64,000 nt of DNA from Mitosporidium daphniae (taxonomy: Eukaryota; Microsporidia). Shown one piece after another: positions 1-64,000 of the stretch. The position numbers and the translations under genes were made by a program. The stretch is taken from NCBI RefSeq assembly GCF_000760515.2, contig NW_013546511.1:40520-104519 (forward strand), written 5' to 3'. The notes under the pieces were generated by a model, which did no database searches, was not told the origin of the DNA, and saw nothing but the letters and a program-made list of their open reading frames with translations. Position 1 is the first letter of the stretch; each line of letters starts with the position of its first letter.

Positions 1-53
1 CACAAGTGCGGCATCAATTTGATTGAATGGTTGGCTGATCGGTCCGGTCTTTA

Positions 54-602
54 CTATTCCTTCAATGGCTCGTATTCATAAACGGTGCTTGAAAACTCCA
101 CGGCTGACGGGAGATGGTGTTGTATGTACCATAAATACTTTTGGTGAAGTGAGGGATGTGCATTGTATACTCTAACAAGCCTTTTGTAAGTCCTGCGCTC
201 ATATTGCTTGAAGGAGGTTTTGTCGACAAATGGGCTTCTAAGAATGGACCATTTCCTCACATCATATCTCAGGGCCAATGGGCCCGAGGATCCAAAGCTC
301 ATCAGGCATGCTACACGATGGCAAAATTCCGCATAATTTACAAGAGCAGATTTATCTGAAGATGTAAGTTGCACGTCAATGGATCTAGTGCAAGTGGAAG
401 AATCCTTGCTTTTGCGTGTGAATATATCTCGAATCGACCCCACATCTAAGCCTGTTGAGGCGGCATTTTTATCGGCTGCAACAGCAGCAAGCGCTTTTTT
501 CTTTTCGAAAATCTCAATCATCCCATTGATGGTTTCATTTGATATGCCAGTGGCGCGTGCATCGGTAAACACCCTTTTTGCCGTGACAATGAGACTATTC
601 AT
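54..602 (-). CDS. Mitochondrial small-subunit ribosomal protein uS10m
   Basis: The product is a member of the S10 family that joins the head of the mitochondrial small ribosomal subunit. The C-terminal half carries the family signature: a tyrosine-rich helix, a segment RYDVRKWSILRSPFVDKTS, then the FER-type motif YERRTYKRLVRVY and the final strand. The N-terminal 80 residues are an extension, as expected for a mitochondrial precursor. An upstream in-frame ATG at 641 exists, but the codons between (FNFKIN) are simply the AT-rich promoter-like box seen before many genes here, so the ATG at 602 is preferred (182 aa). It is divergent from the SET9-like gene with about 130 bp between. Family assignment is strong. 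It implies a mitochondrial genome that is still translated. Confidence 0.82.
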   Translation of the reverse strand: MNSLIVTAKRVFTDARATGISNETINGMIEIFEKKKALAAVAADKNAASTGLDVGSIRDIFTRKSKDSSTCTRSIDVQLTSSDKSALVNYAEFCHRVACLMSFGSSGPLALRYDVRKWSILRSPFVDKTSFKQYERRTYKRLVRVYNAHPSLHQKYLWYIQHHLPSAVEFSSTVYEYEPLKE

Positions 603-736
603 TTCATTAATTTTAAAATTAAAATTTGGGCGAAATAACATTCCATGCTGCTACTTTATCAATGTGCCAGATTTTAGGATTATTATTGCAATAATCTTCA
701 ATCTTATCAGACGTACAAACAAATTAAATTTGTACA

Positions 737-2037
737 ATGATCCTAGAGGATCCCGCTCTTCTCCTTGACGATCGGCTATCCCAACTTGTCATTGACCAGT
801 CATTTCCGATTCCCATTTCAAGTCGAAAATTTCTTGAAAACGCAAGCGTTGCTGCAAGAAGACGGACCAGGCAGTATGTGTTCTCGCAATACTCAAAAAA
901 GATGTCCATTTTGCCCGTGAAAGAGATTATCCGAGAGATTTCTTCATCTTCTTCTTGTTCCTCCGATGGATTGTCAAAATATGTTCGCTCCATCTCACAG
1001 ATGCTTCAGCGGGACATTGACCTAGCCTCCCCAATCATTCAAAGGTACGAGTTTGTTGTTTCTTCTATTTATAGACATACTGAGAGGTATCTCTCGATTT
1101 TTATGGGCTCCTCTATGGTTGAGTTGGACATTACCAGCAGATATAGACAAAAAGTTATCTGGAAAAGCCACAATTCTCACAAAGGAGAAGAAAATCAACA
1201 AATCAACAGCAATATCCAGCCTCCGGAACATGAAAAGCTTTCTTGTGCAATCAAAAAAACTAAAGCCTGTCATGATGACCCGGAAAACTTTACGGAGCTG
1301 TGTGTAAATGCACTATGTACGTTCTCCACAGGAGAAATGATCAACAATATAACGGGATTTCTACATGAAGTTTCTATTGATGACTTGGCCCAACTTGAGG
1401 CTTGCAATAGCAATTTTTCGGTGTTAGAAACCATATCCAATAGGGAAAGGTTTCATGTCCTTCTTGGACCTGCCAGGTTCATCAATCATGACTGCAATCC
1501 CAATGTAAAGGTACGCGGCAAGCACACCAGTCTTTTTGATTAGTTTGTAAAAAAAGGACATGAAATTTCAGTACAGGCCATTCGTCCCATAAAGCTAGGA
1601 GAAGAGATTTTGGTCTCTTACGGGATATCCTATTTTGAGACAAACAATTCTGGCTGTCTTTGCAGAACATGTGAAAGGTACCTTGAGACACAATTTTTTT
1701 TAGAAATGGAAAATTTCAGTTTGCCACAAATAACTGTGTTGCCAAGGAAAATGGGCATATTTATAAGGAGAATCTAGAGTACCTTCTTCGGCCCCGGCGT
1801 CTTAGAGCAGACATATTCAGCGACCCGATTCCGGTTCAACAATCGGGCCATTCGACCGATGCAATAGGCTGTCCCTGGAGATCCGCCTCCTTTCCAAGCA
1901 CAAAGTCAAAATCGAAGCTGTGCGAAACATGCAAAATTCGATTCTCCGACTATGGCAGGTATTTAATTTGCGAGCGTTGTAATCGGCATTGGCAGACCTA
2001 TGGGTGCTATTGGCCGCTAAAATTTTCTAAAAATTAA
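737..2037 (+). CDS. SET-domain histone methyltransferase, Set9/SUV4-20 type (H4K20)
   Basis: The protein probably methylates histone H4 on lysine 20. The SET core is visible as GPARFINHDCNPNVKF, then AIRPIKLGEEILVSYG, then a CLCRTC post-SET cysteine group. The C-terminus has a CxxC...CxxC pair with RHWQTYGCYWP, which resembles the Set9/SUV4-20 tail. The reading frame is restored by two introns, 1511-1543 (33 nt) and 1678-1703 (26 nt). A third, 1045-1074 (30 nt, no stop, multiple of three), is likely because removing it joins IIQ directly to RHTERYLSIF, the conserved RHLRRY block. Spliced length is 403 aa. The first 120 residues are poorly conserved. The gene ends 25 bp before the transketolase start. 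Confidence 0.85.
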
Positions 2038-2062
2038 ATATCATGAAACCCCAATTCACGTC

Positions 2063-4183
2063 ATGACTCCGGCAACTTTGGTTAATTGCGAATTTGATAT
2101 TGCACTTTTCCATTTTCAAGTGATGAAGTCTTCTACCGCTGCACTGTCATCAAACTGCGCCCCCTCGCTGCTTAGTGCGGATGGGTCTTTGGATTCCCTC
2201 TGCATCGCAACCATCCGCTCGCTCGCAATTGACATGGTTGAGGCTGCCTCCAGCGGACATCCAGGCGCCCCGATTGGGCTGGCCCCCTTGGCCCACGTGC
2301 TTTTTTCTCAGCATTTCAGGAGCGTTGGAACGGACCATTTGTGGATGGGAAGAGATCGATTTGTTCTATCAAACGGCCATGCATGTGCTCTGCAATATGC
2401 AATGCTTTTTCTGCTTGGGTTTCCATTGTCGCTCGATGATTTAAAGTCATTTCGGCAGTTGAACTCAAAAACACCTGGCCATCCAGAATGCCATTTTACA
2501 CCAGGCGTTGAGGTGACAACTGGTCCCTTGGGCCAAGGTCTTGCCAATGCAGTTGGGTTGGCCGTTGCGGAGGCCCATTTGGCCGCTACCTTTAACAAGC
2601 CCGGCTTTACAATATTCAATAATTCGACCTTTTGTATTGTCGGAGATGGCTGCATGCAGGAGGGAGTTTCTGCGGAGGCCTTTTCTCTTGCCGGGCACTT
2701 GAACCTATCGCGCCTTATTGTGATCTACGATGACAATGGAATCCAAATTGACGGTTCTACTGACCTGGCCTTTTCGGAGGATGTTGACTCCAGAATGAAG
2801 TCATACGGATTTAAAGTTTTTGTTGTCGAAAATGGAAACACCGATTTGGTTGCAATATCAAACGCAATTTCTGCTGCTAAAGCAAATACCTGCTCCCCGT
2901 CCTTCATTAGGATAAAGACCATGATTGGCGTAGGGTCGGCTCATCAAGGGACCGAAAAGGTCCATGGATCGCCATTGGGAGCGTCCGATGCTGCTGCCTG
3001 CAAAAAGCTATATTTTGGCAAAAGCCATCCCGCTTGGTATGTTCCTGGAGAGGTCAAGTCCTTTTATGCGGAGGTTCTAGAGCGAAATAATAAGCTTAAA
3101 GAGGAATGGACAAATTCTTTTGAGGCATATTGCATCAATTACCCATTGCTGGCTTTAGAGCTGGAAAATCGCCTTTCTGGAAAGCTTTCACTGAAGATAT
3201 CTGATTTCCCGTCTTACAAATCGACGGATCCCTCGATGGCCACAAGAAAGCTATCTGAAACTTTACTAAGCTCCATTGCAGATAAGCTTTCCTCCTTGGT
3301 TGGTGGATCTGCCGATCTTACTGCCTCCAATCTAACGCGCTGGAAGTCTGCAGTTGATTTTTCTCAGTTCCATCCAGAAGGCCGCTACATTAGATTTGGT
3401 GTGCGCGAGCATGCGATGGCTGCCGTTTGCAATGGGTTGGCCGCTTATGGTCATAAAAAGGAAACGAATGGCTCGCTATTGATTCCCTTTGCAGCGACAT
3501 TTTTGAATTTCATCACCTATGCTTGGGGGGCTGTCCGTCTTTCTGCGCTTTCGCATCATCAAGTGTTATACATTATGACACACGATTCCATCGGACTTGG
3601 AGAAGATGGCCCCACGCATCAGCCGATTGAAGCGCTTGCCGCTCTTAGGGCATTGCCAAACATGTTGACTTTCCGCCCAGCCGATGGAAATGAGGTCTCC
3701 GGCGCCTACTTTGCCGCGCTCTCCTACAATTCCGGCCCCTCTGTGTTGTGCCTTTCTCGACAAAATCTGCCCCAACTGGAGGGATCTTCGATCGAAAAGG
3801 TGTCTCTTGGCGCTTATTCTGTTTGGGAATCGTCTTCGCCTTCGAGCTCGGCTCCGCGTGTGATTTTGGTGGGAACTGGCTCTGAGGTTTCTGTTCTTGT
3901 TGACGCGGCCAAAGCGATGCAAGATAAATGCCGTCTTAGCGTGATTTCAATGCCCTGCATGGAATTGTTCGAACTTCAGCCTGCTTCGTACAAAAAGTCG
4001 ATTTTCCCCGAGGGAATTCCGGTAATCTCGATGGAGGCATCCTGCACTTTTGGATGGTCCAAATATGCAACCATTTCAATTGGAATTGATACCTTTGGCG
4101 CATCAGGGCCGGCCCCCAAACTATTTTCACACTTTGGCCTTACTGCAGATGCCGTAATTAAGGCCATTCAGTCGGTCATTTAA
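2063..4183 (+). CDS. TKL1: Transketolase
   Basis: This is the thiamine-diphosphate enzyme of the non-oxidative pentose phosphate pathway, moving two-carbon units between sugar phosphates in the cytosol. The thiamine-binding motif GDGCMQEG...DDNGIQIDG is near residues 190-235. The N-terminal domain has SGHPGAP and LSNGHACALQY, and the pyrimidine domain has GVREHAMAAV and THDSIGLGEDGPTHQP. It is uninterrupted and full length at 706 aa from the ATG at 2063. The in-frame ATG at 2123 gives 686 aa and lies closer to the conserved start, so it may be the true start. It converges on enolase with 75 bp between stops. No introns are seen, unlike most neighbours. Confidence 0.95.
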   Translation: MTPATLVNCEFDIALFHFQVMKSSTAALSSNCAPSLLSADGSLDSLCIATIRSLAIDMVEAASSGHPGAPIGLAPLAHVLFSQHFRSVGTDHLWMGRDRFVLSNGHACALQYAMLFLLGFPLSLDDLKSFRQLNSKTPGHPECHFTPGVEVTTGPLGQGLANAVGLAVAEAHLAATFNKPGFTIFNNSTFCIVGDGCMQEGVSAEAFSLAGHLNLSRLIVIYDDNGIQIDGSTDLAFSEDVDSRMKSYGFKVFVVENGNTDLVAISNAISAAKANTCSPSFIRIKTMIGVGSAHQGTEKVHGSPLGASDAAACKKLYFGKSHPAWYVPGEVKSFYAEVLERNNKLKEEWTNSFEAYCINYPLLALELENRLSGKLSLKISDFPSYKSTDPSMATRKLSETLLSSIADKLSSLVGGSADLTASNLTRWKSAVDFSQFHPEGRYIRFGVREHAMAAVCNGLAAYGHKKETNGSLLIPFAATFLNFITYAWGAVRLSALSHHQVLYIMTHDSIGLGEDGPTHQPIEALAALRALPNMLTFRPADGNEVSGAYFAALSYNSGPSVLCLSRQNLPQLEGSSIEKVSLGAYSVWESSSPSSSAPRVILVGTGSEVSVLVDAAKAMQDKCRLSVISMPCMELFELQPASYKKSIFPEGIPVISMEASCTFGWSKYATISIGIDTFGASGPAPKLFSHFGLTADAVIKAIQSVI

Positions 4184-4258
4184 AAATAAAGCATACGGTT
4201 GGGGTTAGTTTATTCGTTGCGGTGCAGCATGATTCCTAAATGGAGCTTTCCGCTGCAA

Positions 4259-5599
4259 TTACGCTTGAATGTTAGAAGGATAGCCGGCATATCTGCACTT
4301 TGATCCAAGCTCTTGCTCGATGCGCAAAAGCTGATTGTACTTTTCGGTACGCTCCGAGCGGCATGGCGCACCAGATTTAATCTGGCTAGCATTAAGACCA
4401 ACAGCAAGGTCGGCAATGAAGGTATCACAGGTTTCCCCGGAACGATGGGAGACCATCAATCCCCAGCCAAATTTCTTGACAAGCATAGCGGCATCAATGG
4501 CTTCCGTGACAGAGCCGATTTGATTGACTTTCAAAAGAAGAGCAGAGCACGCATGCTTCTCGACAGCCTCGTTGATACGTTCCGAATTGGTCACGGTGAG
4601 ATCGTCACCAACGATTTGGATCGAAGAAAGCGATTTGGTCAGCATGCACCAGCCCTCCCAATCATCTTGTTCGAATGGATCTTCAATTGAAATGAGATTG
4701 GGAAACTGCTTTTTGAGCGACATATATTCGTCGGCCAATCCGGCTGCGGAGAGGCGGCGGTGAGACTCCAAGGCCATGTTGGGTTTTTTAATATCCAAAT
4801 CGTAAACGCGAGGACGGCCATCTTCCATGATGCAGAACTCGGAGGCCGCAACATCCATGGCAAGGTGGATCTTTCCAGAATATCCAGACGCATCAATGGC
4901 CTCTGTGATAACGGAAAGCGCTTGAGATGGCGTCTCGAAAAATGTAGGTGCAAAGCCACCTTCATCGCCAACTTGGATTTCCTGATGGTATTTGTCGTGG
5001 AGGATTTTTTTCAAATGGTGGTAAACCTCTGTACCAATTTTCATCGCTTCGGCAAAGGACTTTGCACCGGTTGGCATAATCATAAACTCTTGGAATGCAA
5101 GGGAGGAGGAGGCATGCGCACCGCCGTTAATGACATTGAAGGATGGCAATGGGATGGTCAGCTGGCTGTTTGCAGAATTTCCACACAATCTGGAAATGTG
5201 CTCATAAAGAGGGACGTTGTTCTCTGCAGCTCCAGCCCTAGCAACGGCCATAGACACGCCAAGAATAGCATTCGCTCCAAGCTTGGTCTTTTTCGATGTT
5301 CCGTCCAGCTGGTTAAGAAAGGCATCAATCTCCTTTTGAGAAGAAACACACAGCTTAGATTGGATTAATGCGGGGGCAATTATGGTATTGATATTTTCAA
5401 TGGCCTTGAGCACACCTTTGCCCATGTAGTCGGACTTGATGTTATCGCGCAGCTCCAAAGCCTCGTGTATGCCCGTGGAGGCACCAGAAGGTACAGCAGC
5501 ACGGAAGAGCCCCTTGGATGTGGTCAGATCAACCTCAACGGTAGGATTACCACGAGAATCAAATATTTGTCTAGCTACGAGCGCACTAACGGAAGACAT
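4259..5599 (-). CDS. ENO1: Enolase
   Basis: Enolase converts 2-phosphoglycerate to phosphoenolpyruvate in glycolysis. The frame gives 446 aa, normal for the family. It opens with [23 protein letters not shown] and contains [15 protein letters not shown], the magnesium-binding blocks [14 protein letters not shown] and GDDLTVTN, and the C-terminal [18 protein letters not shown] followed by the [14 protein letters not shown] motif. The ATG at 5599 is chosen because it matches the conserved N-terminus. An upstream extension would have to start on GTG. It is a single exon. The 190 bp between it and the next gene forms a divergent promoter. Confidence 0.97.
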
Positions 5600-5789
5600 G
5601 TGGATGTTTGAAAAATTCACTTTTTACATTCCCGTAATGAGCTTTTTCCGTACGATTTCTAGAACGTTCTCTTTGCACGGCTTTCAAGTTTAAAAGTTCT
5701 GAAACAAGTTTATAAATTTTACAAATGACGTTGATAAGCCCAGCATTCTTGTCTCGTATTACCAATTTGGTTGTCGTTTTGAGATTTTG

Positions 5790-6663
5790 ATGACACTGAT
5801 CCAGGAAATCATTAATCGTAGATTATTCGATGAAGACCAAAAATATCGCAGCTCTGTTCTGAAAAACGAATGGATTTCCCGCCAATCTCGAAACATTCTC
5901 GCCTCGCTATTGATAGTATCTTCTTTGCTGCAATTGATGCTAAGTGTAGTGCTTGTGCTTCAAAATGCCGTTTTTTCACTGTTCATTTTCATTTGCCTAC
6001 TTATTCCCAGCCTTCAGGCGGTCATTGTGCTGACTTCGCACAGGTCGTCCTCGGTTCTGATTTCAGCGCCGATTTTGAAAATCTCCTTGATGGCACATAT
6101 TCTTGTTGGGATCGTTTATTCTTTATTTATGATTGCTAACATTGAAGGTCTGATCCCTATGGTTCATAGACCTTGGCTGACTGGTACCGACGCAGCAAAC
6201 TTACTGATACAAAAGTACGTTGCTTTCCCAATCTTATCAGATACCTCTGCTTCTCTATGGATGCCACATGAAAAGCTGAACTTGTTGCAAAGCATTTCGC
6301 TGGATGCGTATCTTTGGGTTAGAGTATCCTTTTTACAGGTGTTGTTTGCGGCTCTGATCGTAATCTCGGTAAGGTTCGTTTCTAATGTGTTAGTTTTTCA
6401 TATCAATTGTGGCCTTAGTTTCCCTTTCATACAGAAAAGGCAGCTATTTGGTTTCGTTGAAAGCGTCGGCGACCAATCGCGTGTCAAAGACATCTGTTTC
6501 GCAAAAACCTGCCAATGGCAATTATCGGGGTAAGTCAGTATCCCCACCAGCCGAATCAGCAGCATTCTCGCCTGCCAGAATTTATAGCCCCGAACCCAAA
6601 AAAATAGCCCCGTATTTTAACAACCAAACGAATCCAAATGTCTATGTGGAGGTGTCCTTGTAA
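5790..6663 (+). CDS. Multi-pass membrane protein of unknown function
   Basis: I do not recognise the family. The protein (282 aa after splicing) starts with a charged helix, then has hydrophobic segments near residues 36-60, 62-83, 98-120 and 180-210, followed by a basic Ser/Pro/Asn-rich tail of about 75 residues. A 25-nt intron, 6369-6393 (GTAAGG...GTTAG), is required. Removing it continues the last membrane segment as IVIS-FFISIVALVSLSYRKG and restores the frame. The layout (short N-terminal helix, four or five membrane spans, exposed basic tail) would fit an ER or nuclear-envelope protein, but that is a guess. Confidence 0.6.
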
Positions 6664-7012
6664 ACACCAAGTATCTGCAATGTACGTAACTTGTCATTGT
6701 TTAAATGCAATAAAAGCTCTTCACATACAAAGCCAAGCGTATGTTATCAAGCATTGTTTATTTAGAGACCCTTTTGATGGATTGCAGTCGCAATTGAAGC
6801 GCTCTGCTGTTTGGCTTCATTTGGCAATCTTTTGTCAAAGCAAAGGATGGCATTTGTCCAGTTCGGCGCAATCGTTTCTCCGGTGCGAGCGGCAGATTTT
6901 TCTGTCACCCGATGTGCGCGAGCTACAGAAGAACCCCTTCAATTTGTTTGCACATCGGATCTGGTGATTGGCTAAAATAAAATTTACATTTGAAGCAGTT
7001 CAAAATGTCAAT
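6664..7012. other. Intergenic stretch without a supported gene
   Basis: About 350 bp separate the membrane-protein stop from the Nudix start. A forward frame is open through most of it (6638-6967), but it overlaps the previous gene, lacks a recognisable domain and cannot be joined to a neighbour by a plausible intron. The last 40 bp contain the AT-rich AAATTTACATTTG element that often precedes starts in this window. I see no RNA gene. Confidence 0.5.
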
Positions 7013-7839
7013 ATGGCTGACTTTATGCCAAACATCATCAAGCCATTGTCTACAACGGCAGGCAGAACGGTGTTTGTTAACTCGCTAAAAAAGGCACTCA
7101 CATCTTTACCTCTGCACGAAATTGAGCTCATTTCGCAAGTTAACACAACCCCCATAGATGTATTGCCACGTGCCTCTGTACTGGCACCATTATACATTTC
7201 TCCTGAAAATGAAAAGGTAGGCCAAAAATGCAGCTAATTGGCTAGTGGATGCTGCTGACCGTACGCACTGAATTTCTTTCTCACCATCCGGGAGAAGTAT
7301 GCTTTCCCGGCGGAAAAAGAGAATTTCAGGACGTTTCCGATATAGACACATCGCTACGAGAAGCATCGGAAGAACTGGGTGTCAACATCGAGGAGCATGT
7401 TGATGAAATCATTGGGGTTTTGCCACCAACACTTGCAAAACATGAACTACTAGTGGTGCCTGTATTGGCATTAATGAAGGGATATCCTCCTCCTTTCTTT
7501 GCGGTCAGCAATTCAGAAGTCGCAAAAACATTCATCGTCCCCTTGGATAAGTTTCTTCAATCCAAATTCCATTCAACATTCGAGGGTATTATTAAAAGCA
7601 AATGGAGCCCACGACCGCACCAACAACATCCCTTTAGGGTTCATACATTTAACATTGAGGACACATGTGGAGAATCGGTGCCCATAATATGGGGAATGAC
7701 TGCTCAAATCCTAATTCAAATATCGCAGCTTTTGTATCCAGACCGCAAGTCTGAATTTCAATTTGAGCCTCCGGAGGGACCCTCGTATTCAGAATTGGCC
7801 CAAGCATATTTTAAATTTAAAATAAATTCAGCCAAGTAA
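7013..7839 (+). CDS. Nudix hydrolase, coenzyme A diphosphatase type (Pcd1/NUDT7-like)
   Basis: The family cleaves CoA and acyl-CoA to phosphopantetheine derivatives and 3',5'-ADP, typically in peroxisomes or mitochondria. The CoA-Nudix signature spans LLTVRTEFLSHHPGEVCFPGG and is followed by the Nudix box G(KREFQD)...SLREASEELGV. A 29-nt intron, 7217-7245, joins RASVLAPLYISPENEK to WMLLTVRTE. Both halves are needed for the fold. The ATG at 7013 gives 265 aa. The C-terminus is SAK, which is not a canonical peroxisomal tripeptide, so location is open. The stop is only 10 bp before the next gene's ATG. Confidence 0.85.
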
Positions 7840-7849
7840 TTTTTCAAAA

Positions 7850-8368
7850 ATGTCCAAATATAAAAATACGCTTCAAGGAATCACTAATACTGCATCGGTG
7901 GCAGTCAAAGTAGGCATATTTTCTATTCTCCTTCGGGAATATTTGTTTGACGTTGCAATTGTAAGAAGCGTGTGTTTTATAATGTACTAGCCTTCTGGCC
8001 CGTCCATGTTTCCCACGCTCAACACAAGTGGCGATGCAATTTTGATCCAAAAAAAAAGGGCTCGCTGCAGCAGGCCATTTGAGCTAAATGATGTGATAAC
8101 AGCGATCAGTCCAATTGAGCCCAAGAAAATAATTTGCAAAAGGATCTCGGCAAAGGTAAATTCAATTTAATGAGTCTAGGAAGGCGAATTGGCCGTTACC
8201 ATTGGCCACGAGCACATGATTATTCCAAAAGGACATGTGTGGCTTCTTGGAGACAATCCAGAAGAGTCGATAGACTCCAGACACTATGGCCCGGTTCCGA
8301 TTGGGCTGATCCAAGGGAAGGCCATTTGTAAGATTTTGCCACTTTCAAATATATTTGCAGCGTTGTAA
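7850..8368 (+). CDS. Mitochondrial inner membrane protease subunit, Imp1/Imp2 type (S26 signal peptidase)
   Basis: This protease removes sorting peptides from proteins reaching the mitochondrial intermembrane space. No single open frame shows it; it appears only after removing introns 7961-7990 (30 nt) and 8156-8179 (24 nt), giving 154 aa. The catalytic serine is in PSGPSMFPTLNTSGD, the catalytic lysine in CKRISAKEG, and the C-terminal box reads VWLLGDNPEESIDSRHYGPVP. An N-terminal hydrophobic stretch (about residues 20-37) would be the membrane anchor. Length is a little under the family norm of 160-190 aa. Subunit 1 versus 2 cannot be decided from sequence alone. All exon lengths are multiples of three. 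Confidence 0.85.
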
Positions 8369-8679
8369 ACTTAAATTTTGCAAGTTTAAAAAATCACTGA
8401 TGAGTGATTGATTAGGTTAAACAGCACAGGCCCGCCAATCATATCTGCCTTCTGCCAAAATCACAAGCGACTCACCGATGATTACTCAACCAATCATACA
8501 TAAAGCCAACTTTGTAATGCATCATCAGCATCAAAATCTTGACAAGCTTTGAGTTTATTTTCACTAGCTATAATTGCTGTATCACATCTGCCTTCCCATC
8601 ATCGATCAGGAAGACAACACAAATTTACACTTTAATTGTTCTAGCTTTGCTAAGGACGCTATAAGTGATTTGACTTTGG
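8369..8679. promoter_or_regulatory. Upstream region of the Pcl cyclin gene
   Basis: This 310-bp stretch has no coding support. It contains an inverted repeat at 8392-8409 (arms AATCACT and AGTGATT around GATG) and further GACTCA- and TTACTCA-like words near 8470-8490, which resemble AP-1/Gcn4 sites. It is one of the longest non-coding gaps in the window, consistent with a regulated promoter for a cyclin. No RNA gene is evident. Confidence 0.4.
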
Positions 8680-9965
8680 ATGCTTTGTACTTCAAGAATA
8701 GGACCGTTTCCTATGAATCAAATGACATTTGGCGGAACTAACAATGCTTTTACATATGTTGAACCATATTTAAGCCACAGTGCTATTTCTTTGGCATCTG
8801 CTGCTGCTAGACCACACAACTATTGTGCATTTCCTGGAAATACGGGTCCTTACCTCGCCTCGTCATTTGGACAAACCACAATTACTGCTCTTGTTCAACC
8901 TTCGGTTTCACTTAACCTGTATGTCTCCATACTGACAGAGGTTATCTTGATCAAGACATCGAACACGCTCAATGGATCCCTCCCGACGGATTCTTGGCCC
9001 CGTTCTCCTTTGCCTCTTTTAAGAGACTTTGTCCTGCAGCTGATCCTGATCTCTCAAAGCCTTCCCATTACACTTCTTATCGTGTTGGTCCTGCTGGACC
9101 GGCTCAGAATGTCGCTTCCATACTATGCGGTGGGAACAAACGAGACAGGCCATCGAGTCTTTCTTGCTGCGCTTATTGTGGCAAACAAGTTCCTGCTGGA
9201 TATACCGGTAAAAAATAGCGTCTGGTCGCAGTGGACCAACAATTACTACTCGATCGTTGATATCAATTTTATGGAGCGCCAATTTCTAAATCTATTGCAC
9301 CATGATATCGAGGTATCGCTCAACGAAGTTCAGCAGCAGTTATGTCTTGTCCAAAGACTCCATTATCATCCGCACCAGCAAAATCGATTCAACGACCACA
9401 AGCGGAATATTACGCCAAAACATTCTCATCATACGATGTCATATCCTCAATTTGCACCACCCCTTTGTCCGTGTAGTGCATACACGGGCGAAAAAAAACG
9501 AGTCCATTGTAACCTGTGTAGTGGTGGGTCCTCTGCGCCATCAACAACAGTTGCATCGGCGTTTATTCCGATCCACCCGCTACCTTTTCAATTGAAAAGA
9601 CAAAAGGGTCAATTTGAGGATAATTTTTATTCACTTCATAATATTCCATCTCCATGTCCATCTCTTGAAAGATCTCCAATCCACTTTGTATATCCACAAT
9701 CAGCATACCGGTCATCTTCATTATCATCTAATTGGATTGCGTCCCAACCAGCGTCCTTTTCCCAGTCGATCTCTTTTGTTTAAACGACATCGGCACCAAA
9801 GAAGTTTAATAAACTAACTATTCTTGCACAGGTTTGGAATTAATTTATAAGCAGCTGATGCAGGCCAAATGGGATTCGGCTGACAATTCGCGGTCCTCGT
9901 TGAGGGAAGCCACCAGAATGGGCATGGTACATGATGGCGAGCTTAAAATGGGAACCTATGTGTAA
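8680..9965 (+). CDS. Pho85-type cyclin (Pcl family)
   Basis: The cyclin box, residues about 110-215, reads LRDFVLQLILISQSL, then DRLRMSLP, GTNETGHRVFLAALIVANKFL and NFMERQFLNLLHHDIEVS. This is the Pcl1/2/9 subtype that activates Pho85 kinases. A homologue of that kinase lies at 19008. The main frame runs to a TAA at 9781. Two more short introns, 9778-9801 (24 nt) and 9832-9854 (23 nt), would add a 46-residue charged tail ending KMGTYV and give 412 aa; this tail is less certain. The N-terminal 100 residues and the Ser/His-rich linker after the box are low complexity. The ATG at 8713 is an alternative start. With the extended model the gene overlaps the next convergent gene by 10 bp. Confidence 0.75.
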
Positions 9966-10598
9966 GCAAAGCGCCATTTGCCACCAACATTGGTCATCAG
10001 CACTATTCTATTGGGCGAAAAGCTGATTGGAGGATGCCCGGACGCAGCAACTTCCAGAAAAGAACATTTAGGGGCGAAAATGACCGATTCCTTGGGAAAG
10101 TTGGATAAATCCAGCACCACTGTGGCCTCGCCTTTGCATAAAATATGGCGTCACGCAATTACCTGATGGGTCACACACTCGAATATAAAAGGTCGACCCA
10201 AAATAACAGTCTTGATCGATATGCCGAATGATTGCGGCGAAAAAGGGCGCTCGATCTCGTGAGGAAGTATCAAGCAGCGACAACAGACCAATTTCATACA
10301 AGATCTTGGATTTAAATTAAAAACAACGGCAAACTGGGTTGGCGAATTTGGATCTAAAATATTCAAGTGCCGCGGCCTGGGCGTATTGCCATTTCGGAAT
10401 TTCCGAAATCAGCTCGTCGTTTCCCTCAGGTAAAATATGAATTTCTTCGGACGAACGTGGTATCGCAGATGAGACGAATGGAGACGGCGAAGCCGGCGAA
10501 ATACGTGGAGATGGTGCAAGAGACTTGATTTCATCAAGCAGATCTATAAGCCCGTCGTCGTCGTTGTCGTTATCATCATTTTTGATGAATGAAGACAT
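9956..10598 (-). CDS. Probable OB-fold-like protein, function unknown
   Basis: The spliced product is 193 aa after removing 10305-10334 (30 nt) and 10132-10162 (31 nt). It begins with an acidic Asp/Asn run (FIKNDDNDNDDDG) and a Ser/Pro-rich linker. It then has a helical segment and a beta-rich region containing FYIRVCDPSGEATVVLDLS and FAPKCSFLEVAASG, which resembles the strand 2-3 and later strands of OB folds in genome-maintenance proteins such as HROB. That resemblance is weak and by eye only. The ATG at 10598 is the first in frame. Its stop overlaps the tail of the cyclin gene on the other strand. Confidence 0.5.
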
Positions 10599-10719
10599 GC
10601 CGGCTTGATACCCCCAAAGCTCAGCTATTGTTAACGACCCCAACTAATATTTCAATTGGCTGATGCAAATTTTAATCTCGTGCTATAAATTGCAATCAAG
10701 CCGATCAAGCCAAACTAAC

Positions 10720-11941
10720 ATGAGTCAAACTCCAAGTACCGGGGCAGACTCTACCGTTTTCGAACGATTGACTAACATCGAACTGATTTCCAGGGACGAA
10801 AACACAAATACATTTATCTACAATGGTGCAGAGGTAGAATCCCATTTTGGTGCTCGCGGTATCTACGGTAAGGAATTAACTTTGACATGTTTGCTATCCG
10901 TAGGTGGTCTTGTAGCTTCCCAGGCACTTGTTGCTGCAATTCGAAGTGTTAAGCTTTTATCCAACAATGAGGATTGGGTTTGTCATTCTTTTCATTCCTA
11001 TTTCCTGTTGCCTGGAAAATTTAATCTCCCCATCAGTTTCAAAGTGACTCCGCTTAGAGCTGGGCGCTCTTTCTCCGTCTGGAGAATAGATGGACACCAA
11101 TATCTAAATCGGCCATTATTTGTAATGGAGGCTTCTTTCAAAAAGATGGATCAACAGAGCATCCAAAAGGCCCTGTCTGATAAAGGAACGACAGGTAAAC
11201 TCGGACAGCCGTTGATGGTTAGATTCGAATTTTCCGATCCATCAATATCCAGAACCGGAAACGCTCTGCTCGTACGTGATATTTTTCGCAATTTTTTGAT
11301 ATCTAAACCTCGTTAGGGATCTCTCGGATGAGCTTAGATCGTCCACCAGTACTTCCCTGGACAACAAAAAAAGGACTCGGTTGAGGGCAGCTTTAATAGC
11401 TCTTCGAGATGAATGGCACATTTTCGAAGAAAGGCCATGCAACCCATCCGGCATGAGAGCCCTACTACTTGAATCCCAACCACATCCAGACGTCCACGTA
11501 TGGTGCGTTCCCTTTATAAATAGGCGATGTGGATAAGACCCTACGAACTTACCTTTAACCCGATGGATCTTGGGCTACAGCAAGTATGAGCGTTTTATTT
11601 TTCTGTTGGCCCTAGCTATATATGCTTCGGATCATATTTTGTTTACCGCTGCATTGTCAAAGGGGGTGAGAGGAGTTGGAGATCGAAAAATGAAGTTCAT
11701 GGCAACACTCGACCATACGTTATATTTTCACGAACCCATCAAGTAACTTGCTAGCGGGTCGCTAATCTTAGGATGGATCAATGGGTGCTTTGGGTGACAA
11801 AGGTAAAGGGAAAAGAAAAAACTGGAATTTTAGGTTGAATGGATCAAATACGACAGAGCTCTTGTCTCTGGTCATCTTTATCGACGGGACGGTCTTCTTC
11901 TAATGAGCGGATTTCAGGAGGGCATTTTAAGCCTCGACTAG
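10720..11941 (+). CDS. Acyl-CoA thioesterase II (TesB/ACOT8 type)
   Basis: The enzyme hydrolyses acyl-CoA to fatty acid and CoA, usually in peroxisomes. The first hot-dog domain shows ARGIYGGLVASQALVAA and CHSFHSYFLLPG. The second shows AIYASDHILFTAAL, then ATLDHTLYFHEPIK and LYRRDGLLLMSGFQEG. Supported introns are 10868-10903 (36 nt), 11195-11222 (28), 11272-11316 (45), 11743-11771 (29) and 11813-11843 (31). Between 11500 and 11590 the model is unresolved: a 26-nt intron at about 11496 is possible, but a one-base frame difference remains before the segment GYSKYERF. This may be an unusual intron, a sequence error or a real lesion. There is no peroxisomal SKL-like end (it ends LSLD). Confidence 0.75.
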
Positions 11942-12185
11942 GGGTGCAAAGACACCCAACCAAACACCACTAGCATGTCATTTTTGTAATAAATTTCGTC
12001 GTCTTGAAAAGTTTAACTTTGTATTGTGCCCCAAATTCGGCAATCAAATTCAACGTTGCCAATTGCACGTTGCTTTGGCAAACAAAAGTTGGTGGCGCGA
12101 CTTGTGCGGTTTGGCGGCCCAATAAAGTTTGATGCGGTGAAATTAGGGGCCTGATATGAGCCGATAAGGTTCATGTTTTTACAAA

Positions 12186-12404
12186 ATGCCTCTGGGCAGA
12201 CGTCCAATGCTGCAGCTTCTCTATCCACGGGCACGAATGTTAAGAGCCACCATCAACAGGGCGTTGGTGAGCGCAAGAAAAGATGGCTCAGAAATCTATC
12301 CAATGATAGGAATGTTGATCCTATTTGCGTCGTGGAGTGCCTATTACTATTCAAGCCGGAATTTCTCGCTTAAAGAAATTGATACTCCACAGCGTAAAAA
12401 ATAA
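12186..12404 (+). CDS. Small single-span membrane protein, B12D/NDUFA4-like
   Basis: This 72-residue frame has a basic N-terminus, then SEIYPMIGMLILFASWSAYYY as one membrane span, and a short charged tail. The arrangement of Glu, Tyr and Pro just before a single span followed by a short tail resembles the B12D/NADH-ubiquinone reductase MLRQ-like family of mitochondrial inner membrane proteins. Length fits that family. The match is by pattern only. It lies between the thioesterase and ZW10 on the same strand. Confidence 0.45.
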   Translation: MPLGRRPMLQLLYPRARMLRATINRALVSARKDGSEIYPMIGMLILFASWSAYYYSSRNFSLKEIDTPQRKK

Positions 12405-12450
12405 AATCGGGAATTTCAAATTTTTGTGATTGTAAATACATACAGGCTCC

Positions 12451-15167
12451 ATGTCAACTGAACTTGTGACGCTTTTGGTACGAGTCCTTGTTTGCTATAA
12501 CGATGGTGTAGGGCGATTGGGTATCTTTATATTCGAAAAGCTTCAGCAATATTGACAAGTCAATCGAGGACTATTCGGTGATTCTTCTCGAAGAAACCCA
12601 AATTGCCGAAGATACGGCGTGTTCCTCGTCTCTTGCCGAGGAATGGCTTGATCCAGATGTATGTGTGACGCCTATCTTTCATTAGAGATCATACCCTGCC
12701 CAATTGGCCAAATTGGAGGGTGAAAAGAAGGACATTTTTAGGACGCAGGCGTTCTTTATATTTTATGAGAAGGAGCTATCTAGAATTGCCAAGGTATGTG
12801 CTTGCTTTGCCCATCAACAGGTTCTCTCCATTCTTGAGGATGATCTGTCCGCTGTATCTACAATTACAGAGTCTTTAGTGATTTTAGAGACATCTTTGCC
12901 ATTTCTCTCACCGCCCGTCATTCCAGTTCAGTTTTATTCTGCCGGGATTTTTAATGCGGAAATATCGGCACTTGTATCTTACCATACTACTCTTGACCTG
13001 GTGTACCAAGAAAAGCTGAATGCGATTATTGAGAAGGCCAAGTCTCACGAAATAAGGTCTTGGATTGTTTACAAGGCCATTAAGGACCACGAGAAGAGCA
13101 TATTTTCGATTGAGACTTCCGATAAATGGAATCGTATGGGTAAATTTTTAATGCAATGCCCTAGGATCCTCCTTTGAACTGCTAAGTAAATGGAAGCTGC
13201 TGCCTTTTGCTGCCACCGCATCTCCGCAGCCCAATGTTTTGCCATCGCTAGATATAGACGCCCCATTTACAAGACATTTGCCCATTGATTCTGTTCTTTG
13301 TTCTTTTGTTGAGCGATTGATCTCCGTGATATTTGGTATTTTCCGGCCTCTTAATATTAGATTCAAGCAGACTTCGTGTTCGTCTTGCCTACGATCAGGG
13401 CGCATCGTCCACTTTGCGTCTTTTGATTTCTCGTGAAGAGATAATAGTTCCGCTTAAAGAGGACGACAATAAGGAGCTGTTTGGTTGGAATTCCGACTTT
13501 TTTCTGGAGAAGCTCTCCAATATTTCTCTTGTGATTAAATTTATTTCAGAGCAAATATTGGTCCACCCGCATTTGAAATCGATACTTGTGCCAATTATTT
13601 GCTCAAGTACCAAGTCGGTTTCTGGAAAGCCTTCGCACTCGTTTCTTGAAGCGTTGCGCAGATATATTTTGCACGACACCGTCCCGATGAGTCCTTCTCA
13701 AATGGCAGCTTTGCAGCCTGGAGGAAGTCTATGGAAGGCTGTTCAAAAAGTCGAAGATGAGCTTGTTGAATCTTTTGATCTGGCTCACTGCGAAGTGTCT
13801 CTTGGTCCTGGATTTATTACAGGCTCATTGCAGCTTATTCGGAATCGATATTCGGTATTGCTGGCGTCTGAGGTGCGATACAAGTCTCTTTATTTGATGA
13901 ATCATCCCGACAATCGACTTGTGTCGTGGGAGAATCCGCCCGGCGTTACTTTGCCTCCAAAATATGTAGCAATGCTCACGAGCAATGCAGTTGTCAACGA
14001 TCTTGCCCAAGATGCCCACTCTCTGCACAGAGACTCTGATCATGAAAATGAGTCTTTGGAGTATGCCATTACAAATTTGCTTTTTGATGGAAAAAAGTTC
14101 CATTTAAAAGTGCTGCAACTGCTTAAATTTATGCTGTTTTTGATTTCATTTGCAGACAGGCTTCCCGAGGCGTTTCCGTTTGACATTGAAAAGGTTTTTT
14201 TTGAAATTTTCGATTCATACGTGAAAAACTTTTCCCCCTCCACAGGGTAACAATTTGCTTTGTAAATCACAAATAGAAAGGGGCATTCTCGAATTCTTGC
14301 TTCGCCAGAGACGACGTTCCTTTTTGTGAATGATTCTCTGCTGCTCTCCAGAGCCATCTTGGTAGAGTTGATACCAAAGCTATTGGCAATGAAAAAATGC
14401 CCCAATCCACAAAGCATAGACAAATACTCCCGCATCGTCTTGATGGCTGCGGAGCTTCGTCGAATCGCAGATGAAACCATCCACATCCAGCTTCAAAATC
14501 AAAAGAGCTTTATCGGCTCCAAGCTTGAAAATCGCCAAGTGTTCGTATGCCTGGGAGTATCGCCAAAGAATCGGATGATTTTGGATGAGCAATTGAAAAA
14601 AATCCAAATTTCGCTACAGCAGCAGCTCCACTCTCTCAATGCAAGCTTGGCCTTTTCTTACTTTTGTAGAGAATCATTGCAAAGGGATCATACCGAAGAT
14701 TTGCTGGTCAGATCTTTTCTTATATCCTCGGGACGATATCCAAGATGGAGTTTGGATTGGAGGCCATTTCTCGGGAGGATGCGTTCCAGCTATACTCGTT
14801 AAATCAGTTCATAATTACGTGGTCAGAGTCGCTATCAATTTTAGATTCGCTAAATGAGACCACCACGTTCAGGTCATTTTCTGAACTGGCCATGCTTTTT
14901 TCAGCAGGAGATAGAGAACTTATTGGGGCAAGGAAAATAGAGAAAATCCTGCTTTATATTCCGAATTGGATCTCCTTTATCCACTTGACAAACATCTTTT
15001 GCTGGAAGCTTGAGGAAATTGTCGAGTTTTCAATGTCTGCTTGCAATTCGGTGCATGCAAAAGACTTGGTTGTTCCACCGAAAGTAATCCTTTCGCTGGT
15101 GAAGGCTATTTTCGCAGACTCTGATGTGCGAAGAGAAGCCATCCATGTGCTCTCCAAGTGTGTCTAG
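12451..15167 (+). CDS. ZW10/Dsl1 homologue, vesicle tethering
   Basis: ZW10-type proteins belong to the Dsl1/NRZ tether at the ER and, in some lineages, to kinetochores. The best evidence is the C-terminus: GLEAISREDAFQLYSL, IPNWISFIHL, and VVPPKVILSLVKAIFADSD followed by RREA, the conserved end of the family. Seven introns are removed: 12478-12511, 12659-12685, 12794-12820, 13140-13164, 13336-13360, 14247-14276 and 14707-14744 (34, 27, 27, 25, 25, 30, 38 nt). The result is 836 aa in one frame, close to the family size. The fourth and fifth are 25 nt. The third is a stopless multiple of three that an ORF-based method would retain. N-terminal assignment rests on frame continuity. Confidence 0.75.
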
Positions 15168-15235
15168 AGTAAAATAAACGATAACACTACAATGGCAATC
15201 ATGATGGTCGCGCAACGGTGGCCAGTCGCACAAAA

Positions 15236-15755
15236 TTAGCTGGACAACGCCATTTTCTCAAATTGCAGACAGTGGAGATGAAATAGGGTTTCCATGCCGA
15301 TGGAATTTACAATTTCTAGCGTTACAAGCAATGCGTTACCAAGCTCATCGACGGCCAATCGCCTATTTTTCTTATGATGACACATTTTTCCTTTAACCAA
15401 AACAACAAAGCCTAATTTTATATTTTGATCGTCATTGCGCTCAGTGATCGTTAAAGTGCAATCAATGGTGGCCGTCGTGTCGTCCACTAATAAATTGCGC
15501 TTTTAAAAATTGACTCTTACCGGTGAAAATCCTTTTTTGCATCCTTCTCTCTATGCTCACTATGATGCCGCAAATCTCAACCCTATGTAACGGAACTGAT
15601 CCAAATAGTAGAACATCTGATGTCATTATGTGGGAAATTTTCATACTCTGAAACACCGGATTGCAGGCTTCTAGCTGCAAAAGCCTCTTGACGTGGACTC
15701 TTGAATACATCCAAAAGGAAGAAAAGGAGCCCCACTGGGTTGGATTCGATATCAT
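15236..15755 (-). CDS. STN1: STN1-like OB-fold protein (telomere CST complex)
   Basis: STN1 binds telomeric single-stranded DNA with Ten1 and caps chromosome ends. The 161-aa product has the N-terminal OB layout of the family: YSRVHVKRLLQLE, then VPLHRVEICGIIVSIERRM and, across the splice, IFTVDDTTATIDCTL, which matches the VDDGTG-x-IDC motif. The 34-nt intron 15487-15520 joins the two halves. No C-terminal winged-helix part is visible, so the protein is reduced to the OB core. Distinguishing STN1 from another RPA2-like OB protein needs a profile search. Confidence 0.7.
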
Positions 15756-15827
15756 GGCCCTAAAATTTAAACCTCATTTAAAGTTTAAAGCTACAAAGTA
15801 CTGATTAAATTTTTATCAACCTACAAG

Positions 15828-17192
15828 ATGGACAGTAACAATTCCAATTTGCAATTACTGGATTCAGCTTCTGGCGGCACTGCATCCGACCAAGCTTCAG
15901 AACCTACCACCAGTTCTTTAGAAAAACACGAGCCAATAAGCACATCTAAGCGACCGCGTGGCCGTCCAACAGGTTCCAAAAACAAATCCTCTTCCTCTGT
16001 AACACCTTCGATCGTTGAATCGAAGGCGAATTCGAATGCTGTTGAAGGAAAGAGAAGAAGAGGGCGTCCCGTTGGCTCAACATCTATATCTCACCAACGG
16101 AGTAATAAAAAGGATGCTTCCCTTATTTCGGAAATCCTTAATTCACCGAGCATGCTCACAGCATTCCTTAATGGAAGCAAGTGCATTTGCTTTAATTCAA
16201 AAGACGATATTAAGCGGTTCGTAATTGACTGGTCAATGTCGATCGGAAAAGCCTTCAAAGTCCTCAAGTCTTCTCAGCGCCGATACGAAGTTGGATGTCC
16301 CTGGCAATTCGATTCTACCAACGAACAGGAGGGGGATTCCCTAGATTTTGATAAAGAAAAAATCGATGAAAATCTGATCAACATTCCTGAAGAAATAATG
16401 TCCGACTCCTCCCAAAACGCACAATCAACGTCGCCCACATCTGATTGTCCTTTCAGGCTTTCTTTGAATTTCAGCACAAAGGCAAACGGATGGAATGTCC
16501 GCAGTTTTATTGCACATTCTTGTCCAAACTCCAACAGATTGAAAAAGGTCCCTGTTCACTGGATATTGGAGAAATTCAAGTCCCTTTATCAGGTCAATAC
16601 CCAGGATATGTTAACTCTTCCAGATACCTCGAGCCCTGGCGAATCTTTGACCGGAAACGAAGGTGAAACCCAAAGTGAGCTGGAAACTTGCAATTTTAGA
16701 ACCACACTTACGAAGCCCATTGTTGAGTCCTTTACCCCTAGTCGCGTTCAGGCAGCAATTCTGGAGTCATTTGGCATAGAAATTCCATATCCATCTGCTT
16801 GGAAATGCCTCTCTCTACTGCAACAGGAATACGGAATAGACGTCCATTCTCAATACTCTGCGCCTGTAAGCCAATTTCAGGATTCAATTCGAAGAGGGCC
16901 TGGAAGGCCCAAAAAGGCACTGTTGAATTCGGTGAAGGACAAACACAACTATTGCGCGATTGAAACGTTCTCGGAGCCATTTGTGCCAAGCTATGACCAT
17001 TCAATATTTGGGCAAACCCCTTTTGAGCTCCAAAACTTTAATTCATTCTCTATGCCTCCTCGGTCCGGAAATGAGTACATGGTGGCCACGCCAATCGCAT
17101 CCTCATCCACGACCACCACCACCACGTCCTCTTCATCAATGGTATCTAACGAAGAAGTTACCAACCGGGAATATGATAGACAAAGCAGTTAG
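15828..17192 (+). CDS. AT-hook DNA-binding protein derived from a MULE (Mutator-like) transposase
   Basis: The 454-aa protein has two AT-hooks near the N-terminus (KRPRGRPTGSKN and KRRRGRPVGS) and a third near residue 345 (RRGPGRPKK). Between them is a segment typical of the MuDR DNA-binding region: FNSKDDIKRFVIDWSMSIGKAFKVLKSS, a cysteine, then CPFRLSLNF...WNVRSFIAHSC. A later block, QAAILESFGIEIPYPSAWKC, resembles the second N-terminal domain of these transposases. The catalytic MULE domain is absent and no inverted repeats flank the gene. It therefore looks like a domesticated transcription factor. The Ser/Thr-rich C-terminus is low complexity. It is a single exon. Confidence 0.65.
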   Translation: MDSNNSNLQLLDSASGGTASDQASEPTTSSLEKHEPISTSKRPRGRPTGSKNKSSSSVTPSIVESKANSNAVEGKRRRGRPVGSTSISHQRSNKKDASLISEILNSPSMLTAFLNGSKCICFNSKDDIKRFVIDWSMSIGKAFKVLKSSQRRYEVGCPWQFDSTNEQEGDSLDFDKEKIDENLINIPEEIMSDSSQNAQSTSPTSDCPFRLSLNFSTKANGWNVRSFIAHSCPNSNRLKKVPVHWILEKFKSLYQVNTQDMLTLPDTSSPGESLTGNEGETQSELETCNFRTTLTKPIVESFTPSRVQAAILESFGIEIPYPSAWKCLSLLQQEYGIDVHSQYSAPVSQFQDSIRRGPGRPKKALLNSVKDKHNYCAIETFSEPFVPSYDHSIFGQTPFELQNFNSFSMPPRSGNEYMVATPIASSSTTTTTTSSSSMVSNEEVTNREYDRQSS

Positions 17193-17237
17193 ATTTTACA
17201 ATTTTATAATAAAAGTATCCTATTTTTAGGAGAAAGG

Positions 17238-18824
17238 CTAAATATTTTCCAAATCCAGTTCTTTCTCGTCGTCGTGGGTGCCGAAATCGGGATGGGCGGG
17301 TCGCCTGTCATATTCCAATAAATCGGTAAAAAACACCGAATTTTCGGCTTGCTTTGCTTCTAAAAACCCCCTTTTGAGGGCCTTTTTTGTCTTTACATTT
17401 TTCCTGCCTTTCGGTATTTTGTTTGCATCGGCCCTCTTTGCAGCGATCTCTGATGGCTTGTAGTCTGAAATTCCTCCAACATCTAGCTCTTCATTGTCGC
17501 TCGAAAGGGCAAAGTCTCGGGTGCGCTTTTTGGCTTTTGAAAAATATTTCAAATGGCTAGCAGTGACATAAACCATTTCCTGAGAACCGCAGACCAAAAG
17601 AGGAATTTCGCTATTTTCGATTGGATTGTTCAGCGCCGAAATGGTTGAGATTGGCCAAAAGTTATCATCAGACACAATATCGACCGGAGACGAAGCGAAT
17701 CGGAGGCCTGTGTTTTCTAGCCTTATGAACAAAAATTACCTTGCTCGTGATGGTCTTTTTGTTGGCCCACATTTTCCTCTTCTTGTTTTGCTTTTTCTCG
17801 ATGGTAACCCTTGGCACCGGTACCATATTCGCCGTTGATATTATCGATGTCATCAAAATGGTGAGGAATCGCTGTCCATCCAAGTAAGGAGTTTGGCCGA
17901 ATGCCGACATATCTCAGAAATCCATCTCCACCCCCCGTGGCAATTGCAGACGAATTAAGAGCTACCATCGAATCAACAGAAGAGGGATGTCCCAAAATCC
18001 TATCAGAAGGACCAGCCCAGTAGTCCCAAGAGAAAATGTTGACCGAGCCATCCTGCATGCCACAAACGAGGTTTTTGCCTTGAAATTAACGCGAAAACGT
18101 ACCACCCTTTACGAAAGACATGGAGAGAATTTCCTCTTGAAGAGGATCGCTTGATGCCTTGCACTTGTTTTTACGGAGATCGTACACGTGTAGAAAGCCG
18201 TCCCCGCCGCCAGTAACCATTGTCTTTTTACTCGGAAGCGCCTGAATTGACGAAATAAAGTCAATATGGTCTTTGAACTGCATAACTGCAGTTGCTCCCT
18301 TGCCGAGAATCCTTTCGTCCCATATCTAGCATGAAAGCGGTAAAACTCAACCTTTAATATGCCTTCATCATCTCCGGTGGCAAAAAGCTGCGAAGAAACG
18401 TACGAACATGCTTGAAGAGAAGACTCGTGTGCCTCTGGAAGAATAGCGTGAGGCCTTCCCGTTTCAATGTCACTCAATGCGATAGAGCGGTCTGCAGATA
18501 TCGTGCAAAGTTCTCGCAATTAAAATGGAAAATTAAATACTTGAACCGTCTTGTGAGACCAAGATTCCTCGACAAGAGTCATTATGCACCAAGTCAAATG
18601 AGGTTACAATTCCGGGTTCAAATATGGGCCTTTTTTGTTCAAATCCCAGCTTGTAACTAGGCCATGAAAATACGCAAACCAAACCATAGTATTTCGCCAG
18701 TTGAGAGTCCGACATAAATGAAAGGCTTTGAAGGATGGGTTCCTGTTGATATCACAGGAGCCTCGCAACGTTTACAAGAAGAAAAAGAAAAAAAAGACGC
18801 ATGACTACGAGATGGACCATTCAT
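17238..18824 (-). CDS. WD-repeat ribosome biogenesis protein, WDR55/Jip5 type
   Basis: WDR55/Jip5 is a nucleolar seven-bladed propeller needed for large-subunit rRNA processing. Blades are visible: FIYVGLSTGEIL, TISADRSIALSDIETG, VTGGGDGFLHVYDLR, CGMQDGSVNIFSWD and ATGGGDGFLRYVGIRPNSLLG, the last being a family hallmark. The tail is basic and Lys-rich, then NSVFFTDLLEYD. Five introns are removed: 18657-18684, 18513-18540, 18326-18351, 18079-18102 and 17717-17739 (28, 28, 26, 24, 23 nt), leaving 485 aa in frame. The start at 18824 is chosen because the first blade lies directly after it. Length exceeds typical WDR55 because of the acidic/basic tail. Confidence 0.82.
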
Positions 18825-18829
18825 CCAGC

Positions 18830-18900
18830 GCCAGCAATTTAATAAAATTAAATTTTAATAAAACGAAAATTTAATAAAATCAAAATTTAATCTTCAAATT
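18830..18900. repeat. AT-rich low-complexity repeat in a divergent promoter
   Basis: Between the WDR55 and PHO85 starts the sequence repeats AATTTAATAAAAT-like words about four times. It sits in a 183-bp divergent promoter and may simply be the AT-rich core promoter type common in this window. Confidence 0.6.
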
Positions 18901-19007
18901 TACATTGTCCATTGGTTATTTATGTTCAGCCAATAGGTTACCCACAGAACTAGTATTTTTATTCCTTCTCCCTTTGGCTCTTCCGAATAGCTTCTTCTTA
19001 AATATTA

Positions 19008-20099
19008 ATGACACAACCAACGCAAGCCACCTCGTCACAATCTGCGTCTACGGGCTCTGTTAGAGCAGCAAAACCGATGCCGATGCAGCAGCTGCAGTGT
19101 AATTTGAAAGCCCCCAACCAGCCATTCCAACTTTCTTCAATTCCGACATCAATAACATCGTATTCGAAGATCGAAAAGTTGGGAGAAGGCACATATGCAA
19201 CTGTATATAAGGCAAAACACCTACCAACAGGATCGATTGTAGCTTTGAAAGAGATTTCTCTTTCTGTTGAAGAGGGGGCCCCCTCGACAGCCATAAGAGA
19301 AATAGCTCTCATGCGAAGCCTTTCCCATCCAAACATCGTCAATTTGTTGGATGTCATCCACACCGAATCAACGCTTTGTCTTATTTTTGAGTTTATGGAT
19401 ACCGACTTGAAAGTTTATCTTGACGAGCAATTGAAGAGATTCCCACCCAGCCTTCCAATGGCCACCATAAAGTCACTGATGAAAGACATACTTTTGGGCA
19501 TCGACTATTGCCACCAGTCAAGAAAGATCTTACATCGTGATCTAAAGCCCCAAAACCTGCTGCTTCTTCATCCCACGCCGTCAGATGGAAATAGCAGTTT
19601 GATTCCGGTTTTGAAGATCGGAGATTTTGGCCTTGCAAGGGCTTTTGGAATACCTGTGCACTCTTATTCAAACGAGGTGGTGACACTATGGTATCGATCG
19701 CCTGATGTCTTGTTGGGGTCCATTAATTATACCACCAGTATCGACATTTGGTCGATTGGATGTATATTTGCAGAGCTGATCACTGGCCGGCCCTTGTTCC
19801 CTGGAAAGAACAACGAGGACCAAGTTGGGATAATATTCAAGCGATTGGGTGTGCCTCTGGAGAGCCAATGGCCACAATTGCCGACACTGCCCCTCTTTTC
19901 CAGGTTCTCCCCGTTGCTGGCACATTTAAGAGCCAAGAATTCCTCACAGCTTTCTGGAATTCCAACCGGTTCTTCCCTTGCCACTCTTTTTCCAACGCTA
20001 GATAACATTGCCCTCGACCTGCTGTCGAGGCTTCTGCAGCCTATTCCCGAACGTCGTATTTCTGCCAGAGAAGCCTTGATGCATCCATTCTTCACATGA
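19008..20099 (+). CDS. PHO85: Cyclin-dependent kinase, Pho85/CDK5 type
   Basis: The kinase domain starts near residue 47 with [19 protein letters not shown] (glycine loop) and VALKEISL (catalytic Lys). The cyclin-binding helix is [12 protein letters not shown]. It then has [22 protein letters not shown], a tyrosine in the activation loop with no phosphorylatable Thr at the CAK position, and [14 protein letters not shown]. This combination marks the Pho85 subfamily, which is controlled by Pcl cyclins and works in phosphate, glycogen and polarity signalling. The N-terminal 46 residues are Gln/Ser-rich. It is a single exon of 363 aa. A Pcl-type cyclin gene at 8680 is a natural partner. Confidence 0.9.
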
Positions 20100-20235
20100 C
20101 CAGATGGCTTTATAGCTGCCTCCAATGGCGGGGGAGTGTCATATTTAGATGTTGTCATCAATAAAAATACCTTAAAGACAAGGTAGTCGCAATTAACTAA
20201 AATCCCCGCAACAGCTGAGCTCGGTTTGAAAAAAT

Positions 20236-21135
20236 TTATTGAAACGAGGCAATGCTCCAATCTGAGTCGATAACCAATGGCTCGCTGATTTGCACTTGGC
20301 CCGTTGTGGAGATATGCCCGTATTGGATCTAATTTGAGAAAGGCAGCCAAACCTTATTCAAAGAGCGAGCATCGCGATAATATAGGACACGCATGCAGGT
20401 GTCGATTGCCGATTTTGCCTCTTCGAAGGAAAGCTCCTTTGCGCCGCCGGACTTTTCCTCAATGGTGCGACGAAGAATTGGCTGGGCCAAATGGGCCCCA
20501 AAGCCAGTTGCAATCGAGTCGCTCTCAAATTTGCCACCAAGTAAGTCTACACATCCCAGGAATCTTGAATGTTTACGCCACCACTTTCACTTACTTTTTT
20601 TCGCCATCTATGCCGGCGACGATGTGGGAATTCCATAGAGGATCCATTTTGGATCGCCTTTCATACATCATCTTCGAAACCAGATGAAAATAGGATTGAG
20701 AGCTCATTTTTTCACTAGTATAGCGCTCGGAAATACTAGAACATAAAATACAGACGTCAATACTTTATCTGTTTCAGGTGGGAGAGAAGAAACTGCTGGT
20801 CGCTGATATCTCCAGAGGTGGCCAGAATTGTGCAAGGTCCTATGGAGCAAATGCGTTGGACATCTCTAAATCTTGCCAAAGACCCATATGATGCTACAAG
20901 AAGGTGCGGATAAGAACGTTGGCGCAATCTTACCAAGAGTGTCGGCAGCCAATAAAATTCCATCTGAATAGACGATTCCCAGCACAGATGTTCCGGTTAC
21001 AATTGGAGACTGTGTGTGCGTTATTATTTTTCTATTGGTGCGATTAACATTGGAGTTCAAGGCATTTTGGCATACGTCATAAGAAGAGCCTGATGAAGGC
21101 AGTGATTGTCCCCAATTTTCGGTGAAAGTGGCCAT
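20236..21135 (-). CDS. PRE4: 20S proteasome subunit beta-7 (PRE4/PSMB4)
   Basis: This is a non-catalytic beta ring subunit of the proteasome core. The start of the mature fold reads THTQSPIVTGTSVLGIVYSDG and continues ILLAADTLASYGSLARFRDVQR, a beta-7 hallmark. The C-terminal part has IATGFGAHLAQP and CMRVLYYRDARSLNK. Introns 20894-20933 (40 nt), 20736-20763 (28), 20564-20594 (31) and 20329-20352 (24) are removed to give 258 aa, near the 260 typical of the family. The ATG at 21135 yields a propeptide of about 45 residues. It is divergent from the next gene with 90 bp between. Confidence 0.9.
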
Positions 21136-21225
21136 TAAATTTTTAAAAAAATTGTCCCCCAAAATATGATTTAAAAAGGCAACAGATTTCAGCCAATCAA
21201 CAGGTGGTGTTTTTTGTCTGGCCTT

Positions 21226-21936
21226 ATGAGGTTCTCACGAGACATAATAATCACAGTCGTTGGCACACTGCTAATCATCACGCTTTGTATTATTTTCCTG
21301 ATTTATGTTCTCATCCCAAAGCTTCGCTCTAGCGTTTATGAAAAAAATTTCTCTGCCTCGATAACGGTAACCCTAAATCCTGACAACATTCCAATACCAA
21401 TCTCAATCTTAACGCCAAATAGCACGAAGCTTGCATATTCCAATATCAGCATCATTTCACATACTCAACAAATTTATTCCAACGTAATTGGTTCGAATTT
21501 CAGAGAGTACAGGCGGATAGTTCAAATAATATCTTTCTCCGCTGTAACATTTCTTTTTTTTAATCTTATTTTCTGGAGAGTTTTTATTGGAGTGGTGCTT
21601 TGTCTTCGCATCTTAACGGCATCAATTCTTCTTCTATATCTTACCAGGAGACTGGCGATTTTAGAGGCCAGATTCCTTTCAGTAAAACAAGAATGCAGAA
21701 AAAACAAGCAGGAACTAATCGGGCTAAAATCGAGCTTTTCCAGGTTAAGCGAATTGGCATTCACAATCTTTTCAATAATATATCCGTTTGGCATGAACTT
21801 TGTTCATATTTCCAAATATCTTTACTTCTGGCCCGACAAGATAAAAGCTTCAATTAACTTCACATTTGATTCGGTAATGATTCAAGAGCTAAGGATTCAA
21901 TCTATCCTTGAAGAGCTGGAATATCTTATTAAATAA
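21226..21936 (+). CDS. Membrane protein with lumenal segment and coiled coil, unknown function
   Basis: I do not recognise this 236-aa protein. It has one membrane span at about residues 8-32 and a polar Asn/Ser-rich segment of about 75 residues with several possible N-glycosylation sites. A pair of spans near 110-150 follows, then a charged helical stretch (LEARFLSVKQECRKNKQEL) and a final amphipathic region. It is a single exon. The ATG at 21226 is the first. It is divergent from the proteasome gene and convergent with PAM16. Confidence 0.5.
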   Translation: MRFSRDIIITVVGTLLIITLCIIFLIYVLIPKLRSSVYEKNFSASITVTLNPDNIPIPISILTPNSTKLAYSNISIISHTQQIYSNVIGSNFREYRRIVQIISFSAVTFLFFNLIFWRVFIGVVLCLRILTASILLLYLTRRLAILEARFLSVKQECRKNKQELIGLKSSFSRLSELAFTIFSIIYPFGMNFVHISKYLYFWPDKIKASINFTFDSVMIQELRIQSILEELEYLIK

Positions 21937-22084
21937 ATGCAAATAAACCCCATTTGTGGCTAGCGTGTATTGAAAACAAATTGTACACCCAAGATGAAGG
22001 CTTTATTATTGGTCCATCGACAAAAATGGATATGAAATAAATAGCCGAACCACGATAGTGCAATGGCGTCTGGAAGGGGGCAAG

Positions 22085-22545
22085 CTACGAGGAGGGAGGA
22101 ACTCTTTTGGGGTTGACTCTTGATTCCGCCTCAAAACGCTCATAGGCCCTGACAAATTTTGATTGAAGGTAGAACGATCCATTCCAGTCATCCTTTCTGG
22201 CATTTGATTTGAAGTACTTTTCAAATTTCTACATGGTGACCACTTGACAAGCAATACCTCTTTGGCCTGGTCTAGTGTAGAGCCTGGAAGGGGAAGGTTT
22301 AAGATTTTTCCGGCCTCATCCATGGAAAGAGTTGACGAAACTTGGGCAACTGCCGGCGAATTGGAGGATCCCAATTTGCTTGCATTTGATTCCGCGGCTA
22401 AAAACAAGTACCGAAAAGGCATACCTTTGATGGTCTGTATATAGGCATCTTTAACAGACTTTCCCAACACCTGCCCCACCACTGCTATGACTTTGATAAG
22501 AAGACGCCCAATCTATGTAGGAAAGGATATCTAACATACTGCCAT
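22085..22545 (-). CDS. PAM16: Mitochondrial import motor subunit Pam16/Tim16
   Basis: Pam16 is a J-like protein that pairs with Pam18 at the TIM23 channel to regulate mitochondrial Hsp70. The spliced 125 aa contain GRLLIKVIAVVGQVLGKSV, the SMDEAGKILNL block and the C-terminal NGSFYLQSKFVRAYERFEAE, all diagnostic. Three introns are removed: 22513-22539, 22398-22424 and 22229-22257 (27, 27, 29 nt). The first coding exon is only six bases (Met-Ala). The family lacks the HPD motif of true J proteins, and it is absent here too (DDW region). Confidence 0.9.
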
Positions 22546-22599
22546 GGGATGGGTTGGATGAAAATTAAAATATGGTCCACTGGCGGGTCGTTTATTTGG

Positions 22600-22622
22600 T
22601 TGCTTAATTAATTAATTAATTG
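22600..22622. repeat. (TTAA)n simple repeat
   Basis: A run of TTAATTAA units lies just past the 3' end of ATG2. A similar run occurs at about 52768-52786. No function is apparent. Confidence 0.7.
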
Positions 22623-22643
22623 AGTTGCCGATTGATGATGCGT

Positions 22644-25600
22644 TTATTTCTTTTTGTATTTACATTCTTTCTGGCTCCATCTATTTTGGTCCAGAGTATT
22701 AGCAAGCCCTGACACCGTGCAATCAACCATTTTGGTGACCCCCAACAAGGGCCGTACAAATGCCAAAGGAACGGCTTTAAGGATATTAATTCTTTCTTCA
22801 CTCTCAACATGCAGAGATGCCTTGTCCAGACACTCGGTAAGCTCTGTAACGCCGGTTTTGATGCCGGAGTCAAGGTTTTTTGGATTTCCATTTGGCCTCT
22901 CAACCAGAGGCGCTACACCACTAAGTGTACACAGAAACGAATCGGCCTTTTTCAAGTAGTTCTTGGTCGTTGATGCCAATTGAGAGGTGATGTTGATGCC
23001 TTGCATCAAGCTCTTCCTGATCAGTGAAATTGAAGTTGATGACCCATCGTTTGGATTGCTATTCATAGGCAGCATGATCAATTCACCGACGTTGTTCCCA
23101 AATTGCACCATAGTTCTGATGGGCGTCCATCCGTTGAGAATTACCTGCTGAGCCTGGGTATTTGTCACATATGGGATCCACGCATCCATGATCAATTCAA
23201 ATGCTCTGGGGATTCCGTGGATGCCATGAAGATGGACGGATTGCAAAACTATTTTGGCGTCTTCCAGCTTGAAAATGTTGAACACAAACGAAGAGATTGA
23301 CGATGACGAGAGTACAGATTTTTTTGGCTTGTAGTCGATAAACAGCTCGATTTCCGAAATCACGATGTGCCTAAAGAAGAGCCCGGTCGAGGTGCACTCC
23401 AGATCGGTTTGCTGCAGTTCCAAAAGCTGGTTTTTCAAGTCTTCTATGTTCTTTTGCAAAAGCACGATGTCTTTATTGACCGAAAATGAAAAGTAGCTTT
23501 CCAAAAAGAAAAGCGAGTCCTGATCGATGTGAAATCGCAGTTTTTGAAGAACATCGATGTAAATGAAAAACTCCAAGTCCGTTGGAGTGTCGACCATGCT
23601 GGTCCCAGATAGCAGCCGGTAGACAAGAATTTCGATGGCATTTGACTCGCTCAAAAGACATTTTTTGAAGAGATCAGAAGGGCAGATTGAGTGGAGACTG
23701 GAAATGAAATTCAAGATTACGTTGCCTTTTCGCCTTGTGGAGGCACACGGCAAAGAAGAGTTTTTCAAGAACGTTCGCCACGTCGAAAGCGAAACGTGAT
23801 CCTCGAGCTCAAAGTTTTCGCAAATCAGCAAAATATATTCGATCGACAAATTGGGTGAAATGGTCGCTGGAATTGAAAGATTGGAGATTTTGAAGGTGAC
23901 ATGGTCGGCCACATTGGAAGGAACATTTGTATCATCAATGATGGTAAAGTTGATCGCGCTAAAGTGGATCATCACAATAAACCCACTGATAGTTATTTCA
24001 TGGTTTGGGGTAGCTGGCTTTGCAACGTCCGGTTGCTTGCATTTTGCGTTCAACGAGTCGTTTTTCTCGAACAAAAACGTCGAAGCCTTGTCGATTCCGG
24101 CGTTCCGATGCTGCGAAGCCGCATCGGAACGCCCCTCGTACAGTTTGGCCAGTTGATTGGAAATATATTCCTCTTCATTCCTTAATACCCATTTCATTGC
24201 ATCGGTAAGGATAAAGTTAAACCCTTCCTTGGACAGCGATAGCCAGCATGAATGGCTGTCAATGACCAAATAGTGATTTTTAAAGATGCATTCCAAGAGA
24301 TCGCTGACATTGGACGTCAGTTCTCGCTCCTGCTTCTTGAAAAGATTGAGTGTCAAATGAAAGCCTGTGTAGAAGTTTGAATGCGCAAATATTGGAGTGG
24401 GAAATTTGATTGTCTTTGGCCTGTCATATGAAACTGAAAGGTAGTCAAAATATGCGGAAACAATTGGAGCCGAGTGAGAAACGAAATCTGCAAAGCTGGC
24501 CGTCAAATGGACATTGAAATCACAAGCTGAAAGGGTTGTCGTGCCTGGAACGCCAAAAACATTTTGAAGCGAAAGCGTTCCATTGGCGAGATTGAAAACG
24601 GTAGGAAACCGTTGAAAAATACAAGCAAAAGACAAGAAGCTTGAAGCGCCTGCTTGGCCATGCAACGCATCATCATTTGGGGGCCCAAAAAGGTTGGTGC
24701 CATCGATAGACATGCTGCAAATGTCAATGTAAAGTGAGGGATACGAGGCATTAGATGGGAGCTGGTTCAAGAAAAACGTACACTCTGCAAATGCAGCTTT
24801 CAGCTGATGATTGTTTTGCAAATCGCAGCTTTGAAGCGAACAGTAGTAAATTTGTTTGGCAGGGATTCCTTTGAAAGCAACATTTGAAATAAGCAAAAGG
24901 CCGCGGTCCTTGGTATCGCATGAAACATGCTCAATTGCAACGTTAAAGTCAAATAAAACGTCAATGAGAGAGCTTTTTTTGTCCGTAAAGCCGGATGGAC
25001 ACCACAAAGAGTTGAAAGAAAAATCACAATCTACAAATAGGTGTCTGATGCTAGCCTCCACCTTTAAGTGCAATTGATTTTGAAAAAATGAATGCAAATG
25101 TTCATGCTTTAAACGAAACAAAGAGGACTGGATCTGATCTTGGAAGATAGAGGACGAAACATTGATGGTCTTTTTTTTGCTGCAACTGAACAGATCGGAC
25201 AAATCCAACTCTTTAAACTCGATTCCCTCCCCATTTCTGAAAGTTAAGACGATCGAAAATGGCTCTGCAATCAACAAGTTCATATTGAGATCTTTGAGGG
25301 CAATTGATGCCGACTTGCATTTTGTTGTAATTGAAATCACGCTATAAGATTGATTGACCTTTAAACTGCATGCTTGGAGAGATACAGACACCGCGGGAGC
25401 CTGGCTGCTCAACGAGAAATTTGAAATCGAAATTTCTGGAAGTATTGAATCCAAAAATGAAAGGCAATAAAATAGCGACAATATGCTTTCTTCGTTAAAC
25501 GAAGAATCTCCGGGCGTCAAAGAATCGCCATCAAAGCAAGAAAGCTTTATGTTAGATACATTGATGGCTGCCAATGCCGATGAGCTGCTTTTGGAAAGCG

Positions 25601-26753
25601 AAACTAGCTCCAAAAGGGCTTCAAAGTTAGAATTGCATATTGCAGCTTGCGAACAATACAAACAAATGGCCATTTTGTCAAGCAAAAACTCTGGGAACGT
25701 GCATTTTAGGTCGATTTCAGCCAGTTTTAACACATTTCCAAAAAAAGTGACGCTGGCACGTGAGCAAGAAAGAAAAAACTTGTGCGTGTTTGACTCTGCA
25801 GGCTTTTTGATAGGCATAGGGTTGTTGTAATCAACATTTTTAAACTGAAACCTCCCAGTGGCTTCGTTTAAAATCGAATAAAAGATTTCATTATCCGGGT
25901 CATCGTCGCTTGTTTCCTCGTCAGCGTTCAAAAAACCCCCATCCGCCATAACAGGTGAGTCGAAAGCGCCATTTTTATCGGCAGCTGCTTCGCTGAGCGG
26001 TATTTCCTTTAACAGATCAAAAAACCCATCAAGAACAAAAGATATTGGCTCAGTTATCTCGACGTTGAGACAGCTGGAGGTGGCAGAAAAGATGGCCTTG
26101 CTTGAAGGAGGGATGTCAGCAAAAACAGTGGAACAATCCTCGCTGTAAAGCTTTATAAAATTCTCCACTTTCAATTCCAAGCATAAATCTGTCGAAGAAC
26201 TGCTTTCAATAACGATTCCATTCAATGTGATCACAAAGCACGAAATGGTCTCGTCATTTTTAAAAAACCTAATTTTTAGCATGCCAGATTGTATGTTTAG
26301 GGTTAGGTTGGTTTTCCGGAACATCAATATTAGATCCCTGAACGCATCCATGCATATCGCCTTCGGGTTGGATGCACAATAAGTCGGAAAAGATGAGATG
26401 TCAATGTTTATATGCATGTGAAGGCCATCAGCTACCAATAAAATACTCTCAAGGGAAGAATTATTTGAGCAAACGGAAAAGGAAATTTCGTTAACATTGG
26501 CATCGGCCAGTTTCAAACCCGAATCAAGATAGTCGTTTATAAATTTTGCATTAAATACAATGTCTTTAATGGAAACAAGAGACCTAAGCTCGCCATCTTT
26601 GCATGTACAATTAGAGATAGATATGGAGAAGGTTGAGACCAAATTCTTCAAGTGCTTTTTAAAAAAGAAAGATGCCAGTCTTTCCTGCACATAAAAGGGA
26701 GCCGTATTTAGAAAGATAAAAATAAAGCTCCAAATAAGATCGGAGGAGAACAT
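22644..26753 (-). CDS. ATG2: Autophagy lipid-transfer protein Atg2
   Basis: Atg2 is a rod that bridges the ER and the growing autophagosome membrane and moves phospholipids. The strongest evidence is the C-terminus: LNGWTPIRTMVQFGNNVGELIMLPM, then a Ser/Ile helix region and AFVRPLLGVTKMVDCTVSGLANTLD, which matches the conserved ATG_C end. The N-terminus has PFYVQERLASFFFKKHLKN, like the chorein-type start. The long middle is rich in beta strands, as expected of a groove protein. It is 1369 aa, shorter than the usual 1500-2300, and a single 4.1-kb exon, which is notable given the dense introns around it. The ATG at 26753 is the first ATG in frame. Confidence 0.8.
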   Translation of the reverse strand: MFSSDLIWSFIFIFLNTAPFYVQERLASFFFKKHLKNLVSTFSISISNCTCKDGELRSLVSIKDIVFNAKFINDYLDSGLKLADANVNEISFSVCSNNSSLESILLVADGLHMHINIDISSFPTYCASNPKAICMDAFRDLILMFRKTNLTLNIQSGMLKIRFFKNDETISCFVITLNGIVIESSSSTDLCLELKVENFIKLYSEDCSTVFADIPPSSKAIFSATSSCLNVEITEPISFVLDGFFDLLKEIPLSEAAADKNGAFDSPVMADGGFLNADEETSDDDPDNEIFYSILNEATGRFQFKNVDYNNPMPIKKPAESNTHKFFLSCSRASVTFFGNVLKLAEIDLKCTFPEFLLDKMAICLYCSQAAICNSNFEALLELVSLSKSSSSALAAINVSNIKLSCFDGDSLTPGDSSFNEESILSLFYCLSFLDSILPEISISNFSLSSQAPAVSVSLQACSLKVNQSYSVISITTKCKSASIALKDLNMNLLIAEPFSIVLTFRNGEGIEFKELDLSDLFSCSKKKTINVSSSIFQDQIQSSLFRLKHEHLHSFFQNQLHLKVEASIRHLFVDCDFSFNSLWCPSGFTDKKSSLIDVLFDFNVAIEHVSCDTKDRGLLLISNVAFKGIPAKQIYYCSLQSCDLQNNHQLKAAFAECTFFLNQLPSNASYPSLYIDICSMSIDGTNLFGPPNDDALHGQAGASSFLSFACIFQRFPTVFNLANGTLSLQNVFGVPGTTTLSACDFNVHLTASFADFVSHSAPIVSAYFDYLSVSYDRPKTIKFPTPIFAHSNFYTGFHLTLNLFKKQERELTSNVSDLLECIFKNHYLVIDSHSCWLSLSKEGFNFILTDAMKWVLRNEEEYISNQLAKLYEGRSDAASQHRNAGIDKASTFLFEKNDSLNAKCKQPDVAKPATPNHEITISGFIVMIHFSAINFTIIDDTNVPSNVADHVTFKISNLSIPATISPNLSIEYILLICENFELEDHVSLSTWRTFLKNSSLPCASTRRKGNVILNFISSLHSICPSDLFKKCLLSESNAIEILVYRLLSGTSMVDTPTDLEFFIYIDVLQKLRFHIDQDSLFFLESYFSFSVNKDIVLLQKNIEDLKNQLLELQQTDLECTSTGLFFRHIVISEIELFIDYKPKKSVLSSSSISSFVFNIFKLEDAKIVLQSVHLHGIHGIPRAFELIMDAWIPYVTNTQAQQVILNGWTPIRTMVQFGNNVGELIMLPMNSNPNDGSSTSISLIRKSLMQGINITSQLASTTKNYLKKADSFLCTLSGVAPLVERPNGNPKNLDSGIKTGVTELTECLDKASLHVESEERINILKAVPLAFVRPLLGVTKMVDCTVSGLANTLDQNRWSQKECKYKKK

Positions 26754-26858
26754 TTCCCAACCGAAAATAATGCATGGATACCAATTAGGCAAATTATTAG
26801 AAACTCTAATATTAATAGTACAATAATAAAATTATAGTCTCCAAAAATGTGTCAAGTA

Positions 26859-26929
26859 GCTCGTGTCGTATAGAGGTAGTATATCGCGTTGTGGCCGCGC
26901 TGACCCAGGTTCAATTCCTGGCACGAGCA
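26859..26929 (+). tRNA. tRNA-His (anticodon GTG)
   Basis: The acceptor arms GCTCGTG (26859-26865) and CACGAGC (26922-26928) pair perfectly, with discriminator A at 26929. The anticodon stem-loop centres on CGCGTTGTGGCCGCG with anticodon GTG. The T arm contains GGTTCAATTCC (B box). The D arm contains an A-box-like TAGAGGTAGT. No intron is seen. A T run follows directly. Confidence 0.93.
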
Positions 26930-26936
26930 TTTTTTG
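26930..26936 (+). terminator. Pol III terminator of tRNA-His
   Basis: The tRNA is followed at once by a run of six T residues, the standard RNA polymerase III stop signal. Confidence 0.8.
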
Positions 26937-26977
26937 GATTTCTAGCAAATTTGCGAAGAAATTTATTCTATTTTTAG

Positions 26978-27058
26978 AATGGCCTTCATTTAAAAATGTT
27001 TACAATGGGTTTGATTCAATAAATGTTTACAATGGCCTTCATTTAAAAATGTTTACAA
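26978..27058. repeat. Direct repeat of 28 bp
   Basis: The word AATGGCCTTCATTTAAAAAT followed by GTTTACAA occurs at 26978-27005 and again at 27031-27058. A partial copy (AAATGTTTACAATGG) lies between them at 27021-27035. The repeat fills the gap between tRNA-His and POP4. Confidence 0.8.
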
Positions 27059-27096
27059 GGACTTGTTTGTTTCTTGCAATTTAATACAATTTTTTA

Positions 27097-27723
27097 ATGA
27101 CTTTCAATTTGATAGAATATATTTGTGGCCTTGCTTGCAACGACTCTTTTGACGGTGAAAATCTGTACAATAAGCTCGCAAAGCCATTCTATTTGTCCAA
27201 CACGGCTTCTCTGCAGCCAAAGGACCATCCATCCCCGGTCTCGCTGTCTCTTTCTTCGTATTCTTCTAGGCTGAAAGCCAGAAAGGCTGCATGTGCGGCA
27301 ATTGCATCACTGTCGTTTCAGGATGTCGAGCCCCTCCATTCGCTTTGGTGCACATATGTATCGAAGCTATTTAGCATCCCGCCATCAAAGCCTAATAGGT
27401 CAATCTCAACATCTTGGTTGACACCTGACGATCTGACCAAATCTAGTCGCATGGATCTGCATGGCGCATATGTCACAATCAAAGCATCTAGATGTGCAGC
27501 CCAAGTTGGAAAGGCAGGTGTAATTGTACAGGAAACCTCAAAGACAGTTGTTTTGATAACCCCCGCCAATAGAATGATACGGATTCCCAAGGAAGGAACA
27601 TTGTTCGAATGTGCTCTTCCAATTGCAGGAAAGGAAAGTCTTTATACAATTTTGATTTTTGGAAGCCAAATCGCGCGGGTCAGTGCCGTGGAAAGGGCCG
27701 TGAAAAAGTTCAAAAGGAAATAA
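27097..27723 (+). CDS. POP4: RNase P/MRP subunit Pop4 (Rpp29)
   Basis: Pop4 is a shared protein of RNase P and RNase MRP, needed for tRNA 5' processing and rRNA maturation. The Sm-like C-terminal domain is clear from residue 125: MDLHGAYVTIKASRCAAQVG, then GVIVQETSKTVVLITPANR and MIRIPKEGTLFEC, and the end is basic. The N-terminal part has the basic helix SSRLKARKAACAA. Length is 208 aa in one exon, typical for the family. Confidence 0.87.
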   Translation: MTFNLIEYICGLACNDSFDGENLYNKLAKPFYLSNTASLQPKDHPSPVSLSLSSYSSRLKARKAACAAIASLSFQDVEPLHSLWCTYVSKLFSIPPSKPNRSISTSWLTPDDLTKSSRMDLHGAYVTIKASRCAAQVGKAGVIVQETSKTVVLITPANRMIRIPKEGTLFECALPIAGKESLYTILIFGSQIARVSAVERAVKKFKRK

Positions 27724-27798
27724 ATAAACACAAGCAAATTGATGCAGATGGCGGCCATTGGGTACGGAGCAATTTTGAATTTTTAAACTTTACATTAA

Positions 27799-29680
27799 AT
27801 GACAAAGGGATCAATTTGTATCTTTAATACCCTCTGCGGAAAGGAGTACAATTTGTCGTCTCTTGAAATATGCAACATCTCTTCCGTGGTGGAGCTGAAA
27901 TTTCTGGTCTCTTCAGACACTACTAGCTGTGAGCTGATTCCACCAGATCATCAAATTCTGATTTTACAAAATGGCTGTCATATTAAAGATTCGGATTTGA
28001 TAGCAAACAGCCAATTTTTGACTGTTTTCTTATTTGATAAGCGCGTACTTTTACGTGATCAAAAGTCAATTTCAAATGCCAGCCACATTGAGCAGCTGGG
28101 CACCACACATAAGCACCACATTCAAATTATTGAAAGTAAATTCCAACTTTTGCTCAAATTTAGTTCCAATGGACCCAGAAGAGCCTCCTTCGATCGACAA
28201 TGGCATGGCAATTGTAACTGTACGACGCCAAATATTCTTGCCTTTTTAGATGATGAGAAATGCAGTTGAATCGCATTTCAAGACCGCATCCAATCTATTG
28301 AGTGAAATGGGCGCAATGGCCAGTGGGCTTGAGGCGGCAAACAGATCGTTGCTTATTTTTATGCGGTACATCTTGCCAATTAAGACACTAGATTCATCAA
28401 AGAAAAAAATGTAAATGCAAGCTCCTATTTGGAAACAACAGGATGCAACAAATTGATAATCCGGGAGGCTGTGTTGGCAGAAAAGATTTTACAATTACCC
28501 TCCGTGATTGAAGAGAGCCTGTCAAGCTTTCAGCAGATTATAAAGGAAAATTCGGCTGTTTTGTGTGATGCTAAAGAGCAATATGCAAAAGCTGGACCTT
28601 CCATGGAAAGCAACAAGATCGTATATGATGACAGCAAAGCCCTTCTCATTGATCTTGTAAAGGCCAAGGTACCCTGTGCTTTGCACAAATTTTAGGATTT
28701 CATCCAAAGCCAACTTTTGCAAAATTTGCAATCAATTGTCGAGAAACAGAATGCCATTGCCATTCTGCTGCAAGTTGAGGGGTCCATTTCATCATGTACA
28801 AGCATTCAGGAAAAATTGGTTGAGGCCAATGGAGAATACGCGGCAGCACAGTCATTGGCTGTTCCGTCGTCACAGAATGACAAGCCGCTGAATTTATTGA
28901 ACACATCGCCCCCTAATTCATTAAGCATCACTGAGCTGCTGCAAATAATTCACTCTCTGTCGGACATCAATGAGACGCTGAGCAGGGAAAATAGGGAATT
29001 AAAAGGAAACATTGCCCACTTCACATCTAATTTGAAAATCGTCGTTAAAGAGTATGCCCAAAACCTCGATCTAAACATGCAAGACATCGAAAAAATTCTG
29101 TCGAAAAGCTCAATTCTCAATGGATCTGTAGGCGAATCTCCAGAAAGCTCAACTGAGACCATTACTCCGGATTCTTTGCTTGTGGCAATCGAAAGCCTTC
29201 TTATAAGAAAAAAAACGATGCTTCAAAAGGGCTCTGGAGGCCCCCATTCTTTAAATGCCATCAAAAGCAGGCTGGTTGATATTCTTGAGGGACGGCCCTT
29301 GTCTCCCTTTGAAAAAGGTTTTCCCTGCACTTTCATCAATAGACTATGACGGTTCCCTTGCAGAGATTATGGTGCAAATACACCGGCGATTTTCAAGCGA
29401 GAAAATATCCTTTTCAAATATCACCATTGGAGACTTGTGTCTTTTTCTTCCAACGAAAAACTCGGCGCACTGGGCATCTTTTAGCATAAACTGTCCAAAA
29501 TATTTTCTATCTCCTCAGGTGGTCGAGTCTCTCAAGTTGAATCGAAACCAGTAATGTTGGCATTCTGATAATAGAAGATCATGGGTTCTTGGCCGCATCC
29601 TTTCGATGACTGAAAACAAGGCCGACGGCTACAATCATGTTGGACTTTTAAATTTTACCATTAGGATACCCTCGAGATAG
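27799..29680 (+). CDS. ATG11: Autophagy scaffold Atg11 (compact form)
   Basis: Atg11/FIP200-type scaffolds organise selective autophagy. The N-terminus has the ubiquitin-like start (ICIFNTLCGKEY, then ILILQNGCHIKDSD and FLFDKRVLL). The C-terminal claw domain shows ISFSNITIGDLCLFLPTKN, WASFSINCPKYFLS and, after the last intron, RSWVLGRILSMTE. The middle is coiled coil. Six introns are removed: 28136-28163, 28214-28249, 28366-28391, 28669-28695, 29318-29342 and 29551-29574 (28, 36, 26, 27, 25, 24 nt), giving 571 aa. That is about half the size of yeast Atg11, mostly through a shorter coiled coil. ATG2 lies 1 kb upstream on the other strand. Confidence 0.82.
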
Positions 29681-29719
29681 GGAGCTCATTTGTTCTTGTC
29701 GATATAAATGCACTGTACT

Positions 29720-29785
29720 TGGGATAGCATGATGCCGATGGCGAGACCGATGGTGAGACCGATGCCGATGGCGATGTAAATATGT
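29720..29785. repeat. Imperfect hexamer repeat (GATGCC/GATGGC)
   Basis: Between ATG11 and THOC1 the sequence repeats GATGCCGATGGCGAGACC-like units about four times. On the minus strand it reads as an Ile/Gly/Ala-rich hydrophobic stretch, but no ATG precedes it in frame, so I treat it as a repeat and not as a gene. Confidence 0.6.
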
Positions 29786-29847
29786 TTTCCGTATTAAAAT
29801 GTTGGTTTGCAATAAATTTTGATTTTAGCTTTGGTAATTAAAATTTA

Positions 29848-31532
29848 ATGAATGGGCTATTGTGCCAGTATAATTCATTGGGCGGAGTGCCCACTCCTGA
29901 CATTCTGAATGTCCTCTCTCCCGCCCTGAAGGCCTATTATTCTGAAAACGCATGGGATTCTATTTTACGGACACACATCCGCTCTCGGATTCAAGACGCC
30001 GATATCGCCACCTCATTCCATCAAACCATAGTTCAGCCTTTAGAGCTATGTTTCTCGACCATATCGATGTTCAATGCTGACGAAGCTTTATGTTTTTCCA
30101 TTCTCGAAGAAACTGTGGAGTTGTGTCCAGCCACGTGTCTGTCCAGCCTTATTGATAGCATCGAGCGGATGTCTCCGACGCTTCAAAAGGTAGGCCTACT
30201 TTGCTATTTTTAGGGCCTGGTCCCTGGAAAAGGCAAAGCTCTGATTGCGCTTCGGATTTGTAACGACCTGATCAAAAGGACACAGCATCACTTGGTCCAT
30301 TTGCGAGGCCGTGCTTTCCTGCTTGCATGCTCGCTCTTTCCCATCAATGAGCGCTCCGGACTAAACCTGCGTGGGGTTTTTTCCTCCGTCGAAGTGGAAA
30401 AAATATCGGCAGAGCTGTCGGATTTTTCTGGATTTGATGCGAGCCTTTCTTTCGGTCTTTTTGTCGTTTATAATATGTAGACCGGCTGGTGAGCACACGC
30501 GAGTTTTACCTGTCTGTACTGTCACTGCAAAAGGTGTTTTCTTTGGATTTGCTTGCCGTTTTGCAACTGTATAATGCAGAAGAGGGGAGTCAACATTATA
30601 AGCTATGGGTGTCTTTTTTGTCCACCATTGAGACGCTTGTAAAGCAGTGCTCCTCGGACGCTTTGATCGGAAATTTAACATCGCAGTCCGATTCAATGGA
30701 GCCTTCATTCAACTATCCATGGCACTATTTGTACTCGCAGGACCTATTTATGCATCAGGTACGATCCATGCTCACTAATGTGACAGATCAAAAATTCAAA
30801 ATATTTTTGGTTTTCTCTCCTTTTTCAAATGATCGAGTTTTTGGTAGCTCTGTTGAGGCTATTAAAGGACCCATGCGAAGATGTCCCGGAGCAAAAAAAG
30901 AAAAAGACCATTGTAAAGGATGAGTCCGCGTTCATATCGATCATAGAGAGGCTTTTTTCAGAAGCATCTTGTTCGCCGTTTTGGTCGATCACAATCGACG
31001 AGATACCAATGAGTAGGGCTATTGATTCCTTGAAAGACGACGAGAAGGCTTGGGTGAAATGGAGGGCATCTGGTTCGCATGGAATTCCGAAATACGACAG
31101 CGAACTGCAAGTGGAGCCGGTTTCTTCGGATTCGCCTTGCCCCGTTGACCAGCCTAGCTTTGGGTTTGTCAAATGCGACTATTCATTCCTTGGAAGCGAA
31201 GCCAGTGGCAAAATGGCAAAGCCAAATTTATCAACGCACCTGTCAATACTAAAGGATGAAGATCCAAGCGATAGAGAAGGTCTTTTCCATGATCCGGTAT
31301 CGATTACGTTTATGTTCAACTGTAGGTCTTTCTTTGGAAAACGTTGCGACTGCTTATTTTGCACGATAGTTATAGTGGAGGATCAACATACGATTTACTG
31401 CTTCAATCGATCGGTTCCAATGCCATTGATGCCGCCTCCGCAACAAGTGAAGAAGTGTCCGATCCAAAGCTGGAAGACGAGTTTCGTGGAAGTGAGGTTG
31501 GCATCTTGTATTCCAAAGTCATGAAAATGTAA
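29848..31532 (+). CDS. THO complex subunit 1 (THOC1/Hpr1)
   Basis: THOC1 is a core subunit of THO, which links transcription to mRNA export through the ATPase Sub2. Diagnostic parts are ICNDLIKRTQHHLVHLRGRA, LFPINERSGLNLRG, REFYLSVLSLQKVF, DDEKAWVKWRASG and the spliced block DPVFLWKTLRLL. Introns 30190-30213, 30455-30480, 30759-30786 and 31297-31325 (24, 26, 28, 29 nt) are removed, leaving 525 aa. The 3' end is ambiguous: a further 24-nt intron, 31529-31552, would replace the last residue by a basic tail ending at 31628. There is no death domain, as in fungi. SUB2 lies 3 kb downstream. Confidence 0.82.
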
Positions 31533-31857
31533 TATGAGTAAATAACCTGCAGCCCATCCTCATTTTGTTGCATAAACCGCTCCCTTGACATGCGGTTGCG
31601 CACGCTAAGGGCGGTTCGAACCAGCTGAAAGAATGGGTTGTCATCGGTGTTAATTAATCCCTTTTTAAAAGAGCAATACTTTGAATGGTCACAATCCGCA
31701 CCACCCTTTGGTGAAAAGGTGTTCTAAAAATCCATCCGTTTACAATGCCCTCCCCCCCATAGGGCTGATACAGGGCCTTCGAGCGAGTTCAGCCGAACGG
31801 TGCCAAGTTTGGTCGTTTGGATTTTTAAATTCTTTGTAAAAAAATTGATGGCTGGCA
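31403..31857 (-). other. Open antisense frame, candidate gene of uncertain status
   Basis: On the minus strand a 48-nt intron (about 31723-31770) would join a basic 29-residue N-terminus starting at about 31857 to a frame with CDHSKYCSFKKG and RTALSVRNRMSRERF. That frame stays open to 31403, antisense to the last THOC1 exon. The intron is longer than usual here and no domain is recognised. A competing reading uses the same DNA as a 3' extension of THOC1. I list it because it fills an otherwise unexplained 315-bp gap. Confidence 0.25.
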
Positions 31858-32887
31858 TTGCATGTAATGCAAGGATGGAGCCACATCCGGCCTCTACTTC
31901 CGAGTTCCATACGCCATTTGAGTTCCAAATAGACGAGAGACAAAATGAAATATCGTCCGACCCTTCTGCAGACACCATATCTAGGTTAGGAATACACTCT
32001 TCTCATCCATAAGGAGGCGGAAGAGGCTACCATTTACTGAAAGGGAAGATGCCCTGCTTTGCACACTAGTTGAAGAAAAGTCCAAAGATGGGTTTACGAT
32101 TTCTGGAAATCTATTGTATGATGAGATAAAATCAAATGTAAGCTACACTTTTTTCCCTCAGTTTCCAGATAGAAGCCTCCAATCGCTAAGAACAAGATAC
32201 ATTAGGATCTTGCGATTTCGAAAGTCTTTACAGGCAACCGAGCAAATAGGGCCCACAGAAGCCTTTGCCCAAGTGGAAAAAGACCATGCACACGATACTT
32301 GGAAGCAGATCCAGCAGCTGAGCAATTTGAGTGTTGATTCAGAGCATCTTCAAGAGTTGATGGATGAACTGCACAATGAGCCGCTTCCCGAGTCTGACTC
32401 AAATCCAATCCCATGCGCCTTCAATGCAGCGGCCCCACTTGACACGCCTACAACAGGCCTTTGTACTGCCGTTGAGACTGCTTTAAATCCTTCCTCGCAT
32501 GTGGAACAATTGGCGTCCGAGGAGCCATTAAACCCCCCGATGCACAAAAAGAATATCCTGGATTTATGTGTGGAAGAACTGCGAAATCTGAAGGAGTTCA
32601 TTTCAACCCATCAAGATGGAACCATCACTTTGCTGTTGGAAACAAAATCAATCATCAATACCCGGGATCCGATTTTCATTTTTTTAGCATACCAGTCGGC
32701 CGGCAATATTTTGCTGCTAATTGACCATCTGATGGCGTCTTTTCCATCGAGCTGCAGTTGGTGGACCCCATCTTTTGACTTGGAGTTGATTCGCCAAAAC
32801 TTGGATGCAATCCCATCTTCCATTTTGCATGGCGACTCTCCATCCTACCTAAGCTCAAGGATGCATTGGCTTGCAAATAAATTGTGA
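31848..32887 (+). CDS. RAP1/TERF2IP-like Myb-domain protein
   Basis: Residues about 45-115 form a Myb fold of the RAP1 type: RRRKRLPFTEREDALLCTLV, then a loop with TISGNLLYDEIKS, and FPDRSLQSLRTRYIRILRF. The pattern GN-(L)-(Y/W) followed by S-(W/L)-QS-L-(K/R)-x-RY-x-x-x-L is that of RAP1, a telomere and promoter factor. One 29-nt intron, 31985-32013, joins the basic start of the domain. The product is 336 aa. No BRCT domain is seen before it, and the C-terminal 130 residues are helical and could be the RCT region. A different Myb protein is possible. Confidence 0.6.
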
Positions 32888-32927
32888 AATCGCCCTTTGC
32901 GTCTAAAATTTCCCAAAATCGCAGCTG

Positions 32928-34307
32928 TTAGCAAATTGGTTTATTTCCAAACTCTGCGTCCACCCAGGCCGATATTTTTAGGGTCCAATCCAAGCCCACA
33001 TCGGCGATCATGTGAATCGGCATGCTAAATCCCGAATTTCCGGCAAATTTAGGCGGAAGCTCAACCGTCAAGCTGACAATGTTATTTTTGGCATAAAAGT
33101 CGGAGGCTGCTCCCGAGGATGCATACATGGCTGCGCTTTGCATCGATTTATAAGCATGGCCCCTCGATGAAAGGATAGTTGCAACCTTTTGATGAGCCTG
33201 CTCATTCGGGTGCATGGATGAGGTGTCGTAGCTCCAGGGCCACAAGATCAGTTGCGAAAACGTATGAAAGTCAAAGGCAATCACAATGTTATCAGCCTTG
33301 CTCACGAAAAGCTGCTCCAAAGCCTGCGTTTCGATTTCGGAACACGCATGTGGACCGGAATAAACATCAGAAACTGGGTTAGAAGAGTCTCCGGAAACAC
33401 CCCATTTGCTGTTGAAATTTCGATTGAGATCGACGCCATTTCCATGCTGCGAGCGGTTTTTTCTCCAAAGCCGGTTTTGCGTCCAAGAGTACTCATACCC
33501 ATCTGGATTGCAGATTGGGATGATTAGAAGCTCGATTTGGCCATCCTCCACCAGCTTGAGCAGAGTGTACATGTCGACCAAAGGATCAGTAGCATTTCCG
33601 GCCAATCCTTCAATAATCATTGCTGCAACGTAGTTGACGGTGGCCCCTGTCAGCCATTCTCTGGCATGTAGCAAGCTAAAGGTAACGCCGAAAAATTTAC
33701 CTTTGAATCCAAATGACGTGTCTAGTTTTGGCGTCGCTTGCAAACGAGTGACGATTGTATATTCGGACAGCAAATACGGTTCTGTTTTCAGATGTGGTTG
33801 TGTTGGAGATGTTTTCTATATACTCGACATATCGAGGATACTTGAACGATAGATGTCGGTACCAATCCTTTGTCTCGTGATAAGTTCTGTAGGTCGAGGC
33901 CCATTGCAGTTCGGGGTTTCCACGATTGCTTTTTGAAATGATCTAGGAATGTGTAAATCGACCAAGCCAACCTCGAGATTCTTCAAAGCTATTTCAGACC
34001 TTTCGTTCTTAAGCACTTTGTTGTAGTCTTGGAGCACAATGGTAATGTTTGCATTGTCTCCGCAAATTGCGTTCATAAAAGACGAAAGATTTCTGTCCAT
34101 CACGGCATATAGCTCGACATCGGTTTCATGGATCGTCACAAAGTCAGATTGCAAAAGATGCTTTACTGAATCCAATGCGAGCATCCTGCTCTTTTCAATA
34201 GATTGCTTGTCAATGCAAATAAGATCGTGGTTCGCATACAATTCCAGACTTACGCCATCAATCAGGAGGCAAAAGATTGCCAACGCTAAAAATACAAGGT
34301 GCTTCAT
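32928..34307 (-). CDS. Secreted zinc carboxypeptidase, M14A type
   Basis: M14 enzymes trim C-terminal residues from peptides. The spliced 441-aa protein has a signal peptide (MKHLVFLALAIFCLLIDGVS), a pro-region of about 110 residues, then the catalytic domain starting WASTYRTYHETKDWYRHL. Zinc ligands are in LLHAREW (His, Glu) and DFHTFSQLILWPW (His). The substrate-binding DLNRNF, the SGAASDFYA tyrosine region and the catalytic Glu in LTVELP are all intact, so it should be active. Introns 33943-33971 (29 nt) and 33676-33700 (25 nt) are removed. The second restores HVIWIQ-SLLHAREW. A vacuolar or extracellular role is inferred. Confidence 0.9.
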
Positions 34308-34493
34308 TGCCTGGCTGTCCCCAAATTGTGACAAGGCCGCTTCATTGTTTATTTATATGTCGGTGCAAACATCAGTTACAATGCCGAAAAAAAAGCAAAG
34401 CAAGTACACATGTAAAGTGCGGGAAAATTTATTTAAACGGCGGCCATGTCCGGTGATTACGAGTTAAATTTAAGCAGTCACTAAAATGAAGGG

Positions 34494-35961
34494 TTACAAA
34501 AGCCAATTACTGTATGAGCTGGTTTCGATTTCGGCTGGAAGTTCTGAAATGTTGACCTCAAATCTCTCCTGGACCTGGTTGAGGATATCTGTATCGGCGG
34601 AGGTCGAAACAAAAGAGATCGCGAGGCCTTTGGTGCCAAATCGACCGGCACGGCCAACGCGATGCAAATAAGCATCAACCCCGTCCGGCATGTCGTAGTT
34701 GAATACAATGTTGACCCTTTCAATATCAATGCCGCGGCCGAAAATGTCCGTCGCAACCATGATGCGCTTCTCAAAGTTTTTAAACGACTTGTATCTAGCA
34801 ATGCGTTCATCCTGGGCCATTCCGGAATGAATGCAGATGGACGGGAAATTACACTCCACAAGCAATTTGTTCAGCTCGTTGGCCCTGGCAACGCTTTTGA
34901 CAAAGATCACCACCTGGTTAAATTCTAAAGAATCCAAAAGATCGTTGAGTTTCCTGTTTTTCTCGTTTTCTTGAAGCTTGACATAGTATTGTTGGAGTCC
35001 ATGGAACGTCAGTTTAGCTTCGTCATCGATCAGAATTTCCAGGGGCTAATTTCATAATAAGCGAAAATTGGCATACTTTTTGCATAAACTTTTTACAGAT
35101 CGGCCGAATCTCCTTGGAAAGGGTGGCCGAGAACATGAGAACTTGTTTTTCGCGAGGGGTTTGAACAAAAATGTCCTGAACGTCTTTTCTCATATCTACA
35201 GCAATCAGGGACCAAATGCAAACCAATCTGTTCCAATAGCTTATCGCATTCGTCCATCACAAAATGCTTGATTTTTTTGAGCGAAAGTGCGCGCTCTTTA
35301 AGCAATGCCAGAATCCTTCCCGGAGTTCCCACCACAATCGAAGGCACTTCCTGCTGCAGCGATTCAGTATTCTGCTTGATCGGAATTCCGCCGTAAAACA
35401 CGGCAGTCTTGATGGCAGGCAAGTACTTTGTAAAGCGAGCATATTCGTTTCGTATTTGAAAAGCAAGTTCGCGCGTATGGCAAATGACGAGAACAGATGC
35501 TTCCTTCTCAATCGGTTCAATCTGTTGAAGAGTTGTAAGAACAAAGACTGCAGTCTTTCCCATACCGCTTTTTGCCTGACATAGAACGTCCATACCCAAC
35601 ACTGCCTGAGGTATACATTCTTGCTGAACTGTAGGAAGGTTTAGTTGAAGCCAAATAGGCGTATAGTTCTCTTTAACAAGAACGAGAGATAGATCAAAGG
35701 GGAAAAGATAAATTGGTTACTAATACCTTCTGATGGATGTTCAAAGCCACAATCGTTGATGGCTCTCATAAGCTCTGGTTTCAACAGAAACTCTTTGAAG
35801 CCAGTTGAGTGGATACCTGTGTACGAGGAGGTTGACGAAGGAGTGTGCTTCTTAGTTGACTCGCTCTTTTTGGGGGGAACAGCAAGAGAATCGGCCGGTT
35901 TTTTCAGTAGTGAAACATCATCCTCCTCATAGTCAATCAAATCGTCTACGTGGTCGGTCAT
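34494..35961 (-). CDS. SUB2: DEAD-box ATPase Sub2/UAP56
   Basis: Sub2 acts in spliceosome assembly and, with THO, in mRNA export. Motifs run in order: [18 protein letters not shown] (Q-motif region), [13 protein letters not shown] (motif I), [18 protein letters not shown] (the DECD box that marks this subfamily), MFSATL, and [10 protein letters not shown] (motif VI). Introns are 35629-35726 (98 nt), 35196-35223 (28) and 35046-35076 (31), giving 436 aa. The first intron is three times longer than the norm here and has a canonical CTAAAC...CTACAG end. The N-terminus is acidic, [15 protein letters not shown], typical of the family. The final residues (YSNWLL) differ from the usual end. Confidence 0.95.
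35629..35726 (-). other. Long intron 1 of SUB2 (98 nt)
   Basis: The intron starts GTATTAGTAACC and ends with CAACTAAACCTTCCTACAG, a recognisable branch-site and acceptor. At 98 nt it contrasts with the 23-45 nt introns elsewhere. The reading frame continues into it for about 30 codons before a stop, so retention would give a short truncated protein. Confidence 0.75.
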
Positions 35962-36145
35962 TATTGTGATCGGGATTGATGGATGTTAAACAAAAAAAAT
36001 TGAAAATGAGAAATTCCGGAGCCTGATTTAACGTTGATTGCATATGCAAACATGATTGGGCAGCTATTTTTTAAATTATTATTTTAACTTTAGTGGCGTG
36101 GCATGCCATGCCATGCATGGTGTTTACAATTTAATTCTGCAGCAC

Positions 36146-36710
36146 ATGAATACGTTTGATTTGGTTGAGCAATTATTGTTCTATAAGCGCTACCACACAA
36201 ATAAATGGTACCCGATGTCGTTTGACAGTTTAGGAACAAAGTGATCCACTTCATATTCATTCCAGCGATTTTTTTCTCCTCCCTTGTCCTGTACCAGTGC
36301 TTTACGGAGTTTGTTCTTGGAATGTATAGCCCGGCTGTTGCCTTCCTACCGGTCGTGGTATATTCTGTTTACTATATCCTATTGGAACCAGTTGCAGGGG
36401 TAAGATATACTTCTTAGTGTAGATCACAATCACCCCCATCCTTGCAACGCTTTGGTACGGCAGTAGATTGACAATTCAGTCCTTTCCAGCGTATTCGTTG
36501 CATATTGGGGCGTGTGTATGTGCCATTGGATGGATATTCCAAATACTGGGCCATTGGTTTTTTGAGGACAGAAAGTATCCAGCTTTGTCTGAAAACATAA
36601 TACAAGCTCTTGCCTTGGCACCTCTTTTTGTATATTTGGAGTTTCTATTTAAAGTTGGATATCGTCCACTTTTGCAGTCAAAAATCAGCACCGCAACGAA
36701 GGAGCAATAA
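36146..36710 (+). CDS. Mpo1/YGL010w-type membrane dioxygenase (DUF962)
   Basis: Mpo1 of yeast is an iron-dependent ER enzyme that shortens 2-hydroxy fatty acids during phytosphingosine breakdown. The N-terminus LVEQLLFYKRYHTNKWNKVIH, the histidines in HIGACVCAIGWIFQILGH, FFEDRKYPALSENIIQALALAP and the end FLFKVGYRP all match. Introns 36208-36233 (26 nt) and 36400-36422 (23 nt) are removed; the second links LLEPVAG to ITITPILATLWYG. The product is 171 aa with four membrane spans. A slightly longer start at 36113 exists, but the chosen ATG fits the family start. Confidence 0.82.
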
Positions 36711-36799
36711 ACTAAACACTCAAATTTTATGACAGCACGACAGGCTAAAATGTTAAATTTTATGCTGGTATTTTTAAGTTGGGTTTACAAAATTACAAT

Positions 36800-38406
36800 T
36801 TACAAAGTTGGGGCCTTTGGCTGCTGGCAAAGGCTGCTCTCCAATTCCACCTCCGAATGCGAGACAAAAATGGCGGGCTTGATCCCCCTTACAACATCTG
36901 AATCAATTATTACTTTTGCTACATTGGATTTTGGGATTTCAAACATCACAGGGACAAGGACCTTTTCCAAGATTGATCTTAATCCACGGGCACCGGTGCC
37001 CTTTTTATGTGCACTTTCCACGATTTCGTTCAAAGAGTCATCTGTGAAGGTAAGCGACACCTAAAAAAGTAAAGACGATTTTGAAGGTTACATTGTAAAA
37101 CTTGAAGAGAGAGTCGAATTGCTTGAGCAGAGAATTTCGGGGTCTTTCCAGCGCAATAAGAAGAGACTCTTTGGAGAGGGGCTGTAGCACCGAAAAAATC
37201 GGCACACGCCCAATAAATTCGGGAATAAATCCATACTCAATCAAATCCCGTTCTTCAACCAATTCGCCAATAAGATCATATCTGGTTGAGATTGAACCAT
37301 TAGAGGGCTCGGGGTCAATGTCCTCTTTGAAGCCAAGCCGCTAGTAGCTATAAAAACCGAATGAAAACCTTCAAGTTTGTTCGGTTACTGATTATCTTAT
37401 CAACCCCTTGAAATGCCCCAGACAGGACAAATAGAATATTTGAGGTGTCTATCACATACGAATCTTTTCCATTTTGGGAGGCCCGCCTGGAATTCTTTTC
37501 AGAAACCGTTATAGAAGTTCCTTCAAGCAGCTTCAAAAGGGCCTGCTGAACGCCTTCTCCGCCGACGTCCCTTTGGTTTGAGAATCCTTGTCTCTTGGCA
37601 ATTTTGTCTATTTCATCTAGAAACACAATTCCGGTCTCCGCCTCTTTTACGTTAAAATTACATTCCTGAAGTAAAAATATCAATCGCTACTTGAAGTAAA
37701 CGGTAAATCATGCTTTCAACGTCTTCTCCAACATACCCTGCCTGGGTAAACGTGGTCGCATCACAAATGGCGATCGGCACCTTTAGGACCTTTGCAAGGG
37801 TTTTGACGAGCAGAGTTTTTCCCGACCCCGAGGGTCCCATAAGAAGAATGTTACTCTTTTCGTATATCAATTCAGGCTTTTTTTCCAGCGACGACGAAAT
37901 TCTCGCAAAATGATTGCTAACAGCCACGGCCAGTGCCCTTTTTGCAGGCTCTTGGCCAATAACAAACTCGTTCAAAAAGGAGTAAATCTACATTTAAGTC
38001 GTGCAACGGCTAGGGTTACTTGTTTTGGAGTCAAATTTGAAACCCTATCTTTGGAGGCCTGCTCCTCTTGCGAAGGCAGGGTTATTTGGCTTAGTAGCGG
38101 TCGTTCTGCGGGGCTAGCTGCTTTAAAGGCGAGAGGGTTGTTGCATATTGGACAGTTATCCAAATTGCCGATCAAAGGAAACAGAGCTCTTTTTATTTTG
38201 GAAGATTCATTGTAAAACCCCAAGCTATTCTTAGCGGACGAATGCTCGATAAGTGAATTGAGGAAAGAGGGACGGCTCTGCGGTGGATTTAGCAAGGTCT
38301 TGCTGGATTTCTTCTTGAATCCCTTGCGTGAGCCGGGAGGCTTTGACGATGATGAAGAAAAAAAGATGGCCCGTGGTCGGCCAAAAAGCATGGATCGACC
38401 GAGCAT
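36800..38406 (-). CDS. CLPX: Mitochondrial ATP-dependent unfoldase ClpX
   Basis: ClpX unfolds proteins in the mitochondrial matrix and in yeast (Mcx1) also activates haem synthesis. The basic Ser-rich N-terminus looks like a matrix-targeting signal. A CPICNNPL remnant of the zinc finger follows near residue 85. Next come [28 protein letters not shown] (Walker A), [29 protein letters not shown] (Walker B), FVLSGAF (sensor 1), [12 protein letters not shown] and [17 protein letters not shown]. Introns are 37988-38019, 37666-37690, 37341-37368 and 37061-37091 (32, 25, 28, 31 nt), giving 496 aa. No ClpP gene is in the window. Confidence 0.93.
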
Positions 38407-38492
38407 CGAATAGAAGAATTAAAAATCTTGCATCGAAAAAGAAATCAAAGATATTAGCAACGGACCTCTAATTTCACATTTCATATCAGCCA

Positions 38493-38505
38493 AACCCTAA
38501 CCCTA
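38493..38505. promoter_or_regulatory. Telobox-like AACCCTAACCCTA
   Basis: Two tandem CCCTAA units lie in the 226-bp divergent promoter between CLPX and the phosphomannose isomerase gene. Such short telomere-like words act as promoter elements in some fungi and plants. Single units occur elsewhere by chance, so this is only a candidate. Confidence 0.35.
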
Positions 38506-38632
38506 TCAGTCGCCTTTGATGCAGACGAGATGCTACCTCCATTTTAGCCATTTGTACACATTTGTGCGCATTTTAATCCATTTTTATTACAAATTTGCGT
38601 GCATTTTAGCCGATTTTTACACATTGCCCAAA

Positions 38633-39892
38633 ATGTCGAGCCGTCCCGTGGTACTTTCATGCGCCGTTCAAAAATACGCCTGGGGTGTCATTGGCGCGGA
38701 CAGCAAAGTTGCCGATTTAGCATTTTCTTCCCCGGTTCCCCATTCGGAATCCACTTTAGAGCAAAATGCCCCATATGCAGAGGTATGTGCCAACGTGGTG
38801 ATTCGGTAGTTTTGGCTGGGCACTCATCCAAACGGACCTTCATTCGCAATTGAGGCTGAGGGCAAGAAATTGCTTTCCGAAAAAATTGGGCATCCCCTCC
38901 CTTTCCTGCTCAAATGCCTCTCCGTTCGTACGGCCCTTTCTATCCAAGCGCATCCCAACAGCGAACTTGCCAAGATCCTTCGAGCAAAGAATCCCTCTGC
39001 CTACCCAGACGACCAAGCAAAGCCCGAAATGGCCGTTGCAATTAGTGGCAATTTTGAGGCTTTAGTTGGATTCCGACCGATGGAAGATATCGTTCAATTT
39101 ATTGAACGGATCCCCGTTTTTGCAGAGGAAGTTTTGGGTACTTAGACACGCATACTAATAGGGTTAGGAAAGGAGCTGTCTGAGATGGTTATCTCTGCCA
39201 GTGCAAAAGAAGACCGCAAAGGCACATACAAGTCGATGCTTGAGCGAATTATGGGGCTATCTGCAGAAGCCCTCAAGCGGTCGCTTGATGGGCTGATGAA
39301 GTTTTTTACGACACAGCGAGATATGCTGCCCCATAAAGAGGTCTTTTTCAAACTATCTCGCGAATTTCCGGGAGACGTTGGCATCTTGTTTGCCTTTTTG
39401 TTGAACCATATTGTCCTTAAGGAGGGAGACTGCATCTTCTTAGGAGCCAATGAGCCGCATGCTTATCTTTCTGGATCATGTATCGAATTGATGACATGTA
39501 GCGACAATGTGGTGCGGGCTGGACTGACGCCAAAATTCAAGGACGTTCCCACTCTGGTTGAAATGTTGACATACGAGGGCACATCTCCACAAAGGTTCTA
39601 TGTTCGAAAATGCGTTTCCGACTCGCCATGTACGATCCTATACAGACCTCCTATTGATGACTTTGCCCTTGAAGAGATTTCGGTGTCATCCTCAGAAAGT
39701 AGCCATACATTTGATTCCGAGTCGTTGCTTTTGGTTACCGAAGGCCAAGGAATGCTTTTGACCGCGGAAAATGAAAAATATGCCCTATCGGCTGGCTCTT
39801 CTTTGTACTTGTTCCCTGAAACACATTTTAGCCTGAAAAACGGGGAACCCTCGCGCCCATTGAAAGTCTTCAGGGCTTTCAAGCCGAAATAA
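38633..39892 (+). CDS. PMI1: Mannose-6-phosphate isomerase (type I)
   Basis: The enzyme interconverts fructose-6-phosphate and mannose-6-phosphate and feeds GDP-mannose for glycans and cell wall. The zinc site is visible in SIQAHPNSELA (Gln, His) and KPEMAVAISGNFEALVGFR (Glu), with the later His in FLGANEPHAYLSG. The N-terminus has QKYAWGVIG and the spliced block YAEFWLGTHPNGPS. Introns 38783-38809 (27 nt) and 39138-39161 (24 nt) are removed to give 402 aa, typical length. The ATG at 38633 is directly before the conserved start. Confidence 0.94.
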
Positions 39893-39931
39893 AATTTCAA
39901 TTGTTTATTTGCTAAAGCCAATGACACGGTG

Positions 39932-40681
39932 TTAGCGGTTATAGGAGCCGGATTTTGGTGCGCCGTAGCTCGGCATGTCATAGTAATTTTTGTTACCGCC
40001 ATACCCTTCATCATCATCTTCGCCATTATAGTTGTATGCAGGTGTCTTCGATCCATAGCTGTCGGTGGGAAGCGCAGTCAAACTGGAAGTAGGGCAAGGT
40101 TCGGTCATTGTAAGTGTGACCGTATCTGCAGGTAGGGTCTCTGTCAAAGTCAGAGACTGGGTTTCAGTCACAAGAACGCTTTCAGTCGTCGTTGTGGGAT
40201 AAAAGATCGTTGTCGTATCCAAAAAGGTAGACGTGACAAATTGCGTGGAGGCTATTGTTTCAAAAGAAATCGAGATCAGGGTTTGCGTTTCCGTAGATAT
40301 CACTGGCGGCACGGTTTCGGTGACAGTCACAGTAGGCATTATGGTCGTCATGGTGGTGAAGATTTGAGGAAAAGTTTGCGTAGCCGTGCCGCTGGGAAAC
40401 ACTGGCGATCCCATGGGGAAAACAGGCGTCATCGAGCTCTCCGTTGGCATGGCAGACGGGAAAACTTGGGTGGGCATCAATGATGGGGAAATGTCGGTGG
40501 TTTCAGTAGGCATGGTCGGAATTTCAGAAGAAGTCGGCATCACGCTGGATTGCGGGAAAATAATCTCATTCGAGCAAGTTCGAAGGTCTTTTTTGTTCAT
40601 GCGACAGCCAGAGCCAGATGGATATGCAAAAAGTGAGTGGAACACGGAGAGTGAAATGATGGCAAATACGGTGAAATACAT
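39932..40681 (-). CDS. Secreted Thr/Pro-rich mucin-like protein
   Basis: The 249-aa product has a clear signal peptide (MYFTVFAIISLSVFHSLFA), two early cysteines, then about 150 residues made of Thr, Ser, Pro, Val and Glu with loose repeats such as TVTVTET and LTLTETLP. It ends with an acidic Asp/Glu stretch and a Gly/Tyr/Asn tail (GYGGNKNYYD). No hydrophobic C-terminus for a GPI anchor is present. Dense O-glycosylation and a role at the cell or spore surface are inferred from composition. No family is recognised. It converges on PMI1 with 39 bp between. Confidence 0.65.
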   Translation of the reverse strand: MYFTVFAIISLSVFHSLFAYPSGSGCRMNKKDLRTCSNEIIFPQSSVMPTSSEIPTMPTETTDISPSLMPTQVFPSAMPTESSMTPVFPMGSPVFPSGTATQTFPQIFTTMTTIMPTVTVTETVPPVISTETQTLISISFETIASTQFVTSTFLDTTTIFYPTTTTESVLVTETQSLTLTETLPADTVTLTMTEPCPTSSLTALPTDSYGSKTPAYNYNGEDDDEGYGGNKNYYDMPSYGAPKSGSYNR

Positions 40682-40877
40682 GATGCAATTTGGATGTTCC
40701 TCCGCATCAAAGCCGCGCCTTAAATAGACATCGAAAAGAGCCTTTGATTAATTCATGATAAATGCTGGACAATCAACCGCCAAATAGATTGCCTGCAAGG
40801 GCCATTTGGTGGCAGCCGGTGCAAGTTTTGGATTTTAATGTGGCGGAAAATAAAATTTATTTCATACTTTGGTTGCA

Positions 40878-43800
40878 ATGTCCTCCTCGTCGTCATCGTC
40901 ATCGTCGTTGTACAAACACACCAATACCTACAGCACTTCTGAACAGAAAAAAGACGCATATCAGCAAGATACTTATGCCTCAAAGGCCCCGCTGGGATCT
41001 CAGGCATCGACCTCCTCATCTGGGGTGGGATTGAAGGCAGAATTTGCAGACAAGAAACCATCTCCCCATCAGTCTGATTTTTCGAACAAGCCGCAAAATT
41101 TTCCATACGATGCTGCAAGATCTTTTTCCAACATTTCGCCGACGTTTTCCGATGCAAAGCCTTCCGACTTTCAGCATTCAAAATTGGCATCATATCCCTC
41201 AATGTCATCGACCCCATCGCTTGGGGACAGCGTGTCGACCTCTTCTCTGTTGACGCTTTTGTCAAGGACTACATCTTCATCCTGCTCAATTCCATCCAAA
41301 ATACCGTCGCCATCGATCAATGCCTCTAGCCCGCTGTTGCAATTAGTCGACGAAAATCAGGCTTTCAAGTAGGGGGGCGTGTATCTGCTTACTTTTAGTA
41401 ACCATTTGGAGCACCATCTTTGTGATGTTCTGCACTTGTACCCACGCGGAGGAACATCCACTTGTGACTACAAAGTGATTGCTGTCTTTGGCGCTCAAAG
41501 CTCCGGGAAAAGTTTATTTGCCAAATTTTCTTTTAGGCACTTTGCTGAATGCGCTTTTTGGCACTGCATTTCCAGTCATGAGGGACGAAGTGCGATCCCA
41601 AACGACAAAAGGTTTTCCCGCATCCCTTAGTGCTAGGAATTTGGCTTAGCAAGTCTCAAGGCGCGCCCTTCCTGATTCTTGATGTGGAGGGCACTGATGG
41701 CAGAGAAAGAGGCGAAAATCAGGTAGTTACTCTCTTTTTACGCATGCAGGACTTTGAAAGAAAGGCCGCTCTTTTTTCGCTGGCCATAGCTCAGGTGGTC
41801 ATTATAAACATGTGGGAATATTCCGTCGGGCTCTACAATGCTGCAAACATGGTTCTTTTAAAGACCGTTTTGGAGGTCCATGCACAGTTGTTCCAGAACC
41901 AAAAAAGGTACTCCATTGAGCGATATTTGATCACCCCAATAGTTCTGTTCGCACAACTCTGCTGTTTGTCATTCGTGACTTCATTGGGACTACTCCTTTT
42001 TCTCAGCTGCAGAACATTATTAAAAATGACCTCGCCTCCATTTGGTCATCTCTATCAAGCAAAAACAAGGAAAGGCACGATTCGTTGGAAGATCACTTCA
42101 TCATTGCCTTTGCAAATTTGCCTCATAAGGTTCTGAAGCCAGACGACTTTTCCAGACAAATAAAAGACTTGGCCACAAGATTCTACGATGCTGATTCCAG
42201 CAACCCAAATTCGGCTCCCATTTTCGCACACATCAACCGCTCTGATAGCTCAATTGTTCCACTGGATGGCTTTGCTGCATATGCTTCTGTAATTTGGGAG
42301 CGCGTCAAGACAAACAAGGATCTAGACTTGCCAACGCAGCAACAGCTGCTTGCCCAATTTAGATGTGCTGAGCTGTGCCAAGTACAGATGCAAGATTCCA
42401 ATTTCATCATAGATTGCCTGGGATCGGCTTGAGACCGCTTTGGCCGGCCTGACGCTGTCAAATGGAGCACTCCATCCTTCTCTTGGAGCATCTCTTGATG
42501 CTCTTCTGACATCTGCAGATGCAGAGTTTTTGGGTGCCGCTCAGCGCTACCATCCGGCAACCGTTGAAAGGCAACGAATGGATTTATTGGAAAAGTCCAT
42601 TGTCACCTTCAGACCAATTGTTACGGAGCAACTACGTACGGCTAGTAGGCGAGCGCTATTGTTATTTGTGGGGGGCGTTGAAGTACTCTTTTGCCATTTG
42701 AATTGATCTTAGGCCGGCATGAGAAGCGGAACGCACAAATTTTCTGACATTGTCGCCTCCAATTCATCTTCTGCCGCTTCCTTTTTCGATGAAAAAGCAA
42801 ACAGTAAGATGCTAATTTAGCTTTCCATCAAAATAGCGGCCATGCCTCAGTCTCTGAATACCGGAAGTGATACACTTCGTCAAATGGGCATTTCTCCAAT
42901 CGACTGGGGGCTTTCAGATGTGAGAAAAGAACTGCTCGAGTCTATCAATGAGCGCGCTTCATTTTACAAGCGAGAAGAGCTACAAAGAGCGATAACCCTG
43001 GTGTCTGATAGCTTTCAAAAGGCTTTAACCCGAAGACTTTCCGGGTTGTTGGATGATGCATCCTCTGGGGCGCTTGAGTCTAGAAAAAAGTCTGCATCAG
43101 AAGGGGAGAGAGGCGAAGCTTTGAGTGGTGGCAGTGGTTTGCATTCTTCTTCAGGGGTCTGGGAGGCTCTGTTCCAGCTTTACCCCCGTCTGGTTGGGGA
43201 TGCACAAACTGCTCTTTCCAACCGGATTTCGGGCATTCTTTCCTCAGACCTGAGCATGGATGATCGTGAAAAGGATAAAAACGCCGCGCAAGCAAAAGAG
43301 CTCGGCCAAAAGCTGTATCGCTCTTGCTGGGATCACATGCTAACTCGCCTAAAAGAAGACTTTACCACAACTTCGGTTGTTTTGGCGAGATTAAAAAGAA
43401 GGTTTGTGTGCTTATTTTTGACAGCCATTCAGGTTCGATCGCACCTTTAGATACGATGCTAAAGGTGCCCCTAGGCTGTGGACACCCGGCGAAGATGTCA
43501 ACAAGCCCTACAGTTTGGCAATTGAGCAGACCACTCTTTTGCTGGAAGATTTTTCTGAACTTGTCGGAATTCCGATCGGGGCTTCCTTTGTTCCGTCCTC
43601 CCAGACCATGGTAGATGTGCTAATTTTGATCGATAGGATCGTATCCCATTGATGTCTCCAGAGCAAAAAGCCCTGATCAAGGAGTCGTTTTTGAGAGATG
43701 CGGAGCTGGCGTTCATCGAGGCAACTAGATCGACCCTTTTGCAGCCAAGGACCCAAATTCCAACGTGGCTTATTGTGCTATTGATTGTTTTGGGCTGGAA

Positions 43801-44227
43801 CGAGTTTATGGCCATACTCGGGTCGCCGTTTTACTTTTTGATAGCGTTGATTTTGGTGGGCATTCTCGTTGTGTATGGATACCTGCCTGCATTTGGGTCT
43901 CTCATCCCGACCGCTACTTCAATTTCAAACATCTTGATTTCCAGGGCATTAGAATATATACAGCAATTTGCCGCCCAAGAGCGCCGCCCAGAAGCCGGCC
44001 ATTCTCAGCGAAGAAGCACATTTTCGCCCTCGTCGTCAGGCTCGTCATTGAGAACACAGGCTTCCCACTTTGACACTCATAAGCCATCTTTTGGCGGCAA
44101 TCGCAGCTCCCCTCCAAGCTTTTCGCCAGATCTGGCAGCCAATGCTGATTTCCACGACGATCAAGACGATGATGAATACGCTAGTAATGAGCGGACCTCT
44201 CTGCTTTCCACAATTTCGAAAAAATAA
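40878..44227 (+). CDS. SEY1: Sey1/RHD3 dynamin-like GTPase, ER fusion
   Basis: Sey1 fuses ER tubules, the role of atlastin in animals. After a Ser-rich N-terminus of about 160 residues come [17 protein letters not shown], the P-loop GAQSSGKS joined by a 25-nt intron to [20 protein letters not shown], then [32 protein letters not shown] and [15 protein letters not shown] helical middle follows, then two membrane spans near residues 865-905. Ten introns: 41369-41398, 41512-41536, 41612-41636, 41723-41749, 41908-41942, 42382-42412, 42683-42712, 42804-42836, 43401-43431, 43611-43636 (25-35 nt). The spliced frame is 1018 aa; the usual size is 780-870, the excess being the N-terminus and an acidic Ser-rich tail. 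Confidence 0.9.
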
Positions 44228-44274
44228 ATCCGATAATTCTCGTGCTTTTCAGGCCTTTATTTATAACAAAAACC

Positions 44275-46644
44275 TTATGTGGCAAGTCTATGGATAAGGG
44301 GATAGAGATCGTTGGCTATGGGTGCTGGCGCAGCACTTAGGAACATCGAAAAGCTATAAAGTAAAATCACGCGCACATTACTTTTCCATGAAAAGATGCG
44401 GCAGTTCTTTGTCTGGTTCCGAGGAAAGAAACGGTCTTACTTGAACAAATGTATCGATAATCTAATTGGTAGGGCAAATGTCCGCATTCAATACCTTGTC
44501 GGTAAGGTTCGGATATAGCGAGAAAATGGAACACGAAGCGGAATCTTTTGGGAACGAAAACACATTTACCAAAAGGCGACAGATGAGGCGCGCATTGGTG
44601 GACCTAAAATGCTCATCTGCCGCCATCAGATTTGTTTGCAAAAATTCAAAAAGAGATGCCGACGAGTTGGGCTTGAATATGATTTTCTTGAAGACATCTC
44701 CGTTGAAGGGCGCATTTCGAATGATGTCTAACACTACAGGCAAAAAGATAAACGATCAGGAAATTACATGGGAAAATCTCGTTGGCAGGAAGTCGCTCTA
44801 GGAGATCCCAAAAAACCTGGGCAAAGTTTAAAGGTTCGCCCCCCAAAAAGGCTGGCTCCAGTAAATACTCCAGAACGGCCCTTTCATCATCCTAAAATAA
44901 GCGATGCCGCGTACATTTATCAATGCAAGAAGCTTCTTGAAAATGCCACTCTTATTGATCGCAGTAATCTTGTGATACTTTTGCCGGTCCTGTGGTACGG
45001 ACACTGGAGGGTTTTGTGGTCGACACTCAAGTGGGTTTGCCGATGTGTTTTTCAAGATAAAATCGACCACTTGGGCGTGATACGCTTCTGGAAGGTCATT
45101 TTCAGCAAGGAATTTCGATGCTACCTGGTGGGGGTTGTCTAAAGGTATCAACAGAATGGCGACAAACCGTCTCGGTTCATTTGTAATTTCAATGGAGGAG
45201 CGTCTTCATGCACATCAACCGAAAACTCGTAATCATACTGCGATGTGTTTGTGGATGGCGGAGAAGAAGAAGCCGTGCTGGTAACTTCTCCAATTAAATG
45301 CCACTGCGCATTTTTCCACTAAGTTGTGATTAGAAAAAAGGATGAACCTCGTAAGCAAAAGAAACGGCCTCCTTGTGTCCGCAATTTGGATTGTTTTTGG
45401 CGACGCAGATTTGCCCCTCTTTGGTTCCTAATTTTAGCTGGCGGCAAAAATCAAACCTCTCCGTAGCATAAGATCGGAATATTCATAAATTGTCATGGCC
45501 TCGTGATCGAAGCCCTTGGGCGCGTGCAACTCGATCTTGTTGCCAATAGAAGACAAAAAGACAAGGTCCCCAGATGAACAGCCGAGAATAAGAAGAGGTA
45601 CGTCCGCGTATGAAGAGCAGTTTGCAACAGACCAAATGGAAACGGTATTTGGCAGGTGCAAATTTTGGATCAGCTCAACATCTTGTGGAAATGGGATCGA
45701 TTTCCATACCTTGCCATTGCAAAACGGTGCCATTTTCTCCCACGGCAACGGTACAATTGACGCCGTTTTGAATTTGACATACGCTATATAAAAAATCTGC
45801 CGCTGCCGAAAGGATTCTGATGCAACTTCCGGTGTCAGACCATAGGCGAACCGTGCTACGGTAAAATGGCTGTGAAATACCCGTCGTTGGAGCTTGAAGC
45901 AAACCCAACTGCCATTGGCAGGGCACATAATGCTCGTACTGCGTCTGTGTGTCCCGTCATCGTTTTGATACATTTTTCGTTTTTCCACATCTTAATGGAC
46001 TTGTCTGCCGACGCGGTGAGGAAATTTCCGTTTGGAAGAATAAGAACGGCCCACACGGCTGCCTGATGCCCCGAAAGCGTATGCTTTGGCATTTTGAATT
46101 GATCCCACACGATGGCTGTTCTAATTGTGAATCCAAATCGCAGCAAAATACTTGTCCCACGAGCCGGAAATAAGGGTGTCTCCATCCAGAAAAAGGGAAG
46201 AAACGTTATCTGAATGGCCTAAAAGCAAGCGGTACGGTTCTGAATCTGCAGACTGCGTTGGATCGAATGCAAAGATGACTTTATCGGAGCCGCCGCTGAA
46301 AATCATTCCTATTGTAAGGAAAGGCCCCGTCCACTACCATTTGGAAATTCGCAATTTGGCGTCTTAAAGACAAGAGAATTTACAAAGTTGGAATGAAATG
46401 AAAATGACCTTGTCTCGCTGGTCTCATAATTGGAGCCTTTTCTGCGAATGGAAAACACTTTGACATGTTTATCGCGCGAGCAGGTGATGATGCTGAATTT
46501 GATGTCGGCATCGTTGTTGGCATCATCGACAGGTCCAAAATATGGCGCCGAAATGACAGCCTTTACCTACAAATATAGGGGCTGCATTACGTCACTAGAA
46601 TGTGCGGCGATGACGCTGTGAACCGGGTTCAATTTACACGACAT
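44275..46644 (-). CDS. DOA1: Doa1/Ufd3/PLAA, ubiquitin- and Cdc48-binding WD protein
   Basis: Doa1 binds ubiquitin through its PFU domain and Cdc48 through its PUL domain, acting in ubiquitin recycling and mitochondrial quality control. The propeller includes CSRDKHVKVF, ISGSWDKTAIVWD, TASADKSIKMWKNEKC and SSNDGTVRLWSDTG. PFU has GTKEGQICVA and YDYEFSVDVH...DNPHQVASKFLAENDLP. PUL ends with NARLICRLLVNVF and NVRVILLYSFSMF. Twelve introns (23-34 nt) are removed: 46567-46590, 46309-46337, 46121-46151, 45856-45880, 45682-45709, 45428-45456, 45319-45347, 45139-45167, 44892-44914, 44734-44767, 44461-44493, 44413-44440. One exon (44441-44460) is 20 nt. The product is 675 aa, in frame throughout. Confidence 0.9.
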
Positions 46645-46730
46645 TCAATACAATTAACACACACGGCAATTTTAAATCAATTTCCGGAGCCAACTTTTTT
46701 GTTGGCAACCGATCCGTCCCCCATATGACG

Positions 46731-46790
46731 TGCGGTGTTAAAAAGAGCATGCGCGGTGTCAAAAAGAGCATGCGCGGTGTCAAAAACAGG
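46731..46790. repeat. Tandem repeat, 21-bp unit, about 2.8 copies
   Basis: The unit TGCGCGGTGTCAAAAAGAGC plus A is repeated at 46750-46770, with a diverged first copy at 46731-46749 and a partial copy at 46771-46790. It lies in the 173-bp gap between the DOA1 start and the eIF2A stop, so it may be in the DOA1 promoter. Confidence 0.85.
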
Positions 46791-46817
46791 ATGCCTTGCC
46801 GGCTTCTTTTATTATAA

Positions 46818-48619
46818 CTAAATAGACAGATTTTTCAACTGGTTTAGCTCGGTCAACAATTCAACCTCTTTAGAAATCTTATCAAGCTAATGGGTCAAGG
46901 CATATATAAAACCTGATTGAGCTCCAGAGGTTCTCCAGAAGCCTGCTTGGTTTTTAACAGGCTGATTTGCTTTAGCTTTAGCGTGATATTTTTAATCAGC
47001 TTTTCCTGGGGTGATATTTTGTCCGGCTTTTGAGCTAATGCTGGAAAATCTGAAGGCTTCGGTTGCTCGGCTGCAGCTTTGCGCAACGAGGGCGGCACAT
47101 ATGCAACTTTTTTTTCTACCGTCACAAAGACAAAAATACCGATGCTTGCGTTCATGACCTTGTTCAAGACATTGGAGTTTACTTGAAAATTGGCAAAAGT
47201 TCCCTTCGGAAATCGCCTCCACATGGCCTACAACCTTATCAACGACTGGCTACCTGTAAAAGCTCGCTAAATTCGACGTGCGAAACAAGGCCTCCTGTGA
47301 AGTCGTAAATCTTGATGCCGTTGTCTACTCGCAATCTTGGAGAAAGTGTTGCAAGCAGCAAAAAGCGACCGTCTGGCGACCATTCAAGCGTGGTGGTCCC
47401 TGGCGCTTTAAAGCACGAAATTTTTTTAAGCTTTACACGGTCCCAGATCTCCACAGATCCAGAAAGGTTTCCAAAGCCAGACATGCAGATCAGATTTCCA
47501 AAGGGGTTAAACTTTACAAAGTTTCTTGGAGAAGATCCAAAATCAAAAACGGGACGGCAATTGGAATCAAATATCTTTGCACGAGCAGGCATGTCTACAT
47601 TAACGCGCGTGCAGGACTTACTTCCATAAACGACAATAAATTCATTGGAAACGGGACTCCACTCCACAGCATGAATAGGCCCCTCCGAATCTGAATATTA
47701 ATGCAGCGGGTGTACCTAATCTTAATTGGCAGTCAAGAGATCCATCCGCCGAGATAAAAACAATCGACTCGTGTCCATAGTAGGACTTTCCATTTTTATC
47801 TTCGTCCGAATGAATAAACGCAATCAAGTGGGAGCCCGTATGATTCCAAAGCAAATCTACTCTGTCCGCTTTGTAGAAGCTTTTTGTTGCCCTTGGGAGT
47901 GTAGAAAGCCCGCCTGGAAACGAAAATATTCTAATGTTAGAGGGAGACCCATTGTCGCCCTCAAAGTAAATTGCAATCTTCTGAGCGGTTTCGGATGGGG
48001 AAAGACAAAACGAGACCATGTTGCGATCCTTGAACGAAAAACATGGCGTATATGGGGCACAAGAATTGGTGATGATCAGTTCACCCGGAGAATTGGAAAA
48101 TCGGACGAAAAAGGATTCGTCAAGTGTCCATTGGACTAGCCAATTGTTGGTGTTTCGATTCAGAAACGAGTAGATGACCTTTTTCTGATCCAATGACCAA
48201 ACAAAGCAATTATCCGTTCTGTAAAGCTCGTGGCTGATTGGCACCTTTGTATAAATGCAAAGAAACTTGGATCGGGGAGAAAAATGCAGATGTTGGATGG
48301 ATCTACCCTCTGAGACGTCCTCAATAGGGACGGTAGTGTTGTCCTCGAACGAATATAGAAAAAGCCTACAAAATAGGTTCAAAATAAAATATACCCCTTA
48401 GAGTTGGGCGCATAGGCCAAATAGGTTCCGCAGCTGCTAGCACAGTTTGCCTTTAGACCTTCATCAAGCGACAGCTGGGTGGAATTGTTGCAAAGATCGG
48501 GCGATGAAAAGGTCCCCGTGGAAAGGCTGACCACTTTGGAAGTGCTTGCGGTTCTGTCTAGAAAGATTACAAAAGGGACGGCAAATACAAAAAACAGGCA
48601 ATATAGAAATGCTGGACAT
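46818..48619 (-). CDS. Eukaryotic initiation factor 2A (eIF2A)
   Basis: eIF2A is a WD-type factor that can deliver initiator tRNA on special mRNAs. Diagnostic parts are GPIHAVEWSPVSNEFIVVYG, PVFDFGSSPRNFVKFNPFGN, GFGNLSGSVEIWD, TTLEWSPDGRFLLLATLSPR plus LRVDNGIKIYDF, and a C-terminal helix after AYVPPSLRK. Seven introns are removed: 48558-48588, 48366-48394, 47691-47715, 47595-47621, 47228-47253, 47116-47139 and 46887-46912 (24-31 nt), giving 537 aa. The 24-nt intron at 47116 has no stop and is a multiple of three. The first exon is short (MSSISILPVF) and less certain. The C-terminal LELNQLDKISKEVELL is typical. Confidence 0.87.
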
Positions 48620-48794
48620 TAAATTATGTTATTTAAATAAAAAGGGAATTTACAAAGCCAATTGCTAGCTTTGGGAAATTTAAATTTCGTACAAATACAT
48701 CAAAGGTTTCAATCCAATTTTATCAACTTATTTATCACGTATATGGCGTGAAGGGATATAAAACAACAGGCGGGCCCGTCGAAAATTATCGAAA

Positions 48795-49283
48795 ATGAAA
48801 ATCCAGTTTACGTATTTTCTTTCTCTCCTCTTTTTACTGATTTCTCTTGCATTTTCTTTGGATGATGGTGAGTTTGAGACCGCAGATTTTGATGAATCTG
48901 ATGTTGCAGATGTAGAGCAGTTCCCGGGGCCATTTCCTGGTCCATTTCCCGGGCCATTTCCTGGTCCGCGGCCCTTCCCTCCGCGATGTATTTTTTGCCC
49001 ATTCAGACCGTGCTTTTGCCCTTTTGGATATGAGTGTCGATACAGTCCTCGCACGTGCTTCAGCTGCTCATTTCCGTATTGCGTAAGATCATTTCCAAGG
49101 CCATTCCCAGGACCATTCCCAAGGCCATTCCCAGGGCCATTCCCAGGGCCATTCCCAGGGCCATTCCCAGGACCATTCCAAAGACCATCATCTCCAGGAC
49201 CCTCACCTCCAGGACCTTTTCGCCAACCTGTAGAACAAGGCCCAGGCAACAGACCTGCTTCGGGCCAAGGGCTACCTAAATAG
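48795..49283 (+). CDS. Secreted Pro-Phe-repeat, Cys-rich protein
   Basis: I recognise no family. The 162-aa product has a strong signal peptide (MKIQFTYFLSLLFLLISLAFS), a short acidic region and FPGP repeats. A core with eight cysteines in 32 residues follows (CIFCPFRPCFCPFGYEC then CFSCSFPYC). After it come about nine more PFPGP/PFPRP units and a Gly/Pro/Gln tail. The DNA encoding the second repeat block is a 12-bp tandem (CCATTCCCAGGG) at about 49096-49185. Composition suggests an extracellular matrix or spore-wall protein. An opposite-strand GPGN-repeat frame is the shadow of these repeats. Confidence 0.7.
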   Translation: MKIQFTYFLSLLFLLISLAFSLDDGEFETADFDESDVADVEQFPGPFPGPFPGPFPGPRPFPPRCIFCPFRPCFCPFGYECRYSPRTCFSCSFPYCVRSFPRPFPGPFPRPFPGPFPGPFPGPFPGPFQRPSSPGPSPPGPFRQPVEQGPGNRPASGQGLPK

Positions 49284-49457
49284 AGCCGCCGTACGCAGCA
49301 AGCAGTACTTTAGTATCAAAAACAGCATCAAATAAATTCGCTTTCTGGCATGAAATCGTGCGAGCACAAGGGAGATGTGGCTAGCCTAATTTAGGTGATT
49401 TAAATTTGGCTTAAATGATAAATCCCTGTCATTAGCAACAGCGATTTTTCACGTGTC

Positions 49458-51196
49458 ATGGATTTCAATCTCGATTCGGTTCTTGCATTTGTATCCTATT
49501 TGTGGAATGTAATTGTAAACATTCCAGGGATGGATTATATAATTACTTATATCAAGAACTCGTATCAGAATGATCCTATACGCATTATCCTGGAGGGTTT
49601 TCTCATTCTGTACACCGTCAAGTATTTAAAAAGCAAGAGACGCAACAAAGCCGATGAGGAGCTTTCAGAGCGTGTAAGCTGTAGCTTTTAAATTCAAGGA
49701 CATCGATGAAATCATCGAGGAATGGATTCCATCTCCTCTGGTGCCTTGTGAGTTGCCACCTTTGGCAAAGTTTAACCTGGACACGATAAACCCCATTACC
49801 AGGTATTGCTTTTTCGTAAATTTCTAGCGAAACCGGGATGCTTGTCAACACGAAAAAAGCAGCTGGAGATGCTTTCAACTTGGTATCCTTTAATCCGCTG
49901 GGGATCCTGAATCAACCGGACCTCAAAGTAACGTCGTTTAGCAACATCTTATCATAAGGAAATGTCTGCAATGGCAATCAAAAAATATGGTGTCGGCACA
50001 TGCGGTCCTCCTGGGTTTTATGGAACCTTGGACATTCATCTTGAGCTGGAGGCAATAATTTCAAAGTTTCTCCGAACACAGGCATCGATTCTTTATTCGC
50101 AAAACTTTTCCGCCGTCAGCTCTGTGATCCCTGCTTTTTCCAAAAGAGGAGATATTATTGTTTGGTATCCCTGCCTGTTGATAACCATTAGCGATGACGG
50201 CGTTAATTTTGCTCTGCAGAAGGGCGTCCAAATAAGCAGAAGCGATATCTTCTATTTCATCCACAATGACTTGGCGGACTTGGACAGGGTTCTGTCCGAA
50301 ATTGACCAGATGTACAAGGGCAAGCTTCTTACGCGCCGCTTTATTGTCACAGAGGGCATTTTTGCTAAATATGGTGACATTTGCCCGCTTCCGCAAATCG
50401 TACGGCCAGGCATTTTGATTTCGTTTAGATTTCTTTGAAAAAAAAGTACAAGTATCGTCTGATTTTAGACGAATCCCTGTCGATCGGCTCCATTGGCGCA
50501 AGAGGTGCTGGGCTTACTGATTTCTATTCAGATCAGGTCTCCGTCAAGGACGTTGACATGATCATTGGATCGCTTGGCCATGCTTTTGGAGCAACGGGGG
50601 GATTTTGCGCCGGATCGACCACTGTTATTGACCATCAACGGCTCGGAGGACAAGCATATTGCTTCTCTGCTTCGCTTCCTGCACTTCTCACAGTATTTGC
50701 GCTTTCGGCTATCAAAAGCATGCCGGGAATGGAGAGTTCTAGTGCGTTGGCTAATGTTGCGGATGGAATCCAACATTCCCTCGAGATGCTTCCCAAAAAT
50801 ATTTCTCTTTTCAAAAAGTCGCTTTTATCGCGGTTGCCCTCCTCATTTGAAGTGCGATCCAACGATAGCTCGTTGGCCTCGTGTTTGATCCACATTCAAA
50901 TGGCTTCAAACCCCGAGAAGCACCCGGATAGAGATATCTTTTTCGAGGAAAAGATCCTCCAAAAGGTCGTTGACTTGGCTTTGGAACAAAACATTTACGT
51001 GACGCGTTCTAAAGACGTGCGTACAGAGGACATAAAAAATCTTCCCCCAAGCATTAAGCTTTGCATTTCCGGCGCCTTTTCCGAGTCTCAAATGGCAAAG
51101 CTTATAGATGGCCTTGTCGAGGCATTTACGAAAGTCGACAAAGAATTCAAGGATAAAAATTCTAAATTTTATTTGCAAGCTTCGAGTGTATCCTAA
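49458..51196 (+). CDS. LCB1: Serine palmitoyltransferase subunit Lcb1
   Basis: Lcb1 is the non-catalytic partner of Lcb2 in the first step of sphingolipid synthesis at the ER. It starts with a membrane helix, then IEEWIPSPLVP, YGVGTCGPPGFYGTLDIHLELE, DIIVCDDGVNFALQKGVQ, YKYRLILDESLSIGSIGARG and IGSLGHAFGATGGFCAGS. The PLP-binding lysine is absent, as expected of Lcb1. Introns 49674-49698, 49803-49827, 49928-49958, 50165-50191 and 50400-50428 (25, 25, 31, 27, 29 nt) are removed, giving 533 aa. The 27-nt one has no stop and is a multiple of three. Its 3' end overlaps a convergent small gene by 35 bp. Confidence 0.93.
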
Positions 51197-51485
51197 TAAA
51201 GGAATCGACCATGGCCCAAATTTCCTATGTAAAGGATTAGGGTTACCAATAAATTACCTTTGAATGCCCCCTTATATAAGCTTCTATTTGTTGTTGCTTG
51301 TCAATATAAGCCTTATCGATGGAGATGAGGAATTGTTCGGGGAATTCTCTCCCATACACTGCCTTTCATGGTAATTCAAATGTAGCATCTACCTCGAACA
51401 GGGGCCCCAGCTGTGTTTCCAGGGCATCTGGGGAAACCGTTTCGCTGATCATATGAAGCAAGGTATGGGGGATTGAAGAGTTCAT
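51162..51485 (-). CDS. Novel 86-residue helical protein
   Basis: Three exons are joined by introns 51363-51392 (30 nt) and 51225-51257 (33 nt), both phase 0, giving 86 aa. The sequence is mostly amphipathic helix, with SSIPHTLLHMISETVS at the start, an aromatic AVYGREFPEQF and a charged helix KQQQIEAYIRGHSKEIW. I recognise no family. Evidence that it is real: both introns have the usual ends, codons stay open only after splicing, and it fills a gap that would otherwise be 314 bp. It begins 26 bp from the divergent mL50 start and ends inside the last 35 bp of LCB1 on the other strand. Confidence 0.5.
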
Positions 51486-51510
51486 GACAAATTTTAATTT
51501 TTAATTTGGA

Positions 51511-52407
51511 ATGTTGTTGTCTTGTCCGGGAAATGTTTCATGTAGATGTTACGGTTATTTTTTCTCCCAAATGTCTAGACAGTGTTTATCGTCCAAGACA
51601 AAACTGAGTATTGCACCACAAGAAATTCCCGTTATAGTTCGGCCAAAATTTCGCCTCGAAGAGCAAATAATTCAAATAGAAGCTAGCCCCGGTACAACCG
51701 AAACCAAAGGATTACCACGTATTGCTTCACCTCAAAGGGAGCCTGAAATCTTGGAAAAAATATCTGCAACCAAAGAAGAGGCTTTGTTTGGACGAAGAAT
51801 GGTCTACAAGGGCGTGAATGCACTTAAAAGGCTAAGGAAAGCTCTCTCCCAGTCAACGCAACAGGAAGAACAAACATCAAACCCGGTATTACCGGCGGAG
51901 CCGCCAAAAAATCAAAATGAGTTAAAAAAACGTGACCTCCCAAAACAGCCGATCCTCCTTTCAAATGAAAAAATGGAAGAATACTTGAAAAGATTGCTAT
52001 TTCAAGTTTATGGGGAAAATTTGGATTTGGACAGGTGGAGATCTGTTTCACTGTCCGATTTGAAGCACAAATTTTTTATAGTTGCAACGGTTATGCAGGA
52101 CCTCAATCGGGAAATATACAATACAGACCTTCTTTACTTGGATAGCATGGACGATCTTTTTAGTTATCTTCAAATCCCTCGACAAACTATTTCCATAGAA
52201 AAGGGAAATCCAATTAAAGAGGTTTTTGTCAACTACTCGCCCGATTCTATTCCACAAAATCTTGATACGGCCCAATATAAAAACTCTGTTACATTAAAAG
52301 AAGAGCGCGCTAGATTTTTGAACGAAAACTATCAGCTACATTTATCTTATCTAGCGTCAAAAAAAAAGAATGACGCCACCAATGAATCTCGTGGAAATAT
52401 AAGTTAA
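51511..52407 (+). CDS. Mitochondrial large-subunit ribosomal protein mL50
   Basis: The C-terminal half, from about residue 155, follows the mL50 pattern: LLFQVYGENLDLDRWRSVSL, then DLKHKFFIVATVMQDLNREI, NTDLLYLDSMDDLFSYLQIP and a final Asn/Pro segment (DSIPQNLD). Human mL50 has the same order: a short helix, W, an SL-x-D-x-KF strand, PNS-x-L, a VRDVL helix and NLPPNL. The N-terminal 40 residues are basic with Ser and Arg, consistent with matrix targeting, followed by a charged linker. It is a single exon of 298 aa. Together with uS10m it supports active mitochondrial translation. Confidence 0.7.
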   Translation: MLLSCPGNVSCRCYGYFFSQMSRQCLSSKTKLSIAPQEIPVIVRPKFRLEEQIIQIEASPGTTETKGLPRIASPQREPEILEKISATKEEALFGRRMVYKGVNALKRLRKALSQSTQQEEQTSNPVLPAEPPKNQNELKKRDLPKQPILLSNEKMEEYLKRLLFQVYGENLDLDRWRSVSLSDLKHKFFIVATVMQDLNREIYNTDLLYLDSMDDLFSYLQIPRQTISIEKGNPIKEVFVNYSPDSIPQNLDTAQYKNSVTLKEERARFLNENYQLHLSYLASKKKNDATNESRGNIS

Positions 52408-53070
52408 ATAAACGCCGGAGATAAAAAAGATAAAAGGCCAGGTCCTTTTTATTTGGATCTCACTCGTTTGTCACGTATTAAAATTCATATTCCCAAGTGC
52501 TTTTTGGCAGAGCATTAATGAAGCCCTAATGCACCAACACGCACCAAAGCGATGTTTTTAAATTCTGTCTTACAATCAAGAACAATAAAAGGTTGTCTCA
52601 TATATAAAAATACATTCAAAATTTGGCTAGCAAAGGCGCTATATCAGGGCTTCCCTGGCATATGGCTGCATCAGTAAGGTTAGAACACAAACCCTACGAT
52701 AATCCAAAATTCTGGACTGAACATTGTCCATGGAAGCTCAATATTAGGGTTTGAGTTCCAGTGCAATTAATTAATTAATTAATAATTTAACGTTCCGGAG
52801 GTGTATTTGCTGCGAATTTCAAACGTAACTATCCAATCAATTAGCAGCTACGTGAATACTCCGAAAAATTAGCGATATTTATTGATTCGGTTTTCTCGTT
52901 GTATGAACTTGAACGATGGGGTTGACGAATCCTCTTACTCTTTTTGGGCGCATGTGCCTCACTTTCTTTATTGCCTTCCTCGATATGAACACCAAATTAG
53001 CATTTAATTGTGTAAAATTACAAGCTGCTTGAATTGAAGGTTGACTAGCCTTAAAAGTTAATTTGAGGGT
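52408..53070. other. Gene-poor intergenic stretch
   Basis: About 660 bp downstream of mL50 carry no supported gene. There is a TATATAAA-like box near 52600, a TTAGGGTT word at 52744, a (TTAA)n run at about 52768-52786 and a short antisense frame (52879-53118) with no ATG-anchored domain. I looked for tRNA and snRNA signatures and saw none. Confidence 0.5.
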
Positions 53071-53460
53071 ATGGTGACTCAAGACATGTTTAAGAAGATG
53101 CCCGAAAAACTCTTTCAAACAGATATAAAGGGATTAGAGCTTGAAAAATCTACGATGATGCGTGTAAAGTAGAATCTAGGTAAGCATAAAAATGGGACTC
53201 ACGAAGACTTTTATGAAAAATCTTGTGGTTTAACTGGAAAAGTTCCTTTCATCAAATAGACACCTGAGCGTATCGAAGGCGTTATCCGCGACAGCGCAAT
53301 GACTATTTTTCAAGCTTTTGAGAATATAAACATCATGTACGAAGTAGGATTATGCCCCGACAATCATCAATAACGCAGAGCTAGAATTTGAGGAAGCGAT
53401 TAAAAAAGCATCTATTAGGCCAAATGCTCACGAATTGCTAGGAAGAATATCTAGAAAAGC
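53071..53460 (+). pseudogene. Decayed protein-coding gene
   Basis: From the ATG at 53071 one frame reads like protein (MVTQDMFKKMPEKLFQTDI..., then KNGTHEDFYEKSCG, TPERIEGVIRDSAMTIFQAF and NINIMYEVGLCPDN) but is broken by TAG at about 53170 and 53260 and by TAA near 53370. A +1 shift continues with AELEFEEAIKKASIRPNAHE and another TAG near 53475. The stops cannot be removed by the short introns used elsewhere (they would be 16-18 nt). Three of the four are TAG, compatible with CAG-to-TAG changes. The family is not recognised. It may be a dead host gene or element relic. Confidence 0.5.
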
Positions 53461-53758
53461 AATTGAAAGCTTGTAGAAAAGAGTTGAATCGAAGCTTTCG
53501 ACACAAAGATCGTAAAAACTCTCAGAACCCCGAAATTTTACTCCAAGAATGCAAGACCCCTGTTGAAATATGTTGGCATGGACCAATGGTAAATCCAATT
53601 GCAACTAAAATTGGAATTTTATTAAAGTTTAGATCGATTTTTTTAATTGGTTCCTCTTTTTGAATTGTGGCTATTCAAATCAACCCTTCTACTCTGCTTA
53701 TGATTGGCCAGCTGGGCAAGAATGCATAAAAATTCAAAGTTCATTTCCTTTTTTGCAC

Positions 53759-55293
53759 ATGGATTACGCATTTGAAGCGGAGGAGCTGGAAACCACTGAA
53801 GTGACATCTTGTTACTTGGAGGGGACTTTGGCTTTGGAAACCAAGGTTTCATCCTTTACTCAGCAGCATCGAGTTTCAACTCGAAATTTGGAAAAAAATA
53901 CGGGAGGCAGCATTGTCTTTGATAACGATCTCGAGGGGCATGTGAATAGGATAACATTTAAGCAGTCATGCATGTTATACCGCTTTTGGGAAATGATTTT
54001 TTCATTTTCTGAAAGGCTAGAAAAATCGACTTGCACCGAAGAAGTAGTGGATCTTTTCAGAAAATATGTCAAGGTTCCAGGTACGGGCGCATATTTTTAC
54101 TTTAGAAATTCGATTAGACATCAAAAGAAAGAGCCGGCTGGGAAATCTATTTTCGCTGCCAAAATTTGAAAATCTGTCTTTGGAGCCTGATGGACAAACA
54201 TTGCACGTCACAGAATCAGAACCCTCAATGGGAATTGAGGGTATTGAAAAGGGCACACAGAAAAGCAACCAAAAATCTGCGCTTAATGAACTGTGGCTTG
54301 GGATGTTAGGAAATTTTTCACATCCCGACATTAACCTTCTTCGATTTTTGCGTGCAAGAAAATGGTCGCTTGACGAGGCTTTCAAAATGTTTGTAGAGTG
54401 CTTATATTGGCGATGGTCCAAAGACGTTCTCTCTTTAATGAGGCTAGGTGAGTCTTCAATTCCGCTGCATTTGATGAAGAGTGGAAAAACCTTTTTCCAC
54501 GGCACAGACAAGTCAGGCCATTCACTCATGTATTGCTTTGCATTTTAATTCTAGCTTTGTCCTTTCAAAAATGCACGACAGGCGGTCCCAATCAGAAGAG
54601 GAGAGTGAAAACTTTACAATCTACCACATGGAACTGGGAAGAAGAATGCTCGGAGAAGGAATGGAAAAGACAACTATTGTCTTTGACTTGAAAGATGCCG
54701 GTTATAATTCGCTGGACATTTCTTCTATTAGGCATATGATTACGTGTTTTCAAAGCAACTATCCAGAGAGCTTATATCGCTGTTATGTTTTGAATGCCCC
54801 GTGGCTGTTTTGGGCCCTTTGGAAGCTGGTTTCGCCGCTATTGGATCCCGTAGTTGCTGCCAAAATCACCTTTGTCAAAAGGGTTGAAGATTTGCTCAAT
54901 TATGTCGATGAGGCGAACATACCATCTGCTGTTTTGTCAAAAGCAAGGCCGTTGGACAATGGATTAGTAGTGGTGACGCCCATATTCTGTAAGTCTATTG
55001 AAAAAACAGACATTGATGAAAACCATTGGAATGAGGCGCTTTTAGCGTCTCTCGATGTTCTTAAGAAGAAAACTTTAAATATAGCTTCAATCCTTAAAGA
55101 CTGTTCCGAAGAGGATTTTGAAGACAAAGTGGGGGGACTGATATCTCAAAGAAAGATCACCCAGGAAGAGTATAAAAAGTACGCTTCAGGCTCTTTATTG
55201 GCTTCATATGCAGAGAACGTATACGAACGGCACGGTATTCTCGATCACAGCGATCCCACATATTTAAATTGGAACAGAAGACTGTATAGGTAG
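53759..55293 (+). CDS. Sec14-like CRAL-TRIO lipid-transfer protein (Csr1-like)
   Basis: The protein should move phosphatidylinositol or related lipids between membranes. The CRAL-TRIO N-terminal helix is HPDINLLRFLRARKWSLDEAFKM. The lipid-binding domain shows TTIVFDLKDAGYNSLDISSI, CFQSNYPESLYRCYVLNAPW and a gate region LFWALWKLVSPLLDPVVAAK. Introns 54081-54105 and 54530-54554 (25 nt each) are removed; the second turns KSGHSL into KSGHSLIFVLSKMHD, the strand seen in Csr1/Sfh2 proteins. The spliced length is 494 aa. The first 130 residues are not similar to anything I recognise. The ATG at 53759 is the first in frame. Confidence 0.82.
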
Positions 55294-55393
55294 TGCCAAC
55301 CAATCCGTTACAATGGGGGCAGGCGGCCGTGATGGATCATGTCAAATGACAACTTACAAAGTGCAGATTTAAATAAATTTTAATTTTTGTCTT

Positions 55394-56705
55394 ATGGACG
55401 AGTTTTTGGCCTTTGACAAGGAAGACAGGGAGCAGCAGCAACGGCATGAACATATGCCTAAAGAAGATAGGATCAAGAAGCGAGAATTTTCATCTAAATC
55501 AAGCCAAAGTGCCATAAAAAGAAAGAGGGAAGGAATTCGTCAAGTTCCTGCAAGCTCGCTTTTGTCGACTACTAGTCCTTGGATGGAGTATGCGGCGCAT
55601 TCCTTCCTCTCGCCAAATCATACCATTTCAGAAAAAAGGCTGGCATACTGGAAGCACTATGCATCATTGCATCCGATTGTGCAGCTCCATGAAGAGATAA
55701 TTGCATTTGAACAGTACATTTCACCAACACCATCTGAGATGAAGGCTAGGTCTGACCTACTCCAGCGGATAGACAATGTGGTGCAAGAATTATGGCCAGG
55801 CTCAAAGGTCCCTTTGGGCGTGTTTTAATTATTAGGTCTCTTCTTTCGGCTCGTTTTACACGCAGCTCTATTTGCCCACTTCAGACGTTGATCTTGTGGT
55901 AATAGGAAATAGCGGAAAATCGGGTCTGAGGCGGCTGGCTTCTGAACTCGTCAAACAGGGCCTGGCAGAACAGCACTCGATCAAGGTCATCTCCAGAGCA
56001 AGGGTAAGTGCGCTTTTTTAACGCTAGATCCCAATTATAAAATTCACCGAAAAAAAGTCCAAAATTGTGGTGGACATCAGTTTTAATCAAGAGTCCGGAG
56101 TTGAAGGCTCTGAGAAGCTACGTCGTTTGGTCGGGAAATGGCCCGGAATTCTCCCGTTGCTTTTGGTTCTCAAGCAGTTTCTGCTCAATCGCGGTCTGAA
56201 CGAGGTGTATTCTGGCGGGTTGAGCTCGTACGGCCTAATCCTACTTTGCGTGTCTTTTTTCCAGATGCATCCGATGATCCAGGCTCGGCTAATCCGGCCA
56301 GAAGAAAATTTGGGCGTGCTGCTGATCGAATTTTTTGAGCTGTTTGGCAAGTGCCTGTCGTATGACCGCGTTGGCGTTTCCGTGTTGGGACGAGGCTCCT
56401 ATTTCGAAAAGGGCGAAAGATTTCCTATATCAAACCACCACAGCGGGCATTTGCTTGCAGTGGAGGATCCCTACGATACTTCGAACGACGTCACCAAAGC
56501 TTCCTTTTCGATTTCGGTGGTCAGGCAGGCATTCGGATACGCGTTTGAAATTCTTACGGCGCTGGTGGGCGAGCGATTGCGGATGCTTCTCGATCCGGAT
56601 CCAGAACGCGTGGCCAGTTTGAAAGGACTGGCCGCACTGCCACCGTCACTGCTGTCTTCGATAGTAGTTGTCCCCGAAGATGTCCGTAATCGTAGGCTCC
56701 AGTAA
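55394..56705 (+). CDS. TRF4: Non-canonical poly(A) polymerase, Trf4/5 (PAPD5) type
   Basis: Trf4 adds short A tails to nuclear RNAs for exosome decay within TRAMP. The basic N-terminus is followed by LHEEIIAFEQYISPTPSEMK, then across a 28-nt intron FGSFYTQLYLPTSDVDLVV with two catalytic Asp residues, and KIVVDISFN with the third. The central domain has FLLNRGLNEVYSGGLSSYGL and the nucleotide-recognition HPMIQ...NLGVLLIEFFELFG plus LAVEDPYDTSNDV. Introns are 55808-55835 (28 nt) and 56004-56027 (24 nt). Spliced length is 419 aa. After the TAA at 56703 the same frame stays open for about 29 more charged codons. Confidence 0.92.
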
Positions 56706-56917
56706 GCAAATCGCGATAAGCGCAACATTGAGGCAAACCACCTCAGGCACATCGGGGAAGCGGAGCGTATTGCTCCGAAGCCGTCCCAATAAATTACCGT
56801 GTTTTTATTTTGCCGATACTACGTTATCGACGTGGAGCGCCGATTTTTGGATTTATTGTGCCGCAGCTTTGATGGAGGCAGTCACCTTTGCAAAGACAAT
56901 TTTTTCCCTACACGGAG

Positions 56918-57886
56918 TTAATAGTTTGCATCATACCAGTCGATTTTTGACTTGAAGATGGGAAGCGAGCGGCGCAGGTGTCGCAAGTTTTCCGCAAGAG
57001 TCTCGATTTCGCTCTTTATTTCAATTGCCAGAGGAACAATGGCCGTGGGAAGGTTTGAAACGAGGACGGGTTCAATTCGCATCTGCTTGAAAAAGTGTGC
57101 ACTGCAGTCATCGGTGGAATAAAAGCAGAACGACACCATGCCTGAGACAATCTTTTGCGTGCTTTTTTCGACAATCGCTTCCTGTAGCCAGCGCCCATTT
57201 CGTCTACAGGAAACAAGGGCAAAGAAACCTTTCACTCGTCGCCGAGGCAATAAGGCGCAACGAATCCTCAGTAGGGCCCTTAACTGCTGTCATGATGCTA
57301 AAGTTAGGGCGCAGATTCTTCAAGAAAAGCTCTCTGAAAGATCGAGCGCTTTCAATGGTATCTACGTCGAGCGTCTTTTCGTCTTCGGGCATCAGAGAAA
57401 TATTTGTGGCCTCCTAACGGGGAGAAATAAACCAAATACCAATGATTTGGGGTCAATATCGAAAGAAAGCGATGCATTCAGATTTTCGGCGTGGTAAATA
57501 AACGTGGCAGGCGTTCCCTTCATTCGTAGCTCGTCGCAGAGCAATAGCGACTAGGAGGTGATACATGATTATGATGATGATCATACGATTTCGACGCTCG
57601 AGGCATCGGGGCGTGCAATCGTGCCTGCAGTGGGCGAGGACTGACCATCGCCTTCACTATCCATCTCACCATCGCCTATCACTACACTGAAGCGGATAGG
57701 AAATCTAATCGAGACAAGATACTGGACGACCAATGAAAAGTCCTCCTCGCGGACGAGTGGCTTAATGACGGCGAGGAAGCGTCGTGGCTCTACCACAGCT
57801 AGCAGCGGATTGAGTGTCCGTAGCAGCGCCCAGCAACTCTTGCCATGAAGGTCAGGGGAGGAGGCCACGTTGGCTTGATTGCACAT
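56918..57886 (-). CDS. Conserved-looking protein of unknown function
   Basis: Four exons joined by introns 57551-57586 (36 nt), 57414-57439 (26) and 57204-57228 (25) give 293 aa with no stop. The protein appears globular: an N-terminal helical region (SCWALLRTLNPLLAVVEPRR), an acidic linker with Asp/Ser, alternating strands and helices (LLLCDELRMKGTPATFIYHA) and a C-terminal helix LEN-type segment (EIETLAENLRHLRRSL). I could not place it. PCNA-like clamp, HORMA and kinetochore RWD folds were considered but no signature motif was found. It is convergent with TRF4. Confidence 0.5.
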
Positions 57887-57918
57887 TGATGGAAATTAAA
57901 ATTAAATTTTATTCTAAT

Positions 57919-58146
57919 TCAGCGCCATCCGACTGGATGTTTATTGAAGACTGGCCAGTCAGGTACTACAATCAAGATGGCCACCAAGATGCCAAATAAA
58001 AAGCCATAAGTCGTTATCGGCATATTCTGAGCGTAGAATCCAACCCCGAAGCTTGCCAAGCCAAAGAAGACAAGAATTAGCCTCATCATGTATTCACTGC
58101 GATTTTGCCCATGGAAATCCTACATGTAAGTGCGCCATCGTACCAT
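57919..58146 (-). CDS. SPC1: Signal peptidase complex subunit 1 (SPC12/SPCS1)
   Basis: SPCS1 is a small ER membrane subunit that restricts signal peptidase to true signal peptides. The 67-aa product reads DFHGQNRSEYMMRLILVFFG at the start, has two membrane spans and ends VVPDWPVFNKHPVGW, matching the family end PPWP-x-Y-x-x-x-P-L-x-W. The first coding exon is a lone ATG at 58144-58146, separated by a 24-nt intron (58120-58143). Without the intron the DFHGQN start has no Met. The stop is 33 bp upstream of the start of the unknown gene on the same strand. Confidence 0.83.
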
Positions 58147-58277
58147 CCCCCAAATTTGTATGAAAAGGAAAACACCAATTTATCAGCCTAAATATTACAG
58201 CTCCAACCCTAATTAGCGGCTAAATTTTAATGGTCAAGTAAATTTTAGTTTACGCATCACAAATTTTATCTTCCCGC

Positions 58278-61200
58278 ATGCTTGCGACGACGACGACCAC
58301 CGCGATGACGACGTCGAGCTTGCCATACACAGGCTCTGCGGCTGCGTCCATCATGGCGACACCCTCGCGGGCGCCGCTGAAGCGCGTCAGCACGGTGCAG
58401 TTTGGGTTGCTCTCACCGGATGAGATTGTAAGACAATTTTCCTTTCGATTTTCTTTTTCCCTTCACATTTACTTATTGCCTCGATATTTCGGGCTTCCCC
58501 ATTAACTTTTTTATTGGAAATTACATTTTTTCGTATTTTCTAACCCGCAGCGGGCAGTATCCGTGGCCCGGATCGAGTACCCAGAAACGGTGGAGGGCGG
58601 CGTGCCAAAGATCGGTGGTCTGGCGGACCCGCGTCTTGGCACCAACGACCGGGCCGTCAAATGCGCCACATGTGCCGGGTCTATGTCCGACTGCCCTGGG
58701 CATTTTGGCCACATCGAATTGGCACGACCGGTCTTCCATATCGGCTACATTGACAAGATCAAAAAAATACTAGAATGCATCTGCTTTCACTGCGGGCGAT
58801 TGCGAGTAGATCCTGGTGTTGCTGCAAAGGCAGCAGTAGCGCGTTCGATGCGCGAGTCCCGGGCACGTCTCAGCGCCGTCTGGGCAATATCCAAGACGCG
58901 TATGCGTTGCGACGTTACGATCGAGCAACCGGTGGCCGAGGGCGCAATATCATCATCTGACGCTGCCAGCTTCCACGAAGGCGAAGAAGAGGATGGCGAT
59001 TGGGTTTCTTACAAAGAGGAGGCAGCCAAGCGGAAAGCACAGTCCAAGGATGAACGTAAAGGGCAGCCTCTAATGGTTGGGTGCGGCCAGATCCAGCCAC
59101 AAATCCGTCGAGATGGGCTGCGATTAATGGCCGTCATTCCCGCTTCAAAGGCTGCAGGGGACGAAGCACTTTCCCGCAGCGTTGTGCCACCTTCACGCGT
59201 GCTCGCGCTATTCCGCAAGATTCGCGATGAAGATTTGATAACAATGGGGCTTTCGCCCATTTTCGCGCGACCCGAATGGATGGTGCTCAGCGTGCTAGCT
59301 GTGCCGCCTCCACCGGTACGACCGGCAATCCAAGCCGATTCAGGTGCCGCCATCAAAGGCGAAGATGACTTGACACACAAACTGGCAGACATTGTCAAAG
59401 CGAACGCTGCTTTAGCACGGCACGAGGCTGAAGGGGCTCCTGCACACATCTTGGCAGAGTTTGAGGCTCTTTTACAGTTCCACTGCGCTACATTTATTGA
59501 TAACGAAATTCCAGGGCAACCACAGGCTTTGCAAAAAAGTGGCCGGCCACTTAAAGCCCTACGTGCACGTCTTAAAGGCAAAGAGGGCCGTTTGCGTGGA
59601 AATCTCATGGGAAAGCGTGTTGATTTTTCTGCACGTACGGTGATCTCCCCAGACCCGAACCTAGAACTGGATGAGGTTGGTGTGCCTCGCTCTATCGCCA
59701 TGACGTTAACTGTGCCAGAACGCGTGACCCCATGGAACGTAGAGCGGCTGGCGGCGTTGGTGCGAGAAGGACCTCGGGTTCATCCTGGAGCACGATACGT
59801 TATCCGCGAGGACGGGACTCGCGTAGATCTTCGTTTTGCGACCCCAGAGTCGTCATTATTGTTGGCACGCAATGTAGTTGTGGAGCGCCATTTGTCTGAT
59901 GGCGATATCGTGCTTTTCAATCGGCAACCATCGCTACACAAAATGTCAATGATGGCCCATCGAGTGCGTGTGATGCCCTACTCGACATTCCGGCTAAATC
60001 TTTCCGTGACAACGCCCTACAATGCAGACTTTGACGGGGATGAAATGAACATGCATGTTCCGCAAGGCCCCGAATCGGCTACAGAACTACGCTCACTTGC
60101 CGCGGTCACGACACAAATCATCTCGCCGCAAGGATGCAAGCCAGTGATGGGCATCGTACAGGATTCACTAACGGGTATCCGCAAAATGACGCGGCGGGAT
60201 GTCTTTGTGAGCTGGAGCCATGTCATGGGCTGTCTATGGGCCGCTGCGTCGCCACAATGGAATGGCCGGCTGCCGATGCCGGCCGTGCTCAAACCTGTTG
60301 CCCAGTGGACGGGGAAGCAGCTCATTTCGCAAGTATTGCCGCCAGGTCTCAACGTTTCTGGGTTTCATGCTGCGCACATCGATGGCGAGCGCGACAATCT
60401 CTCCGACACACAGGTACGTTTGCACACACACACACACACAAAATTTCGGCTCCATTTACGTTGTCTTTGCTCGATGCATTGTGTTTACCCTGTGCTTATC
60501 CACAACTCTGTAGGTGCTGATTGAGGATGGGCAATTGCTGACAGGAATTTTGTGCAAGCGTACCGTGGGTACGGCGGCTGGTGGACTGATCCACGTGCTT
60601 GTCAACGATGGCCATTGCTGGAGCGGTGGCGAGCCAGCAGCCTGTGCTTTTTTCGGCAGCTTGCAACGCCTAGTGACTCATTGGCTACTAGAAAACGGGT
60701 TCTCCATCGGCATCGGAGACACGGTCGCCGATGCAGCCACCATGGCTACCATAACAGAAACGATTCGCACAGCAAAACGAAATGTCTCGGCAATTATTTC
60801 GCGGGCGCAGGCGGGGCGGCTCACGACGCTCCCCGGTATGACGGGGCGTTCCACGTTCGAGCACGAAATTTGCAAGGAATTAAATAGGGCGCGCGATCAC
60901 TCTGGTGCGTCGGCTCAGCGCTTCTTACGCGAACAAAACAACGTCAAACAGATGGTGGTCGCTGGCTCAAAAGGCACCTTCATCAATCTTTCGCAAATGA
61001 CTGCGTGTGTGGGGCAACAAACGGTAGAGGGCTCACGCATTCCGATGAGCTTTGGCGGTGGCGGCGGCGCCTCGCGCACGCTGCCACATTTTCTCAAATC
61101 GGACGATGGGCCTGAATCGCGCGGCTTTGTGGAAAACTCGTATTTGCGCGGGCTGACGCCACAAGAGTTCTTCTTTCATGCGATGGGAGGACGTGAAGGG

Positions 61201-63936
61201 CTTATCGATACTGCCGTCAAAACTGCCGAGACAGGCTACATTCAACGGCGGCTTGTAAAAGCGCTAGAGGATCTTACTGTCGCATATGATGGCACTGTGC
61301 GCAACGGTCTCGGGCAAGTTGTCCAATTCGCATACGGCGATGACGGCATGGATGCCCAAGCCCTTGAGCGCATCAACGTTGCTGCTTTAGTAGGTGGTGC
61401 ACCTACCGGTGGAGTTACCGTTCCCACCCACACGGGTGCGTATCCATCCTATGCGTCATTATTGGAGGCAGAGCAGCGGGGCTTGGCAGCAGCAGCACTA
61501 GCTTTTCCGCGCACTGGGCTTGTGGAATTGCAGGCACTACCTGTCAACATTTCGCGCCTACTTTGGAACGCTCGCATTCGGTTTCATTTGGGCACAGGAG
61601 GCGCCAATGTTCAGCCCGTTGACTCGCGCCATGCTCTGGTTGCTGTTGCATCTCTTGTGGATCGTCTCAAGTCCACGGTAATCCCAGGAGGGGCAAGTTT
61701 TCCTTCCTCTTCAATCATTACCCCGCATTTGCTGGTGATGACGCCTCTTGAGGCGGCAGTGCGTATGGGACTGTCGCTAGCGCAGATCACTGCACATCGA
61801 TTAACGCGCGAGGCTTTTGATTGGGTTGTAGGAGAGGTTGAGGCCCGCGTGCGCAAAGCGCATGTAGCCCCAGGAGAAATGGTTGGTGTCATTGCCGCAC
61901 AATCGATTGGCGAGCCTGCAACACAAATGACGCTAAACACGTTCCACTTGGCAGGTGTCTCGCATGGCCAGTTGACACATGGTGTGCCGCGGCTTAAGGA
62001 GCTCATCAACGCTGCTGTAAATACACGCACGCCTTCACTGACCATCCGACCTGCAATCAATCGGACTAGTGGGTCTGCAGAATCTTCTCCCCTAGAGATC
62101 GCTAAAGAAGTCGCCGCATTGCTCGAAGCAACGCCCCTGCGCGCACTGACAGCGTATACACAGGTCATCTATGACCCGGCTGTGGAGAGCACAGTTGTGG
62201 CTGAGGATTCAGATCTTGTCGAGGCATACTTTGCATTACCCGATGCTGCCTTACTGGAGGCATCGCAGCGGGCTTCTCCATGGATATTGCGGTTAGTGCT
62301 AGACCGTGCTAGCATGTTGGATCACGGCGTCACCATTGGTGATATAGCACGAGCACTCGGGGATGCCTACGGCCAAGACTTGCTTATTTTGCATGCTGAC
62401 GAGAATGCAGACCATCCCGTAGTACGTTGCCGAGTTATTCGTCCAGAAGCTATGGATACTGATGGAAACACTGACGATTTACTGGCGGACGATTCATGCG
62501 CTGAGGATCTCTTTCTGCGGCGTGTCGAAGCAAATATGATGGAGAGTATTTGGCTCAAAGGCATTCCAGGCATCAACCGTGTATTTATTGTGGAGCGAGC
62601 TGCGGGGGCCACCGCTGCAACCGTTGAACTGCAGACAGCAGGTGCTGGTGGCCTAGGTGCGCTCTTTGGGCATGCTCCTGTGCTCGATGCAATCGACTGC
62701 TCACGCACACTTTCAAATTCGGTGCCTGAAATTGCGACGGTACTGGGAATCGAGGCTGCACGTGCCGCATTGCTTAATGAGTTGCGGGATGTGATTGAGA
62801 CCGGCGGCTCATACGTCAATGGGCGGCATCTCTCGCTGTTGGCCGATATCATGACGCGTCGAGGGATTGTGACGGGTATCACACGCCACGGTACCAACAG
62901 AGACGATCATGGCGCACTGATGCGGTGTTCCTTCGAGGAGACTGTAGAGATCTTGATGGAAGCCGGAGCGTCCGGTGAGCTCAATCCCGTTGGATCCTCG
63001 CTTTCCGAGTCGGTGATGATGGGGCAAATGGCGCCCATTGGGACTGGATCATTTGACCTGCTGCTTGATGAGGACCGACTTGCAATGGGCGCTCTTGTAC
63101 CGGCACTTTCTGCGACAGCATACTCTATGGTTGCTGCGCAAGCGACAAACATGATGTCCACAGTGTCTGGTTCAGCCACGCCAGGGTCACTTGGCTTTCG
63201 CTCGCCATGGGTGCAGACTGGAGCTGGATCTTCGCCACAGCCGTACCTGAAAGGATCGCGCTCGCCTACGTTCCGCTCTTCTGGAGATGGATATCGCACA
63301 CCGGGTGACATTGGCTTTTCTCCTTTTTCTACATCCAGCGGCTTTTCCTCCGGCTCGTCCCCGTCATGGTGGGGCGGTCGCTCGCCTGCTGCTCTTGTGG
63401 GAAGGTTTTCGCCTACCTCGCCAGGATATAGCCCGACGTCGCCTGGGTACAGCCCAACGTCTCCGGGGTACAGCCCAACATCTCCGGGGTACAGTCCAAC
63501 TAGTCCTAGTTATAGCCCAACTAGTCCAAGTTATAGCCCAACTAGTCCTAGCTACAGCCCTACCAGCCCGAGTTACAGTCCGACTAGCCCTAGCTACAGT
63601 CCGACTAGTCCAAGTTACAGTCCAACTAGTCCAAGTTACAGTCCGACTAGTCCAAGTTACAGCCCGACTAGTCCAAGTTACAGCCCGACTAGCCCTAGCT
63701 ATTCACCCACTAGTCCTAGCTACAGTCCGACTAGCCCTAGCTATTCACCCACTAGCCCAAGTTACAGTCCTACTAGTCCTAGCTACAGCCCTACCAGCCC
63801 AAGTTACAGTCCTACTAGCCCAAAATATTCGCCATCCTCACCAAGGCCTGGCGCCTTTTCTCAGACAGCCTTCTCACCCAAGTCTCCCGGATACTCTCCC
63901 TCGCTCTCTTCTTCCGGCCAGCGGCACAAGAAGTGA
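58278..63936 (+). CDS. RPB1: RNA polymerase II largest subunit Rpb1
   Basis: Rpb1 forms the catalytic core of RNA polymerase II. Exon 1 encodes a Thr/Ala-rich start and VQFGLLSPDEI. Exon 2 continues with the zinc-binding KCATCAGSMSDCPGHFGH, GRLRGNLMGKRVDFSART and the active-site NADFDGDEMN (about residues 541-550). Exon 3 has [20 protein letters not shown] and HFHLAGVSHG-type trigger-loop/jaw blocks. The CTD, 63406-63846, has 21 heptads: FSPTSPG, 3 YSPTSPG, 15 YSPTSPS, YSPTSPK and YSPSSPR, followed by a short basic end. Introns are 58428-58550 (123 nt) and 60414-60513 (100 nt), giving 1811 aa. The gene looks GC-richer than its neighbours. Confidence 0.97.
58428..58550 (+). other. Long intron 1 of RPB1 (123 nt)
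   Basis: The donor is GTAAGA and the acceptor region TTTTCTAACCCGCAG has a clear CTAAC branch site. It joins LLSPDEI to RAVSVARIEYPETV. Confidence 0.85.
60414..60513 (+). other. Long intron 2 of RPB1 (100 nt) with CA repeat
   Basis: The donor is GTACGT and the acceptor CTCTGTAG. A (CA)9 microsatellite lies at 60423-60440, 10 bases from the donor. It joins DNLSDTQ to VLIEDGQLLTG. Confidence 0.85.
63406..63846 (+). repeat. 21-bp tandem repeat encoding the Rpb1 CTD
   Basis: Twenty-one units of 21 bp encode the heptad array. Units in the middle share TACAGTCCGACTAGTCCAAG with synonymous changes, so some copies probably arose by recent duplication or conversion. Confidence 0.9.
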
Positions 63937-63939
63937 TCA

Positions 63940-63950
63940 ATAAATGGATA
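63940..63950 (+). terminator. Likely polyadenylation signal of RPB1
   Basis: AATAAA lies about 6 bases after the RPB1 stop codon. Many genes in the window have AATAAA or ATAAA within 30 bases of the stop. Confidence 0.4.
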
Positions 63951-64000
63951 ATTCTGATCTTTTCTAATTTCATCAACTAAATTTAGCCAGTTTAGTGGCG

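Follow-up and report, generated by a model that had tools for sequence, protein, structure and literature searches.

Predicted ultra-short spliceosomal introns with degenerate signals at high density in the basal microsporidian Mitosporidium daphniae

The genes of Mitosporidium daphniae, a water-flea parasite and basal microsporidian, are interrupted by segments that are, with little doubt, ordinary U2-type (GT-AG) spliceosomal introns, apparently shrunk to a nearly fixed length of 23-31 nt (median 28) and numbering about two per gene. The positions, lengths and boundaries of these segments are read directly in a stretch of 64,000 nt (“the window,” whose numbering is used throughout), and from them we infer excision in the RNA. 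A gene finder seeded by long open frames, independently of the intron list of a preliminary description, called 99 introns spread over 24 of the 31 gene models in the window (Table 1); 91 of these are ≤45 nt and 78 are 23-31 nt, with a median of 28 and a minimum of 23. The previous figure of about 100 introns, all but three of 23-45 nt, fits these calls, the longer ones being partly doubtful or since corrected. With learned intron lengths the finder called 358 introns over 264 kb, of which 331 do not exceed 45 nt; the median is 28 and the minimum 23. When 20 other contigs were sampled over their initial 10 kb, 240 of 259 called introns were ≤45 nt; the proposal of genome-wide use is right as far as sampled. 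The density of about 1.75 introns per kb lies above the ≥1 intron per kb coding which, with a median intron of ≤30 nt, was our working limit for an intron-dense, ultra-short lineage, and the extrapolated genome total is about 5,800 introns.

Table 1. Predicted intron-bearing genes of the window (intron lengths in nt in brackets).
Gene	Position	Strand	Introns	Support and remarks
SET-domain	737..2020	+	1045-1074 (30), 1511-1543 (33), 1678-1703 (26), 1959-1995 (37)	gene finder; Pfam SET over residues 181-275 of spliced product
Unnamed	5790..6663	+	6369-6393 (25)	gene finder only
NUDIX	7013..7839	+	7217-7245 (29)	gene finder; Pfam NUDIX
S26 signal peptidase	7850..8368	+	7961-7990 (30), 8156-8179 (24)	gene finder, low score 0.5; Pfam Peptidase_S26
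Unnamed, 834 aa	12451..15167	+	12478-12511 (34), 12659-12685 (27), 12794-12820 (27), 13134-13164 (31), 13336-13360 (25), 14247-14276 (30), 14707-14744 (38)	gene finder; no Pfam match
WDR55	17238..18715	-	18513-18540 (28), 18326-18351 (26), 18079-18102 (24), 17717-17739 (23)	gene finder; Pfam WDR55 residues 43-267
Proteasome beta-4/PRE4	20236..21135	-	20894-20933 (40), 20736-20763 (28), 20564-20594 (31), 20329-20352 (24)	4/4 junctions ungapped vs PDB 6epc chain, by eye
Long unnamed	22085..26753	-	22398-22424 (27), 22229-22257 (29), doubtful 22485-22663 (179)	gene finder only
Model 27097..31532	27097..31532	+	27603-27628, 28136-28163, 28220-28249, 28366-28391, 28669-28695, 29318-29342, 29551-29574, 29639-29664, 29692-29727, 29801-29828, 29834-29868, 30190-30213, 30455-30480, 30759-30786, 31297-31325 (all 24-36), doubtful 27762-27843 (82)	gene finder only; probably two fused genes, the second from ~27799, read from the 82-nt intron
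Unnamed	31875..32887	+	32138-32161 (24), doubtful 31985-32043 (59)	gene finder only
Carboxypeptidase	32928..34307	-	33943-33971 (29), 33676-33700 (25)	gene finder; vs PDB 2boa, by eye: 25-nt junction ungapped, 29-nt junction coincides with a gap, the N-terminal part being poorly aligned
UAP56/Sub2 (DDX39B)	34470..35961	-	35196-35223 (28), 35046-35076 (31), 35629-35726 (98; called as 56), doubtful 34481-34510 (30)	vs PDB 9t6l: two junctions ungapped; 98-nt intron removes 14-residue insertion at third; fourth at protein end
Mpo1-like	36146..36710	+	36208-36233 (26), 36400-36422 (23)	gene finder, low score 0.5; Pfam Mpo1-like residues 6-153
Mitochondrial ClpX	36800..38391	-	37988-38019 (32), 37666-37690 (25), 37341-37368 (28), 37061-37091 (31)	4/4 junctions ungapped vs PDB 9ykx, by eye; first in low-scoring stretch
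Mannose-6-phosphate isomerase	38633..39892	+	38783-38809 (27), 39138-39167 (30)	gene finder; PDB 5nw7 alignment
SEY1	40878..44227	+	41369-41398 (30), 41512-41536 (25), 41612-41636 (25), 41723-41749 (27, stop-free), 41908-41942 (35), 42382-42412 (31), 42683-42712 (30), 42804-42836 (33), 43402-43432 (31; called as 49), 43611-43636 (26)	NCBI M. daphniae protein P0241 agrees on 8/9 called introns and also implies the introns at 41723 and 43402; junctions compared with homologues
PLAA/Doa1	44275..46644	-	46567-46590 (24), 46309-46337 (29), 46121-46151 (31), 45856-45880 (25), 45682-45709 (28), 45428-45456 (29), 45319-45347 (29), 45139-45167 (29), 44892-44914 (23), 44734-44767 (34), 44462-44494 (33), 44354-44381 (28)	12-intron model, once spliced, matches NCBI MDAP_000733 exactly over 675 aa; junctions compared with homologues
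eIF2A	46818..48619	-	48558-48588 (31), 48366-48394 (29), 47691-47715 (25), 47595-47621 (27, stop-free, by homology), 47228-47253 (26), 46887-46912 (26)	gene finder; PDB 3wj9 alignment; Pfam eIF2A
Serine palmitoyltransferase LCB1	49458..51196	+	49674-49698 (25), 49803-49827 (25), 49928-49958 (31), 50165-50191 (27, stop-free, by homology), 50400-50428 (29)	vs PDB 6m4n: four called junctions ungapped within 2 residues, by eye; 27-nt intron removes 9-residue insertion
CRAL/TRIO (Sec14)	53759..55293	+	54081-54105 (25), 54530-54554 (25)	gene finder; Pfam CRAL_TRIO
Trf4-type poly(A) polymerase	55394..56705	+	55808-55835 (28), 56004-56027 (24)	2/2 junctions ungapped vs PDB 3nyb, by eye
F-actin capping alpha	56853..57664	-	57551-57586 (36), 57414-57439 (26), 57204-57228 (25), 56908-56936 (29)	gene finder; weak Pfam match, 26.8 bits
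RPB1 (long exceptions)	58278..63936	+	58428-58550 (123), 60414-60513 (100)	1660 residues, both junctions included, are the same as in NCBI M. daphniae RPB1 (P0001)

Eight calls in the window exceed 45 nt, and four were resolved through homologues or NCBI proteins: both RPB1 introns are real, the 56-nt call in UAP56/Sub2 becomes 98 nt and the 49-nt call in SEY1 becomes 31 nt. The other four (164, 179, 82, and 59 nt) are regarded as doubtful or as gene-boundary artefacts; a first finder model lacking trained splice sites had fused genes through long false introns. Three extra 27-nt introns, in SEY1, eIF2A and LCB1, were recovered by homology or from the NCBI model, the finder having missed them because their length is a multiple of three and they contain no stop. 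Stop-free segments make up 7 of 29 introns of length 3n, these three included, versus 38 of 65 frameshifting ones (Fisher p 0.003). Such a deficit resembles the NMD-linked pattern of Paramecium; we do not claim it as a biological signal, since the finder is biased against exactly that class. Four introns of 23 nt had been singled out previously, and those in WDR55, the Mpo1-like gene and PLAA/Doa1 were called again. The fourth, 9832-9854 (plus strand), is unsupported: it lies in low-coding sequence beyond an in-frame stop ending at 9783, and the gene at 8722-9783 ends before 9832 when introns are limited to ≤60 or ≤45 nt, the finder having at first placed the doubtful 164-nt intron at 9688-9851.

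Chance joins of frames, or assembly indels, might mimic interrupted reading frames: frames can be joined rather freely by eye, one of the four introns singled out previously failed, and even the gene finder set introns of SEY1 and UAP56 in the wrong place. We nevertheless judge this very improbable. With an intron length prior flat over 10-300 nt and identical training, the number of introns of 20-45 nt was 163 for GT-AG and 20-39 for the ten decoy dinucleotide pairs tried, and a sharp peak at 25-29 nt appeared for GT-AG only, none of the decoys giving a comparable one. At 27 loci outside the training set, which include at least three near-copies, 45 of 77 introns are 20-45 nt under the flat prior. 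All length classes occur among the short introns (3n, 97; 3n+1, 121; 3n+2, 113), a pattern that single-base indels would not give; the whole-codon lengths of every spliced model, emphasized in the preliminary description, are partly built into any splicing model and are weak evidence alone. The NCBI proteins for PLAA and SEY1 are encoded on a much longer contig, of 875,980 bases, and hence in another assembly, and they show the same splicing for 12/12 PLAA and 8/9 SEY1 introns, which for PLAA contradicts an artefact. The 2025 annotation behind two of the NCBI proteins used protein hints and EuPathDB transcript sets, including MdaphniaeUGP3, and its annotation section does not specify if MdaphniaeUGP3 consists of cDNA or of predictions (PMC12449221), so the agreement is no clear RNA proof.

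Homologues back 29 of the 35 junctions tested. For four genes aligned to PDB entries, 14 of 16 junctions are ungapped, and where at least 15 homologues cover a junction the majority is ungapped across 15 of 19, four of these majorities not exceeding the background of 0.75-0.78. Poorly backed are PLAA residue 502 (the 23-nt intron; 9/20 homologues ungapped) and SEY1 residues 583 (42/119) and 825 (25/119). Avoidance of GTA...TAG words in coding sequence (0.46 at 23-31 nt versus 0.50-0.63 at ≥41 nt) gives no support, since it is length-unspecific and extends to the reverse-complement control (0.72).

The donors most often tabulated among the 331 short introns are GTATT (41), GTATG (35), GTAAG (31), GTTTG (22), GTAAT (22), and GTACG (14); all four donors listed in the preliminary description (GTAAG, GTACG, GTATG, GTTTG) thus occur, with GTATT the commonest of those tabulated. 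TAG, the acceptor reported before, ends 277 introns (84%). Donor position +3 is A in 76%, positions +4 to +6 each carry 0.07-0.14 bit, and in all but 17 of the 331, or 314, the acceptor is the first AG to occur at a distance of ≥20 nt from the donor. When branch words were counted against column shuffles, the TAAT or CTAA word described earlier proved to be a weak tendency: CTAAY is present in 27 of 327 introns (8%; 15.2 in shuffles) and YTNAY in 214 (65%; 164.7 in shuffles, or 50% expected), a weak but significant excess which falls where the A sits 6-9 nt before the last intron base. The word YTRAY (108/327) was the basis of the distances between 5' splice site and branch, and an expectation-maximisation motif search settled on the T before AG, with no information on the branch site. 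The constrained signals are GTA, TAG, and the weak YTNAY word only.

In the mechanism proposed here, U1 and then U6 would recognise essentially GTA, often after an exonic AG, while a branch-binding protein and U2 would recognise the degenerate YTNAY, in which the putative branch A follows the donor by some 17-20 nt and precedes the acceptor by some 6-9 nt. Once a minimum of about 20 nt has been spanned, the first AG to come, usually as TAG, would serve as the acceptor, and the whole may operate by intron definition, the fixed length being a ruler that replaces strong motifs.

Genes for U1, U2, U5, and U6 snRNA are present and canonical: the U1 5' end reads ACTTACCTG, U2 has GTAGTA, U6 has ACAGAGA, and the U5 loop is intact. 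Among the proteins whose inspection had been suggested, Prp18 and Slu7 were both found in the genome. A KH exon of the BBP/KHDC4 type, at most a candidate SF1, was found (46.2 bits; one of 14 prokaryote controls also passes the family cut-off), and a search for SF1-HH gave no match. There was no match on the scale of U2AF65, the sole match to its C-terminal part lying in a CC1-like protein; of the candidate loci set aside, L047 turned out to be CC1-like and L048 encodes a one-RRM, proline-rich protein, no clear U2AF65, in a model that carries a doubtful 200-nt intron.

This inventory bears on whether the segments could instead be removed from the DNA, like the internal eliminated sequences of ciliates, or be skipped by the ribosome, as bypassing elements are in some yeast mitochondria. 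The size range does overlap that of known bypass elements, and three segments are in-frame and stop-free, but the GT-AG borders, the A at +3 and the T that precedes AG, together with canonical U1, U2, U5, and U6 genes, Slu7 and Prp18, speak for splicing; no second nucleus is known in the group, which counts against DNA elimination. We regard either process as having a negligible chance of being correct.

If the segments are spliced, as we hold, they may have become short through passive deletion bias, with an unchanged spliceosome and any microsporidian or fungal spliceosome able to cope; this is possible, if on the unlikely side. The snRNA genes are canonical, the few introns of Encephalitozoon cuniculi are already 22-76 nt (PMC3629993), and for mikrocytid introns a deletion bias that runs until function sets a limit has been discussed by the authors (PMC10245619). 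The human B complex, however, is described as holding its two intron helices about 21 nt apart, and a distance of 35 nt between 5' splice site and branch abolished assembly on one substrate (PMC6692369), so that a span of 17-20 nt would need a different geometry or tolerance. The length floor, moreover, looks like a limit rather than drift: under the learned prior, which itself disfavours shorter introns, the shortest are 23 nt (16 of 358); the held-out loci gave one of 20 nt and one of 22 nt; and under the flat prior the range of 20-22 nt is empty and that of 10-19 nt holds 4 of 270. Quite doubtfully, the B complex may have a different geometry and the introns may have reached their miniature size ahead of the wholesale intron loss in microsporidia, those of E. 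cuniculi being survivors of the shrunken set. This suggestion is based on the lack of a U2AF65-scale match and of matches at E≤1 to RED_N and to LisH_TPL (presumably the Smu1 domain), in searches run without a eukaryotic positive control, where non-detection does not establish absence. For Stentor, a published table lists homologues of SMU1, IK (RED), U2AF2, and U2AF1, and its IK and MFAP1 rows share one accession (PMC9505925).

The preliminary observation of tiny introns appears to hold in the main, with one 23-nt intron and the strength of the branch word corrected; its interpretation is partly supported, genome-wide use standing while the view that such introns are unusual in a fungal-type genome needs qualifying. 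Microsporidia are a textbook case of intron loss, and a basal member at about 1.75 introns per kb, nearly all short, sets shrinkage apart from loss: introns may first have been reduced to a minimum and later have vanished in most microsporidia. Gene finders with a longer minimum intron would misannotate this genome and its relatives. Size itself has precedents, in E. cuniculi as noted, in mikrocytids (16-17 nt; PMC10245619) and in Stentor (15 nt; PMC12862383); what is unusual is the high density and the degenerate signals within an otherwise intron-poor clade. A survey of 15 microsporidia gives a mean of 0.01 introns per kb, with 0.22 inferred for the ancestor (PMC8476143), a count that seems not to have used M. 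daphniae. E. cuniculi, of the same lineage, likewise has short GT-AG introns (PMC3629993), whereas M. daphniae has an estimated 5,800 with degenerate signals; set against canonical microsporidian introns, it has 331 short ones in 264 kb with CTAAY in 27 of 327. In the literature searched, which did not extend to Haag et al. (2014) and Whelan et al. (2019), no earlier report of M. daphniae intron lengths was found.

Compared with the class formed by Paramecium and the Bigelowiella natans nucleomorph (nucleomorphs are reduced endosymbiont nuclei), the 5' signal is alike, with its preference for A at +3, and the weak branch-word enrichment is unlike. Paramecium, from an unrelated lineage, has a median intron of 24-25 nt, with a minimum of 15 nt in P. 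bursaria (PMC12862383), and is described as intron-dense, with a 5' signal restricted to GT(A) and no branch signature (PMC2483917), whereas M. daphniae shows a weak detectable branch tendency. Mikrocytos mackini is likewise a reduced intracellular parasite with many tiny introns, but its 224 introns are 16-17 nt and conserved in sequence (PMC10245619), whereas those of M. daphniae are 23-31 nt, far more numerous and degenerate. The B. natans nucleomorph, Stentor and the type B introns of Trichomonas vaginalis fall in the same size class, 15-26 nt (PMC2483917; PMC12316389); T. vaginalis differs in that it has 63 introns in total, in which the 5' motif is extended and the branch and 3' motifs are fused into one (PMC12316389).

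The preliminary description had proposed that ultra-short introns are in use throughout the genome of M. daphniae. The ab initio gene finder built for this analysis combined a phased fourth-order coding model, splice-site matrices and a weighted choice between strands, and was trained over six rounds, with a flat prior on intron length of 10-300 nt, on 264 kb: the window, which spans 40520-104519 of contig C70, and 10 kb from the start of each of contigs C1-C20. Under this flat prior it called 270 introns: 163 were of 20-45 nt with a peak at 25-29 nt, four were shorter than 20 nt (10, 11, 14 and 19 nt), and 81 were of at least 100 nt, which in our judgement are mostly gene fusions. When the identical procedure was run with ten wrong dinucleotide pairs in place of GT-AG, the introns of 20-45 nt numbered 30, 29, 20, 23, 36, 20, 27, 38, 39 and 35, and none of the ten runs gave a peak comparable to that at 25-29 nt. 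With a learned length prior, the same 264 kb yielded 148 gene models and 358 introns, 331 of them no longer than 45 nt (1.75 per kb of coding sequence; 2.2 per gene model); the median was 28 nt, and 16 introns measured exactly 23 nt, with none shorter.

Outside the window, 240/259 introns in the sampled contigs were of 45 nt or less under the learned prior; judged from sequence, the tiny-intron feature is real across the sampled portion of the genome, and to that extent the proposal is borne out. A further 27 loci (86 kb, three of them near-identical) were held out of training. Of the 77 introns called there under the flat prior, 45 measured 20-45 nt and 23 at least 100 nt; the learned prior gave 101, with 86 of 45 nt or less, including one of 20 nt and one of 22 nt. 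Extrapolation to the whole assembly (4.66 Mb, 147 contigs) suggests some 5,800 introns, probably too low a figure because the finder misses introns whose length is a multiple of three and which lack an in-frame stop; the 2014 draft comprised 5.64 Mb in 612 scaffolds (PMC5701793), and the assembly used here may be a copy of it filtered by length.

Three genes of the window were compared with NCBI proteins of M. daphniae. All 12 PLAA introns match the NCBI model, and the spliced protein is identical to MDAP_000733. For SEY1, 8/9 called introns match; the ninth is 31 nt there, not 49 nt, and the NCBI model removes one extra intron, stop-free and of 27 nt. Both RPB1 introns match, and the spliced product equals the NCBI protein over 1660 residues before diverging in the heptad repeat, where our model is 7 residues shorter (1802 versus 1809 overall). 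The 2025 annotation used AUGUSTUS trained with BRAKER2/ProtHint protein hints, and funannotate received EuPathDB transcript sets (PMC12449221) for several microsporidia and for Rozella; one of the sets bears the name MdaphniaeUGP3. Since that set is not specified as cDNA or predicted transcripts, the agreement is independent of our finder but is not clear RNA evidence; the main text of the paper does not contain the word "intron".

The RPB1 introns (100 and 123 nt) are among the long ones. In the last part of the window (56000-64000), G+C climbs to 51-55% over the RPB1 end, versus 40-47% elsewhere. The second large exon of RPB1, used as query, matches RNA polymerase II of M. daphniae along its entire length at 99%. 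The next best match, at 83% identity, is an ENA protein from a contig of 32 kb; this RPB1 fragment begins exactly at the exon following the 100-nt intron, and its source is a close relative of M. daphniae.

Homologues from other species support 29/35 junctions tested. In PLAA, 10/12 junctions were covered by at least 15 homologues, with a majority free of gaps within two residues at nine; the exception is the 23-nt intron 44892-44914 (9/20 ungapped). In SEY1 a majority was ungapped at 6/9 junctions, the others having 42, 9 and 25 of 119, and the junction with 9 is the misplaced 49-nt call. Background ungapped fractions were 0.75 and 0.78; of the 15 majorities, four lie no higher than this. In PDB alignments, where junction positions were computed and gaps judged by eye, all four junctions were ungapped in each of proteasome beta-4, the mitochondrial ClpX and the serine palmitoyltransferase LCB1; UAP56/Sub2 had two of four, the third revealing a 98-nt intron and the fourth lying at the protein end.

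Nine-residue insertions in the LCB1 and eIF2A alignments vanish when 27-nt GT-AG segments are removed. Read through, such introns would add nine residues and keep the frame, so that silent retention of the three in the table could occur.

Selected features of the window
Feature	Position	Strand	Description
SEY1 intron	41723-41749	+	stop-free, 27 nt
eIF2A intron	47595-47621		stop-free, 27 nt
LCB1 intron	50165-50191		stop-free, 27 nt
PLAA intron	44892-44914	-	23 nt
Reading frame	39932-40681	-	mucin-like
Reading frame	48795-49283	+	FPGP/FPRP repeats

Among the 331 short introns (GC 37%; phases 0/1/2 in 151/106/74), donor position +3 is A in 76%, positions +4 to +6 carry 0.07-0.14 bit each, and the exon side shows G at -1 (63%) and A at -2 (56%). 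T precedes AG in 84% of acceptors, in line with the preponderance of TAG described beforehand, and in 314/331 introns no other AG comes between a point 20 nt from the donor and the AG that serves as acceptor; with the bound set at 15 nt, this holds for 289/331. YTNAY occurs in 214/327 introns (164.7 +- 7.6 after shuffling) and YTRAY in 108 (67.6 +- 7.1), the excess falling where the A is 6-9 nt ahead of the last base. With YTRAY present, the median distance from first base to A is 17-20 nt in introns of 23-34 nt, and the shortest such distances are 9-11 nt.

Human splicing needs about 50 nt from donor to branch for efficient assembly, two helices lie about 21 nt apart in the human B complex, and Smu1/RED ease short donor-branch distances (PMC6692369). 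At short pyrimidine tracts, SPF45 takes the place of U2AF (PMC8363638). The 17-20 nt in total estimated for M. daphniae from motif positions leaves almost no linker. Recognition would proceed by intron definition with length as a ruler; motifs would play a weak part, and the first AG past the branch would be taken as acceptor.

The U2, U6, U5 and U1 snRNA genes scored 137.2, 90.8, 89.8 and 83.6 bits, all above the gathering score, with functional segments intact. Profile searches of the genome also matched Slu7 (71.9 bits) and Prp18 (173.7 bits), the latter at three near-identical places (L044, L045 and L046, on contigs C56, C80 and C118) that represent either assembly redundancy or a recent duplication. 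A KH match of BBP/KHDC4 type, which scored 46.2 bits within an open frame of 43 residues, is likely SF1, not proven, as 1/14 prokaryote controls also exceeded the cut-off. The U2AF65 profile gave 35 matches, the best at 55.2 bits versus a cut-off of 310.3. LisH_TPL had no match in the genome, and RED_N and SF1-HH had none in the genome or in any control, a null that is not proof of absence.

The introns are of a known kind in a new and informative place. M. daphniae and E. cuniculi belong to one clade and fit two different classes.

Two further frames of the window begin with signal-peptide-like sequences. The mucin-like one is Ser/Thr-rich, with no introns called; the other has clustered cysteines besides its repeats, and we would guess its product to be a secreted structural protein of spore wall or polar tube type.
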